Below are positions 1-64,000 of a DNA stretch of 64,000 nt, in pieces. The translations under genes were made by a program, and so were the position numbers. The notes under the pieces are model-generated. The model worked only from the letters and a program-made list of their open reading frames with translations, ran no database searches and was not told where the DNA came from. Position 1 is the stretch's first letter; each line of letters opens with the position of its first letter. The DNA comes from Paralvinella palmiformis. Taxonomy: Eukaryota > Annelida > Polychaeta > Terebellida > Alvinellidae. The DNA lies in NCBI GenBank assembly GCA_025642065.1, contig JAODUP010000722.1, forward strand, positions 62,001 to 126,000, read 5' to 3'.

Positions 1-1412
1 TAACTGTTCAATTTTACAAAGGTAATTTATCTAAGAGAGATCATCATGTATTAACATTTATGTATTTCTCCATAATGTATGCATCCATGGAAGAAGTGAG
101 CATATGACCTATGACATACACCCCCTTTTGACATTCACAAAAGCCTTTTTAATACTTCAAAATGTCCCAATATGCTCCAACTGCAATTGGGATTCACACA
201 AACATCCAAACTATACTCTTTTGTCAATAAATATAAACCCTAACTGCACTCGCTAAGACTCACAAAAATGTCTAGCTGCTTTATCCATTTTAATCTTAAT
301 CAATTTACACCTAATCAATTTAACACATACAATACAATACAATAACCAGTGAAATCGCTGGGTATATTTGAGTTTTGTCCAACACTTTATTGTTAAAGAG
401 TTAGCTTTTTACACCACATCATTAAGGTTTCATGGCTATCAATGGCTATATGTTAAGAACTTTATTTTTGATTTTCGATCTTGATATTAACAAAACTGAC
501 ATTATATGCAGACTTTCTTTCCATTTAAAATCTGGATAAAAATATAAACAAATGCCCTAAAACATAAATGAATGTTTACATTAAGTGAAAATTTAAGTTA
601 AGGCATGATCAAACATTTTTTAATCTATCCCCCCCCCCACCAATGCAACCTTCTCTTCTAGAAAATAGAGTATTAATCATAAACATTTATATTACCCCAA
701 TAATTCTTTTCATAGCTTCCAACTTCAAGCTGTCTTTGCTACTATCCAACATCTGCTTAAGGTCTTCATGTCTGCAAAAAATAACAAAAATTGTTTTCAT
801 AAATTGTGTTGAGATAGCATTTAGCCTGGGGGTCTCAGTTTTAAACTTTATATAAATTAATGAGAAAACACTTTAACTGAAATGTAAACAGAATCATATC
901 ACATATATAGATTCTCCGTTTAAGACAACACGCCACTTATTTAAATGGTGTTGCTGATTAAAAGCTCTAGATCTATTTATTACAGTTTACTGGCTATGCG
1001 GTCTTAGTAATTTTATTTATATAGTGAGAGTGAAAATGGCTACGGGTAACTCAGCAAAGCAGCAATGGGCTTTACTGAACAAGCATTTCTTATCTAATTC
1101 TTCTCCATTTGTCAATTTTTATCGCAAATACATGAATATAAATAGGCAGGTGAAATATAGCAAATTTAAAAATAAATGATAATTTTGGATCAGGTGAAAA
1201 TTTGTTGGGCAAGTGAAAACAATTGTTGGGCAAGTGCATTTCCAATCGACCTGCCCAGGGCAGCTGAATTGAAAATAAATTCTGGCCCTGCACACTGACA
1301 TATTAAACATTATTGTACTCTTTTTTACAGAATATCATTCAATGCAAGAAACAGTACCACATCTCAGGCCACTACCATAAACAGTTCAATCATTACTGAA
1401 AACAATTTGTAT
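1..1412. other. AT-rich non-coding stretch
   Basis: I see no supported exon here. It is AT-rich, with a run of nine C at about 631. A decayed repeat at about 1190-1275 carries paired 'gggcaagtg' and 'ctgccca' motifs that recur loosely near 7790-7840. If the possible exon at 3009-3119 is real, this would be intron or downstream sequence of that minus-strand gene. Confidence 0.5.
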
Positions 1413-2785
1413 ATAGGGGAGAGGTGGGGAGAATTGACCACAACATTAAAACCCTATTCTTTATTTATTACACTTAATAGTTTTAGGTTGTGACATAATA
1501 TATCACTGAATAAGTGTTTTATGTTTACTTTGAAATAGTTTGCAACAATAAAACAATACACTATCAAAAAACAATTAGCGACTGAAAGTGGGTGTGCCAA
1601 AATTTTGCCACTAGGTGTCGACATTTCAAGTCTGTAAGCAACATTCACGCCTTTCAGTTTGTGTTAGATTTTCATTGCATTTGATCTTCATTAGCTTTCT
1701 GTGTGGTATACTTTCGAACAATTAATGTATGTAGAAATAAAATGTGCCTTTCATTTATGCTTACATCAATAAATTTAGAAATAAAAAAGGAAACAAAAGT
1801 GGCCCCTCCATTTTGTCGATTCGCTCTTTGCAGACTATAATTTCTGTGTCACTATCCTAAATGGGTCATATGATGTGATCATGTGATGTATTTCTAATTT
1901 ACATAAACTGTTAATACGACCATTTTGAATCATATGACGACTATGTGACATTTTATAGCCTAATTTACATCAGCCCAGTATTGTGGTAGACTTTTCTCTG
2001 ACTTGTTGTTAGTTAGCTATGCATATTTTGTTTTTTTCTTGGTACAAATGAAATAGTAATATTATGATATTCTGTAAAGATGGGTCTTCGTTTATTGCAA
2101 ATAAATTAATCAAAATGTGGATGAGCTGAAATGAAGACTTATCAGTTGTATGATACTATAAAGGGGTGCCTCCATGGTCTAGTAGGTAGTGCGTTAGACC
2201 ACAGATCACTATCATCCATATTCAAATCTTGGCGTGGGCATATCTGAAGGGTGTTTAATCTTTGACTTTGCTTCTTAACCATCGGAAGTTGCTCAGCCTA
2301 TTTAGCCTACCATGTGCCCATAAAATATCAATCATCATCATCATCGATGTACCATGTTATAGATATATAATAAAATTTTATGTTTTTTGTAAATGCATGA
2401 ATTTATAAAGTATTATATATATATGCTGACATGTGAATCATGAAAAGAAACAAAAAGTGAATACTGAAAGATTAAGAATGATAAGAAAGAGCAAATTTTA
2501 GTTTAAAACAATGTCCACATAGCAAACTGAATCAGTCGATTATCCATGCCATGTGTGGTCAGAGTGACACGCACAGTGGTCAAATCTCCCCTCTCACCAC
2601 TTTGCTTATGTAAATAACGTTTATGACATTTAATTGAGTTATAAATCACGTGATCAGTGCCTTATTAGGAACATTAAACATTAAGGGACCAGTAGAAAAA
2701 TACTTCCTGTTGATAGCTATATCACATATACTAATCTTAGACCATTGAAGTGTAAGGTGGTCGAACCTCCCCACCTCTCCCCTAT
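1413..2785. mobile_element. Non-autonomous TIR DNA transposon with TA flanks
   Basis: The left end (ATAGGGGAGAGGTGGGGAG, 1413-1431) is matched in inverted orientation by the right end at 2757-2785. The two ends agree over about 29 bases with about four mismatches. Each end abuts a TA dinucleotide, as expected for a Tc1/mariner-type target duplication. A further inverted copy of part of the terminus lies inside at about 2576-2600. No transposase reading frame is visible, so the element is non-autonomous. It contains a SINE at 2164-2346. The superfamily is inferred only from the TA flanks. Confidence 0.6.
2164..2346 (+). repeat. tRNA-derived SINE (family 1), near full length
   Basis: The head resembles tRNA: an A-box-like 'tggtctagtaggtag' and a B-box-like 'attcaaatcttgg'. 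A central domain follows (cttcttaacc..ggaagttgctcagcc..tttagcctac..gtgcccataaaat), then an (ATC)n tail. The same body recurs at about 23584, 27235, 29406, 36466, 41426 (inverted) and 45893 (inverted). The shared body is what defines the family here. Confidence 0.75.
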
Positions 2786-3008
2786 CTAGTACAATAATTG
2801 AATAAACATTAAACGTTAAAACTTAAACAATAATTTAACGATTTATCATTTATGTAAAAACTGTCTTTCTCAATATCAGTTTGATTATATCAGTAGTATC
2901 CAATTAATTAGTTCCGGTTCGTATAAATCAATTATTTTAACGAGCCTGTACTCAGATGATCTTAGATCATAGATGTAATAAAAATATTCACTTTTTATAA
3001 TCGTTTAC

Positions 3009-3119
3009 GAAAAAGCTACTGCTGGCAGGATCACTGGACACATCGTTGTCACCTCCACTTCCCGTTGATGAAGGTGGCCTTTCGTTCGCGTAGGATCCCT
3101 GAAACCCGTTGTTTGCCAT
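3009..3119 (-). CDS. Possible first coding exon of an unrecognised gene
   Basis: On the minus strand an ATG at 3119-3117 opens 37 codons beginning MANNGFQGSYANERPP and ending ..SDPASSSFF. A possible donor (GTAAAC) follows immediately in phase 0. Read through, the frame ends after six more codons at 2990-2988. The peptide is polar and rich in Ser, Gly, Pro and Asn, like a disordered N-terminus. Codon use looks more gene-like than the AT-rich surroundings. I do not recognise it and could not find a following exon toward position 1. The gene may continue outside the window, or this may be chance. Confidence 0.35.
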
Positions 3120-3817
3120 ATTCCTAGACTAACAAAACAATATCTATTACTTCTTCATCACAGCCAAGAGTTAATGACAATTAAAATGATCCAATATGTA
3201 ATGTTGACAACAGTGCATCTGACATGTAAAGAGGGAGGCCGCAAAAGTCCTAAATACCACTATGAACGGAAGCCGAGCATCAGACAAATGACTGATAAGC
3301 CCCATAAGCTGAGTGAAGAAGACTGCGCTAGTAGCGAAATTTATAATTTGACTCCATCAAATATATGAATAAATTATTATTATTATTATTGTACCAAATT
3401 TATATAGCACTCTTTCCATCGTATTGTGTCGCATGTTCGAAAGTTCTTTACATGTAAAATAAAATTTGACAGTAAAAATATTTAGCAAAATATATATAAC
3501 AAAAATGGACATTATACACATTACTTTAATGCGAGCGTCTAGATATTGATTGATTGGCAAAGTGGACTAGAACTAAAAGAGTTTAAACAGTTTTTAGAAT
3601 GTACTTATTGTTCTTGCTTCCCTGGTGTTGCTGGGAAGTTCATTCCACAAACTTGGAGCAGCATGATTAAAACACCTTTTACCATAAGTCGTTCTTATCC
3701 TTTCTCTTTCACCCGTCATCCCTCCTGGGACATAGGCCGTTGACATCAGTCTCCCAAAATCTTCTGTCCTGGGCTTTTACAGCTCCTCCCAGCTGTAACC
3801 TGTCCTATTTGTGTCTG

Positions 3818-4950
3818 TTATGAGATTCCTTCTCCACGTATATTTGTTGACGTGCTTTTTTTCGTTTTCTTTGTGGGTTCTATATTAGGGCCTGGCTTGT
3901 GAAAGTTGATGCTAGTTTCCGGTATGTATGTGTGACCAATCCAACCCCATCGTCTCCTTCTGATCTCATCTTCACCATTCGGTTGATGTGTTTTCTCCCA
4001 CAAGTCACTGTTACTTATGATGTTTGGCCAGCGAATCTGGAGAATTCTTCTGAGATAGTTATTTATAAAAGTCTGTATACTTACTTTCTTGGTGGTGGTG
4101 TTAGTTGTTCTCCATGTCTCTGCTCCATACAGTAGTACAGACTTCACGTTGGAGTTAAACAGGCGTATATTTGTGTGCAATGACAACGCTTTGGAGCTCC
4201 AGATGTTCTTGAGCTATATAAATCCTCCTCTATCCTTGCCAATCCTTGCCTAAACATCCGCACCACCATGTTTATCAATAATACTACCCAGATACCTGAA
4301 GGTCTCTACCTCCTCAATTTCATTCCCTTCCAGTGTGACTGGCTCCATGCTAGCTGGATTTACCTTGAGGATTTTGTCTTGCCTTTATGTATGTTTAAGG
4401 CCACTCATGAAGAGAGGGCTGCCAGTTCACTTTTCTTCTCCTGAAGCATCTGTTGATGGCTGTGGGACAAAAGTGGCTAGTCATCAGCAAAGTCCAGGTC
4501 TTCAAGCTCGTTTCCATTTCTTCTCTGCTTTTTTGCATCTCTCCAGCCTGATGGCACTTTTTTTCCCAAATCTCAGTTAAAAAAAAGGGTATAATAGTTC
4601 CACAGACGTGTCGATGTCTGTCTTGAGTGCTTCTGCTGGAATATCGTCTGGTCCTGTTGTTTTATTGTTCTTCATGTGCTTTATGGCCCTCCGGATTTCT
4701 TCCTTGGAAGGGTTGTAACATTTGATGGGTAAATTCACTGTTGCTGGTTGTATGTCTTGGGGGGAGAAGGATTTCAGTGCGGTGGGTCCGTTCAGCAGTT
4801 CCTCCACATGTTCAGCCCATCTGTTGAGTTGTTGCTCAATTCCCGTGATGTTCCTTCCTTGTTTGTCTTTAACGGGTCGTTCTAGCTTGCTATATTTGCC
4901 TGATAGTTTCCTGGTAGTCTTATGTACAGTTAGCTTATGGTTCCGCTATC
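3818..4950 (-). mobile_element. Decayed non-LTR retrotransposon reverse transcriptase
   Basis: Minus-strand fragments read in order as one RT. At 4807-4577 there is a palm-entry segment with KNNKTTGPDDIPAEA. At about 4490 there is the catalytic-type FADD motif, followed directly by an in-frame stop. At about 4330-4260 there is a segment with ETFRYLGSIIDKHG. At 4186-3818 there is the C-terminal part with [25 protein letters not shown] and [11 protein letters not shown]. Stops and frame breaks make it non-functional. These motifs are typical of invertebrate endonuclease/RT LINEs. I do not assign a clade. Confidence 0.8.
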
Positions 4951-4985
4951 TGCAGCTTGTTCATATCCTAGGTGTTACCTAGGTG

Positions 4986-5306
4986 TCAACGAATTCTGAG
5001 ATCTCCAAGTTCTACTTGGTCTGTATACAGACAGCAGATGTCCTTGGTATAGAGAGGTGAGTGGTCATTCAGAGCAGGATATACATGTACATGTATATGA
5101 ACCAGGATCTTGTGTTGGATCCTGTAGGGTATGGGTAGCCAGTGAAGTTCCTTAAGGTCTTGTATGGTGTGACTACGGCGAGATATTCTGGTGATAATGC
5201 ATGCTGCTGTATTCTGGACATGCTGTATTTTGTCTATTAAGTTATTGGGAAAACCGTGTAGCAGGGAATTACTGTAGTCCAAATGCCATGTAACAAGTCC
5301 GTTCAC
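4986..5306 (-). mobile_element. CR1/L2-like LINE C-terminal fragment
   Basis: The minus-strand frame reads HLDYSNSLLHGFPNNLIDKIQ, then VQNTAACIITRI, then LKELHWLPIPYRIQHKIL. This is the standard C-terminal thumb region of CR1/L2-like reverse transcriptases. It is a different family from the RT at 3818-4950, which it directly abuts, so the two are adjacent or nested insertions. It is truncated on both sides. Confidence 0.75.
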
Positions 5307-5309
5307 TAG

Positions 5310-6430
5310 TAATTTTATTACTTCATTAGACAGCTAGTATCTGGTGCGAAGAAATGCTTTAGTAACGTATCTGATTACTAAAATAGTAACTAATTTAAGG
5401 AAATGTTCATATTTAAAAAAATTCTTGAAAGTTATTTCATCAAAAGGAAATCTAATCCATACAGCTAATGTTAATCATAATTAACACATTTTAAGCAGAA
5501 TATGACAACTATAATAAATTTGTTAACAGTTTTATACTGTGTTGCGTATTCTATCCTTTTAATGTATAACCAGTTATTTGTGTTTTGGTAAACTACTGAT
5601 TAAAAATACACCTACTTTTTAATTACGTCTAAATATTGTAACAATTAATAAACCATGTATATCCATAACCTGATTAGTAGATATCGCAAATCATAGAGCT
5701 TTAATTTGTGTCATTTATTATTGATATTAAGAGTGACTAATGCAGTATATAAAATACCTTAAGAATATACATAAGATATATTTTATTAACCCGTGAATAC
5801 AGGAATATGGTTGCCTTTGAATATATCATTTAATCTGGTAGAGTGTCGCTAGTACAGTGTTGAAAAATTTGCTAATACAATCACAATGGGTATATTGAAA
5901 ATATCCATTGAACAAACAATAAAAGCATGGTAGATTAATTCAGTAAGTCTTGTAACTCATCATTAATTCATGTAGTTCAATCCAATCACGGCACACATTC
6001 AAAGCAAATATGTCTTGTAAAATACTATTAATAGTTAGCACTCTAAAATTTATTAAAACTAATTTCAATCTATTTTTTTCAACTCGAGGTTTTTTTAATT
6101 TTAATAAATGTTCGAAGTTAGTCTACTGGTTTAAAATGACTCCACGTGTATGCTAAATTTGAAAACCATCTGAACTGTTGCGTTGGTGTGTATTTTAGGG
6201 TCTTGTCTGTCTAAACAACGCCCCCATAATTAAGGTATTTAGTAAAACAACCGGAAGTGCATAATGAATATGAATATTCATAAGGGTTCCACGTTCATCA
6301 AACAAATTAATGATACTTCGTCTGTTTAAGCGCATATTAACGTAGCAACAACTCTTTGTTTATCAAGTCGAAATATCACAATAAAGTTACGTGAAATTCG
6401 ATCACAGCTATTTCTGTTTGGAAATATCAT
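5310..6430. other. Intergenic AT-rich sequence upstream of SCAMP
   Basis: No exon or recognisable repeat is supported here. The stretch separates the LINE fragments from the SCAMP promoter. Confidence 0.5.
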
Positions 6431-6609
6431 TACCACGTGATGTCGTCATATGCGCATGCGTTGTAAATATATGTTCGATCGGAAGCCATTTCTGATTTGA
6501 CAGTTGTCGGCCTACTTCGGACCCTTTTCAATAGATTGAAGAATTGTGTTCATTCGTTGTCTGAATAGCTGCTTTTCCCATAACTGACGTTTTACTGACA
6601 ATACGTAAA
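6431..6609 (+). promoter_or_regulatory. SCAMP promoter and 5' UTR region
   Basis: CACGTG (E-box) lies at 6434-6439 and an NRF1-like TGCGCATGCG at 6451-6460. TGACGT (half CRE) lies at 6585-6590, just before the start codon. There is no clear TATA box. NRF1 and E-box sites are common in promoters of widely expressed genes. The transcription start is not determined and probably falls between about 6465 and 6540. Confidence 0.5.
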
Positions 6610-6663
6610 ATGTCGTATGATAAAAATCCATTCGGTGATACCGAAACGGAAAACCCATTTGCG
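6610..6663 (+). CDS. SCAMP: SCAMP exon 1 (start codon, first two NPF motifs)
   Basis: ATG at 6610 opens 18 codons, [18 protein letters not shown], ending in phase 0 at a GTAGGT donor. NPF is the EH-domain ligand typical of SCAMP N-termini. The start is chosen because it is the first ATG after the promoter-like region and matches the family's short N-terminus. Confidence 0.92.
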
Positions 6664-9600
6664 GTAGGTTGAAAACAAATGTAATTCCTTACTCAGTTAA
6701 CTCACTGACTTTTATGTTACATTTACAGCCAGCTGGTAAACTATGTTAACTAGTCTAATACATAACACACAAGTCGAGCACATTCATGCGACAGTTTAGT
6801 GTTTATGTATTAGTTGTCATGTTTTTTTATGTTCGATTGTCATTAAGTTTAATAAATTATTAAATAATCCCATAATAGATCTAGACTATAGATCTAAGCT
6901 TATAATAAGGCTATAACTAGTATAAGCTTGATAATAGATCTAACTTTTAAGGCCATATCACCATATGATATCATCACTTAATGACATTATGATTGATAAT
7001 CTAGTTGTTAAGAGTCTGGCCATTCACAACTCCGGTTTGGAGGCAGTGGTTACAATTTTCAACATTAAAACATTGTTGTAGTAGATTAAGTTCATTAACC
7101 CCAATTCATTTTGACCATCTGGCATCTCCATAAATCATCCACTGTGAACCAAGTCGGTGTGGATCTTTTTTTACACAAACCTGGATTCAAACTTGTTATG
7201 CTGCTGTGGACAGTTTATCAGCTAGATCAGATATTTATTCACGATCTACATTCAGTATGTACTGTTTTGGTAGAGCTGACATACACTCGTATGATGTAAA
7301 GTAAAAAAATTGTTAATAAATAATGTTTATACTAAAATATTGTACAACATTTAGTAAAAAAAACATCAAATTATGAATGTATCCATGACTTAGAGTGCAC
7401 ACTGAATGAAGAAATATAAAATAAAAATTATGGTGGAGGCATGGCAGGAGCTGTCTGGGGGGGGGGATTGTGATGGTAATTAAATACATGCTGAGTGCCG
7501 ATGCTATGCTCCTAAAAGTTGGTTAATACCGTATGATGGTTGAGTCAAGGAATATGACTTTGTACATTTGAAATTTCATTTACTTGGGTGACTTATTAAT
7601 ATTATATAGAGATAATTTTCGTACACCTGATCTAAAATGCAAAAGATCATAGACCATCCTTAATAGTTATGTATCAACATCGTAGACTATGTTTAAGGCT
7701 GTTGCAATTGGTCCATACTCTCTACAACAGCTACAACTTGGGCGCTTTCTTTTTATGGTACAGTGACAGGCATAGACATTAACTTTCAATGTCACCTGCC
7801 CTGTAAGGCAGGCAGGGTATGATTTTCACCTGCCCAGATTTTATGTGTATGAGACATGCCAATGCATTCACCAGTTCTGTACAAGAATTTAATTCTGATT
7901 TTATTAGATGAATTCCACCAGTTATAACATATGTTATTGTTGGAGCCAGTCAGATTTAATTCCCTTCAAAGCTGAGAAGCCATGTCTCCCACATTTTGTG
8001 CCGCCAGCTTTTTGACACGTCCTGGAGATTTCAATTGGGATTGTATGGTGTCGATTCTGTACGAATTATAGCCATCAATAAAGGAAGATTTTATTCAAAC
8101 ATTTGAAGTTTGGATTTCTCACACACAGCAAATCAAGCCACGATCAGAGTCTGCAAGACCAGGAAAGTGCTCCATCCAAGAAGCGACGAACATCCGGATT
8201 CTTTTGTTTTCTTCGTAGTTTAAATTGAAGACTTTTCTTTTTTTCTGTCTTACAATCATACACTGTTGTTGTTTTCATCTGTGTTAATACTATTTTTAAA
8301 ACCAAACTTATAGATCTACGAGAAACATGATGTGTAATAATTGGTCGTGGGCAGGGGGGTGTTTTATCACCAGCCAATGAAATGAGCCATGGTTCAACTA
8401 CACACACTCACACAAGGTTCTTCGTGGTTTGCCAAATAAAACCGAGATTCCATATACATGGTATGCATTATGCAAATGTAAAAAAAATGGAAAACATGTA
8501 AACGTATGAGCGTGATTCCACATTTGCGAATGTTATAAAATGGATCACTCCATGTAGGGACGAATGCAAAATGGACGGTTGAATTCAGAATTTTCCGACT
8601 TGTAAAATTCTCGATTCAAGTGTCCAGCCAGGCTTTCCTAAGAAAAATAGGTCTCGTGTATGGAATCTTGGCTTAATTAAGCATTGACATTACACTGTGT
8701 ATACAGCCGGTGAGAATTACATTTACAGCTAATTCTTTTAGCCAATTATGGACTACAATGTTGATAAGTATGGTGCTTTGTAAGATGTGGTTGACTGGGA
8801 TTATTTTGAGTCAGACAAACTGACCTGCCCGGTCGGACACGACATCAAAAAAATTCCATGTCTGAGTGATAGCAAACCTGACCATCAAATACGGCACATT
8901 TCTGGAGAAGGTATTAATTTACAGTAGGACGGGCACTGATTGATGAGCACACCTTTAAGGGACTATATCTAGTGCACTAATATTTTACAGATATGGTAAT
9001 TAATTATACATAACTGTAGCCATCTCAATGGAAGTTCCCTTGTCTGCTAAGGCAATCTATTTACTGTTTAACTGAATTGTTCCCTGCTCAATTGCAGTTG
9101 AAATTTTTGATGACTTCATACTTAAGATATCACATATCAATTGCAATAATTTGAATGATTTATTTGGGAGCTCTCTGCCACCTAATATATGCTGAATACA
9201 ATATATCTCTGCCACCTAATATATGCTGAATACAATATCTCTGCCAACTAAAATATGCTGAATACAATATCTCTGCTACCTAATATATGCTGAATACAAT
9301 ATATCTGCCACCTAATATATGCTGAATACAATATCTCTGCTACCTAATATATGCTGAATACAATATATCTCTGCCACCTAATATATGCTGAATACAACAT
9401 CTCTGCCACCTAATATATGCTGAATACAATATCTCTCTGCTACCTAATATATGCTGAATACAATATCTCTGCTACCTAATATATGCTGAATACAATATCT
9501 CTGCCCCCTACTATATGCTGAATACAATATCTCTGCCCCTTAATATATGCTGAATACAATATCTCTGCTACCTAATATATGCTGAATACAATATATCTCT

Positions 9601-12600
9601 GCCACCTAATATATGCTGAATACAACATCTCTGCCACCTAATATATGCTGAATACAACATCTCTGCCACCTAATATATGCTGAATACAATATCTCTCTGC
9701 TACCTAATATATGCTGAATACAATATCTCTGCTACCTAATATATGCTGAATACAATATCTCTGCCCCCTACTATATGCTGAATACAATATCTCTGCCCCT
9801 TAATATATGCTGAATACAATATCTCTGCCCCTAATATATGCTGAATACAATATCTCTGCCACCTAATATATGCTGAATACAATATCTCTGCCACCTAATA
9901 TATGCTGAATACAATATCTCTCTGCTACCTAATATATGCTGAATACAATATCTCTGCTACCTAATATATGCTGAATACAATATCTCTGCCCCTTAATATA
10001 TGCTGAATACAATATCTCTGCCCCCTAATATATGCTGAATACAATATTTCTGCCACCTAATATATGCTGAATACAATATTTCTGCCACCTAATATATGCT
10101 GAATACAATCTGAAAACATGTCCAAATAATGAAAAGTTCTGTCCAAAATAGAATAATAGTCTAGCTGTGGATTTGAGATTTCTACCTGGTGTTATTTAAT
10201 TTGTTGTCCAATGTTGCACAATAGCACTGATAAAACTTTCCCAGATTTATCCAGAAATCCGGAATTTTGTTAGACAAAAAAATGTTCCGGATTTTTAAGA
10301 ATGTAGTAAGGAGGTAGCAAGGGGGGGGCGGGTTTAAATTTTGGGTTTTCCCAAAAACCCCAATTTTAGCCAAAACTAAATTTCCAAAAAATTAATTTAA
10401 GGGGCCCCTTTCCTTTTCCCGTTTATTTCAATCCAGTTTTGTGAAAGATTGTGTAGCATGATCATTTTCAGCATATATTAATAAAGTGGGATACAGTGTT
10501 GATCATTATTTTGTCTTTTGCTTAACTAGTCCTAATTTTCATTGCAACTTCTATCCAAGATGTGATGCTATGACTAGGTTCCCACACATCCTGGAAAATA
10601 ATAAATTCATATTCCAGGCCCTGGAAATGTCCTTGAATTTTACAAAATCAGGAAATGTCCTGGAAAAAATAGTGCCTGTGAAAAATAATTCACCTAGAAT
10701 AAAAAAGCCTGTGAATAGATATAATGCCTGTAGAAAAAATCTCCGATTGGGGAAGAAAAGAGTACTGGTAACTGGCAAGGAGGAGGCTGTACCATAAAAA
10801 TGTCAATCGATCATGCATTCAATAAATATGATATACTTTGTCCTGGAAAATCATAATTATGTGCTGGATATGTCCTGGAAAATAATATTTCCTTAGCTGT
10901 GTGAACCATGTATTAATATATCGCCCCTTAATTAAGACGCTACATTGGCTTCCATTTAGATCCTGGATAGAGTTTAAGATCAATATCTTTAATTAGAAAG
11001 AACCTGAAAGAGTCCAACCATATATCTCAAGCATTTGCATCAAACAAGAACACTTCAGACGTCAACGCAGCATCCACATTATCTAATAAATTGAGAGACC
11101 AACTGAGACATTATCATTCAATAAATAATTTAAATTCTAATCTTAGGGCAACTTTTAGCATTGCGTATTCTTAAATTTGAACCGTCTACATGTTTTAATG
11201 GCTCATCTAGTAATCTTGTCTCTTTGAATTTTGTGTAGAGCATCCCAGAATATCATAGTTGAATTTGGTGTTATGTAAATCACTCATAATATTATACATT
11301 TTATCATGCTTTGTTAATTACCTACAGTATATGAATTATCAATTATTAATGTCACCCATGAGATGTAATGGAAATTGTGTCTGAAAATGTCTTCAGTGTC
11401 CATTTTGTTATGTTGACATGTGTTTTAAAAGTCATTGCCAAAATGCCATAAAGAATGTGCTAGCCAAACAAAATAGGTAGTTTACTGCTCTGTGTTATTA
11501 CTAGTGAGCTCCGGTGGCCTAGCAGTTAAGCACTGGGTGCCAACGGTCATAGGTTCGAACTCTGCAGGAGATCGAAACTTTTCCAGAGATTAATTTCTCG
11601 GCTCACAACATCGTGGGTGGCTGACCATGTTAAATGGCGCTGCTGTCTCCACTGAATTATTTAAAATAAAGTGGGACATTAAAGACCCCCTGAAGACATA
11701 AAACGCTATGGCAGTGAACACCCTCAGGGTATTTTGGCTCCATCTTTCCGTACTGCTCCCCTGTGAGTGGTGGGGCGACAGCCTGGGGATTCTCCCCAAA
11801 CAACAAACATGTTATTATTGTTACAAGTTTTGTTAGTTTAATGGTATTAGTGATACATTTCTCCAGTCACAATATCACGGATGGCTGACCATGTTAAAAG
11901 GCATTGCCATCATGCTTAAATGTTACAGGTATGTTATAAATCATCAGTGTAGAAATAGAATTGGTATTCTCTGATAGCACAGAGATTTTTGTCACTTGTG
12001 AAACAATCAGATGCCCCACTATAACTTGCTTAAGAAACTAGACTAATCTGTACTTTCAACACAATTAACAAAAATTTAACCATTCTCTTAAATATAACTA
12101 TTTTATTTAAATCCCAGTTTAGTATGTCGGGTTGTTTTAGTATTTTGAGGATTGATATTCAAACATATTGATGAAGGAAGCTGTGATTGTGTACGTTTGA
12201 TTACATTGACTATCAGCTTTCTGGTAGCTGACTAATTTTTTGGAGATGATTATGTATTAGAATTCCAGGCGATTTTAACGAACGAGTTATAGCTGTCATT
12301 AACTGGATAAATTGGTCTAGCTTTGTTTAATGTGTGCTCGCATGTTTTCATACACAGAGAAACACCATTATTTGTATGTTATCTTTACATTGAAAGTTTA
12401 ATAATGAAATGTCTTCTGTGTTAATTTATACACACTAGAGTGCTGCCACCTTGTGAGTAAACGTTCATCTCAGTAATAATTTTAAGCATTTTTTTATTTG
12501 ATACATAGCAATGAGCCCTGTTTGTTTATATGTTTGAACATAATGTAACTTTCGAACTATTTCCTTCCACTTTGATTTTCCTTAGGTATAGATTTAATTA

Positions 12601-15361
12601 TTTAGCCACATCTGAAAATATGGTACTTTCATGACTAGACCTAGTACTGTATGTGCTTATTTATAAGTCAAATGGCGCCATCTACCATTTCATACGGAAG
12701 TAAAAAAATCATGTAAAAAGGGACACCTTTCCCTCTGTTTGACGCACAACATTTCAATTTATGTAGAAAGTTAAGACAAAAAACAACCAGCCTGCAAATA
12801 AAAATTCTCTACTCAAACACATACTGACCCTAGCAAAGTTGTGCCTGTATACCAGAAGACTAGCTAACGAAATATTTATCAAGACTGCGATAACAAGAAA
12901 TAGTTGCCGGGTCATGTAGGCGTGTAATGAGTTTAGATCATAACTATTGCAATTCATTGTACTTTATTCCAATAGAGTGATTAATGCAAATTTTCACTGT
13001 TGTATGATTATACAATGACCTAACTGGGGTTGAATTTGAGCAATGCTTATTTCATTTCTTGTAACAAAACCTATTTCAGACATGTTAGATAACAAAGACT
13101 GAAGTGCAGGCCTAAACTTGCAAAGTAATGGCTTTTTGACAGGTTTTTAGTTATTGTTCAAAGTCAAAATAAATCAGTAAATGTCTCTATTACTAGAATG
13201 GCTGTTGTTGTTGTTGGTATGTACATTACAGAATACAAAATTACAAATAAAGTAATGATAGTACAACTGTTGAGGGAACTCAACTATATCCCGTTATTCG
13301 GCTAGCGTTTGGCCATGTAACCTTTTTCTATTATCATACATGGGGGAGGGAGAGAAACATGAAATAAATGACAAAAACTTAACATCATCCGTCATTTCAT
13401 AGCAGATGTGTTAAACAATCCAAGTTATACGGTAATCAGCACGGTCTTCAAGCCATTTCTCTAGTATGCGCTTTATACTGAAGCTCCACTATACCTTGTG
13501 TTATCCTCATCCTCTCCAGGTGTGCTGTCTATCAGTTTACAAGATGTGCCATTTTGTGTCGTCAACTCGGCACCTGACATGATCAACCTGTTAGGGTTAT
13601 ATAATAAAGCATTTATTGTCATGTAGCCACATAGTCAATCTCCCAGTGGTAATATTGCAACAAACTACAGAATTGGGCCTTCCTAGCCCCACTTCATGCC
13701 TAACAGTTGTATGAATTGCTGTTTTGTATCAAGTTTATGAAATTGGCTGTCCTTGACCTGTTGTCAGGTAATTATTTTCAGCTGAGTGAGAAGTGGAATT
13801 TTTATGCATTTGTAATGACATAAAATTTATCTGGGTTCCTACCACTGTACCAGGCTATAAAATGGTTTATCTGTGGAGCTACATCACAGTTTGCTTACTG
13901 AATTGAGAGAACTGGCAACAGAAATGATTGTACAACGACGACCTGTTATAGAATATGATTTAACGCGAAACGTTCTGTACTCACATTTGTTCATTTTCAG
14001 TGCATTCCAGGCCATCTCTCTTTGTTTCGGTCTTTTTTGTGTAAACTTCATCATCGGGAGCATCGATGCTGTTGTAATCCTGTCTGCCCATGATTTGTGA
14101 CATCTTCAGCTTTTCTGCCGTTGCACTGACTGGGGAATTCTGCACATGATTAGCCTCTGAAGGCATGGCATTGCTCATAATATTCTCACCAATCATGCAA
14201 TCTGTTTAATCTGGCTCATGTTCAGTATATGTCTGTGCTGAAAGAGACGTGTTCTCATTGCATTTATATGCAGCCAGTGTTGGGCCCTACAGGCGGCACT
14301 AGCAAGTGTCATTGTTGTGCTACCAGCATCCACCTGCATCATTTATGGTCACACATTGTGTTTGAATCAATAAGAAACTTTGTGTTTGCTCCGGCCGAGC
14401 AGGAGCTGTCATTTGCATAGTTGTGCATCAAAGCCAGTGATGTACCTAAACAAGTTTAATCTGCGCATGAACAGTTCCGTCGGTGGTTCTCCAGCCAGCC
14501 AGTTACACAGTGAGTTCACGACAGATAAGATCCACGCGCCGACCCGATCGTCGTAGGACGGATTCACCACGAGGATTAGCATATATTTGACATGGATGTA
14601 TTGGATGACTTGTCCGTTTCTATTCGGGTGAGACTAATATAAAAATCAATGTTTTCTTATGTTCAGCTCAGCAGATGTTACCCGGTGGTCTTCATTTTCT
14701 GGCTGTTGTTGTTAAAACTCTGTTACCATAAGCTATTTTGACCCCATGCTAAAATGGACATGCTGATAAGTTCACTGTTATGCCATAATGTGTTTTATCA
14801 TTCGCAACAATCGTTTTAGGCTTTCCTGATTTTATTATGTTGAACATTTAAATATGTGGTGATAATCTACACTAGAGGTGTTATTGGGTCAGCAGGTTTT
14901 AGCATGGCAATGTACATGACCTTTGTCTGTGATGTGTTTTTAATTTTTTAATTTTTCTCTACATATTTCATTATTTATGTCGAGCAACAGTGCATGCACC
15001 AATGTTTTATCGTTATATTTATATACTGGACTCTACATAAAATTTAATGTCATGTGTTATGCCACCTCTCTGTGTTGTTATCAGATATTGGCTTTGGGAG
15101 TCATCTTGGGTGAATTATAATGGAGTGTACAGAACGATATCAAATATAGCCATAGACGTATGTTTTAGATATTTGATGTATTAGCTATTCATGAGTCACC
15201 CAGCATTCAACAGGTGTGTGTTTATCCATTCACTACAGTGGAGATACTTGTGTGAGCATACACACACACACACCAAACGCGGATACTTGTATAATTCTGA
15301 TGTTGGTCTTTTACTGTTTGAGTTTCTGTTTTGCTGGAGAATTTAAACTTGTGGCAATGGG

Positions 15362-15414
<53 letters not shown>

Positions 15415-18400
15415 AAAATACTGTATGATAGAAGTTTGCCATTATACCTTGCTGACGGTTTATTAAGTGTTGTCACCTATTTATTGTTAAGATGTGGGTT
15501 GGTTATATAATTAGAGCCGGGTCAGGTCAGCCATGTGTCACAAGCTGTTCTTATCAATCTCTGATTGCAATTAGCAGGAAGCCTTGATATTTACAGGTGA
15601 ATGGATACATGTGACTGTTATTCTAATTCCACCATTCTTTCCCTGTCTAGGATCCAGCGGTACAACAGAATACATGGAATCAACAAAATCAAGGTGCTTT
15701 AGATGATTTCAATCCATTTGATCAGAATGCCACGTTACAGGTGAGTCAAGTGATATTCACACATCTGTATGCAGTGTTTCTTATGGATGTTAACATTATT
15801 TCTCTGTCGCATTAACGTACAAACTCCCTTTGTCATATCTGCTTTTTTAAGCTGGTTCTCTTTGACCTTTTATGTAGCTTGAGCAGTTGAGTAATGATTT
15901 TCTGGTCAATGACACAATGGTGGAACGAAGTTATATTATCATCCAAATCAGCAGAGAGTATTTGGCTTATTTTGTTTGATGCGCACACATAAAGAGAGGT
16001 TGCGGTCTTTCAAGAAGTTGGTAAAACAGCCAGCTGGTGCTTTAAACAGTTGTGCCTGTAACCTGCTTCGTTAAGCAAGTTACAGTATAATCACTCTCTG
16101 TTCATGAGCACCCAATTATGAAGAATGGTCTCAGCAGCAGCATATTGGGATGGACTTTGTTGTCGTTATTATTATCTTGTGCATATTGCGCAAGTCAGGA
16201 TACTAGATTAAAGACAAGAATATAGTAAAAATATTTTTGAATACTATGTGTCAACATTTTGACCCTTATTTTGGGGGGTCGGCTTAATGGCCGGTGCTAT
16301 TTCAGTGTCAAGAAATCCAGTCATTGGGAGAAAAAAATAGAAGTGAAACAAGTTGATGATAATTGTACATGGCTTTTTATAATGAAAATCAATATTTATA
16401 TGTAGAATTATCTGATTTTTGTAATTATGGATAAATGTTGTTGGACTCAGTAGCGCATTTCATGACTTTCAATTCGAAGACAGCGTCTGTAACAAGACAA
16501 CTCGTGCCCAACAGTGTCATATCTCATTTGTTTGGCAACATAGACATAAGGGTGCCCCCATATACATATTTTGTCTAGGCATATTTATACTAATAATGGG
16601 ATAATTACTGATTAATTAATTTATTTTCAATAAAGAGTTTGTTACTAACTGACCACATATACCAGTAATTTACATTGTCTCAGTTATTGCTGCATCACTG
16701 ACCAAAACGTACCATCAGAGGCTCAGCAATAGACTCTAATTGACAATATCAAATATGTATAATTATTTCTAAGTCATTCACTTCATATGCTGTTCATTGA
16801 ATGTTTAATCACACCATTTATTTAAGTTTGAGGTCCTACATATGCGCTAACAGTTTGTGTAAACGATCATTATAATTTGCCTTGATCTATTGACAGTATT
16901 CAATATATACAGTATCCTGCATTCAAAACGTCACTGGGAAATACTGCTGACTTGTGTATAAGAAGAATATGGAGAAAAAAAAAATTTTCAAGGATTTATA
17001 CCCCTGCCTTATATACAAGTATATGCAGTAGCTGGTTCTTAAGAAAATCTATCCATGGATTTTATAATAACTCTAACATTTTGATACATAAATGGCACTC
17101 GGCAGACCACATTTTTCAATTTTGTCTTCAGTGAGAAATTGTGATCATTTAGTACTACTGATCATTTAATACTGAAAACCAGGTTCTGCATTTAACTAAA
17201 AAATCTCTTCGGGAATTTGGCTAAATGCGTTTATGATATTATTTATGGTCCACTGTTGCTGTACCAGTGGTGCACCCATGAAACTACTGAATCACTGCTG
17301 CCTGCCACCTGTGGTATTGTTTTGTAGGCCCTAATCTACTATAATTGGCTGATCTGAACATTCTTGGTCTGAAATTGCCATATTTCTCTTTGCTGCAACT
17401 TACCGATACACTTTCTTCGGATATAATAAACATAGTTAGTGAGTCAAGTTATACCAAGAGGCATAGCTTAAAATATTGGCATGATAAGCCCAATATTGGC
17501 TTTGTAATCGTCATTTGAAGTTGGCGGACGAGCACAAATCTGATGGTGGATCAAGTTATGCTTTCACTGTGAGCTGGCAGTCTCGCTATCACATTCGCGT
17601 GTTGCTATAAAAGGATGTTGTGGACATTACTCGACAGCCATTGTGATTTTGAACTCTGTCCGGTCCGTGTTGGAAGACTAGATTAGATCTGGTTTGGAAT
17701 TATTCGTAAAAGGTGCACGGATGACAACAGTGGAGAAAGAAAGAAACAGAAAACGTCGGGTCCATCAACGCAAATGACTGCTCGAGGTTGGCAGTTATAG
17801 CTCAATTGAGGACGGTCGTCGTCCAGGAGAAATATCGCCTCCTATCTACATGCACTCTATTAATGTATAGTCATGGCACTTGTGCAGTATGTTTGATTGA
17901 TGACATTTTATCAACGTAAATTATACTTACAAAAGTGGCTAAACAAAATTTGAGTTGGCTAAAGAAAATTTGAGCCTTCAGCCAAATTGGCTACACAGAT
18001 GTTAGGGCCAGTGCTAGCCTAGACAGCATAACTTTTCAGTTAACATCACTGTATAGTAATTTCAAAATTGTTTCCCATTGACCCGTATACATAAAGCACT
18101 CTGCATTTGATGTCTTTTTGACTGCTGCTTGCCTTTGGGTGTTCGGTGACATCTTAATTAATTTAAATGTGTCAGGAATTCAGCCGGAAACTTCAGACAT
18201 AAACAACGTTAATCCCAAAACAATTTATTGTAAACTTTATTTCGTCAGTCTTCTTTATACAGAGTGTCAGTCTGACGATTATTAAAATCATTACAGTATC
18301 AATGTTACTAGGTTTACATTTTCTAGCCGAAGTCTGAGCTACGAGTGTAAAACAGAATTTCCTATATTTTCCTTCACAGGCTAATCAGCAGGGGGTGCCA

Positions 18401-21400
18401 CAAGGTAATGTACCCCCACCGAAACCAGCTCCCACGCAGCCAGCAGTCATGCAAGCAACGCAGGAACCACCTCCACCATACACAGCCCAAAGTGATGCCC
18501 AGATCACAGCCCAGGCTGCAACGGATGATCTCAAACGACGGCAGGAGGAGTTGGAGAGAAAGGCAGAGGAACTACAAAGAAAAGAACAAGAATTACAACG
18601 AAATATGGGATATCAAGGTAATTACTTACGTCTGGTGTCATTTATTTTAACTTGTGGTCAAGATATGAGTGTTAAATCTTGGCCATGCTTAGATAAAGTT
18701 AGTCCAGTGTGTGTATGTGTGTGTTGAGAAGCAGCTCTTTATGTTATGTATACATCTCTGTTTCTATTAGCATTAGTATCTTGAAAGAAACACTGTTACG
18801 TGTATGGTGATGGCATGGCATAAATGTTACATCTGTGATCTGTAAAACATATATATTTTGAAAGAATTTAAACAAAATGGAACTGTTTTTGTTTCATATT
18901 TTAAAAGCCTTGGACAGTTGATTTCTTAATTGTACAACTAGCTTGCTCGTGTCAAAAATAATATTTCACACACAATAAACAGTCCCAGTGAATTAATGCC
19001 CATATTTGCAAGTGGTGCTGCCATCTTTCGAATTTGATCAGTAGTCATAATGTCACAATGGGATTTGTTTTCTTCTGGATAAACCCTGTGGGCCTCACTG
19101 GTCTATTTGGAGCACTGTGGCACATGTCATAACTCATATTAACATTTGGTGGGTATACGGTAAAGGTGGTGTCTTTTTTTTCAAAACCGTTTCTTTGCCA
19201 GTCTGATATCATGTTGCATTTTGTTAATACAGTTGTCACCAACAAGATGTTCACTATTTATTTATGATGTACTGGTGGGCAACCATTTGTCTCCTTTTTG
19301 TTAAACAAAACGTGTCACAGCAGCCCTCAGTTTTTTTAAAGATGGTAGTAGAAATTCATGAACAGAAACCTCACTTTCCAATCTAATATTGCTGCATCCA
19401 TACACAACATAGCCCCAAACCATATTTCTTAATAATTCTATAGAAAATCTAATACATCTAGATATTCCGGCGGTAACACACACAACACGATATTAACACT
19501 GGCATCACACTAGTTCATGATGTAAACAAAACCAGTTCTACAATGAAACAAGCAATGGCGGCATTTACCATGTGGTTATGTTTGGCTTTTGTGATGACAT
19601 GAGCTTTATCGATCAACCTGTTTTCTTGACTGACATACCTACATCAGGAGAGTGCTGTGACACATTGGGGAAGCCATCAAGAAAAATAATTGCAGTTATT
19701 TTTTTACAATTTAAAATGCTAAATTAAGAAAGGAATGAAAACAGTATTGAAAATTTAAATGTCTGAGGCCTTAATACATTATGTACTTTCTTCCATTGGG
19801 AAGATTTCTTTTTTGACAATTTCTTTTTGTTGAAACTTGAAAATTATATTTAAGATTAATTTCTTTCTCTTTGAGTTGATACCTCATACAAGTTTTGGCT
19901 TCTGAGTGTTTGAGGACACTTTTTTATACTTTCTATCTATTTAGTGTGAAATGATTTTATTTGTTTCTTTCCAGCAAGAATTAACAACTTTCCACCATTG
20001 CCAGCAAAATGTTGTGTCCAACCATGTTTCTATCAAGATTTTGAGCTTGACATCCCATTAGAATTCCAAAAAATAGTGAAAACAGTCTATTACTTATGGA
20101 TAGGTGAGATGAGACAAGTATCACTAATATTTATAATTATGATAATAAATATTATAAAAGGATACCGTAGATTGACAGCGATGTAATTCATTTGTATAAA
20201 TCACTTTGTTTGTCACACACACACACACCCATAAGCACACACTGATATATATTTTCATTCTTGTTCACAGCATATGCCTCGCTGCTTTTACTGAATGTCA
20301 TTGGAACACTGGCTTATTTTATAGCCGCGTCAAAGGCAGGTCATGGTGGAGGTAGTCCAGGTACCACGTTTGGTGTATCAATACTTTATCTCATCCTCTT
20401 CACACCATGCTCATTTGTTTGCTGGTATAGACCCTTGTACAAGGCGTTCAGGTTTGTCTGATTATGAGCTGATCACTCAAGATGTAACGTAGACACCGAT
20501 AATTATAGCATTAATGACTATATTCCTATTTGACGAACTTTATCTGTGTTTAAATCCATTGTATTTAATTATTTATCATCGTGCAATATACTTCAGTTGT
20601 TGAAATTTTATATTATAGACTAACTTTCGCAAAAAAAGTTTTTACCTTAAAGCAAATATTACTGCAGTTAACTGAATTACGGTTGTTTCTTGAAAGATAT
20701 TTCATGCATGTGAGCATGTGGAAGTCTTCTTTTCACAATAGAAGCTCTATTAGGAAAAGAAGACTTCCACACACTCACAAAGATTTCTTATGAATGTGAT
20801 CATTTGAAAGGCCACTAGCCGGCAGATGGACTGGAATGGTGAAGAACATTCCAAGCCACCACCATTGCTGTGCATACACTCATGAATATGCAGTGGTTAT
20901 GATGGATATATGGAATGAATGTCGCATTGAAAATAGTTCATGAACAATAAGATTAAAGTGGTTCATTTTTGCTAGAGTATCAACATGTGCAGAGCAGTAT
21001 AATTGCAGTTATTTATGTATCGGTAGATAACAAGTTATCTTTATAGTTTAGAAGATGTCCCATTTAGTTATTTTTGTCATTTTGTTATTTCAGGAGTGAC
21101 AGCAGTTTCAACTTCTTTCTCTTCTTTTTTGTATTCTTCTTCCAATTCTGTGTCTGTGTGATACAATCGCTTGGTATCTCGGGCTGGGGCACTGTGTAAG
21201 TATAAGATAGAATTATCTCATATATACGTAACTATGACAGATGATCAGCTCTTCCCATAGTCTGATGTATCACAATAATAAAGGTATCATTACTCTGATG
21301 ACATTGCATATATTCAGATAACTTCTGCTACAGTAAATACTCATTATACACAGTAATAGCTTGTATTAAATATACACTGCAAGTTATAGTAACATTCATA

Positions 21401-23227
21401 ATTTAATAGTAATGATAATAATACAACACCTTTAATTCTCGTAATAATTCAGTATTCTTAAATAATCACGGAGGATCATCTCCATAATTGGAACTTTTGA
21501 CCTTGATCGATGTAAAACAACAATGTTTTCAAACCGTGGTAATGTTCAAAGAGTTTAGTGTTAACATAACCAAGTCAATCTTCATACAGGTTTAGATAAA
21601 ACACGGGTTGGCTATAGAAACTATATAGATTTATGTTTAGTTCTGTATTGTGGGTAATGATGTTGACTATTTCGGATAAAGGTTGTGTTTTCTCTGACTG
21701 GTTAACAAACGTCTCATTACGACAGGGATGATACTGGAGATATTGTCAAATTGTCAAGGCTTCCTTGTCCTCTTTAGCCACCATTTTTAATAGTGCAATA
21801 ATGCAGTGCAACATAATATCGGAATTTGTGTTTTTATTGAGATTTACCGTTTATATTAGAATCACGTCTGGTTCACCATTAGCTACGGGAAGCTGCTGTC
21901 ATCTGTGTGCTAATTTTATACCTTGCTCTTCACTCAGTTATAACTGGTAGATGTTAATAATGATATCCACTTGACATTACTAATTAACAATAATGTCGTA
22001 ATTAAGTCTGTTGAATGTCATGTTTCGTGTGTGTGCTGTCGTGATGCTAACTAATCAGTTTCTTCTTCATATTAGTGGAATCATCAACAGTTTGGACATG
22101 ATAGCATACGGCGGTGCTGGACCAATAGCTGCAGGGCTCATTATGCTTATTATTGGCATCATGTTTGCCCTTATGGCACTAACTGTAATGATTGTGCTGA
22201 TCAAGGTGAAATACGCGGTTTTGTCCATGTTGCTGCGTTTATCATATCTGTTGTACTGTGTCACCTACCCCATCCGTGGTGTTGTTTTGCCTGCTGCCCA
22301 GCCTGTAGTATTACGTTGCCTGCCTCACCTGTAGTACTGTGTGTTGCATGTCCCATCTGTGCTACAGTGTACAGTAGAATACACCTCTTATGACCACCGT
22401 GTATGCTGGGATCTGGTTATACTGATGGGGAATTAGCCATAATTAAGTAGTGTAAGCATAACGAACTATTGATGGGATTTTGGTCACCTAATTGATAATT
22501 TTACTGTATAAAGCCGAGTAGGTATGTTCCCTGTATGTATTGGTATACACCTGTGTCTCTCCCTTGCATGTGTATAAGATGCTGACTTCATGGAGGTAAC
22601 CACATGTATTGAACAGAATTAAAAATGGGCTTTTATCTAATAATTATGAATTACAGATGAACAATGGCTTATTATTTATCTAGAAAAAGTCAAGACGCCG
22701 TCATTATCTGATAGGATGATTCAGTATTTATGACGTTTTAATGAGTAAGAAATCACACAAATATTCTGGTACTCTCTTTGTGATCGATTAATTAGTTGTC
22801 AGTAAAATATGATCCTGTATGCAGCCAATGTAGCTTTTGAAGAATTCGGGTGAAACGCTTATTTTGTTACTGGTAATACATGTCACTGAATATTAAGATG
22901 CGCTCTTTATATCTAACACACAGCCATGACAAACTAATCACCGTTTTGTGAAAATTGTTTTTAATTCTGTTCAGTTTGTTGGTTTGAAGTTCATAAAGTC
23001 GGCATGTTTTTGTTATTATTGGTTTACGGTTGATGGGTTATCTATCATTGGACTAGGAGTGCTCACAGCGAACATTGCGGCATATGGAGATATGTTATCA
23101 GCCAATTCTTTGTTGCTTTTGAGAATGGAGATAAGCAATAAATACTCTGATGGTATTTTAGAATTGCACTTCTATTTCGGGATCGTCTGTTGGATACCAA
23201 TCTGTGGATAATTTATGTGTATAGTGT

Positions 23228-23261
<34 letters not shown>

Positions 23262-24543
23262 TGTATATGTTTATGTTGGCTTGGGCAAAGGACTATTGTT
23301 TAAACCTTCTTATACTACTTTGGATACAGCAGTGTAAATAGATGCATAATTAAGTTGAGGTGTGTGTGTGTGTATGTGTGTGTGTGATATTTTAAAAATA
23401 TTCTGAAGATGATGCCTCGCCTGTTTCCTAAATTGCTACCCTTGGTTAGAAAATCAGCAAAGAACCAGTGTAACTAATTCTGGACACTTGCTGTAATGGT
23501 GTTGTTTTATCTAAAAATCTATTTTAAAAAGCACTGTATGAACATTGACGAACCAGTGCTCATTATTGGCATTATACAATATAGCACCTGGGTTCAAATC
23601 CTGGCCTGTCTATATCAGAAGGGTCTTTCACTTTGCCTCATTACCTTCGGAGGTCACTCAGCCCATTTAGCCTACCTTGTGCACAAAAGGGGGTGTAAAC
23701 CATCAACATTTAAATTTTTGGGCTTTTGAACAAATACTTCCTCTTATTATTATCAGTACTTTGCGTGATCAGTTATTGCAGGCTTTGTTGGTTTCAGAAG
23801 CTTCATGTAAAGGTCCTTGTTAATATTATATGAATTTGTGTTGTTAGTAAACTTGTCCAGTATTGATGTAGCTTGTGATAGCTCATGTTTGAGATTGATG
23901 TTACTGATTGTTTTCTGTCTCGTATATGATATTGGTGAAGTTTGTTGGTTTTTCTAATCTCACACTTGGCAGTAATTTAGTTTTTCCATTTAACGAAAGA
24001 TCATGATTCATTCCGCGTGTGTAACAAATAATGGCCATATCACAGATATTAATTAGCTTCCCATTACATATTAGCTGCTGTTGTTTATACACGATCAGCA
24101 TAATCTGCCAAAGATAAGAAATCTGCTTGAAAGAAAATCACTGGGTTTTTTTCTTCTCTAATCTTCTGAGGTTTCAGTTTTCACTAAATTGTCCTTGTCA
24201 CTGTAGTCACCTAGCTTTATCATCTAATATCCCTGAGTTTTCCTAATCTTAACAGCTAAGTATATTATCCAGAAGCCACTCGGGCTGAGGTTAGATTCCA
24301 TTAGATGTGTGAAAAGTGTTTCCTTGTTGATTTCAATGTCAGCTTATTACCTCTGGAAATGCATCATCTCCACCCACTCATCCAGCCATAACCACCACCC
24401 CCCTCCCCCAGTACACACACACACACACAAAGATTAGGAGATAGACAGACTTATTACAGTAGGTACAGCTTTGTCAAATGGTTGATTATTACCATAACAC
24501 ACACAGTGTCACAGATGTTTGATAAGAATCATTTCTATAATTG

Positions 24544-24584
<41 letters not shown>

Positions 24585-27500
24585 AGCTGTGAGGAAAATG
24601 ACAGAATTGAACTAACTGCCTGTCATTGTTTTGACATATTATATAGATATCTGAATAGAACACCGAGAATAAATATCAATATGCTCATGGTCTGTTTATT
24701 GAGACTGGTTATGGTACACCATGGTGAGGATGGTTCTTGACATGATCAGACCGATTGGTTCTTGACATGGCCAGACGGAATGGTTCTTGACATGGCCAGA
24801 CGGGATGGTTCTTGACATGGCCAGACAGAATGGTTCTTGACATGGCCAGACGGGATGGTTCTTGACATGGCCAGACTGGATGGTTCTTGACATGATCAGA
24901 CGGGATGGTTCTTGACATGATCAGACCGATTGGTTCTTGACATGGCCAGACTGGATGGTTCTTGACATGATCAGACCGATTGGTTCTTGACATGGCCAAA
25001 CGGGATGGTTCTTGACATGATCAGACCGATTGGTTCTTGACATGGCCAGACGGGATGGTTCTTGACATGGCCAGACGGGATGGTTCTTGACATGATCAGA
25101 CCGATTGGTTCTTGACGTGGCCAGACGGGATGGTTCTTGACATGGCCAGATTGAGTGGCTGATTTTCCCACGGGGGAGGATGTAATAAGTATGCCACAGA
25201 TATAATTTGTAGGCAATTAATATATACTAGCACTTTGTATTCGTTAAATGAAGAAATCAAGTCATTATGCTACCACTGACGGATGATGAATGAGAAAAGG
25301 AACTGTAGAATAACAAAAATATTGAGAACCACTCCCATTTTGTGGCTGAGCAGTTATAGGGAGAAAACAAACAGTTAAAGACATAATGTCAGAGAAATTT
25401 AATTTAGAAATATCTTGAAAAATTCTCTTCATTACACAGGATAATCTTTTAGCATAACTCTGTACAAAATTCATTATGGAGCGGCTTTTAACATTTGCTG
25501 TCCTTTATATTTGTCCATTGTCCATTTTATTTTGTCTAACAACTGCTAGTAATCAGTCATTTGTCAGTGATGTTTTGTTGCTCTTGGTTTACTTCATTGT
25601 TTTGTTGTAGTATCCATTAATACAGTGGCATTCCTTTATCTATTGTACTGATTTAACAATGAACATCTGGTGACGGGGATGTGCGTTGTACATCAGCTGG
25701 CTGGTTGCGTTTTACGCCGCGCCAAGGCAGGCGTTATTTTGAGGCATTGCTACGAGTCACGTTTGCATTTTTTGCTATCACCGTCGATGGTCTGAGCTCG
25801 TGATTCTGTTGTGCATTTGTTTTGATTTTTTAAACCCAATCCGATAGTCGAGACAAACTTTTCCTTCGAGAGCAGTGATCTTTTAAAGATTTTAGTTTTT
25901 CTTCCTGGTCTCAGTTTTGGCGTGTTCTATAAACCTTGTTGAGTGATTGTTATTTATTTGCCAAAACGTATATCTTGGTTCTAACCTCGGTTGAATCAGT
26001 TTTTCATTCACTCCATGTTTTTAACTGAGATGGTGTTACAGAATAGGGAATAGATTATAGTGTGAAATGAAGCACCTAGAATTCAACTGTTATGTTCTGG
26101 ATCTGCCCGTCATAAACAGGGTGAATATATTACATTCTAAATATGCTAAAACCAGATTCAGTTATCCCGATGAAGCATGGCTGGTAAAATTGAGATTCTC
26201 CTGTCGCTCCATTTTTAGGAGATCACTGTGACACCATTTGGAATGATTGAACAGTAAACAATATTTATGACTATTTATAGGTGTTTTTACCTGTTATCAA
26301 GGACTGTTGAAGTTTCCCAACATGTTGGAGCAGCGAATCAAAGTATGCTAACAAAACAACTGTTAGATAGAAACTGATGATTATTAGTGTACATTAGTGA
26401 AAATTTGATGTGATTATAGCACAGCAACATCACAATCAGTTTAGGGTCCAGCTGGTGTTGTCATAATTTAATAATTCATGGCCCGTTGTAGGTAGTAAAC
26501 ATCCAGGTAACCTGCCATGTTTGCTAGTTTTGATTTATGAATGAATATCAGATTTTTCCTGATGATGTAAGTTCAGTATAGACCACACCTTTACATCATT
26601 GACATAATATTTGAACAAATGTCCCATTATGATAGAAATAAAATCTCCAACATATTGCATGCTACTTTATGTCTGGTAAAAATAATCATGAAAAGGTAAA
26701 AAACGTTCAAATTACTTGTAGGCGTGTGGACAGTATGAAGCACATGTTTTTAAAATGTGTCTTTATCACATACCCCTTCCAGCTCATTGCCACAAATATC
26801 TGTGAAAACATACTAACACAATTCATATTATGAAACAATTCCATCAATTTTTTTAGCTTTTGTGCAGAGCAAAGGATTAATGCAGGGATTTTTCTTTTTG
26901 TAAAAACCTTGAAAATTCCTTTCACGTTTTACTGGGAAAGGAACATTTGTGAAGATTGTCCAGATGTCTTCTAAAGCACCGATTTCCATGATTTTGAAAA
27001 ACTAAATTCTAAAACTTTCTAAAATCTAATCTTGAATATGCTCTCTTTGTTAATCTACATTGTCTAATTCTGGTTTTGAGTTAGTATGTTATATGTTTAA
27101 ATTTGACCAGGTGAAAAGTTGAGTCTGTTAGTCAGTATATTTCTTGAAATAATTCGTTGACCATGGACCTATCTTCAAGCTGAAAAAAACATTCACAGTT
27201 TGCAAGTCACAGAAATAGCCCAAACTCCTGAATTTTCCTGTTGTCTAGTTGGTAGCACGTAGGACCACAGATCAATACCACCTGAGTTCAGATCTCAGCA
27301 TGGGCATATCTGAAAGGTGTTTCATCCTTGACTTCGCTTCATTACCCTTGGAGGTCGCTCGGCCCATTTAGCCTACTGTGTGCCCAAAAGTGCCCGTAAA
27401 ACATCGATCATCTCCTGTGAGAGTCAACCCTGTGGCTGTGAACATTTACACGGGACACAGCAAGGTCATAAGTAGCTAAAATGGTTATGTATAATAGCAT

Positions 27501-30054
27501 GATAAACAAAATCAGTGCCATAACGTATGTAGCCTACCCCGGTACTACATTTACATTTACAAATCTTGTATATTTATTAGCATCCTGATTGGTTTATATC
27601 CAATTAAAACTTGTTGAAATGTGCATAAATGTTCCCTTTTTTTCTTTAGAAATCCGTGGAAATTCCTTTAAATACCTTTATTTTTGCACACACAAAATTC
27701 CTTTAAGTTCCCTTTTATTGGGGTTATATGATCCCTGTTAATGGCCTTATAATTAAGCTTTTCTTTCACTGTTTTGTGACGAGACGTAGTGGAGCTATAT
27801 CCTGACTGACTTACGACATTGTAGAGAAACCTTACAGACATAGTACATTATTACTTAAGAGTAGTTAGGAACTCCACCTTAAAAACATCGTAAATGCTTG
27901 ATAAAATAAATTTATTAAATATGTCTCTTAATTTGTAATATTGTAGTACTATTGTTTGGAGTTGTTTTTTTTTTTTGGGGGGGGGGTGTTTCTGTGTGGA
28001 TAATCAGTTAAATGAACAACAAATTATCTGAGAAAGAGTATTGTTTTGGGATGAGGTAGATTTGGTTCTCGTGTGGTGAAAACATCAGGGAAATAAGAAG
28101 ATAATCAAATTGAAACTGCTGTTCAGAGGAAATCTGTCATCACAGTGAAAGGACAGTAACATACATAAGGTGGAGTTCCTTAGCCAATTTTAAACTGATT
28201 CCTTTTACTATCGGTTTACCAGTCCCCACAGCTGAGCTCGACCGGAACTTCAACAGAACTCGGGAACATTTTGTAGTGTAGGCTGTTTTCAGGCAATTCA
28301 ACAGATAACTAAGTGCTTGCATTTGTAAGCAGAAAACGCCGACCATGTTTGACTCTGACGGAAAAGGTGGTTCTGTAGAGATCAGGAAAATAAGTACAGG
28401 TTTTACCAGATCGATCTGACGTAAATCGTCCCCTACTTATCATCGGTAATCATTTGTATGGACGTTATACACATCTAATCTGAACTGTAAGATATATAAC
28501 AGAGGTTGTATCAAGTGATATCACTACCCATAGTCCAGTGTTCATTAATAATAGATGACTGTTTGTTGTAGGGGACTACACAATGCTACCAGATGGCAAA
28601 CTATTTCACTTGACACCTGTTAATAAACGAGTGTGTGTGTATATGTGTGTGCGTTATTCAGTATCGAACTAACTGATTAACCTCGTAGTCTATGCCAAAT
28701 ATTGCCACTCGCTCTTGGGTGCAATGATTAAAAATGAACTTTTATCATTTATATGGACCCTTGACACACTTGTCCAAGACCTTTGATTGAATTGTGTGCG
28801 TGTGTGGAAAGTGCACTTTGCACATATTAAAGGGTAGCAAAATACTCTTACTAACCAGAATTATTGTACATAATCCACTTTTATTTTGATTTTCAGTTAC
28901 AGACTCTGTTTATTTTGATGGCCATTAGCTGAATGCTTCCCCCCCCCCCCATTATGTTGAGATATCTTTAGTTATTTTGTCTATATGTTTGTTTTTTTGT
29001 TGTTATTTCTTGTATTAGAGGTTTTCTCTCTGCAATGGACATGTTTGCTAATGACAAAGCTGCAGCAACGATTATGATATTAATTGGTGTGTTGTTTGCG
29101 GTGATTGCTGCCATCAATATAATACTACTTATAAGGGTATGTATCAGATGAAGTGAGACAAAAATTGGTGTCTCTGTTGCTGCATTGTTATGTGCTTTGT
29201 TTCTAATGACTATCTGAACCTCTAACCATAGCTGGCATTTGAGGGAGGGAGGGAAGGGGGTCTGAATTGGTCATGTACTACTGGCTTCTAGGTGTGGTAT
29301 GACTTAGTAATGGTCAAAAAAAAATTTATTTTGATGGTGTATAGCTAACATGTGTTGAGTGAGGAATACTACTGAGTATTAATGTGCATTTCTACACACA
29401 CACAGTGTCTCCATAGCCTAAACTGGTTGCACATTTGGCTACAGTCTTCTAAGCACATGGATTCAAACCTCAACTAAACTGTGTTTCATTTTCACTTTGC
29501 CTCATTACATTTGGAAGTGGGTGGGCCCTTTAGCCTTCTGTGTGCACATTTACATTTAGACACACACACACACAGAGTAATACTTGTGTTTATTTTGGAT
29601 GCTGTCTGTATGTGTGTGTGTGTTAATTAGATGTCTTGCTTTTTTGTCAGTGCATGAATAATTGCTTAACTCTCTAGTTCTTGATGTTGCATACATCATT
29701 ACAAGATATTATACTCTAACTACACTTCATTTTGAAGAGGCTGAGATTTTAGAATTAATACTTAACCATTTATAAGATTATCTTGAATATCTCAAGAAAT
29801 ATAAAACAGAATTTCTGAAATGATTTTCCATTTATGTCTTCCCTCTCAGTTGTTACCCATTGCTAATACATCACTGTTTATTCAAACAGATTCACCGAAT
29901 ATACAGGAACACGGGTGCCAGCTTTGCCAAGGCCCAGCAGGAGTTTGCTCAGGGTGTCATGAGCAACAAGACCGTGCAGAAGACAGCTGCCGATGTTGGA
30001 GCAGCTGCAGCCCGCGGAGCCGTACAGTCGCAGTATACAGACAACAGATATTAG
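6610..30054 (+). CDS. SCAMP: Secretory carrier-associated membrane protein (SCAMP), full gene span
   Basis: Spliced gene with exons 6610-6663, 15651-15740, 18380-18617, 19975-20103, 20271-20451, 21094-21195, then 22076-22205 or 29019-29136, then 29890-30054. The predicted protein is 362 residues with exon 7a or 358 with exon 7b, slightly longer than typical animal SCAMP1-3 (about 340). In order: NPF motifs (DKNPFGD, ENPFA, FNPFDQ), a Pro/Gln-rich stretch, a coiled coil (about residues 98-123), the [15 protein letters not shown] linker, and TM1 (about 163-190). TM2 follows (about 203-222), then the family-diagnostic [15 protein letters not shown] loop, TM3 (about 236-260), TM4 (exon 7) and a cytosolic tail with [12 protein letters not shown]. 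SCAMPs are four-pass proteins of endosomes, trans-Golgi and secretory vesicles. The NPF motifs bind EH-domain proteins, and the TM2-TM3 loop peptide acts in exocytosis. It is complete in the window. Confidence 0.95.
8438..8675. mobile_element. Small foldback/MITE-like element
   Basis: About 19 bases at the left end (around AACCGAGATTCCATATAC, 8441-8458) recur inverted at 8657-8675 (GTGTATGGAATCTTGGCTT) with about three mismatches. The ends bound roughly 240 bp with no coding capacity. A clean target-site duplication is not visible, so the boundaries and superfamily are uncertain. Confidence 0.5.
9172..10110 (+). repeat. 32-bp minisatellite, about 29 copies
   Basis: The unit is about 32 bp with an invariant core ctaatatatgctgaataca and a variable ctctgc(c/t)acc head. 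Some units are 34 bp through an extra AT or CT. The copies are contiguous with no spacers. A block of about seven units (about 9343-9567) is repeated as a block of about eight at 9568-9827, including the rare TACT and CCCCTT variants in the same order, so the array also grew by segmental duplication. It lies in SCAMP intron 1. Confidence 0.95.
10920..11120 (+). mobile_element. CR1-like LINE remnant
   Basis: The plus strand contains a decayed segment reading [15 protein letters not shown], the same C-terminal RT landmark (HWLP..RI.FKI) seen at 4986-5306. Homology continues weakly through an NHIS-like stretch. Frames are broken. Confidence 0.5.
11508..11800 (+). repeat. tRNA-derived SINE, family 2
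   Basis: The head 'ggtggcctagcagttaagc' (A-box-like) and 'ataggttcgaactctgc' (B-box-like, GGTTCGAAC) are spaced as in a tRNA promoter. The body is unlike family 1: 'ttaatttctcggctcac', 'gtgggtggctgaccatgttaaatggcg', 'gggacattaaagaccccctg'. Part of the body ('atcacggatggctgaccatgttaaaaggc') recurs at about 11872-11902, suggesting a second truncated copy. No tRNA cloverleaf is preserved. Confidence 0.7.
14592..14627 (+). CDS. SCAMP: Possible alternative SCAMP first exon
   Basis: ATG at 14592 has G at -3 and G at +4 (good initiation context). An in-frame TAG lies just upstream. It opens 12 codons, [12 protein letters not shown], that end in phase 0 at a GTGAGA donor. Phase 0 is what exon 2 (15651) needs. 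The 130 bases upstream are richer in CpG than the rest of the intron (cgcgccgacccgatcgtcg). If used, the protein would lose the DKNPFGD and ENPFA motifs but keep the rest. Transcript evidence is lacking. Confidence 0.35.
15362..15411 (+). repeat. (TG)n microsatellite
   Basis: An uninterrupted TG run of about 25 repeats lies in SCAMP intron 1, 240 bases before exon 2. Confidence 0.95.
15651..15740 (+). CDS. SCAMP: SCAMP exon 2 (third NPF motif)
   Basis: Acceptor ..CCCTGTCTAG, then 30 codons from DPAVQQ to ATLQ containing FNPFDQ. The donor is GTGAGT. It is phase 0 at both ends, so it can be skipped without breaking the frame. Residues 19-48. Confidence 0.93.
15741..18379 (+). other. SCAMP intron 2
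   Basis: The intron is 2.6 kb. Around 17500-17870 the composition becomes more GC-rich, with a TATAAAAG at about 17607 followed by a short open frame. At about 17930-17990 a 'ggctaaa..aaatttgag' word is tandemly repeated. No exon is supported. Confidence 0.6.
18380..18617 (+). CDS. SCAMP: SCAMP exon 3 (Pro-rich segment and coiled coil)
   Basis: Acceptor TTCACAG, then 79 codons plus one base, ending at donor GTAATT in phase 1. It encodes a Pro/Gln/Ala-rich stretch with PPPPY (a WW-domain-type ligand) at about residue 83. A heptad-like charged helix follows ([20 protein letters not shown], about residues 98-117). This is the standard SCAMP coiled coil between the NPF region and the membrane domain. 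Residues 49-128. Confidence 0.94.
18618..19974 (+). other. SCAMP intron 3
   Basis: The intron is 1.36 kb and AT-rich. I see no repeat or exon in it. Confidence 0.6.
19975..20103 (+). CDS. SCAMP: SCAMP exon 4 (pre-membrane linker and start of TM1)
   Basis: Acceptor TTTCCAG, entered in phase 1 and left in phase 1 at GTGAGA. It reads [20 protein letters not shown], then [19 protein letters not shown], closely following the family pattern (PPLP, CFYQDF, IP.EFQ, YYLW). The cysteines precede TM1. Residues 128-171. Confidence 0.95.
20271..20451 (+). CDS. SCAMP: SCAMP exon 5 (TM1, TM2, conserved loop)
   Basis: Acceptor TTGTTCACAG. The exon is 181 bases, phase 1 to phase 2, with a weaker donor (GTTTGT). 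It encodes the rest of TM1, a Gly-rich lumenal turn, TM2 and [11 protein letters not shown], the start of the conserved SCAMP loop peptide. Residues 171-231. Confidence 0.94.
20709..20779 (+). ncRNA. Long near-perfect stem-loop in SCAMP intron 5 (miRNA-like or MITE)
   Basis: The arms pair as TGTGAG / CTCACA (6 bp), a symmetric 3x3 internal loop, GTGGAAGTCTTCTTTT / AAAAGAAGACTTCCAC (16 bp, perfect), another 3x3 internal loop, and AATAG / CTATT (5 bp), around a 5-base loop. That is 27 paired bases in 71 nt, on the transcribed strand 257 bases after exon 5. Size and shape fit a miRNA precursor. A tiny MITE would also fit. I recognise no known miRNA seed. Confidence 0.45.
21094..21195 (+). CDS. 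SCAMP: SCAMP exon 6 (end of loop peptide and TM3)
   Basis: Acceptor TTATTTCAG, phase 2 in and phase 2 out at a strong GTAAGT donor. It encodes [19 protein letters not shown], then [14 protein letters not shown]: the end of the loop peptide and the very Phe-rich TM3. It leaves two bases (GT) that both alternative exons 7a and 7b complete to valine. Residues 231-265. Confidence 0.95.
22076..22205 (+). CDS. SCAMP: SCAMP exon 7a (TM4 version a)
   Basis: Acceptor CATATTAG, 130 bases, entered in phase 2 and left in phase 0 at GTGAAA. After the shared valine it encodes 43 residues including [13 protein letters not shown] and a hydrophobic TM4 ([17 protein letters not shown]). It is homologous in layout to exon 7b 6.8 kb downstream (G..N/S..DM.A then MI..IG..FA..A...I.LI). 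Read-through of the donor would add about 42 residues to a stop at 22332-22334. Confidence 0.88.
23231..23259. repeat. (AT)n microsatellite
   Basis: Perfect AT run of about 14 repeats in the SCAMP 7a-7b interval. Confidence 0.95.
23584..23712 (+). repeat. SINE family 1, 5'-truncated copy
   Basis: It starts near the B-box (gggttcaaatcctgg) and keeps the shared body (gcctcattaccttcggaggtcactcagcccatttagcctac..gtgcac). The A-box half is lost. Confidence 0.7.
24552..24580. repeat. (AT)n microsatellite
   Basis: Perfect AT run of about 14 repeats. Confidence 0.95.
24731..25155 (+). repeat. 25-bp minisatellite, 17 copies
   Basis: Seventeen contiguous copies of tggttcttgaca followed by one of two endings: tggccagacggga (type A) or tgatcagaccgat (type B). 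Types are intermixed, roughly B-A-A-A-A-A-hybrid-B-A-B-A-B-A-A-B-A-A. The period of 25 rotates the frame, and the minus strand happens to lack stops in all frames. This produces long but spurious repeat ORFs. It lies in a SCAMP intron. Confidence 0.95.
27235..27412 (+). repeat. SINE family 1 copy
   Basis: It has a tRNA-like head (tgttgtctagttggtagc..gagttcagatctc) and the full body (cttcgcttcattacccttggaggtcgctcggcccatttagcctac..gtgcccaaaagtgcccgtaaaacatc). It is close in structure to the inverted copy at 41426-41612. Confidence 0.8.
29019..29136 (+). CDS. SCAMP: SCAMP exon 7b (TM4 version b, alternative to 7a)
   Basis: Acceptor TTGTATTAG, 118 bases, phase 2 in and phase 0 out at GTATGT, the same phases as exon 7a. 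After the shared valine it encodes 39 residues: [19 protein letters not shown], then [20 protein letters not shown]. It aligns with 7a through the DM.A region and the TM4 core but is four residues shorter. If spliced after 7a, the frame hits TAA after ten codons. So only one of the two can be used in a productive mRNA. Confidence 0.88.
29137..29889 (+). other. SCAMP last intron with SINE remnant
   Basis: Contains a diverged family 1 SINE at about 29406-29565 (gtctccatagcctaaactgg..ggattcaaacctc..tgcctcattacatttgga..ggccctttagcc) and short (CA)n/(TG)n runs. No exon. Confidence 0.65.
29890..30054 (+). CDS. SCAMP: SCAMP exon 8 (cytosolic C-terminal tail)
   Basis: Acceptor TTCAAACAG, phase 0, 54 codons plus TAG at 30052-30054. 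It reads [20 protein letters not shown], then [20 protein letters not shown]. This is the standard SCAMP tail (H R.YR..G.SF.KAQ.E). Residues 309-362 in the 7a form. Confidence 0.96.
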   Translation: MHRIYRNTGASFAKAQQEFAQGVMSNKTVQKTAADVGAAAARGAVQSQYTDNRY

Positions 30055-31542
30055 ATACACACGAGGCAGTGGCTGTTGGTGGAGATATCGTACATCAGCG
30101 GCAATATACATGTCAGCTCTATTAACTAGCTGCTTGCCACTGTAAAATGGATTGATATGAATCACAACACGCATGTGTCTAGAGATTGTCTGCATGTGCA
30201 CACACACACACGCAAACACACACATAACAGAACATTGCACATATATTTTATATTTGGTGTTTCTGTTAAATAGGGAGCAGTTCTAACCTGATATATACAT
30301 GTTTCTCTCTGTCAGCATTTTCACATTTCCAAAAATGGTCATTGTTATAATTAATGATATGATGATGATAATGTTGGATTCAAAATGATCTGCTTTCAGA
30401 CAACAACATTATTATGATGCTTTCCTTTTTGGGCACTATTTAGTGATACACCTTTGTTGTGTACTCTGTTGGTGGCATTTTTTACCGTTTGGTAAAAAGA
30501 TGAAAGAACTCTCTAATTTCCAGTTGATGGAAAACAGTTCGCTGTTTCAGTGTGTTTGGTGCAGTCGATGATGCTGATCCCTGAAACTTGACTGCTAAGA
30601 TGTGATACATTTTATGAGCTGTGCATCTTGTTAACATAGCAGTGGACATGTACACACATACATACACATACATTATGACAGATAAACACCAACACACATA
30701 TATGCACTTCCCATTCCAGTTTTGATTAGTTTGTAGCAAATCTCCACACTTTTATCTGTCCGACAGCGTAACTGATTGGTTTCGTCATCTAAAACCTTTT
30801 ATACTTGACGACATATTTTGTGCTATTCTTGGCTGTCATTTGGCCTGTACATACCACGGCGTGCATAAGCTGGCATTTTATTGTATATTACTGGAATATG
30901 TTATCACTTCATTACTCTTCAGTGATAGTTGAGCATTTTTTGTGGCACAGATATCCGAGATCTATTTTTAAAGCACATATTGTGATCAAACTATTAAACA
31001 GTAATGCTACTATATACGTTTAGCCAGTCAGATTCCAATGAAGGTAAATGTCATTTATACTGAAAAAAAGATAATTGAAAGATGAGTTTTTGCGAACCAC
31101 AGTCAAGGAGTTCATTTGATTATCAGATTGTTCTCGTCTGATGTGTATTATGTCTGTGATGTTACTATTACAATGCTGTCTCCCTCTTCAGTATGTGCTG
31201 TAGAATTTCTAGTACTTCTCAATTTAGCAATATGCTCTCGTCATTAATATATTGACGTGCTGCGTGTAAATATGCTGTCTGATTGAATTAATAAGAATCC
31301 TATTTCTTTTACGTAGTACCTATTTCACACCTTCCTGTTAAACCTGGTAGGTAATGTCTCCAGAGTAAGAGCCAGTTATCATTCTGTTCATTATTTAATT
31401 CATACATAGAATATAATTTATTGATTTGTGCACATTGAGCAGAGGTCAGCGGTCATCTTATGATGCCCGAGCTTCAGTGATCTATTTTTCTTTGATGTAC
31501 TTTAAATTATCTGATGTACAAAGTGTACATTGCTTGATGTAG

Positions 31543-31582
<40 letters not shown>

Positions 31583-32810
31583 GCTTGGTTATTGAGGTTT
31601 CCTCGCGCATGTTTATATTTTGCCCAATCTCCATCCCACCCACAGTATTGTATACGAGATGTGTTATGTCTGTGGATTGCTATTGCACTGAATGATCTCT
31701 GGTACTTGAGCGAGAATGCGTTCATCGTGTTCATTGTCAAATAGTGAGTGTTTGAACTGAATGCTCTCTCAATCGTATTGGTTCGTCGTATTTGTTATTG
31801 TAAAGTAGCTAATCGGATTTAAATGTGCGTATAATTTATACGTTTGAAATGAACATGATGTTGTCCGTCACTCGGGTTTTTCCAGTCTCTTCTGTTTTTG
31901 ACTACTTGAATAAAAAAGTTACATTCAACTATTGCTAATGACGCTATATGTATATAACAGCTTGGTGCTGAAGTGTTCTGGACTAGCATGCATCTGGATC
32001 AGGTTAGATGCTGGTATTCTCCTACAAATGTTTCATTTCAGCCTTGATCCTGGCTACTGGTATATGTGCTAGTGTTCAAAGAACAACATTGGTAAATGTA
32101 TAAATCTGTGTGTACAAATAGCAGATTACAAGTTTACTAATTATTTTGGATTTTAATCATCATTGTATAGACATAATAAGTCTGATTAATTAAATGTTAT
32201 CTCATTCTATGTAATGAAAATATTTTATTTCACGAAAGTACGGGCAGTTGAATTTCACGATCGCACTTTGAAGTATTCGGATTATAGAGAACTGTTTGGG
32301 ATTGCAGCGTTTCATCATTGTGCATTTTAATTCATGTCGTTGAAAGTATGGCTTTTATTTCTGTGAAATATTCACCTGTATGTTTTTATATTACCAATTG
32401 CTTCTTATTTCTAAACATGATACTCTATATATTAATCGTCAAATTAACATTTCTAGGCATGGAAAAGCTTAAGATATTCATTTACGATGTTTGAGAGAAA
32501 ATAAAATCCTATTCATTTCTCACTTTAAGCTGTGTAATGTGCTCATTGCTCGGATGTCGTTTTGGTGTTCAGTCTTGGTGTGGAAGTTGTTTTCTAGTGA
32601 TTGAATTTAAAGCATAAAGTGGGTGGTTGAGGGCTGACCTATTTCATGACCTGTGTATGGTCGAACGGTAAGCACTGGGAAATGCGGTGTTTATGGAATG
32701 ACTTGTGACGTGTCTGTATATAGAGATGATGAATTATGTCATTGTTATGTAACTGTTTATGCTACTGTGGGCAGTCAATAAATTCTGTCATTGAAGATGC
32801 TTCTCACTGC
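30055..32810 (+). other. SCAMP 3' UTR (about 2.75 kb)
   Basis: Non-coding, AT-rich sequence from the stop codon to the poly(A) site at 32777. Contains an (AT)n run at about 31546-31580. Earlier AATAAA words (about 31910 and 32500) could give shorter 3' ends. No repeat element is recognised. Confidence 0.65.
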
Positions 32811-32840
32811 ATTATATATGCGTGTGGTGTGTGTGTGTAG
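32777..32840 (+). terminator. SCAMP polyadenylation site
   Basis: AATAAA at 32777-32782 is followed, 36-58 bases later, by a GU-rich element (tgcgtgtggtgtgtgtgtgtag, about 32818-32840). This is the classic spacing of hexamer, cleavage site and downstream element. Cleavage is expected at about 32800-32812. Confidence 0.7.
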
Positions 32841-34112
32841 TTATTAGACTTTTTAGCGTTTTCAGGTATGTGCTTTGGGCGAAATTACTATTGATATTGT
32901 TTAGTTGTTATTTTTTTACATCGGGGCTAACATCTATTAATTCTTCTGCAAGTTGCATGTTTGTATTTTACCCATTTAATTTTTTTATCCGCATATAAAA
33001 TCCGAACTACGAGTTGCTCATTAAACTGGTCACACTCTTAAATCTATTCGTCTTAACGAGTTGGTAAAACTCTTCAATTATTGGATATAGTTATTCACAC
33101 TCCCTTGGATAGAACACTTGCATCCGCTGACTTTTGTGTGAGAGAATAAATGACTTTATTGGAATACTTTACACCCATCCCTTTTTTTCCACACAGAACC
33201 ACGATTAAATATTATCCAGAATTACGACAGTATGACTACAAAAATTATATTATGTACTTTTATTGATAAAATTTGGCTGATAAAAGGTTGGAATATCTTA
33301 GCAGCTGCGATGTACGAGGTTGATTTATGCCTCAATTACAAGCAGATGATGGCTATTCTTGATACCTATCGTGTACATGTTTGTAAAGAAACTGGACACT
33401 TATTCCCATATTTCATATTAGACGAACAGTTTAAAGTTTTGGTTTGCCAATTGCTGGTTTATTCTGAAAGTGATATGATTATTAAGTATATATTCATACA
33501 CAAATCAGTACATACATACGTATATCATTTTGCATCCATATACAAAGAATTGTTTAATTATACACACATGCGTGCGCACGCACACACTTCAGAATGCAAA
33601 AATGGTTTTAAAGTATTTATTTCACCAACAATCACTTTCCAGCAAACGAAAAGTAACAATACGCACGTATTATATGGTAATAATCATCCTATAATTAGCA
33701 GATGAACAAGTCTTCTATTAACCCAAAACTGAATCAACAAATATTTACCACTAATTAACAAAATTATACACAATCGTAGACGTACACGTGTGTAGGGGGC
33801 ACTGGAACATATACTGGTGTAGACAAAAATAGTGTCCGATACAAAAACCTTAATTGTGGAATGTCTGAAGTTGGAAATAAAATACGATCCTGAAGGAAAT
33901 ACACACCTGCATCCTGAATACATAAATGTAGGTTGGAATACAATGAAGAAAACACAATTAGGAATGTTCGATTAAACAATATTTCCAGCAATACAACAAA
34001 TAAAAAATACAGTCCATATCAAGTTTAGTAAAAGCTGAAAATTGTTGGCCTCATAATCTGAATAATAGCAATTATTTAGAACCTACTCTGTCTGATTATG
34101 TGTGTGCATATA

Positions 34113-34155
<43 letters not shown>

Positions 34156-34786
34156 TATACATGATAAACTAATACACCAGTGTTCCTTCCAGCACTTTAA
34201 ATACATTGAACGCAAAGAGTAACAAGTTATACCAATAACAAACAGACCAACAATATTTTCTTTGAATACAACGAAACTGATCCAGAATAATTGATAAATT
34301 CCGGAGTTGGAAATTAAAAATGGAATCCGGAATTGATAATTCCACGAAATAATTTACGAAATAATATTCCATTTATCTAGGCACACTGAATATGATTCGT
34401 TGAAAAGTATTCGTACTATCATCTCGATGATTAAATTTCAACGCAGTTTTGATATGATTGGCTCTTCTGATGAAATGCTACCTGAAATGATCAACAAGTA
34501 AGAAAGAATGTTTCCAAAGAATTATCCTGCATATCCGATAACTATAACAGGAAGAACTGGAATTTCACAATCTGGGTTCAGAACAGATAAACTGGATTAA
34601 ATATTAATTGATCAAATGTAACTGAATAAAAGTGAGAATTTTAAAATATCTGGCTTTTAAATTTGAGCATCGAGGATGGACAAGATGAGAATGGGAATAC
34701 GGAGAGAGAGAGAGAGGAGACAGAAAAATAAACAGACCAGCACATAAAAAGAAGCAAATGGAGAGGATGACTATAAATGTGAATGT
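32841..34786. other. Convergent 3' region between SCAMP and the zinc-finger gene
   Basis: Minus-strand AATAAA hexamers (plus TTTATT) lie at 33155-33160 and 33616-33621 and could end the exon E9 transcripts. A plus-strand AATAAA at about 33145 sits next to the first of these. A long (AT)n run lies at about 34111-34151. A 157-codon plus-strand frame at 33232-33705 lacks gene-like features. Confidence 0.5.
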
Positions 34787-35020
34787 TCATACACTGATAT
34801 CGAGCTTAGCTCGCGTTCTGTAATATTTGTGTTCTTTTCTCTCGTGGCGACGGGCGTTCGTTTCAAAGGTAAACTTCTTCTTACAACCTGGAAATGTGCA
34901 CTTGTACTGTGGCGTGGCACCGGTACGACAGCTCCGGCCAGCATGAGATCCTGACTGGGAATACGGCTGCTGCCACGGTGAATCCTCCTCATCCCAATAT
35001 TCTACATATTCTATGTGAAT
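34787..35020 (-). CDS. Alternative zinc-finger exon E9 (last)
   Basis: Acceptor CTCTCTGCCACAG, phase 0, 77 codons plus stop. It starts with an acidic, aromatic stretch (IHIEYVEYWDEED) not seen in the other exons. The finger is C41, C46, H59, H64 (YKCTFPGC..FTFETNARRHERKEH). Predicted helix residues at -1, 2, 3 and 6 are F, T, N and R. It is the most distal exon from the promoter (24 kb from the shared exon). Confidence 0.85.
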   Translation of the reverse strand: MHIEYVEYWDEEDSPWQQPYSQSGSHAGRSCRTGATPQYKCTFPGCKKKFTFETNARRHERKEHKYYRTRAKLDISV

Positions 35021-38000
35021 CTGTGGCAGAGAGAAGAAATACGACATAAAACTGTTGGCAAATAACCCACGATCACGTGAAGAACTAGTAAGTAGCAGAG
35101 ACGTTAATAATAGCCTGCTGAATTGTTACAGATTTTCGTGAATATTTATAGATTTTGGACATTGTTATATTATTAGCATGAAATTAATCCACTAACAAAA
35201 TTATTCGTTCACCAGCAACTTGTGTAATGCAGTTAATTATGAAGTAACAGCCTGTGTGATTTAACTTAGTCACAAACACAAATGCCTACATATCATCCAA
35301 AAAAATGTACGTCCAACTTCAAATAAATGTTATAAATATAATTATTTCATGGCATGGTTTGTTGCAAACTCCACAGCAGACCTGCAGGTAATGGGATCAA
35401 ATCCCAAAGTTATTGTGTCCACTGGATATTTCATCTGATCATCCCATCTGATCAGGAAGTGTGCTTTTGGACATATCGGCCAATCTAAATGACACTTAGA
35501 GATGCAGCCAGTTGTCTCAACACCAAACAGGTTTATCTCCTGGGTATTACAAACTTTAATTTGTTTATTCCCAGTAAGGTATTTACTCGGATAAACACAT
35601 CAAACTTTTGTATCCGCATGATGGAAATAATCAACGTCCACACGCATATCGGCTAAATGAAAAGCAACGGGCAGCACTGATTTAGAAACACGAACGTGCA
35701 AATGAATTGGCAAAAGGAACTTATCCACAAGCCATGGCCAGAACTTCTCTGATTGCTAGAACTCCATAAATGATTCTCTAAACTAAAAAAAAATGGCTCA
35801 AAATCAAATCCGTAGTTCGCTGCTGAATGGAAAGATGTCCTCACCAACATTGAGTCATATATTATTCTCTCAGATCAGATTTTCCACATATTAAAATATG
35901 CCATACATCTAAGATATGTAAAACATGGCAACGTGGCATATATTTAGAAGTGTTAATGATATACAATTGTATATGTTTCGATTCCACAAAAGTAAACCAA
36001 AACTGAAATGAATCTATCCGTTCCAATATGCTGCTTTTTGGTTTTGTAGCATCCATTGTAACATTGGACCCCTCTCTCCATGGCAGAAACAGTACTGTTG
36101 TTAGCCGGAGACCTCTAGTACCAGGGTTCAAAAGCCACATCCGAAGGATGTTTCATTATTTAAATCAGCAAATATTTGACATTGCAAGTGCACAAAAAGT
36201 TTCATTCATTTATAATACAAATTCGTATATATGCTTCCCACACACTGGTAAATGGCCTCAGTGCTGATATGTTGATATTAGTCATTAGACTGATGTCAAC
36301 AAGCCTACCCACATATAGGGGGTAGGCTTTTTACTAAACACAAAATATTTACTCTCACATTGTAATTTACTTAAGCTCTCCATTGCTCTTTGACCAGCAC
36401 AGTTCTCATGCACCAAAACAGAGCCATGAAGCCAAACCTAGATCACAAGGGGGGGGGGGGATATGTACTAATCGCCTACCTGGTAACAGACTTCTAGCAT
36501 TAGAATTCAAATTACGACCTGGTAGATATGTATGAAGGATGTTTCATCCTTTACTGTCTCATTACTTTGAAGGCTGACTGGACTATTTAGCCCACCATGA
36601 GCATAAAAGATTTCACATTATCCAACACTACACACAAACTACGCTACCTCTGTGGTGTTAAAGCACATAGTTTTCTTCTTCCACTACGGTCATTTCTGCT
36701 ATAAATTAATAATGCAATAGTCAAGTTCATGTGTGACTCTGAATTGTAGGAAAATCACGCAATAGCTATAAGACAGTTTATGGAAAAATAAGGTGGATAG
36801 CCAATAAAAACTTGAGATCAAAATAAATATAGCAATAAGTTTAAAACAAGCCACAGCCAACTTTATATAGAGATGTCATACACTATATATGATAGGTTTA
36901 CCTGAAATGAAAATTGCAAATAACTTGGAAATAGAAAGAGAAGCGATTTTCACTCTATTGACTTAATTGAAAATAGGAGCTTTAGATTGTAATCATCAAC
37001 TTAGGGCAGACGCTGAGAGGTGACACCCGAAGGAAACACATCTCACCAACACAGGTGTGAGCCGGATTTGAACTCAGAACAACAGGATTACCCAGATTCA
37101 TCTACTGGTCAGTGACCGATCTTTGGTCACGATTTTACAGATCTGCTTACAGCACGCACTCAAACTTGTTCCAGTAACACAGCAGGTTGTTCCAATCATT
37201 TTGTTTCGTTAATTGCATCGCATGTTTCATTACAGTTGGATAAACACCAAGGTCACTTTCATAATGCTTAAACATTTTTAAACATCTACCCTCTCTACGA
37301 GTGCTGTAGTATTTTCTTTTACGTCCATCAGAATTATTGGAAATAAACTCATCACTTCACTCCGGTGTCCCATATCTGTGCATAATATGGCGGCAATATT
37401 TGTGAAAAATAAATATAATTCAGGGAATCTTTAAAAGATCACTTCACAACAAAGCAACTGAGTCTTTTAAACAAGTGTAGTCAATGCGAAGACTCATTAA
37501 TAATTATTTGCATAGCACTGCTGTGACAAGTTTTGCTAGGTTCTAAAAATGCTAAATTTAATATCAGAAAATGGATGATGAATATTCATTCAACGGCGTG
37601 AGATTAACAAATCATGAATGTACAAATTTCAAAGCAGTACAATTTAACGTCCAATCATATTTTTGTGTTTACAGTAGGGTTTTAGGTGGAATTGTACATT
37701 AGTCATAACATGTTAGCAGAAGTTTACATTTAACCTACAGTGTCGACATATTCCTCAAACTTGTTAAATTACAGCCAATTTACATGAACAAAAAAATGGA
37801 CAACAGCAGATTAGTTGATATTATATATGAATTGCATCAAAAATAACTACACAAAGAATATTATATATAAAATATATCAAGATAAGGAAATAAATCTTAT
37901 TTGAAAGGAAAGCAAAAAAACTTGTATGGCCAATACAGAATCAATACCACTATATATATATATATGTGTGTGTGTAAACTAAAACACACACACATATATA

Positions 38001-40282
38001 TACACTAAATGCAGATCAACACACTGAAAACAATCAGTTTGCTTTAATAAAATTTATTACCAGGTATAAAAATTACAACAGTTTATCACATGTATTATCT
38101 ATATGAGATGTTAGACTGCCATAGTTACAACACAGTTTTAATCATGAATTATGATAAACATCGTCTTGTGTGTGTACACTATCTTAATTTAAAATAATAA
38201 GATACAACACACAATACACAACTCACATACACACACATACATGAAGAGAATAATTTTTCCTTAAATAGTCAGCAGTCACTTTACTACATAAACTTCCCAA
38301 TACGAAATACGCTAATGCCAGTGCTATTCACTAGATGTCACCACCAACGAAAATACCTGCCTTGAAAATAATTCCAACATTTTTCAACTTGACCTTCACT
38401 CACACCAATTCAACAACACAGTCAACAGAAATACTAACACACCTGGTCCGACATGACAGGAATCGAAAAAATGTGTTCCGATTAAATTACATTTGCATCA
38501 CTGGTGTTTTTCAAAGGAGCATAGGTAAATGCATCAATACTATTACGAATTGCAAATTACACACTAAAGAAATCCAAGTGAGAATTTCCAACATTGAACT
38601 TTGTTCTAGTTGCTTAATTAGACTTATGGCTTCTCCGAGTCAGATAACCGAGCACAAGAATTCCCAAGATATACAACTCTAAAGGTATCATTCCGTTTGA
38701 GAGAGGGATATATGTTGTATATCTACTGATAACTAGGCCCTTAACTACAAGCTTAAGAACAGACCGGAAATTCGAGACCATCATCTTAATAATGATGAAA
38801 TGGGAACAATTTAAATGGGAACTGTCTCTGACGTACGACGGGGGTGGGGCCATAAGACATACACCCACCATGTATGCAACAAGCGATTACAAACGGTACT
38901 ATAACAAAGAGCCTTGGGGCACAACAACCCGTTTCAAAACTAGCATTTCAAATGGATCAGTGTTTGATTTCTGTCGGCGATGCCGAAGGTTATTTAAATG
39001 TCTGCTACTGAACTGAACTGTTCACGAAGAAGACACGTCCGTCCTCGAACGATCACCTCCCCGACTGACTGGTCCGCGTACAGCGTACCGCGTTCCCGTC
39101 GTCCACCGTTCCTCGTTCCATCTCGTCAGCCAGCAAACTGAGCGAATTTTCGCCGACCAAGTGCTTGTAGCGTTTGTGCCGAGTCATGGTACGCTTTTCA
39201 TAGAACCTCAAATTACATCCGGGAAAGTCGCAGGCCCACGGTTTGTTCGGGGCCGTCTTTGGGCGATATTTTCGCATGAGGGGGTAGCCGTGTTGGAATA
39301 TTGCCACGCTGCCGCCAACCGCTATCCTCGGCGGGCCGTTCTTCTGGCTGGCAGTCCATTTCGCGCTGCCGCCGTGTTTGGCGGCTCGACCACTAGAGGG
39401 CGCCTTCAGCAGACCCTGTTGCACGAAGCTCGAAACAACGGGCGACGTATAAATCTGTATCGAGGAGAGAAAAACAGCTTTGTTTATATCCGAAGATGGT
39501 GTCCTTTATATAAGCCATGAAACCTATTGTGAGTAATAAGAAAAGAACAGGGTGGGGGGGGGGGGGTTAAGAAACCTGGGTCATTGGAAAATGGTGAAAT
39601 TTAAAAAAAAATCCAGATTGGAAGAAAAAGAGGAAATCCGCTAATAGAAGTCAGAAATATTAATGTGCACAATGGAGATAAGTGTTTGTACTTGTTGACT
39701 TCGTGTGTACTTTTTATTATGTTATAAAACGTTAATACGACGTGGCCTCAGACGTTTTAAAAGTGAACGAACAAATACAACTTCAACGCACTCCATTGTG
39801 TAACAATCGACAGAGGTGTTAGTAAGCCTGTGAGAGTCAACAAAATATTTGTACACAATACGCAAATAATAGCTAGACATCAGTTACCTGGATATCAGGC
39901 AATCACCTTCAAAGTACACGGCTACATCGTATCTATATGTTAGTTAGCAAAATGCGAACACGGTAACTAACGTGAAGCAAAATGTGAAACTATCATGAAG
40001 TTTAACCGCCTCAAGAATGTGAAGAGACGGCAGTTGATATTAGTGAGTGAGTGAGTGAGTGAGTGAGTGAGTGAGTGAGTGAGTGAGTGAGTGAGTGAGG
40101 AGTCAAACGAGCGAGCGAGTGAGTGAGGTAATTACCAAAAAGAGCCTTTATTGTCAACATCTTTTAGTTGTCTCTTGTCACATGAAGAACTGATCAGTTT
40201 TTAAATAGGAACCTTCATAATTGGGTTGAAGTGAATAACCATGACATCCAGACAACATATCATTCAGTATCATCGCCTACAC

Positions 40283-40314
<32 letters not shown>

Positions 40315-40561
40315 AGAAGTAGCAAATTCTAAACTCTGAAACCTCATAAAGCTACTGATACTGATGACAAAAACTTTCAATACGTAATCTCAGATATGTT
40401 TACAAAATCACAGGGCACAACTACATATCCGAGTTTCTGATGAGACAAAACTACCAATTAAAGTTTTCAATTGAGCCATCAGACCTTTATTACAATATGG
40501 TAATTTGGTCTGAAGTCCATTTCCTAACAGAGACACTTAGAAACCCAGCAGGAACTATTTT

Positions 40562-40598
<37 letters not shown>

Positions 40599-42550
40599 TT
40601 TAGAGAGATGTGTGCACGGTTTGTAGAAAATCGAGACTGTTATTCTCATCTTTTTATGGATACATTGTGAAGCCAGTCAACACCCTTCTCCCCAGTGACC
40701 GCACTGTGGAACAGTCTACACGATGATAGATTGAGATCAATGCTCGGCAATATAAACCACCCAAATCAATATCCACATTTGGAAAAATGGCAAAATGTGA
40801 GAAATAACTCGACAGGATAAATGGTTTCCTTTTGGTGAAAACATACATACGGGAGTGAATTGCGAGTTTCGGGACGTCCGCATGCTTCGGCAAACTTCGT
40901 AACCCACCATACAGAATGTAGTTAGTGCAAGATTATCCCCCAACTAATGTGTGTTAAAAATTCCAAATCTGTTTGGAATCTGAAGCATCAAATTACAGAC
41001 CATATGATACATTAATTAAGCCAGTACTTATAAATACTGGCTGATTTTTTTTTTTACAACCCCCATTTACTCTAGCGTTGTGGTCATACCTCGATGACAC
41101 TCTGACAGAGAACAGGTGTTAATAAACTGCAGTCGAGATTAAGCCAGAGTACCATTAAAAAAACCTACACCAAGAAAACATTATGGACAACCGCAGAGAG
41201 TAAATCAACCGGACTGACCATATATTAGCAGTCTTTCAGTAAGACCACCTCTTATGGTAGGTTTATATAGTGAGTGATACGAGTTGTTTTAGTGCAATTC
41301 TAAAAGTGATCGACTCCAGACGTTGGAATGTGTATTTAATAAAGCTGTGAAATTAATCTGTACAGAGGTTAAAAAGGAAACAAATAAATAAACGCAATCA
41401 GTCAGTCAGAGAGAGAGAGAGAGATGATGATGATTGATGTTTTACGGCCACTTTTGTGCACAAGGTAGGCTAAATGGGCCGAGCGACCTCCAAAGGTAAT
41501 GAGACGAAGTGATAAACGAAACAACCTTCAGATGTGCCCACGCCGGGATTCGAACACGGGTGGTAGTGATCTGTGGTCCAACACGCTACCGCTAGACCGC
41601 GGAGGCGCCCCGAGAGAGAGAGAGAGCAAGATTGATGAGTTAGTGAGTAAGAGCAAAAGTGGGTGAATAAGAGGGTGAGTGAGTAGTGTTTAATATCCCA
41701 CTGCTACAAGAAGGTTATTTATTATCGGCTTTTACACAGTAAAAACTATTACTATATCCTAGATAAGATGTTAAGACTTAATGGCGAGAACCACCCCCCC
41801 CCCTCCCTCCCAACATACTGTCTTCCAAGCACCATTACGTCCAGGCATAATGCTTTCGTAATAAGCAGCCATTTTGAACGAGGCTTCCGCAGTGCAGTGA
41901 ATACGTTCAAGCTTTCAGCATCTGCTACCCGCCGTCTAGTATTCCAAACCCCAACGATGTCTGAAAGAAATGCACGGACTTTGTGTTGTGGTACAATTAC
42001 GCCGTGTCCGGCACACCAGATTAGCCCCAAATCATGCACCCGTGGACAAAAAGAATATTATCAAGAGACGAACTCTTTATTAGCCACTGACTTTGTCCAA
42101 AACGTCGCCCCCCTCCTCCCCACTTCAGTTATAAACATGTACTTCGGTGCATCGTTTACGTGTTCGGCGAATGTGTGTAAACGCTGGCAATGATTTGTTT
42201 AGCTGCATTGTTTCAGCTCTTGTTTAAATCTTTAGCACACACATACACACACGCGCACAACATCGGGGGAACCAATCCTAACAGGTTTATTTCAAGCAGC
42301 AGAATCCATGACAAACAGTCTGGAGCAAAACACCAACGAGGTTCTGATGTTTTGTTTAATTTAGTCAACGTAACGGTACTCGGCTAGCACATGGACTCGT
42401 TGTTCCAACAATTCTTAAAAATAATCTCAACAACGTACATCGAACACCAATGGAGAACTGTTCTGACAAAACTATGATTACGACCTGCTCAACAGCGGAA
42501 AACACAGGCAGACGATAATCAAAATACATCTCACTGTAGCACAATACACG

Positions 42551-42586
<36 letters not shown>

Positions 42587-45500
42587 CGCGCGCACCATTT
42601 ATTCTGTAGCCATTTTAACAACGGGCATCTTGCGCAATGAGAAAGCAACATTTGTAACAAATAACAGTTCCAAAACATCAACAAGTCAACAAATGAGACT
42701 CACATTATACGATAATATCATAATCAACCTGCAGAACACGTCAGTGGGAAAACCTTAAAATGGCTGCATTAAATTTACGGTAACACACAATCATCATCAT
42801 CATGCTTACCATGTACTCATATCATCGCTACAAAAATGATCAGCTCACTGAAAACAATTACAGTTCTAACTGAATGCAGCTGTACTGAATACATCAAACA
42901 AAAGTCCTAACAACTAATCGTGTATCAATTAGTTAGTGTAAAGAAATTCCCAACTAACTGTACCACTCGAGATTCCCGAGGAAAATAAATCCATTAACAT
43001 TTCTTGCCAATAACCGAACTGTTCCCGAGAAATCAACCAACGACGGGACATGATAGTGCTGTAATTCGTCAACAAATCCCGGTGGAAAGAGGGAAAATAA
43101 ACATTCGCCATCTCTTCTGGCACGGTACACGGTTGGTCTGGGGCTGATTTTAACTGGTAAAGTTTTCCAGACGATGCAGACAATCAACTCAAGGTAGTGT
43201 CGCCATCTCTTTGCAAGCGATCAAAGCAGTATTAACATACCACCCGCTACTCAAGACACTTTACCACTACCAAAACAAATTACGTATTAGTTACTTTCAC
43301 ATTAGATATGGAAAAAAAATGTCCATTACTTTAGTTTACAATACGCTTGGTCTAAACTAATATGGCCACTTCCTGCCTGGTACAGCCCCACTAAAAATAA
43401 CTCCGCCTAATAATCACTACCGGATCAGCTGTTTACAATTCCAGCATATATTTTGACGGCCGAAAAAGGAAGTCCAGCACGGACCCTCTCTCCCCTGGTA
43501 GCATCTATATGTACCACATAACTTACGCTGCCACTCGTCTCGTGAACGTTCTTTGAACGGCCCCAGTTGCCTCACAACATGCTTCACGCAGCGGTTACAC
43601 TCCCCATAGGCTGCAACAACGCGAGCATATCTTAGTGACAGATCTTGTGTAAATATGCGAAATACGACCAAATGACAAGGCAGATGGGGCGGCTAAATGT
43701 TTGCTCTATGGCAGACCAGATCTTTCCGCAGGTTACGACAGCAGTCAGGAATAATAACACACGAATGGCAGATTGGTACCCTGCCCTCTGACGTAAAAAG
43801 TGCAATACCCGATACCCAACAGATACCCGGTTAACGTTACCAGCGCTGACTGATCAATCCGTTCCCACCATGCCACTGTCAATGACAACTACATCATGGA
43901 CAACTGTGAAAATGGCTCATCCATATTTATATCGCGTTTTACATAAATATACACAGTATACTCAGAATGTTAACTGTCCACAGCTACTGACCACGATGTA
44001 AATAGACAACCGTATCTACAGGGGAAGAGGGGTTATCTATCATCTACCATCTTATGCTCTTTCAACTGGCAGGTCAGATCGATTCCGTTCATGGCAATAT
44101 AAGTGGTAGGACTAGAGACCAGTGTGTGACCGTTATCGTTACACTCCCATATTCCCTTCTGCGCGATATCCATCGATCTCAGCGAACACGTAACCGATGT
44201 AACATCGGGGTGTTTCGTTTTCCAGGACGCCTACGGCACATCGAAAACCAAATCGAACTATTTCGTTTTGTTGCGGCCATGTTTATAAGTCTGATGACGG
44301 AGCATGTTTTTCTTGAAGCAGAATTTCAGGTGACAACCGGGATATCCGCAGACAAAGGCCCTCTCAACTACTGCCGTACTGCGACGCCTTCTTATTGGTG
44401 GCAGCAGTCTTTCTAACGTCAGCAAACTGGATGGATCACCCGTGCCTAGATACTTCACGTCGCAATAGGAGTTATGTCTATTATAACCGGCATCCGCGGG
44501 GTTCGGATTTCTAGGCGGATGAGACATCTGAATGGCGGAGCTCGGCGTCGTCGTGATGCAGCCGATGTCCGTTTGCAGGTTTGGCCCAGCATACGGGTGA
44601 AACGCCTCCTGTTGGAAGAACACGGAAGCTCGATTAACTTTCAGTGATGCCTTAACATGTGTACAGTAGGCTGGTTGTGGGGGGGGGGGGTTGCGTTTCT
44701 GCGTGCAGAAAAACGAAAACTGGGGCTTTGGGAAACGTACGCATTAATTCAGGATCTGCTTAAATCAGATACGTCAACATCCTCACTAATAATTAGATTG
44801 CGTCAAATCGTTCAAAACAACTTGTAATGGCAAACAGCTTTCATCGCTCTTTTGCGCTGGTTTTTAATTCACGTTTCATTCCGTCAGCGTCTCTTAAACT
44901 TATTGCAAATTATACTTAGTAACGTTATAATTGGACATCAGCCACTTAATAGATTCTTGTCCAGTTATATGTCTTGGCCACTTGAAGCCGTATTATTCAT
45001 TTGGCTGTGGGAGTTCAAATGCTGTACTTAAGGAAGCCCCTTCACCTACAGTACTAACAGGCAATGCCTGCGTTGATCGACCATCTGTAAATGGCCAACA
45101 GTCTAGTTTTTGTCAAGTCATGCATGGTATGATATCTTTTCAAATGAATGTAGCATATTGATAATCAACGCAATCAATTTCTAGAAGATACCCACACAAG
45201 CGTCCCTGGTGATCAATAATACCACATCGACCATGGGAGCTAATAAAACACTAGACGCCCTTGACCAAGTATCGAATACCATAAAGTCACAATTCAGTGG
45301 CGCCAACAATTGATGATCATCATACAAGATGGAGCTTAATTCTGACTTGATACATTATCCTCTAAAAAATTATGATACAGTTAATACAGATATGGCACAA
45401 ATGTTGTTGCTATTGTTGTTGTTATTACAGTTGATGCCGTTTAGATGTACCTTCATTCCGATCTTGTTTGATCATGCTGTGTTCGTTATGTGTAACTGAT

Positions 45501-48500
45501 CATATTTCACAACCGTAGCCTCGTGAGAGGAAGAAAACCTGAAAAGGTGAATAAGTAAACAAGGGACTAACTGAACAGCTCTGGAAACCTGCAGTTGACC
45601 ATCAGACTCCGTAGGATATTTCGCAGCGCTGGCCCGGTCAGACCCACGGACCCGCTTTGCTTATACACATCTACGAGACAACCTAGTCTGCCCGTGTATG
45701 GTCTGGTCTATTGCTAAATGCTAAAGTTTAAGCTCTCCACGTTTTGAGGTTTTTTTTTAACACCCCCAATCTTCTTTACTGGCTACCACTCTAAATCACA
45801 GATCCAGTAAGAACAGATCGAACTGGTGCTATCGCGTTCTTATCCGCAAGCGGTGTCCCTTCGAAACCACTCAGAATTCAACACATTTTAACAGATGATG
45901 ATGATGATTGCTCTTTTACGGCCACTTTTGTGCACAAGGTAGGCTAAATGGGCCGAGCTACTTCCAAAGGTGATGAGACGAAGTGAAAGACGAAACAACC
46001 TTTAGATATGCCCAAGCACATCGAGCCACTCGAAGCACTAAACATACATCGCCCGCAAACACTTCACCCAGAAGAAGTTCAACCAGCAATAGTTTAACCA
46101 GCGTCAAGGCATAATACTACGCGGTTCTCCAACATCAAACACCGAACAAGAGAACAAAGAAGCGGGCCCCACAAGAGTAGTACAAGCTGTCGCCGCAACA
46201 GCGCCCACTATCGCATCACATCAGTGGCGCGTACACCGATCGGAACGTTTTCAGTCGTCCGTGTTTTTCGTTCTGGTGCCGCCGCATGTGTTGTTTGTGA
46301 TAAAAACGCGCCGCACAGCCCGGGTGGTCGCACTGGTACTGCTTGTCGACGCCGTGACGAGACCTCGGCGTCCGGGCGAATTTAAGCTGCATGGCTTCCC
46401 CGCCTGCGAGCGGACTCCAGCCCTGTTGACAGTAACCAACACCATCCCGTCCGGCCGTTAGCATCTAGAAATGGGGAAGAAAACAGCAAATCACCGAATG
46501 GTAATCAGAAGACAGCGGTCTCAAGCACGCGCCCTATAAGCCAGCTCAAGCTGGTGCACGCAAGCACAGACACATATTACCCATGCGAATGCAGTGGAAT
46601 TCCCTCGGAATGAACACCCCAAATACCTACCACCTGCTACAAGACAATCAATTCCCCCATATCTAGTACCAGAGGACCAGAGCTGAAAGTTTTAGAAACA
46701 AGTATTCAGGAACAGAATGCCGTTTGTGTTTATCCATTTCTAGGCCCTTTTCTCCCCATTCTGACTTCAAGAAGAATGTAGTCTTATACCTAGCCTCTGT
46801 TATACAGAGTCAAGCCATTGACTGGTTGAGTAATTGCCTGTTTGCCTTTTAGTGGTGCCGTGTAATGTTCAATAAATCTACTCTACTCCCAGCTGGGTCT
46901 CTTTCTATCAGTTCGTGCTGTATGCTATTGTTGAAGCCGGCGAATTCACGGCAGACATGTCACCCTAAATCAAATGTTAATGCTCCTATCACTGTCAAAA
47001 AAAACCTTTACAAGAAATGAATCGCATGCAAGTTAAGTACCATTTCTGGCGAGAGGGGTCTCACACACACACACCCTTTCTACATATATCTCACCAAGAC
47101 ATTATACCGAAAGACAGCAGTGACGTATTGAACTTTATTCCACGTAAACGACACAAAAACGTAACATTCTTAATATATAAATATCATGCAATAAATAAAT
47201 AAATAAATAAATATTAAAATCATATTAAATTTGAAATAATTATCGTGATAAATACTCCAACAGTATATTTAACTTCAATTCAATTTCCTCATACATTTAA
47301 CACAATTCTTAATTCTAACGCGCTGCACTCAAGTAAAAATAACAACTTATCTGACACTGAACTACTCGGATACAAAAACGGGCTAATTTTAAGTTCTGAA
47401 AATATTTCTCCTCGTCAAAGATAATACTTATATTTATAAAAACAACATCTGACTTGTAAAAGAAAACACGAATGGCATGGAAAGACAAAATAATTCACAC
47501 TATATAATTGTATTCTTTTTTAATAAATATAACGCCTGAGCATTCATAGCTTCTCCAAAGACATCCAAGTTAATGCTGTTGTTGCTCATCCAAAACGACT
47601 TCCCAATTCAAAGAGGTTTAAACACCACAGAGTCACATTCACTTCGGTCTCAATTGCAGCCTTGCTCACATCAGGCCGCAAACAGAGTACAATCATGCTG
47701 TGAGTGAGTAATTTGTTCTGAGGGTGCTTCTTCGGGAAACATCCCACGCGTGATTCAATTTTGAAACTCTAACTCGAGCTTTCCAGCGCAATGTTCTAAA
47801 TACCGAGCAATGAGAAAGAGGGGACCTATTGAGACATATTCGAGAAAAGTCTATATCAGTTTTTTAATAAGCTACTAGTCTTCACTTCCAACACTGTACG
47901 AAATAGCATCTTGTGAGCTGGAGTGACTGCGTGCTTAACATCGGTTATAATCTCAACTGAGACATGCTGCCGAGGAACTACTGGCTAGGGAACTGAATTG
48001 GTCACGATTAAGGCGTTTTATTGATGAATGAAACATCCTACAGAAAAGGGATACACTGGAAATATAGTCTGTAGGAAAATGCACTACGAAGTGCATCATT
48101 GGGGAAGCTTGGGTTGTTTGAAAAGTGAGTGAACGAGCGAGCGCCCTTTCTCGGCGCTAGAAAATACTGATTGCTGAAAAATACTGATTGTTGAAATATT
48201 AATTCAGTTGTGAAGCATTAACGTATATTATTGGTAGATATGTATCTGGAGAGCTCACCAAGGCAATTTAGAAGAAAAACCACTTATAGGTCGGTAGCGG
48301 CTAATATAACATATCTGGAGTATCTGTGGCAAACTAACAAACATTATGGCTCAGGAAACTGGACAAACAACGAACAGAACTAACCCCGCTACTCTTAACC
48401 AATTCCAAACTAATATATCAGTTGCAGCTCTCGACACACACACACACACACACACACACTGCCAACTACTGACTCCCTGTACTCATTGACGGTTCAACAT

Positions 48501-51500
48501 TTTCCAGGGTAGAATCTTGCTGACAGTAAGCCCTGATAGTTAGGCCCATCCTGCCTTGTCTTGCCACCGGTCGTCCGTGCTTCAGTGACTGATGCTGATA
48601 GAGGTTTTTGCGTTCATAGTACGACTTCGTACATCCGGGATATGTGCATCTAAAGCGCTTATCCGGGCCATAAACGGGGCGACGGCTCTTAAACCTAGCA
48701 AACCCTACCAGGGGGCGCCACAGCTGTGGAAGAGAAGCAAAGAAACAGTTTTAGAGCCAGTCTCCTTTTGGTCATTCTGTTCGGAAGTGAATGCGTTCGC
48801 TGTGGATTCCTACATCTAACCCCGCTCCGGATCGAAATGAACAAGGGGCATATTTCAGTGTCTGACACACGGCCCTGCAGAAATTACAGGCAGAAAGGTC
48901 CAAAGGTATCTTATCAAAATTAGTCGTCACGTCACCAGGTACACCATTAAGCTGACGTAACAATCCGAACAACTTCTAGAATGGTTAGGAAGCAATCCAA
49001 AAATTGAAAGACAGTTTGGGCGTAAACAACTTGGACGGGGTGAAGTTTGCAGTTCAATGGTATAAACAGAATCTAGAATGCTCTTTTTCGCTATGAGAGC
49101 TCCAATCTAACTTGTATATCGTTTCATCATAAATTATCACCGATAAAAAAGACATTCTTGCCAAATTTAACTAACGATGGGGTTCCTCATCGTATGCAGG
49201 TTGTAGGTGACATGCTGAGTCAACAGAGCGTATAAAATTAATTACCATTTACGCAGAACACAACGAAACTGGTTCCTGATAAAGTATCCTTCCAGCCGTG
49301 GGCAGAAGAAGTCTTGTATACTCAGCATCTGCATCAGATGACAGCATAATACACTGACCAAATTAAATAAGTTACTAAACATGCCTTTATTTTAATCATG
49401 TTCTTGTTTACTCTTTTTGTTCTTCTCTCGGTGCGGTAGTTCATATGGGACAAGTGGCCTTCAAAGTGGAAGATGAAATTACATTTAGGCGTACCTAAAC
49501 CGAGATTTGAATCGGGTGCTAGAAGTCTGTGATCAACCGTGTTACCAGTTCGGCCAAAGATACGCTCCACTATTCCGACATAACCAGACCAAACTATAAT
49601 GCGTAGTTAGATGACCACGTTTTTTTCTTCTTTTCGGATGAAGGGAAAAATAACAGGCTGAATCAAACACAACTTCACCTACTATCTACCAGTCAACCAA
49701 TGAAATAAACCAACTGAAAAGGGTCTCATTCAAGAGTTTTTCAAAATTAATACTATTATACTAAGCTGGGGAAAAATGATATTTTGTCTGCAAGCCAATA
49801 CAGCATCAAAGAAATAAATCGCTTTTATGCCAAACTGTTGCCGTCTTATGAAGCTAGGGGCAACAGTGCACGGACTTCAGAGAGCAAGTGAGCACTCGCA
49901 TTATTTGCACCAAATCAAACATCAAGCCAGACTGTGGTCACGACTATTAAACAAACACGACACCAACGAAACTGCAGCGTGACCTTTTCTGGCAAGCGGA
50001 AATCTCATCCTGGCAAATATTAGATTTAGCACTATTTCTTGCGTGCATCAACATTAAAGCAGAATTAAACTTCCACCGGTCTGCAGGCCATCACCTCAAT
50101 AACTGACACAAGTACGAAAACATAAAAATCTGTGTTAACCCTAACTGCTGAATATGTCATATCGGAATGTATTAAGAACGCAGAGTAGTTGACCTTGCCA
50201 ATGGTGTCCTTGCCCAGAAAATGATATTAAAAATAAAATTCTACAGAACTAGTCCACGTTCATTCAAGTGAGTATGTGGTTTCATGGTGATCTGACTATC
50301 TAGTGCATCTATAGTTGTTTTTTAAAGCTATGGCATTTACACCTCACTGCTCCGGTGAATCCTTTGGCAATATTAAACAAGGGCCGATAAAATAATATCT
50401 CACAGATACAGTTAAAGCATTGCTTTACTGCCGGACGAAGATGAAATCTATGTATTCGAGGTCAAATGCCAGCAGAGTATTCAGCAATAAGCAACGTGGA
50501 GATAAAAATGCTTTCAAGGACTAATGTGTGTTCAGACCCACACACACACACACACACCGTCGCCTAGCTGTAGGCTAATAAATGTCAAGCGCTGTTAGCC
50601 CGTACATATACGCCTGATTCTAGCGGATCTGGTGAAACTTTGGTCTGCAATGCGATGCAGCACAAATAAATACAGCCATGTCATTATTATGTATACAACC
50701 GAAAATAGTTCAGTAGTTTTATTTTGCATACGACTATGTATAAATGGTGAAGCACCATTACGCTTACACGTATCAAGTCACACACACACGTATATAAAAA
50801 TGCGTCATGGCATGTCAACCCGAATGTTTGGTATTTTGGCAAATGTGCCACATTCTTTTGTATCCGGTGTTTGCTTCGGTTCCACATTCTTCAATTCACA
50901 AACTGTCACAATATAGTATAAATCGGTTTTAGTAAACTCGCTTTATTATAACACAAAACTTATCAGCCGCTTTATTCAACAACACAGCCATAACATAATG
51001 CGTATTTATTAAAACCTTTTGCAGTTTTGTATAACGTGTAACAATGTACCAATGCCATTCTCACCACTGTAGGCACGGTTAAAGCATTTTGTTTGATTTA
51101 AAAGTCGTGAGAAGCACGCCTTAACAGACAACGTATTTGATTACTTTGTGTATCACTTAGTAAATTAAATACAATCAGCTGTGTGTAGCAAACAATCAAA
51201 CGGTTTGCAAAACACATACATACTAAGGGGGGAAAAGCAAATACAGATGATTAACTAATAAATACTATCACGTACCATAAAACATAATTTGCAATGTGTG
51301 TGCGCGTGCATGCGTGCGTGCACGCATGTACACGCGCGCGCGCGTATGTGTCTGCATTAAAGAATATAAGAAAATAAAAAATATATAAAATAAGCAAAAC
51401 CAAACAAAGCACAAAAATAAATAACAATGACCAGAACAACAAGCTTACCATTAGAGAAATAATATATATATATATATGATCCCCTATAGGCGAAACAAGG

Positions 51501-52786
51501 CAAAAAAAAGGATTACCAGCATAGCATTCGAAGAACAAAATGAGAGTCAAACGGACTTTGTGCTAACAACTACTGAAAAGCCTTTCCACATCTTCTGACC
51601 ATCATCGTACCACAGAGACCGTCAGTTGTGGATCAACTACTGCGCTAACCAAGCATCGTAAATGAAGTCTGTCACGAATTCCTTCGCAACAACAAAAACC
51701 CAAAAGTGGTCCACCAATGCCAAAGTGGAATATAGACTAGGAGAAACGGCTCTGAGTTTCAATGGACAATCGTACTGGCCTATATAACAGTCCAACGAGC
51801 CAAGACACTGTGCTGGTGCTGCTGTTGTTTGCCTAGCTTTGGTGCGTCTGCTTGCATTTAAGTACAAATGAAAACGGCGATGACTGGGTGTGTTTATCGT
51901 GCGCCTAACAGCCTTCTGCTAATATCCGTCGGCGCCATTCTCGACTGGACCAGGTGATCAAACGATATAGACTAGGTACAAAAACTGACGTTCGGCGTTC
52001 TGAGAAACTACTTCTCATATCTACAGCCACCGTCTTCGCCAACGCTGTAAAGCCTCCGTCATACTTCATGGGGTCGATTGAACAAATATCACATTCTGAT
52101 TGTATGCGCCGCTCGAATCCGAACGCGATTCGACACGCCACTACGAGATGTCCAATCCGGGTGGGCGTTCGTCCTCCATCGGGTTGCCGCCACCTGGCAC
52201 CTCCGACCCAGCGTTCAGCTGCCCGGTCTCGTATCCCAAACACTGGTTGTGGCTACTGAGGCTGAACTGGGAGATGCCGACCGCCGACTTGCCGAACAGG
52301 CCGCCATGTTTTAAGCGCTGGTGCCGATTGCGCTCGGGTCCTCGGTAAAAGGTCTTGTCGCAGCCGGGAAACTGGCACCGATACGGCTTATCGGGGCATT
52401 TGCTATCTCGGCGGAACAAGATACGCCTCCGTTTCGTCGGCGCACTGCCAAGCAGCGGCATGGCCATCGCGTCGCGAGTCATTGGATGATGATGACGATG
52501 GTGGGTGGGGGAGAGGTAGGTTGGCCACATGAGCTGTATGGACGAGTCACCGTGCTGACCACCCCGTCTCGCATCACGCTACAAATATACACATGAATGC
52601 TCCAATTAGCCAAAATGCTATCACTAGTCAGTGTAACTTAGCGTGGAATACATACTCAACACAATGCTGCCATTATGGAGCAGCTTCGCAATCCGTTATT
52701 AGTAAGTAACACTCTCGGCAGAGATTAGTAAGTGTGGGTCTGTAGACGGCATTCTCTTCCCGGCATTCGTGTGTAATTAGCGAGTA

Positions 52787-52822
<36 letters not shown>

Positions 52823-55800
52823 AATCACAGATGTACTGGTGTATGTATGTGTGTCTGGCAACTAATTCATTGATCACACCGTGCACTACAAAACTAAATC
52901 AGATCGACTCTAGGTGGTAGGATTTTATTAACAGAGAACACACCGATCTGCCTACAGTTTTACTTTACACACAGTTACAGAACATCTGGGACCCTTCCCC
53001 GCACTACTAAATCCAATAAAGGCAACCCATATCCAGATTACAGTTAAAGAGACTATCAGTAAATACAAACAGCAGTAATCACTAGTACAATTACAGACAC
53101 TAATCTGACGAGAAAGCCCTTATAAAAGACTACCGAGAGACATTATGAACACAACTTCCAATGACTCGTGTGACTAAATAACATCAATCGACGCTGATTC
53201 AACTCAGCCGCTGGATCGGACTATTTGTTAACCATGGACCAATCAGTGTTCGCACACTGGCTATCTGGAATTGGGGTGCCGTACAAGCTTTTGAATCTGG
53301 GCTTCGATGCGCGGCCATGTTTAAAGCGTTCGTGGCGTCGCAGATCCTGGCTAAAGTAGTACGCCTTCCTGCATCCCGCCACCTGACATCGGAATGGCTT
53401 TGCCTGCGACGCTACCGAACGGCGCGAAATTTCGCGCAGCACGGGCACACGGTTCCAGCCGGCAGGATGGACGCCGGTAGTGCTCTGCATTGCTGGTGCA
53501 GCGGCGGCCACCGACGAAGATGCCACGTTGCGCTTCGCCACCAGCTAGAAGAAAAACAAAGGCAAAAATGGTCAGTGGCGATGCGACCACAAAGCGTTCT
53601 CCACACTGGCCTGTTTACATAACACACGATAAAGCGCTACCCGGATAGAAAACGCTGCCCAACGACTCGGCACGCTAACTCCGTCAGGTTTTCGGATCAG
53701 TCGGACACTCGTCTATCACACGAAATGCCTCAAAAGCGGCGCCTCTGCCCTTCTGGTACATGGATGGTGCCACGTTATGGTAGGCCCTCTGGTGCCGATA
53801 CACGTCGAACGTGTATGAGAAAATGCGATTACAACCAGACAGGGTACACTGGAACCTCCGGCCCTTCTTGTTTGTGACACACAGGTATTGTTTGGACTCC
53901 ATCTGGCCCGGTTGTATGTATGTCTGGCTCTGCTGTGTAAACATGCCTGGGAAGCAAATTCCAGTCCAGGGCACAAGTCGACCCTGTGGGCAAGAACAAA
54001 GGGTCAGATGTCAGGTCACTGCATTGCCATATAAACAACAGGGATATTAAAATGCATTTCATTCATGCATGCAGCAGATGAAATATCAATTCTCAGTTCA
54101 GCCAACTGCTATATCTACCGCTAAAACATTGTTCTTTTGTATGTGTGTGTAGATGTGCCTGTATCCAAACCTACATGCTGGTGTGTGTGCGCACACACCT
54201 GTGCAGGTTAATGCACTTACATGCATATACCTTTTAGCAGATCGCCCCGCTATAGTCACAAACATACACATAAACAAAAACAGCGCCCATTTGAAGAGTA
54301 AATGCTTCAAACTTCAAAGTAATACTCCGGAGATCCAACAACCTGTAATTACATGCAGACGAGATTTTGTTACAAATAAATTGTCAGATACCCGTACGGA
54401 CAAGTTCGCTGCTGAAGCACAGAAACAATCCAAAACTCTAAATGGTCCGGTGTATTCTTTTTGTTCTCATAGCACGATAAGAGGCAGACTTGAAGACAAA
54501 AAGGCCAAGACGGCAAACAATCTTAACTGTTGGGTTGTCTTAAGGATCAGTAAACGCAGTAAGCAACAAACACAGAGCACTCTGCCACATGCAAATATAC
54601 CAGCACCAGTCGGTTGGTTGAACAGAGAGCCATATCCCGGTAGCCGTACGGTTTAGCTGGCCTCGTTTCGACGGTGCAATTCAATAGAGCGGCCGGCCAG
54701 GCACAACTTCGGCATACCAGCCCAACTCCGAACTATCGCTGCAGTAAACCAGTTGTCATGGTGACAATATAGCTGCTGCACTGCAGCGTCGGTGAGCCAA
54801 CAGCGGCCGCATTGAGCTGACAGACTACTGTTTGGCTGCGTGACCGACTCTATCACCTACGGCAAATTGCTGAAGGCGCCCAGTTATAATTAGCTCAACA
54901 AATATTGGCAACGGGCTACATACACACACACAGAGAGAGAGAGAGAAACTGCAATCAGGCCACAGTTGCTATTATATCTGGCTCCAAGTGAACACAAAGA
55001 CCAGGATGTTCATAGTTTGCAATTCCCACACCGTGTTTGGGCGTGGTCGGTGCAAGGCATTATCCTCCTTGTAATGTATGCACGGAACCAGCATAAATCA
55101 CAACTCTGCTGAATCGAGAAAAAGTCCACATCTGTACAACCAACACTCATAACTTGAACAACAACAAGTAATGACAAATAGTGTGAGATTTATTATATTC
55201 CTAATGAAGCATGAAGACCTACCAAAACCTGAACAGATTCACAATGACATACAAATCTATGGTAGCTACTGAAAAACATCAAATATCGGCATTATTTGTA
55301 GTAAGCCTATCTACTGTGAGAGTTAAACACAAAACGATTATAATTATATCTGGCCGGTAATCATCACTAACGTGTGAAGCTAACCACAGATCTAGCACAA
55401 CGGAGAAACAAAACTAAGATCACTAGAGGCTAGTTCGCTTGGTACCCATGAGGTTCTAAACACTACTCAGATGTACCACAAAATGTCAGAGTCAAACGTT
55501 CACATTTACATCCAGCATAGTGTCACGTGAGGAAATGCGCACATTAAGGAGGCTGGTCATTTTCAATCATCTGCCATGGGTTACGGTATTAGTGTCTCTC
55601 TGTACTACGATGATGGTTCTATCCGTCCAACATCCAATGACATCATGTGTCATATATTATGGCACCTGACTGTGGATAATACGATTGCTGTGAGCGCTTC
55701 GGCCGGCCCATACGCGGCTTGCCAACGTGGTTGGCACCATGGTTAATTCTCTGGTGGCGGTACACATCGCCCCGGTGGTAAAATTTCCTACCACAACCTG

Positions 55801-58800
55801 GTTCTGGACATTCGAAGGGCTTAAAACTGTAGCGAGGTCGGCGAAACGGCTGAATCATGTCCACGTTAGCGGCCGTCGTGGTCAGCAGGGGCCGCCTCAT
55901 TCGGATGTCGGCTCCAACTGCCAGGGGAGGGAGAGATGGCGCCACCTGGCGATCAAACAGAGAGGATGTCATCAGCGTTTTTGTCAGCGAATGATAAGAC
56001 ATTAATGTATGTTAGTCTCACTATGGTTAAACTGCTCCTCCTCCTCACTGAGAAAGCTTGCCACGATCTCATATAAACTAAAGCAATTATGTGTGTGAAA
56101 CGTTAGAGATTCCCAGATAACATTATATCTGACACAATGGCCCCACCAGTTGCTTGCCTTCTAATACAGCAATGAAATTGTTAACAGAAAATGTATTTGT
56201 TTCTGAGAACAGTTTGAAGTGTATGATGCCAAAACAGTTAAACCCAGGCAAATAAAACAGCTACATATCACAGGCAGTAACACACACACACACACAACGC
56301 CAGTATTAAACAGGATATGTATCTCTCTTAACAATGTCTCATTAATTTATGCAATGTACCAATCAAGACCAACTTGGTTCAACACGGTACAAGTGAACTT
56401 GTAGCCTCCTGGCATGGTTTTGTGGCTATGACAAGCTGCGGCGGCGTGTGTCTGCACTCTATAAAGCTAGCAATGAACAGAGTCACTACTGTTTCTGGCA
56501 ACCCGAAAGAATGACTCATGCCACAGAAATTAGAGTATCAATCACACTGATAATGATATGAAAGGAGGACATACTGGTGAGCAATACATGGCGGAGGGGT
56601 CACCGGAGAACAGAACATCAAAGGTTCAGCTTAGGCAACAGCGCCAGAAAGCAATCTGGCTGTTCACAATGAATGCCAGTAACCCAAGAGGAAAAATAAA
56701 TTCACTTATACTTTGCACTTGTATCTGTAACAAGGATGTATCCACACTTTCATACATGTAAGTAAATATAAACACATGCCCAACTAACCAACCAATCCAG
56801 ACTAGCAAGAAACGTAACAACCAACCAGTTAATAATGACACAGGTAACAGTGAGTGCCTAAATGACTAAGAATATGGTACAATCACCAATGTCTGTTTTA
56901 TTGAATATTCACCATTGTGTGGGATAAAACTATCTGTACTGGGTGAACCACAAATATCAAAAGTCGCTCGTCATATTACACATTTCGCCCTCCCCCCTCC
57001 CCATCTACTGTGATGTCTGTATATTCTGTGTAAAAAATCATTATTATTAATATTAAATATGGTGTTAGTTGAGGTGAAAGTAATAGAACTATGTACTTAG
57101 GCTGGTAGAGAACCAAATCACTTACCTGCCTTGCATCCAAGGAATAGCGAACATACTATGACACACAAGTCAGACCAGATACCGCACATATTTGCAGGAA
57201 CTCACTCATCACATCAGACATGATTATATATCATTATTCTAAACTGCTAATTTAACTGCTCTAGCTTAGCCGCATTTAACATATTCATACACAGAAACTA
57301 TCGGAATCCAGTTTCTAGCACACATGATTCGACTACATTCTGGAAAGCAGCAGAAACCTAAGTGGAGAGCAAATCACCTTGCCATTTCAAGCTGGCTTTA
57401 AACTAAATCAACCATAAATGTGCAATTATCAGGGAATTCCCCAAGTATGATTATTTACTCTGAACAGCACAAATCAATCCATCCATGTTGTTTTAACTAA
57501 CAAGACAATGAACTACCATACAAAAGCTGCACCAGTACCAGTGTGGAGACAGATGGACACAAGATATGGATTACTTTACAGAGACACAAAGCAATTCTGT
57601 CTGTTTCAAACACAGGATTACTTTGTGTACAAGTGGCATGCTGCTGTGAATATATTAGTTATTATGTTCCACAACTGACAGTAACTAGAACTGGAACCAG
57701 AATGCTCTTTACAAAACCGATGAAGACTGTCAGGACTAAATTTCTATCTGAAATTTCTCAATACACAATACTTTACCCTGAATTTTATTGTTTGGTGAGC
57801 ATTGCATCACTGAGAAAATCAACTCATGTGGCACCTGTCAAAATTGGGTATTGCTTCAAAATAACCTTCACAACTGATACACTGTCATCAAATTCCAGAC
57901 TATTACAGCAAATTTACATCATGGAAAGTAACTAAATATAATTCATATGTGCAAGAGGTTGCCAAAAGCAATATCCAAATTTGATAGATTAAACCTCACA
58001 TCTTCAACAGCATACAATTGTTTTTAATCAGTCTAGCTTTGATGTGCAGTCTGTGCTGAAGCTTCAAACAATGCAGCGTACCATTTAATGAATCTAGAGG
58101 TGCAGATAACAAACCAGACTAGATTCATTACCTTTCTTCCACAACGTTTTGTAGGTCTGGGCAAATATTCAGAACTTTACTAATTTTTCACACCAGAAAG
58201 GTACATCCACCCTACAGAAACTAAGAAAGACCCGAACCCAGTGGGAAAGTAAAAGAGACCAATTACGGCACTTCTGCATTATCACCCAAAAAAGAATCCT
58301 ACACACTCTTCACAGAAAGCTAGAGTGATCTTTCATCATTGTTAACATAGAATTTTCACCTTCCCTTAGCAAGAGCTGAACAGTTTGTTATGTGACAGCT
58401 GTGTTTAGTTTTAAACAGAACTTGTTACTATTTAATAACAGATTGGTCTGCTACTGCTAAGTGGAATTACTGTGATTAAATATGATGACCAGCACACTGA
58501 TACCTTTACATGTGAGGTGATGTTCTAAGAACATAGAAATTCAGAATTTATTTTGTCTGCCATAATATTTTGCCATTTAGCATTATGATTTGTTAGATCA
58601 AGTTGCTTGTGAAAAGATCTGTGTGTGTGCCTAATCGTGTTCATATTTATACCACAGTGTGCAGAACGGTTTACCTATGACTACCTACCGAATCTTGTGA
58701 CCCTGATTCTCCGGCTGTAACTTGTGATGGACCAGGTACTTGAGACTCCCACCCTGAACAGCCTGGGGCACTATCATAAGTTAACTGTCCCTCATTTGAA

Positions 58801-59483
58801 AGCTGACCAATGCCTGATAACTGAGATTCATCCAGCGACGAGTCACCCAAAGCATCATCAGCAGGTTTACTACTGTCACTTTTCATCAAACACGTACTGA
58901 ACGTTCCAGACAACTGCGACTGGCTGTCAACAAATGACTCCGAGGCTGAATCGGGCACTCTCCATTTTGGTGGAGGGACACTCTGCTGGGGTTGAGTGAT
59001 CTCACCGTAAGATTTCCGCATAGCCTCTCTATCCCCATCGCCTGATAAGTCATCTGTGTTAAAGTCACCATGGTCAAAGCATTTACTGTCAATAATCACC
59101 AGATCCTCATCAACCACCTCCTTTTTTACCTTGACTGCCGGACTTGCCACTCTTGACCATGCTTTTCGTTTTGCACTGCCTACTAAACCAGATGATGAGT
59201 ACTTCTGGGAAATATTTTTCTTTGATTTTAAATTTAAATCACTGGTTGCTGAATCTGCTGCCGCTATGGCTGATGTTTCTTCGGCATGGACACCGCTAAC
59301 CTGAGCACCAACAAGGCCTTTGAATATTTCATTGATGTGAACCACAAATACATCGTTGTTGTCCAGCGTGATGCCAAGCAAGCCCTGCACTTTGAGCTCC
59401 TCAGAGAAATGAAGTCCATTCTTACAAAGTAGTGTCACAGTGTCTGTCAGCAGAGTTTTCACCCTCTCCTGGTCTGCCTTCAT
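34787..59483 (-). CDS. Alternative-3'-exon C2H2 zinc-finger gene, full coding span
   Basis: One N-terminal coding exon (59483-58689, 265 codons, phase 0 out) is followed by nine exons. In transcript order they are E1 55945-55643, E2 53983-53684, E3 53544-53221, E4 52578-52141, E5 48723-48466, E6 46464-46216, E7 44608-44258, E8 39454-39053 and E9 35020-34787. Every one opens after an AG acceptor in phase 0, holds a single C-X4-C-X12-H-X4-H finger, and ends in its own stop. None has a donor after the finger that would be needed to chain them. The simplest model is mutually exclusive 3'-terminal exon choice, as in Drosophila lola. Products would be 342-410 residue nuclear proteins with one finger each. 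A basic stretch precedes most fingers, as in single-finger GAGA factor. The gene is inferred, not transcript-proven; intermediate exons cannot be excluded. Confidence 0.8.
35021..39052 (-). other. Interval between E8 and E9
   Basis: A 4 kb AT-rich interval. It includes the SINE copies at 36.0-36.6 kb, a run of about ten G at 36451, and an inverted SINE-head-like piece at about 37015-37135 (B-box-like ggatttgaactc). A minus-strand AATAAA (plus TTTATT at 38053-38058) lies about 1 kb after the E8 stop. No other finger-coding exon is visible. Confidence 0.6.
36055..36612 (+). repeat. Two diverged SINE copies
   Basis: About 36055-36160 shows a head-like stretch with 'ctagtaccagggttcaaaagcc' and 'aaggatgtttcat'. 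About 36466-36612 shows 'ctggtaacagacttctagcattagaattcaaat', 'gaaggatgtttcatcctttactgtctcattac' and 'ctatttagcccacc'. Both follow the family 1 order but are strongly diverged. Between them (36301-36330) is a short inverted repeat (aagcctacc / ggtaggctt). Confidence 0.5.
39053..39454 (-). CDS. Alternative zinc-finger exon E8
   Basis: Acceptor TCCTCGATACAG, phase 0, 133 codons plus stop. It begins IYTSPVVSSFVQQG. A basic, Gly/Ala-rich linker leads to the finger at C75, C80, H93, H98 (WACDFPGC..RFYEKRTMTRHKRYKH). Helix residues at -1, 2, 3 and 6 are E, R, T and R. The tail after the finger is acidic then basic. The exon is clearly more GC-rich than its flanks. Confidence 0.88.
   Translation of the reverse strand: MYTSPVVSSFVQQGLLKAPSSGRAAKHGGSAKWTASQKNGPPRIAVGGSVAIFQHGYPLMRKYRPKTAPNKPWACDFPGCNLRFYEKRTMTRHKRYKHLVGENSLSLLADEMERGTVDDGNAVRCTRTSQSGR
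40041..40099 (+). repeat. (GTGA)n microsatellite
   Basis: About 14 tandem GTGA units in an intron of the minus-strand zinc-finger gene. Confidence 0.95.
40286..40312. repeat. (TC)n microsatellite
   Basis: CT/TC run of about 13 repeats. A second one lies at about 40564-40593. Confidence 0.9.
41426..41612 (-). repeat. SINE family 1, full-length inverted copy
   Basis: Read on the minus strand it has a tRNA-like head (ccgcggtctagcggtagcg, then the B-box form gttcgaatcccgg). The well-kept body follows (cttcgtctcattacctttgg..ctcggcccatttagcctac..gtgcacaaaagtggccgtaaaacat) and ends in an (ATC)n tail. It looks like the youngest copy in the window because both promoter boxes are close to tRNA consensus. 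Confidence 0.85.
44258..44608 (-). CDS. Alternative zinc-finger exon E7
   Basis: Acceptor GTTCTTCCAACAG, phase 0, 116 codons plus stop, starting EAFHPYAGPN. A long polar, Pro/Asn-rich linker ends in a basic run (RRRR at 73-76) before the finger at C87, C92, H105, H110 (FVCGYPGC..KFCFKKNMLRHQTYKH). Helix residues at -1, 2, 3 and 6 are F, K, N and R. It ends six residues after the last histidine. Confidence 0.88.
   Translation of the reverse strand, partial: EAFHPYAGPNLQTDIGCITTTPSSAIQMSHPPRNPNPADAGYNRHNSYCDVKYLGTGDPSSLLTLERLLPPIRRRRSTAVVERAFVCGYPGCHLKFCFKKNMLRHQTYKHGRNKTK
44609..46215 (-). other. Interval between E6 and E7 with truncated SINE
   Basis: Contains a family 1 SINE at about 45893-46020 in inverted orientation (gatgatgatgattgc..tttacggccacttttgtgcacaagg..). 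Its tRNA-like head is missing. There is also a G run at about 44682. Otherwise I see nothing supported. Confidence 0.65.
46216..46464 (-). CDS. Alternative zinc-finger exon E6
   Basis: Acceptor CCCCATTTCTAG, phase 0, 82 codons plus stop, starting MLTAGRDG. The finger is C45, C50, H63, H68 (YQCDHPGC..RFYHKQHMRRHQNEKH), preceded by RTPRSRHG. Helix residues at -1, 2, 3 and 6 are H, Q, H and R. It is GC-rich and compact. Confidence 0.9.
   Translation of the reverse strand: MLTAGRDGVGYCQQGWSPLAGGEAMQLKFARTPRSRHGVDKQYQCDHPGCAARFYHKQHMRRHQNEKHGRLKTFRSVYAPLM
46465..48465 (-). other. Interval between E5 and E6
   Basis: A 2 kb interval, AT-rich, with (TAAA)n at about 47192-47215 and a (CA)n run at 48434-48459. 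A minus-strand AATAAA (plus TTTATT at 48017-48022) lies 444 bases past the E5 stop and is a likely E5 poly(A) signal. No exon is visible. Confidence 0.6.
48466..48723 (-). CDS. Alternative zinc-finger exon E5
   Basis: Acceptor TTGCTTCTCTTCCACAG, phase 0, 85 codons plus TAG, starting LWRPLVGF. A basic stretch (RFKSRRPVYGPDKR) precedes the finger at C26, C31, H44, H49 (FRCTYPGC..SYYERKNLYQHQSLKH). Helix residues at -1, 2, 3 and 6 are E, K, N and Q. This is the only member with Gln instead of Arg at helix position 6. The exon has no ATG before the finger, so it is easily missed by ORF finding; I read it directly from the sequence. Confidence 0.9.
   Translation of the reverse strand: MWRPLVGFARFKSRRPVYGPDKRFRCTYPGCTKSYYERKNLYQHQSLKHGRPVARQGRMGLTIRAYCQQDSTLENVEPSMSTGSQ
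48724..52140 (-). other. Interval between E4 and E5
   Basis: A 3.4 kb interval. About 49430-49565 holds an inverted tRNA-derived SINE piece (minus strand: ttggccgaactggtaacacg..cccgattcaaatctcgg). Alternating GT/GC and (AT) tracts lie at about 51295-51350 and 51462. Minus-strand AATAAA hexamers near 50941-50972 could serve E4. No finger exon is visible. Confidence 0.6.
52141..52578 (-). CDS. Alternative zinc-finger exon E4
   Basis: Two phase-0 acceptors fit: ATATTTGTAG at 52578 (145 codons, starting RDARRGGQHG) or CCATACAG at 52533 (130 codons, starting LMWPTYL). The finger is C68, C73, H86, H91 in the long form (YRCQFPGC..TFYRGPERNRHQRLKH). It follows a His-rich stretch and the strong basic run KRRRILFRR. 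Helix residues at -1, 2, 3 and 6 are R, P, E and R. The proline in the helix and Arg at the usual hydrophobic position 4 are unusual. Confidence 0.88.
   Translation of the reverse strand, partial: RDARRGGQHGDSSIQLMWPTYLSPTHHRHHHPMTRDAMAMPLLGSAPTKRRRILFRRDSKCPDKPYRCQFPGCDKTFYRGPERNRHQRLKHGGLFGKSAVGISQFSLSSHNQCLGYETGQLNAGSEVPGGGNPMEDERPPGLDIS
52791..52819. repeat. (AT)n microsatellite
   Basis: Perfect AT run of about 14 repeats between E3 and E4. Confidence 0.95.
52924..52929 (-). terminator. Candidate poly(A) signal for E3 (and E2)
   Basis: AATAAA on the minus strand, 292 bases after the E3 stop. There is no AATAAA, ATTAAA or TATAAA on the minus strand between the E2 stop and E3, so E2 transcripts may also end here. 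Confidence 0.45.
53221..53544 (-). CDS. Alternative zinc-finger exon E3
   Basis: Acceptor TTTTTCTTCTAG (strong pyrimidine tract), phase 0, 107 codons plus stop, starting LVAKRNVASSS. An Ala/Ser-rich linker precedes RRSVASQAKP and the finger at C53, C58, H71, H76 (FRCQVAGC..AYYFSQDLRRHERFKH). Helix residues at -1, 2, 3 and 6 are F, Q, D and R. It lies only 139 bases past the E2 stop. Confidence 0.9.
   Translation of the reverse strand: MVAKRNVASSSVAAAAPAMQSTTGVHPAGWNRVPVLREISRRSVASQAKPFRCQVAGCRKAYYFSQDLRRHERFKHGRASKPRFKSLYGTPIPDSQCANTDWSMVNK
53684..53983 (-). CDS. Alternative zinc-finger exon E2
   Basis: Acceptor TTGTTCTTGCCCACAG, phase 0, 99 codons plus stop, starting GRLVPWTGI. Finger at C46, C51, H64, H69 (FQCTLSGC..IFSYTFDVYRHQRAYH), preceded by TNKKGRR. 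Helix residues at -1, 2, 3 and 6 are Y, F, D and R. The distance from exon start to finger is identical to E1, suggesting that E1 and E2 are the closest duplicates. Confidence 0.9.
   Translation of the reverse strand, partial: GRLVPWTGICFPGMFTQQSQTYIQPGQMESKQYLCVTNKKGRRFQCTLSGCNRIFSYTFDVYRHQRAYHNVAPSMYQKGRGAAFEAFRVIDECPTDPKT
53984..55642 (-). other. Interval between E1 and E2
   Basis: A 1.7 kb interval. A minus-strand AATAAA (plus TTTATT at 55189-55194) lies about 450 bases past the E1 stop. A short (CA)n(GA)n run lies at about 54920-54946. A 167-codon plus-strand frame at 54153-54656 has no recognisable domain and starts in a low-complexity run. No exon is supported. Confidence 0.55.
55643..55945 (-). 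CDS. Alternative zinc-finger exon E1 (first)
   Basis: Acceptor CTCTCTGTTTGATCGCCAG, phase 0, 100 codons plus stop, starting VAPSLPPLAVG. Finger at C46, C51, H64, H69 (FECPEPGC..KFYHRGDVYRHQRINH) after RRPRYSFK. Helix residues at -1, 2, 3 and 6 are H, G, D and R. The frame stays open for 19 codons upstream of the acceptor, so a longer exon is possible. The pyrimidine tract favours the start given. Confidence 0.9.
   Translation of the reverse strand: MAPSLPPLAVGADIRMRRPLLTTTAANVDMIQPFRRPRYSFKPFECPEPGCGRKFYHRGDVYRHQRINHGANHVGKPRMGRPKRSQQSYYPQSGAIIYDT
55946..58688 (-). other. Intron between the shared exon and E1
   Basis: A 2.7 kb AT-rich interval. A short perfect inverted repeat (AATGAATCTAG / CTAGATTCATT) lies at 58087-58129. 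No further exon is supported, though short shared exons cannot be excluded. Confidence 0.55.
58689..59483 (-). CDS. Shared N-terminal exon of the zinc-finger gene
   Basis: ATG at 59483-59481 opens 265 codons to a GTAGGT donor in phase 0; unspliced, the frame stops at 58671. Residues 1-58 look like a folded, conserved-type domain (MKADQERVKTLLTDTVTLLC, then LKVQGLLGITLDNNDVFVV). The rest is polar and disordered, with basic patches (KSKK, KRK), a SUMO-type VKKE (119-122), and an acidic Ser/Gln-rich tail with repeated QLSG/QLSN words. No BTB, SCAN or KRAB domain is present. I do not recognise the N-terminal family. An oligomerisation or partner-binding role is inference from the lola analogy. 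All nine downstream exons fit this phase. Confidence 0.85.
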
Positions 59484-59891
59484 TGTTGCCAATTAACCCA
59501 CTATAGTTGTTCTATAACTGTCACGCTATTTTCTGTTTCCCGATGCAGAACCTTTATGTTTGGCAATCAGGTAGATGTGTCAACCCTCTCTCTGTCAGAA
59601 AATAAATATAACAAACATAATTATTTAACCATAGATGAAAGCCAAGATTTTTCTCCACCTCACCTGTATAAAGAAAACAAATATTAATATTGAACGAAAA
59701 ACAAAAAACTTGGTAATCATACAAATCACACCATTACCATAGCCTTGACTGGAAATCGATTTTGGTATAAACAATAAGCTTCAAATGATAACAATTGCTT
59801 TACAAAACAGCGATTAATGAGTTCGGAGCTAACAAACCGCGATCCACAGTCATTGAGTCACCGGTTAGACTACTGACTAGGCTAACTTACT
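59484..59891 (-). other. 5' UTR and 5' UTR intron of the zinc-finger gene
   Basis: An acceptor (TATTTATTTTCTGACAG) would start the coding exon at 59591, giving 108 bases of 5' UTR before the ATG. A good donor (TTA then GTAAGT at 59890-59885) would end an untranslated first exon at 59891, leaving an intron of about 300 bases. An internal CAG/GTGAGG at about 59664 offers an alternative junction. Confidence 0.45.
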
Positions 59892-60200
59892 AAGTAGATC
59901 TACCAACCAAAACAACTTCTATTCGACTGCGCGCTTGTTTGTTCATTGTGAAGGCAACGTTTGGTTTAATATGATATCGCGACCTAGAGTGCGGTAGCAC
60001 AGCGCCACCGGCCTCAATCATCAACCATTAAGAACGGCAACAATGATCGAGCCTCGACCACTGGAACATGTCCGTTCCTGCATAAACACCCCAAAATCCG
60101 ATCTTCAACTCGATCGGACGACGCCTGTCAGATCGGCACGAAAACAAACAAACGACCGGCGCCTAAAGGAAAAATATCGCCGCCATATCAATCTACAAAC
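59892..60200 (-). promoter_or_regulatory. CpG-rich promoter of the zinc-finger gene
   Basis: The stretch is clearly richer in CpG than its surroundings (for example atatcgcgacc, cgaccggcgcc, atcgccgccatat). On the minus strand 60187-60179 reads ATATGGCGGCG, a YY1-type element often found at transcription starts. No TATA box is evident. Its placement just upstream of the 5' UTR donor supports a start at about 60000-60180. Confidence 0.5.
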
Positions 60201-61014
60201 CTTGTAGTTTGTTCGAACGTAAATATCTGACCCCTCCGTTAGCAGGCCTCCATAAAATTTGACAAAATATGCATACATTTCGTGGGCCCACCTACCACAG
60301 CTCGCTCTTTGTGATGGCTAAGGAATTGCCCGGATGTTACCAAAAATAAATAAAAAAGAAGCGGCGAGCGATCATTAGCATTAATAAAAAAATGGCCTTC
60401 ATAATAGAGCAGGGTAGCCGGATTTGAGTACATCAGCGTCATAGCTATTAAATGTTATGAATAAAGTTGACACTTAGTGTTATTTACTTATTACGCATAT
60501 TGGTAAAAGTAAATAGCATTTAGCTAATATATCGGCGTATAAAAGATCACAACGAAGGATAATGTATTAATGGTAGAGTTAAATAATAGATATGATCTAG
60601 ACTATATTCATAATTTACTAATATACTTATTCCCAATCGCCGCAATAAGAATATAGAATGCACGATAGCTACCTACCTATAAATGTTGTATTAATTTCAC
60701 TCTGTCTAATAACCAATGCCAATGGACTGAATGGTATTGCTCTTGCATCAGAAAAAGGTGGGGTGTTGTAGAGTCTACATTTAACATCATATATCTACAC
60801 CAACTGTAAACTAACAGGTGTAAATTCATAATAAATAAAACATTTTCTTTGTGTAACAAATTTATTTATTATCAGTTTGAATAAATATAACTCATTTCAC
60901 ATTTAATAAACTTTTTGCTTGGGTTTTAGTTGTCAAAATAAATATCACTATTTTTAACGACATTTATTCAAGTTAGTATTAAAAGGTCCTACAACATTTA
61001 TAAAGAAAATATGT
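60201..61014. other. AT-rich sequence upstream of the zinc-finger gene
   Basis: No exon or repeat is supported here. Confidence 0.5.
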
Positions 61015-61022
61015 ACCGCTAT

Positions 61023-61236
61023 CAGACATGGGGTCAATTCAATTCCGGAATTGGATTTGATTATTTAAAAAAAATGAATTTAAATTGAGAAATCTTGAAT
61101 TGGAATTGAGAAATTTTGAATTTGAAGTTTCCTACAAAACAATTAAATCCAAAAATTAATATATTTTTACAATGTTAACACTTACATGTGGTGTTACCAA
61201 TATATTAGAACCATAATGATCCAGAGCTTTGGTTCC

Positions 61237-61268
<32 letters not shown>

Positions 61269-61760
61269 TATGCACACCGACTGTCGCACCCCCAAGTGAG
61301 CATTTAGCCAATTAGGAATTAAATTTTTTTATCATCTCACCGGGAATGCCAATTTGGAGCCAAAGTTTGTCCCTCCTCTCCTCAAACTGTGACTACTATA
61401 GCCTCTCCCCAGACCTAACTGCTTAATAACCATTTGAGAGATTTTGTAAACTTATCATATGTCATTGGTTTAGTACCCAGCAGAGTTGTGAAAGTAAATA
61501 CAGGGTCTGACCCCTGCTGGGCGGAGCTAAATAAATACATTCTTTCAAGGTTCCTACTGGGCATTGGAATATAAACATACCTTTGATGATTAGAAAATAT
61601 ACTCTTAAGTAGGTACTCGGAGTATCTACTCATGGTAAAAAATATTCAGCCAAAAAAGAATTGGAATTGAAAGTTTTGGTATTGGAATTGATAAATTTGA
61701 GGTGGAATTGACCAAATGGAATTGATTGGAATTGACAAAATGGAATTGACCCAATGTCTG
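61023..61760. mobile_element. hAT-like non-autonomous element with 8-bp target duplication
   Basis: The left end CAGACATGGGGTCAATTC (61023) is matched inverted by the right end GAATTGACCCAATGTCTG (to 61760), with one mismatch. Flanks are ACCGCTAT (61015-61022) and ACTGCTAT (61761-61768), an 8-bp duplication with one difference. CAG..CTG ends and an 8-bp duplication are hallmarks of hAT. The 738-bp interior has repeated ggaattga words and an (AT)n run at 61237-61264 but no transposase. Confidence 0.78.
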
Positions 61761-62248
61761 ACTGCTATATTACTATTGGGTGTAAAAATCCTTCTAAATT
61801 CTTAAAAATTTGAATAAGTTCTTAAAATTAGATTTTGATAATATTTTTTAGTGTGTGAAAATGTAACAGTATCTATAACAGGTTAATTATTATGATTTTT
61901 ATTCCACTATCTACTATTAGTTGGGGGGGGGGATACACTGTATAGTTTGGATTAGAAAGCAAACACCCTATATGTTAGCCATGGTAGAACAATGTCAGAA
62001 TTATGAATGATATTTTTAATTTGAAAAATATGCCCGTATTGAAAATCTAGAGCATTTCAATAATAGCCAAACAAATTAGACATTAAAATGCTGAAAACAT
62101 GCCTTTGAAAAGATGCTCAATCTACAACGTCTAAATTGAGAAAATGTTACATACTCAAAAATGTGCATACTAAATACTGCCATGATAGGTGATGAAGTGT
62201 ATATAGTATTCAGTTATTGGTAGGCATTCAATAAAATATTGGAGTTTG

Positions 62249-62251
<3 letters not shown>

Positions 62252-62279
<28 letters not shown>
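62252..62279. repeat. (AT)n microsatellite
   Basis: AT run directly abutting the hAT-like terminus at 62280. Confidence 0.95.
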
Positions 62280-62282
<3 letters not shown>

Positions 62283-62420
62283 GGTTGGGGTAATCGATTG
62301 TATTCGATTACATGATTTCAAGTAATCGTCATTTCCAGATGCAATGTTATCATAATCGATTACATTGTAAATATAATCATAATCATTGATTACTTTCACG
62401 ATTACACAAGGTTATATCAT
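62280..62420. mobile_element. hAT-like terminus with GATTAC repeats (fragment)
   Basis: It starts with CAGGGTTGGGGTAATCGATT, a typical hAT-type end, followed by multiple direct and inverted copies of atcgattac/gtaatcg. I found no matching right end (..CCAACCCTG), so it is a fragment or the other end has diverged. A similar pattern of tAATCA/GTACTCG words occurs at about 63525-63690. Confidence 0.45.
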
Positions 62421-63911
62421 GCCAGAGATAATGGTTTTATATATATATATATACATATATATATATACATAGTTTAGAAACACTTAGAAACCTAACTTCT
62501 CAAACATTGTTTATTTGATGTATTCTTTTAAGAACATGATCGCTGACACATACAAGTCATGGTGACCTGCACATCTTTTCATCTGACAAATATCAGACTT
62601 TACAAGTTGGACCATCCAGTATGAGAATTAAATCAAGCAAACAACAAATATTAATGGGTTACAATTTTAGTAATGGTTTATCATTTATAAACATGTTTCA
62701 GTAAGTCAGTTTTTTCTCTCCAAAAGACAGGAAGTCAACTGAAAGCCCGGATAACTTAGTCAACTCGCTTATCTTTATTAAAAGATAATTCCCTCCAGTA
62801 CACGCATTACATTAATTTCACATGAGCATTCCAATATGAATCAAAGCTTCACAGACATGAACCATAACAATTCAGGAAGACTCCCGGCTGCAACAAATGC
62901 ATAAAACCTTTATTGAAACTGAATGACCTAGTTTCTAAATGTCCATAATACATCCATCATCACATTACAGCAGATATTGTATTACAAAGAGATGTAAATT
63001 TAAGAGGCTGACACAAAAGCCTCGGCACAACATGGTATCCAATGTAAAAGGCGACATATTTTAGGGTTATTTAATAACAAACATCAAATATACATCATCT
63101 CTCCTCTTAAATAAACATATCAGTGACAGAAAGATGCATCAACAGATATACTATACCTACTGGAATATATCCAGTGTCAATATATTTATATCACATCCCG
63201 ACTGCTTTTACATTTGCTCAACACTGAGAAAAATATTTAAAGGTAACAAATTCTGTGTAAATGCTATGTTGGAAAGAACATTAATTTCTACAAACATATC
63301 TTGGATAAATAGTGTAAGAAAACAGATTGTCAGTGAATAATATGAATGCTGTGACCTTCACAAGGTGGGATTTAGCCGACTGTTATTATTTAACATCGGG
63401 TCAATATTGTTGATTAGCAAAAATCATTCTACAAAAATGTATTAAAATTTTGCCATAAAATAATAAAAATATTGGCTCAGGCGTGTGCACTTATAAAAGT
63501 ACCACAATACAAACAGATGTGGCGCAGGTATGAGCAAGTAATCATTCATTTGGTCATCAATACGAACAAGTTTACTACTTATACGAGTACTCGTGGAATG
63601 AATTTTTAAGTGAGCATAATTGTACTCGATTATTTTGATATGTAATCATATTTAGGAAATAATTTCATCATTGTTTAAACAGTTACTTAAATAAGTAATC
63701 AAAAGTTATGGTATTCACACCTTTGATTCATTGTTTTGGTGGCTTGAAAAATAACAATGATCTGAATCAGCAGTTTGTCTCACTGAAATTCAAATATTAT
63801 AAATTTTTTCATATACCGTACAGTACACATATGTGCAGTGGGAAAATGTTTTAAATGTACTGGGTGTTTATTATATTGTATAATGTTTAGTTACTTTTTG
63901 CATATTTTATA
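62421..63911. other. Non-coding AT-rich sequence
   Basis: Holds a compound AT tract at about 62437-62467 and the possible second hAT-type fragment at about 63525-63690. No gene is supported. Confidence 0.5.
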
Positions 63912-64000
63912 AGAATGGCGGAGGAGTAGTAATTGCTCTATATGCACATTTGCAGAGTAATAAAATCATGCCTGAATGCCTGCATCTTCCGAATAATGAC
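63912..64000 (+). mobile_element. LINE endonuclease fragment at the window edge
   Basis: The plus strand reads RNGGGVVIALYAHLQSNKI, then CLHLPNND up to the end. It resembles the GGGV-type motif of CR1-like APE endonucleases (R.GGGV.IA). Only about 29 codons are visible and it runs off the window. The call rests on this motif alone. Confidence 0.4.

Follow-up and report, generated by a model that had tools for sequence, protein, structure and literature searches.

The 64,000-base stretch of Paralvinella palmiformis DNA analysed here (the window) very probably contains a gene organized like Drosophila lola, in which a constant N-terminus is combined with one of nine alternative terminal exons carrying zinc fingers, and which lies outside the BTB family. 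In the proposed scheme, a single gene begins with a constant coding exon and has nine alternative terminal exons to choose from. The former would encode a small helix-hairpin domain, most likely serving self-association or partner binding, and behind it a long disordered stretch. From the phase-0 donor of this exon, cis splicing would lead to any one of nine acceptors, all in phase 0, and the exon behind each acceptor would contribute one C2H2 finger and a stop. Up to nine transcription factors could be made in this way, sharing a partner-binding part and differing in their DNA-contacting tails. The same plan, one N-terminal exon followed by one to about 40 finger exons, appears to recur across the genome. 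Isoform production, promoter use and DNA binding by the window gene are what we infer from its sequence.

Gene Structure

The shared N-terminal exon (58689-59483, minus strand) begins with an ATG at 59483 and is 795 bases (265 codons) long. Four codons before the ATG stands an in-frame TAA (59493-59495); the start and the domain that it opens are conserved in relatives, the start methionine being invariant across ten aligned family members. The exon ends in phase 0 at a TCG|GTAGGT donor (58689/58688), and a second donor candidate, CATAG|GTAAAC, equally good by eye, lies 14 bases beyond it in phase 2. Comparison with related sequences favours the phase-0 site for two reasons. First, six sister exons (at C2374, C1109, C1959, L011, L013, and L014) contain near their ends an in-frame CAG|GT site that is read through, CAG being followed at C2374, C1109, and C1959 by GTGTGT or GTTTGT. 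Second, unspliced relatives continue, as seen at the protein level, into V-G or V-S (GTAGGT or GTAAGT in frame) where the joined proteins diverge; the pairs compared were P0082 with P0101, P0109, and P0121, P0122 with P0123, P0143 with P0189, and P0131 with P0190. The phase-0 donor of the original prediction is thus present and preferred, with the phase-2 site as its competitor.

Scanned in six frames, the full 64,000 bases contain nine fingers of the form C-x4-C-x12-H-x4-H and no others, all of them on the minus strand from 34829 to 55810; in 60 first-order Markov sequences matched in composition, the average count was 0.067 and the highest was one. No additional finger of this spacing was found in the 30 kb below or the 20 kb above the window. 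The scan bears out the earlier description of nine identically spaced fingers with their own stops behind the 265-codon exon; the short exons carrying them are spread over about 24 kb. Named from e9, the alternative 3' exon nearest to the shared one, down to e1, and all on the minus strand, they are e9 (55643-55945, finger 55739-55810), e8 (53684-53983, finger 53777-53848), e7 (53221-53544, finger 53317-53388), e6 (52141-52578, finger 52306-52377), e5 (48466-48723, finger 48577-48648), e4 (46216-46464, finger 46261-46332), e3 (44258-44608, finger 44279-44350), e2 (39053-39454, finger 39161-39232), and e1 (34787-35020, finger 34829-34900).

Acceptors were ranked by a simple score that considers the pyrimidine tract, the base at -3, the AG, and the first exon base. 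For eight of the nine exons the highest score falls on a phase-0 acceptor (55945, 53983, 53544, 48723, 46464, 44608, 39454, and 35020), precisely where phase-0 acceptors had been predicted. The prediction holds less well for e6, where the best score, itself weak, belongs to a phase-2 site (52444, 0.6) and the phase-0 sites at 52578 (-0.4) and 52533 (-0.7) score lower still, so the acceptor of this exon is uncertain. The gap from the e8 stop to the e7 acceptor (53545-53683) measures only 139 bases and contains neither AATAAA nor ATTAAA; these two exons therefore probably share a 3' end.

Pfam searches covered eight of the finger exons, that is, all except e4. The zf-C2H2 family was found in each of the eight (E from 0.00018 to 0.59), in none above the Pfam cut-off of 25.2 bits; by this measure the window exons encode weak finger domains. 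The FLYWCH domain was absent from the same eight exons, which gave only these sub-cut-off zf-C2H2 matches and chance ones.

Elsewhere in the window, two frames on the plus strand (18338-22390) resemble, by eye and in translation only, exons of a secretory carrier membrane protein (SCAMP), and broken frames on the minus strand (3821-5333) resemble by eye a reverse-transcriptase retroelement. Two tandem arrays were also found, one of 29 copies of a 32-base unit (9172-10109) and one of about 17 copies of a 25-base unit (24728-25150).

The N-terminal Domain

Residues 1-57 of the shared exon (59313-59483, minus strand) were modelled by AlphaFold2 as a helix (residues 2-23) followed by a beta-hairpin (strands 29-40 and 44-55), with a pLDDT of 90.4. 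The shared exon matched no Pfam family at E up to 1, a PDB sequence search with the N-terminal exon gave no match, and the predicted fold had no convincing match among PDB structures. When 71 family members were scanned against Pfam, 38 families matched weakly, and BTB was not among the 25 of these that were shown. In 15 of the 71 members there was a weak, sub-threshold match to STN1_2, the STN1 C-terminal family (best E 0.0014), as in P0193, where residues 6-48 scored 14.9 bits against a cut-off of 27.2; the window's own N-terminal sequence did not match it. This resemblance of the relatives' N-terminal domain (alignment A5) may reflect chance or a distant tie. A comparison with the MADS-box fold of SRF, MEF2, and Mcm1, a dimer in which a helix is followed by a beta-hairpin, gave a weak hint. 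We regard it as a candidate for a new Pfam family.

Two relatives (P0127 and P0128) carry the N-terminal domain twice in tandem within one protein. The N-terminal exon itself seems to have been copied repeatedly in tubeworm-like relatives, several copies apparently sharing a contig; for P0112, P0116, P0118, P0149, P0150, and P0171 the longest contig given is in each case one of 533,565 bases.

Sister Loci in the Genome

The original prediction concerned a single locus. The locus is real, and the scale was underestimated: it belongs to a genome-wide system that includes larger arrays of two-finger exons. A search with a sister exon's N-terminal domain found 37 N-terminal-domain exons in the same 594-Mb genome (E < 2e-4); the window's 207.5-kb contig has one such match. 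A two-finger exon from C2374 used as query yielded 998 candidates. Scores were obtained for 150 of them, 91 in short frames (at most 170 residues) and 59 in longer ones. Among these 150, 85 of the 91 short-frame matches lie no more than 60 kb downstream of an N-terminal exon on the same strand, a zone for which the chance expectation is about 0.2%, as against none of the 59 long-frame matches, which represent ordinary multi-finger genes. The six short-frame matches with no N-terminal exon nearby are at C1777, C543, C1822, C2380, C2181, and C2253. On the last of these contigs there are short-frame finger exons (C2253:11946-47694) and no N-terminal exon was found; their N-terminus has either diverged and been missed or is located on another contig.

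Counted per N-terminal exon among the 150 scored, there are 40 two-finger matches at C1109, 29 at C2374, 5 at C1959, and 4 and 2 at C943, and a single one behind each of the N-terminal exons at C2197, C532, C2128, C2181, and C1366; matches are not strictly exons, as two neighbours at C1109 may be one exon. The C2374-derived query favours C2374 copies, and the largest array nevertheless lies on a different contig. The two largest arrays, both exceeding that of the window, comprise about 40 two-finger terminal exons behind one N-terminal exon (C1109:738625-788553, L040 and L041) and about 30 behind another (C2374:1047834-1100883, L022-L028). When 70 kb of C2374 were read directly, 30 two-finger motifs were found on the plus strand, with the best acceptor in phase 0 for 28 of them; 20 kb of C1109 contained 24 motifs, all on the strand of the N-terminal exon, with 21 best acceptors in phase 0. 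At C2374, C1109, and C1959 no two-finger motif occurs on the opposite strand. Phase 0 was likewise best for three of three exons at C1959, both two-finger exons and the one single-finger exon at C2128, and both exons at C55. Together with the window, these five loci give 65 phase-0 best acceptors for 71 finger exons or motifs, a tally that leaves out the C2197 and C2181 exons (other spacings) and in which exons that arose by duplication do not count as independent evidence of phase. The window and these sister loci share the layout of one common exon and several terminal exons in the same phase, each with its finger or fingers and a stop.

The single-finger class was searched for with 39 residues from exon e5. 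Of 24 matches, 11 had E < 0.01: seven window exons (the query included), two at C55, one at C2128, and one at C2041. Ten of the 11 stand behind an N-terminal exon, in the window, about 5 and 6 kb downstream of C55:491115, or 12.5 kb downstream of C2128:169387; the C2041 match sits in a 969-residue frame. The C55 and C2128 single-finger exons have their best acceptor in phase 0 and end in their own stop. The 13 weaker matches (E 0.07 to 1.9) comprise one more window exon and 12 sequences elsewhere, some of them in short frames. From this placement, and at this sensitivity, the single-finger class pairs with its own subset of N-terminal exons.

N-terminus Joined to Fingers in Other Species

Three protein searches returned 269, 347, and 379 proteins, and the best 120 of each gave 214 distinct relatives; Ridgeia piscesae and Lamellibrachia satsuma are named among the matches listed. 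These two names and three matches to Eryth_link_C (best E 5.6e-11), a linker of annelid haemoglobin, agree with an annelid source. A C2H2 finger was recognized by pattern in 20 of the 214. Eighteen of these, 11 single-fingered and seven with several fingers, combine it with the N-terminal motif on contigs of 1.0-3.2 kb, where N-terminus and finger follow each other in a single frame uninterrupted by an intron, as they would in mRNA, which suggests that these short contigs derive from RNA. Of the other two, P0130 (contig up to 7.2 kb) has a finger and no N-terminal motif, and P0132, a Lamellibrachia satsuma gene model (LSAT2_010159) on a 603-kb contig, has two fingers after the N-terminus. These joined relatives, the linkage of 85 of the 91 short-frame matches, the 37 N-terminal exons, and the lack of Pfam or PDB sequence matches lend support to the earlier proposal of an independent lola-like locus with an unrecognized, non-BTB N-terminus.

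Five of the 20 tails prefer one window exon by at least 15 bits over any other: P0082, P0122, and P0130 match e8, P0133 matches e7, and P0158 matches e5, four of them (all except P0130) being joined contigs. The other 15 are ambiguous, P0148 leaning to e9 by 3.5 bits. At least three window exons are thus likely to have counterparts in other species, which would make the array old. Four tubeworm gene models are named among the matches, P0132 with its fingers, P0160, which is partial, and P0019 and P0102, which have no finger and appear to run on into the intron; the finding matters for annotation as well.

Evolution and Use of the Finger Exons

All 56 two-finger exons of one spacing at C2374, C1109, and C1959 differ in the combination of residues at the presumed base-contact positions, which were assigned after Zif268. 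Over all 56 exons these positions are not more variable than their neighbours (2.58 vs. 2.62 bits in finger 1, 2.42 vs. 2.31 in finger 2), so diversifying selection toward new DNA specificities finds no support here. In nine of 18 near-duplicate two-finger pairs, the unsaturated ones, all at C2374, dN/dS is 0.10-0.35, which indicates that the C2374 coding sequence is kept by purifying selection. Divergence among the window fingers is too great for dN/dS; in 35 of their 36 pairs, all except e5-e2, pS is higher than pN.

These data bear on the possibility that the window holds a degenerating cluster of tandem-duplicated finger exons, of which only one or two are used and the others are relics. 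The two-finger exons clearly arose by duplication and those of the window probably did; one window acceptor (e6) is weak, and the fingers fall under the Pfam cut-off. Such decay is nevertheless improbable, as all nine window exons still have their metal ligands, an uninterrupted frame, and a stop codon, the best acceptor of eight is in phase 0, other species join the N-terminus to tails matching three different window exons, and the C2374 near-duplicates are under purifying selection.

Somewhat less probable again is an arrangement of separate genes, with a promoter and start for every finger exon and an N-terminal exon that serves only the nearest of them. An in-frame ATG precedes the finger in seven of the nine window exons, some N-terminal exons have a single finger match downstream, and each tail in the relatives is attached to a different N-terminal body: no N-terminal exon with two different tails was found among the 214 listed. 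Since these bodies differ from one another, the relatives attest joining rather than several tails per exon, and in their species every tail might come from a gene of its own. Against this arrangement, e5 and e1 have no in-frame ATG ahead of the finger within the exon, acceptors at the very start of the exons would be pointless in first exons, and one N-terminal exon precedes about 40 finger exons at C1109 and about 30 at C2374, with no second N-terminal match inside either array. Chaining of the finger exons into one multi-finger mRNA, for which the two fingers of P0132 and the multiple fingers of seven of the 18 short-contig relatives might speak, is hardly credible, because every window finger exon closes with its own in-frame stop and the single phase-0 donor-like pattern among those scanned lies at the extreme end of e2.

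Comparison with Known Systems

Alternative use of nine terminal exons behind one constant exon, our preferred reading, has its closest parallels in arthropods. Drosophila lola is described as using cis and trans splicing to attach one of at least 20 unique ends, the majority with fingers, to a common part that contains a BTB domain (PMC1947980). For mod(mdg4), a constant BTB N-terminus trans-spliced to produce at least 30 isoforms, mostly with FLYWCH ends, is reported; the same source gives TTK-group BTB factors, whose BTB type both genes have, as arthropod-specific, the TTK motif having been sought and not found in Annelida or Mollusca (PMC11426971).

The window gene resembles lola, as so described, in its one common N-terminal part and many alternative 3' exons, most of which in lola encode zinc fingers. 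The common part of lola has a BTB domain, whereas that of the window gene has a predicted helix-hairpin with no BTB match; we therefore do not place the system in the lola family despite its lola-like anatomy. While lola is reported to use both cis and trans splicing, the arrays read here lie on the strand of their N-terminal exon, so cis splicing suffices. Also unlike lola, the system comprises a family of 37 N-terminal exons, one of them ahead of about 40 finger exons. With mod(mdg4), as far as the source describes it, the window gene shares a constant N-terminus with many alternative ends, but neither the BTB domain nor the FLYWCH ends of that trans-spliced gene were found here. The layout is also that of the arthropod TTK-group, a multimerizing N-terminus with variable DNA-binding C-termini, although N-terminal multimerization is here only putative.

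We consider it likely that an annelid lineage evolved, apart from the arthropod BTB factors, its own system of factors with a constant domain and alternative fingers, based on a new helix-hairpin association domain and ranging from loci with few exons to loci with 9, 30, and about 40 ends (more than the 20 of lola), which would provide a large combinatorial repertoire of partner-sharing proteins. If so, the solution represented by lola evolved at least twice on unrelated domains, which would point to a general need and not to an arthropod oddity. Loci with 30-40 finger exons would rank with the largest arrays of this kind known to us, and the choice of terminal exon, cis versus trans splicing, and the coding of isoforms would become testable outside insects.
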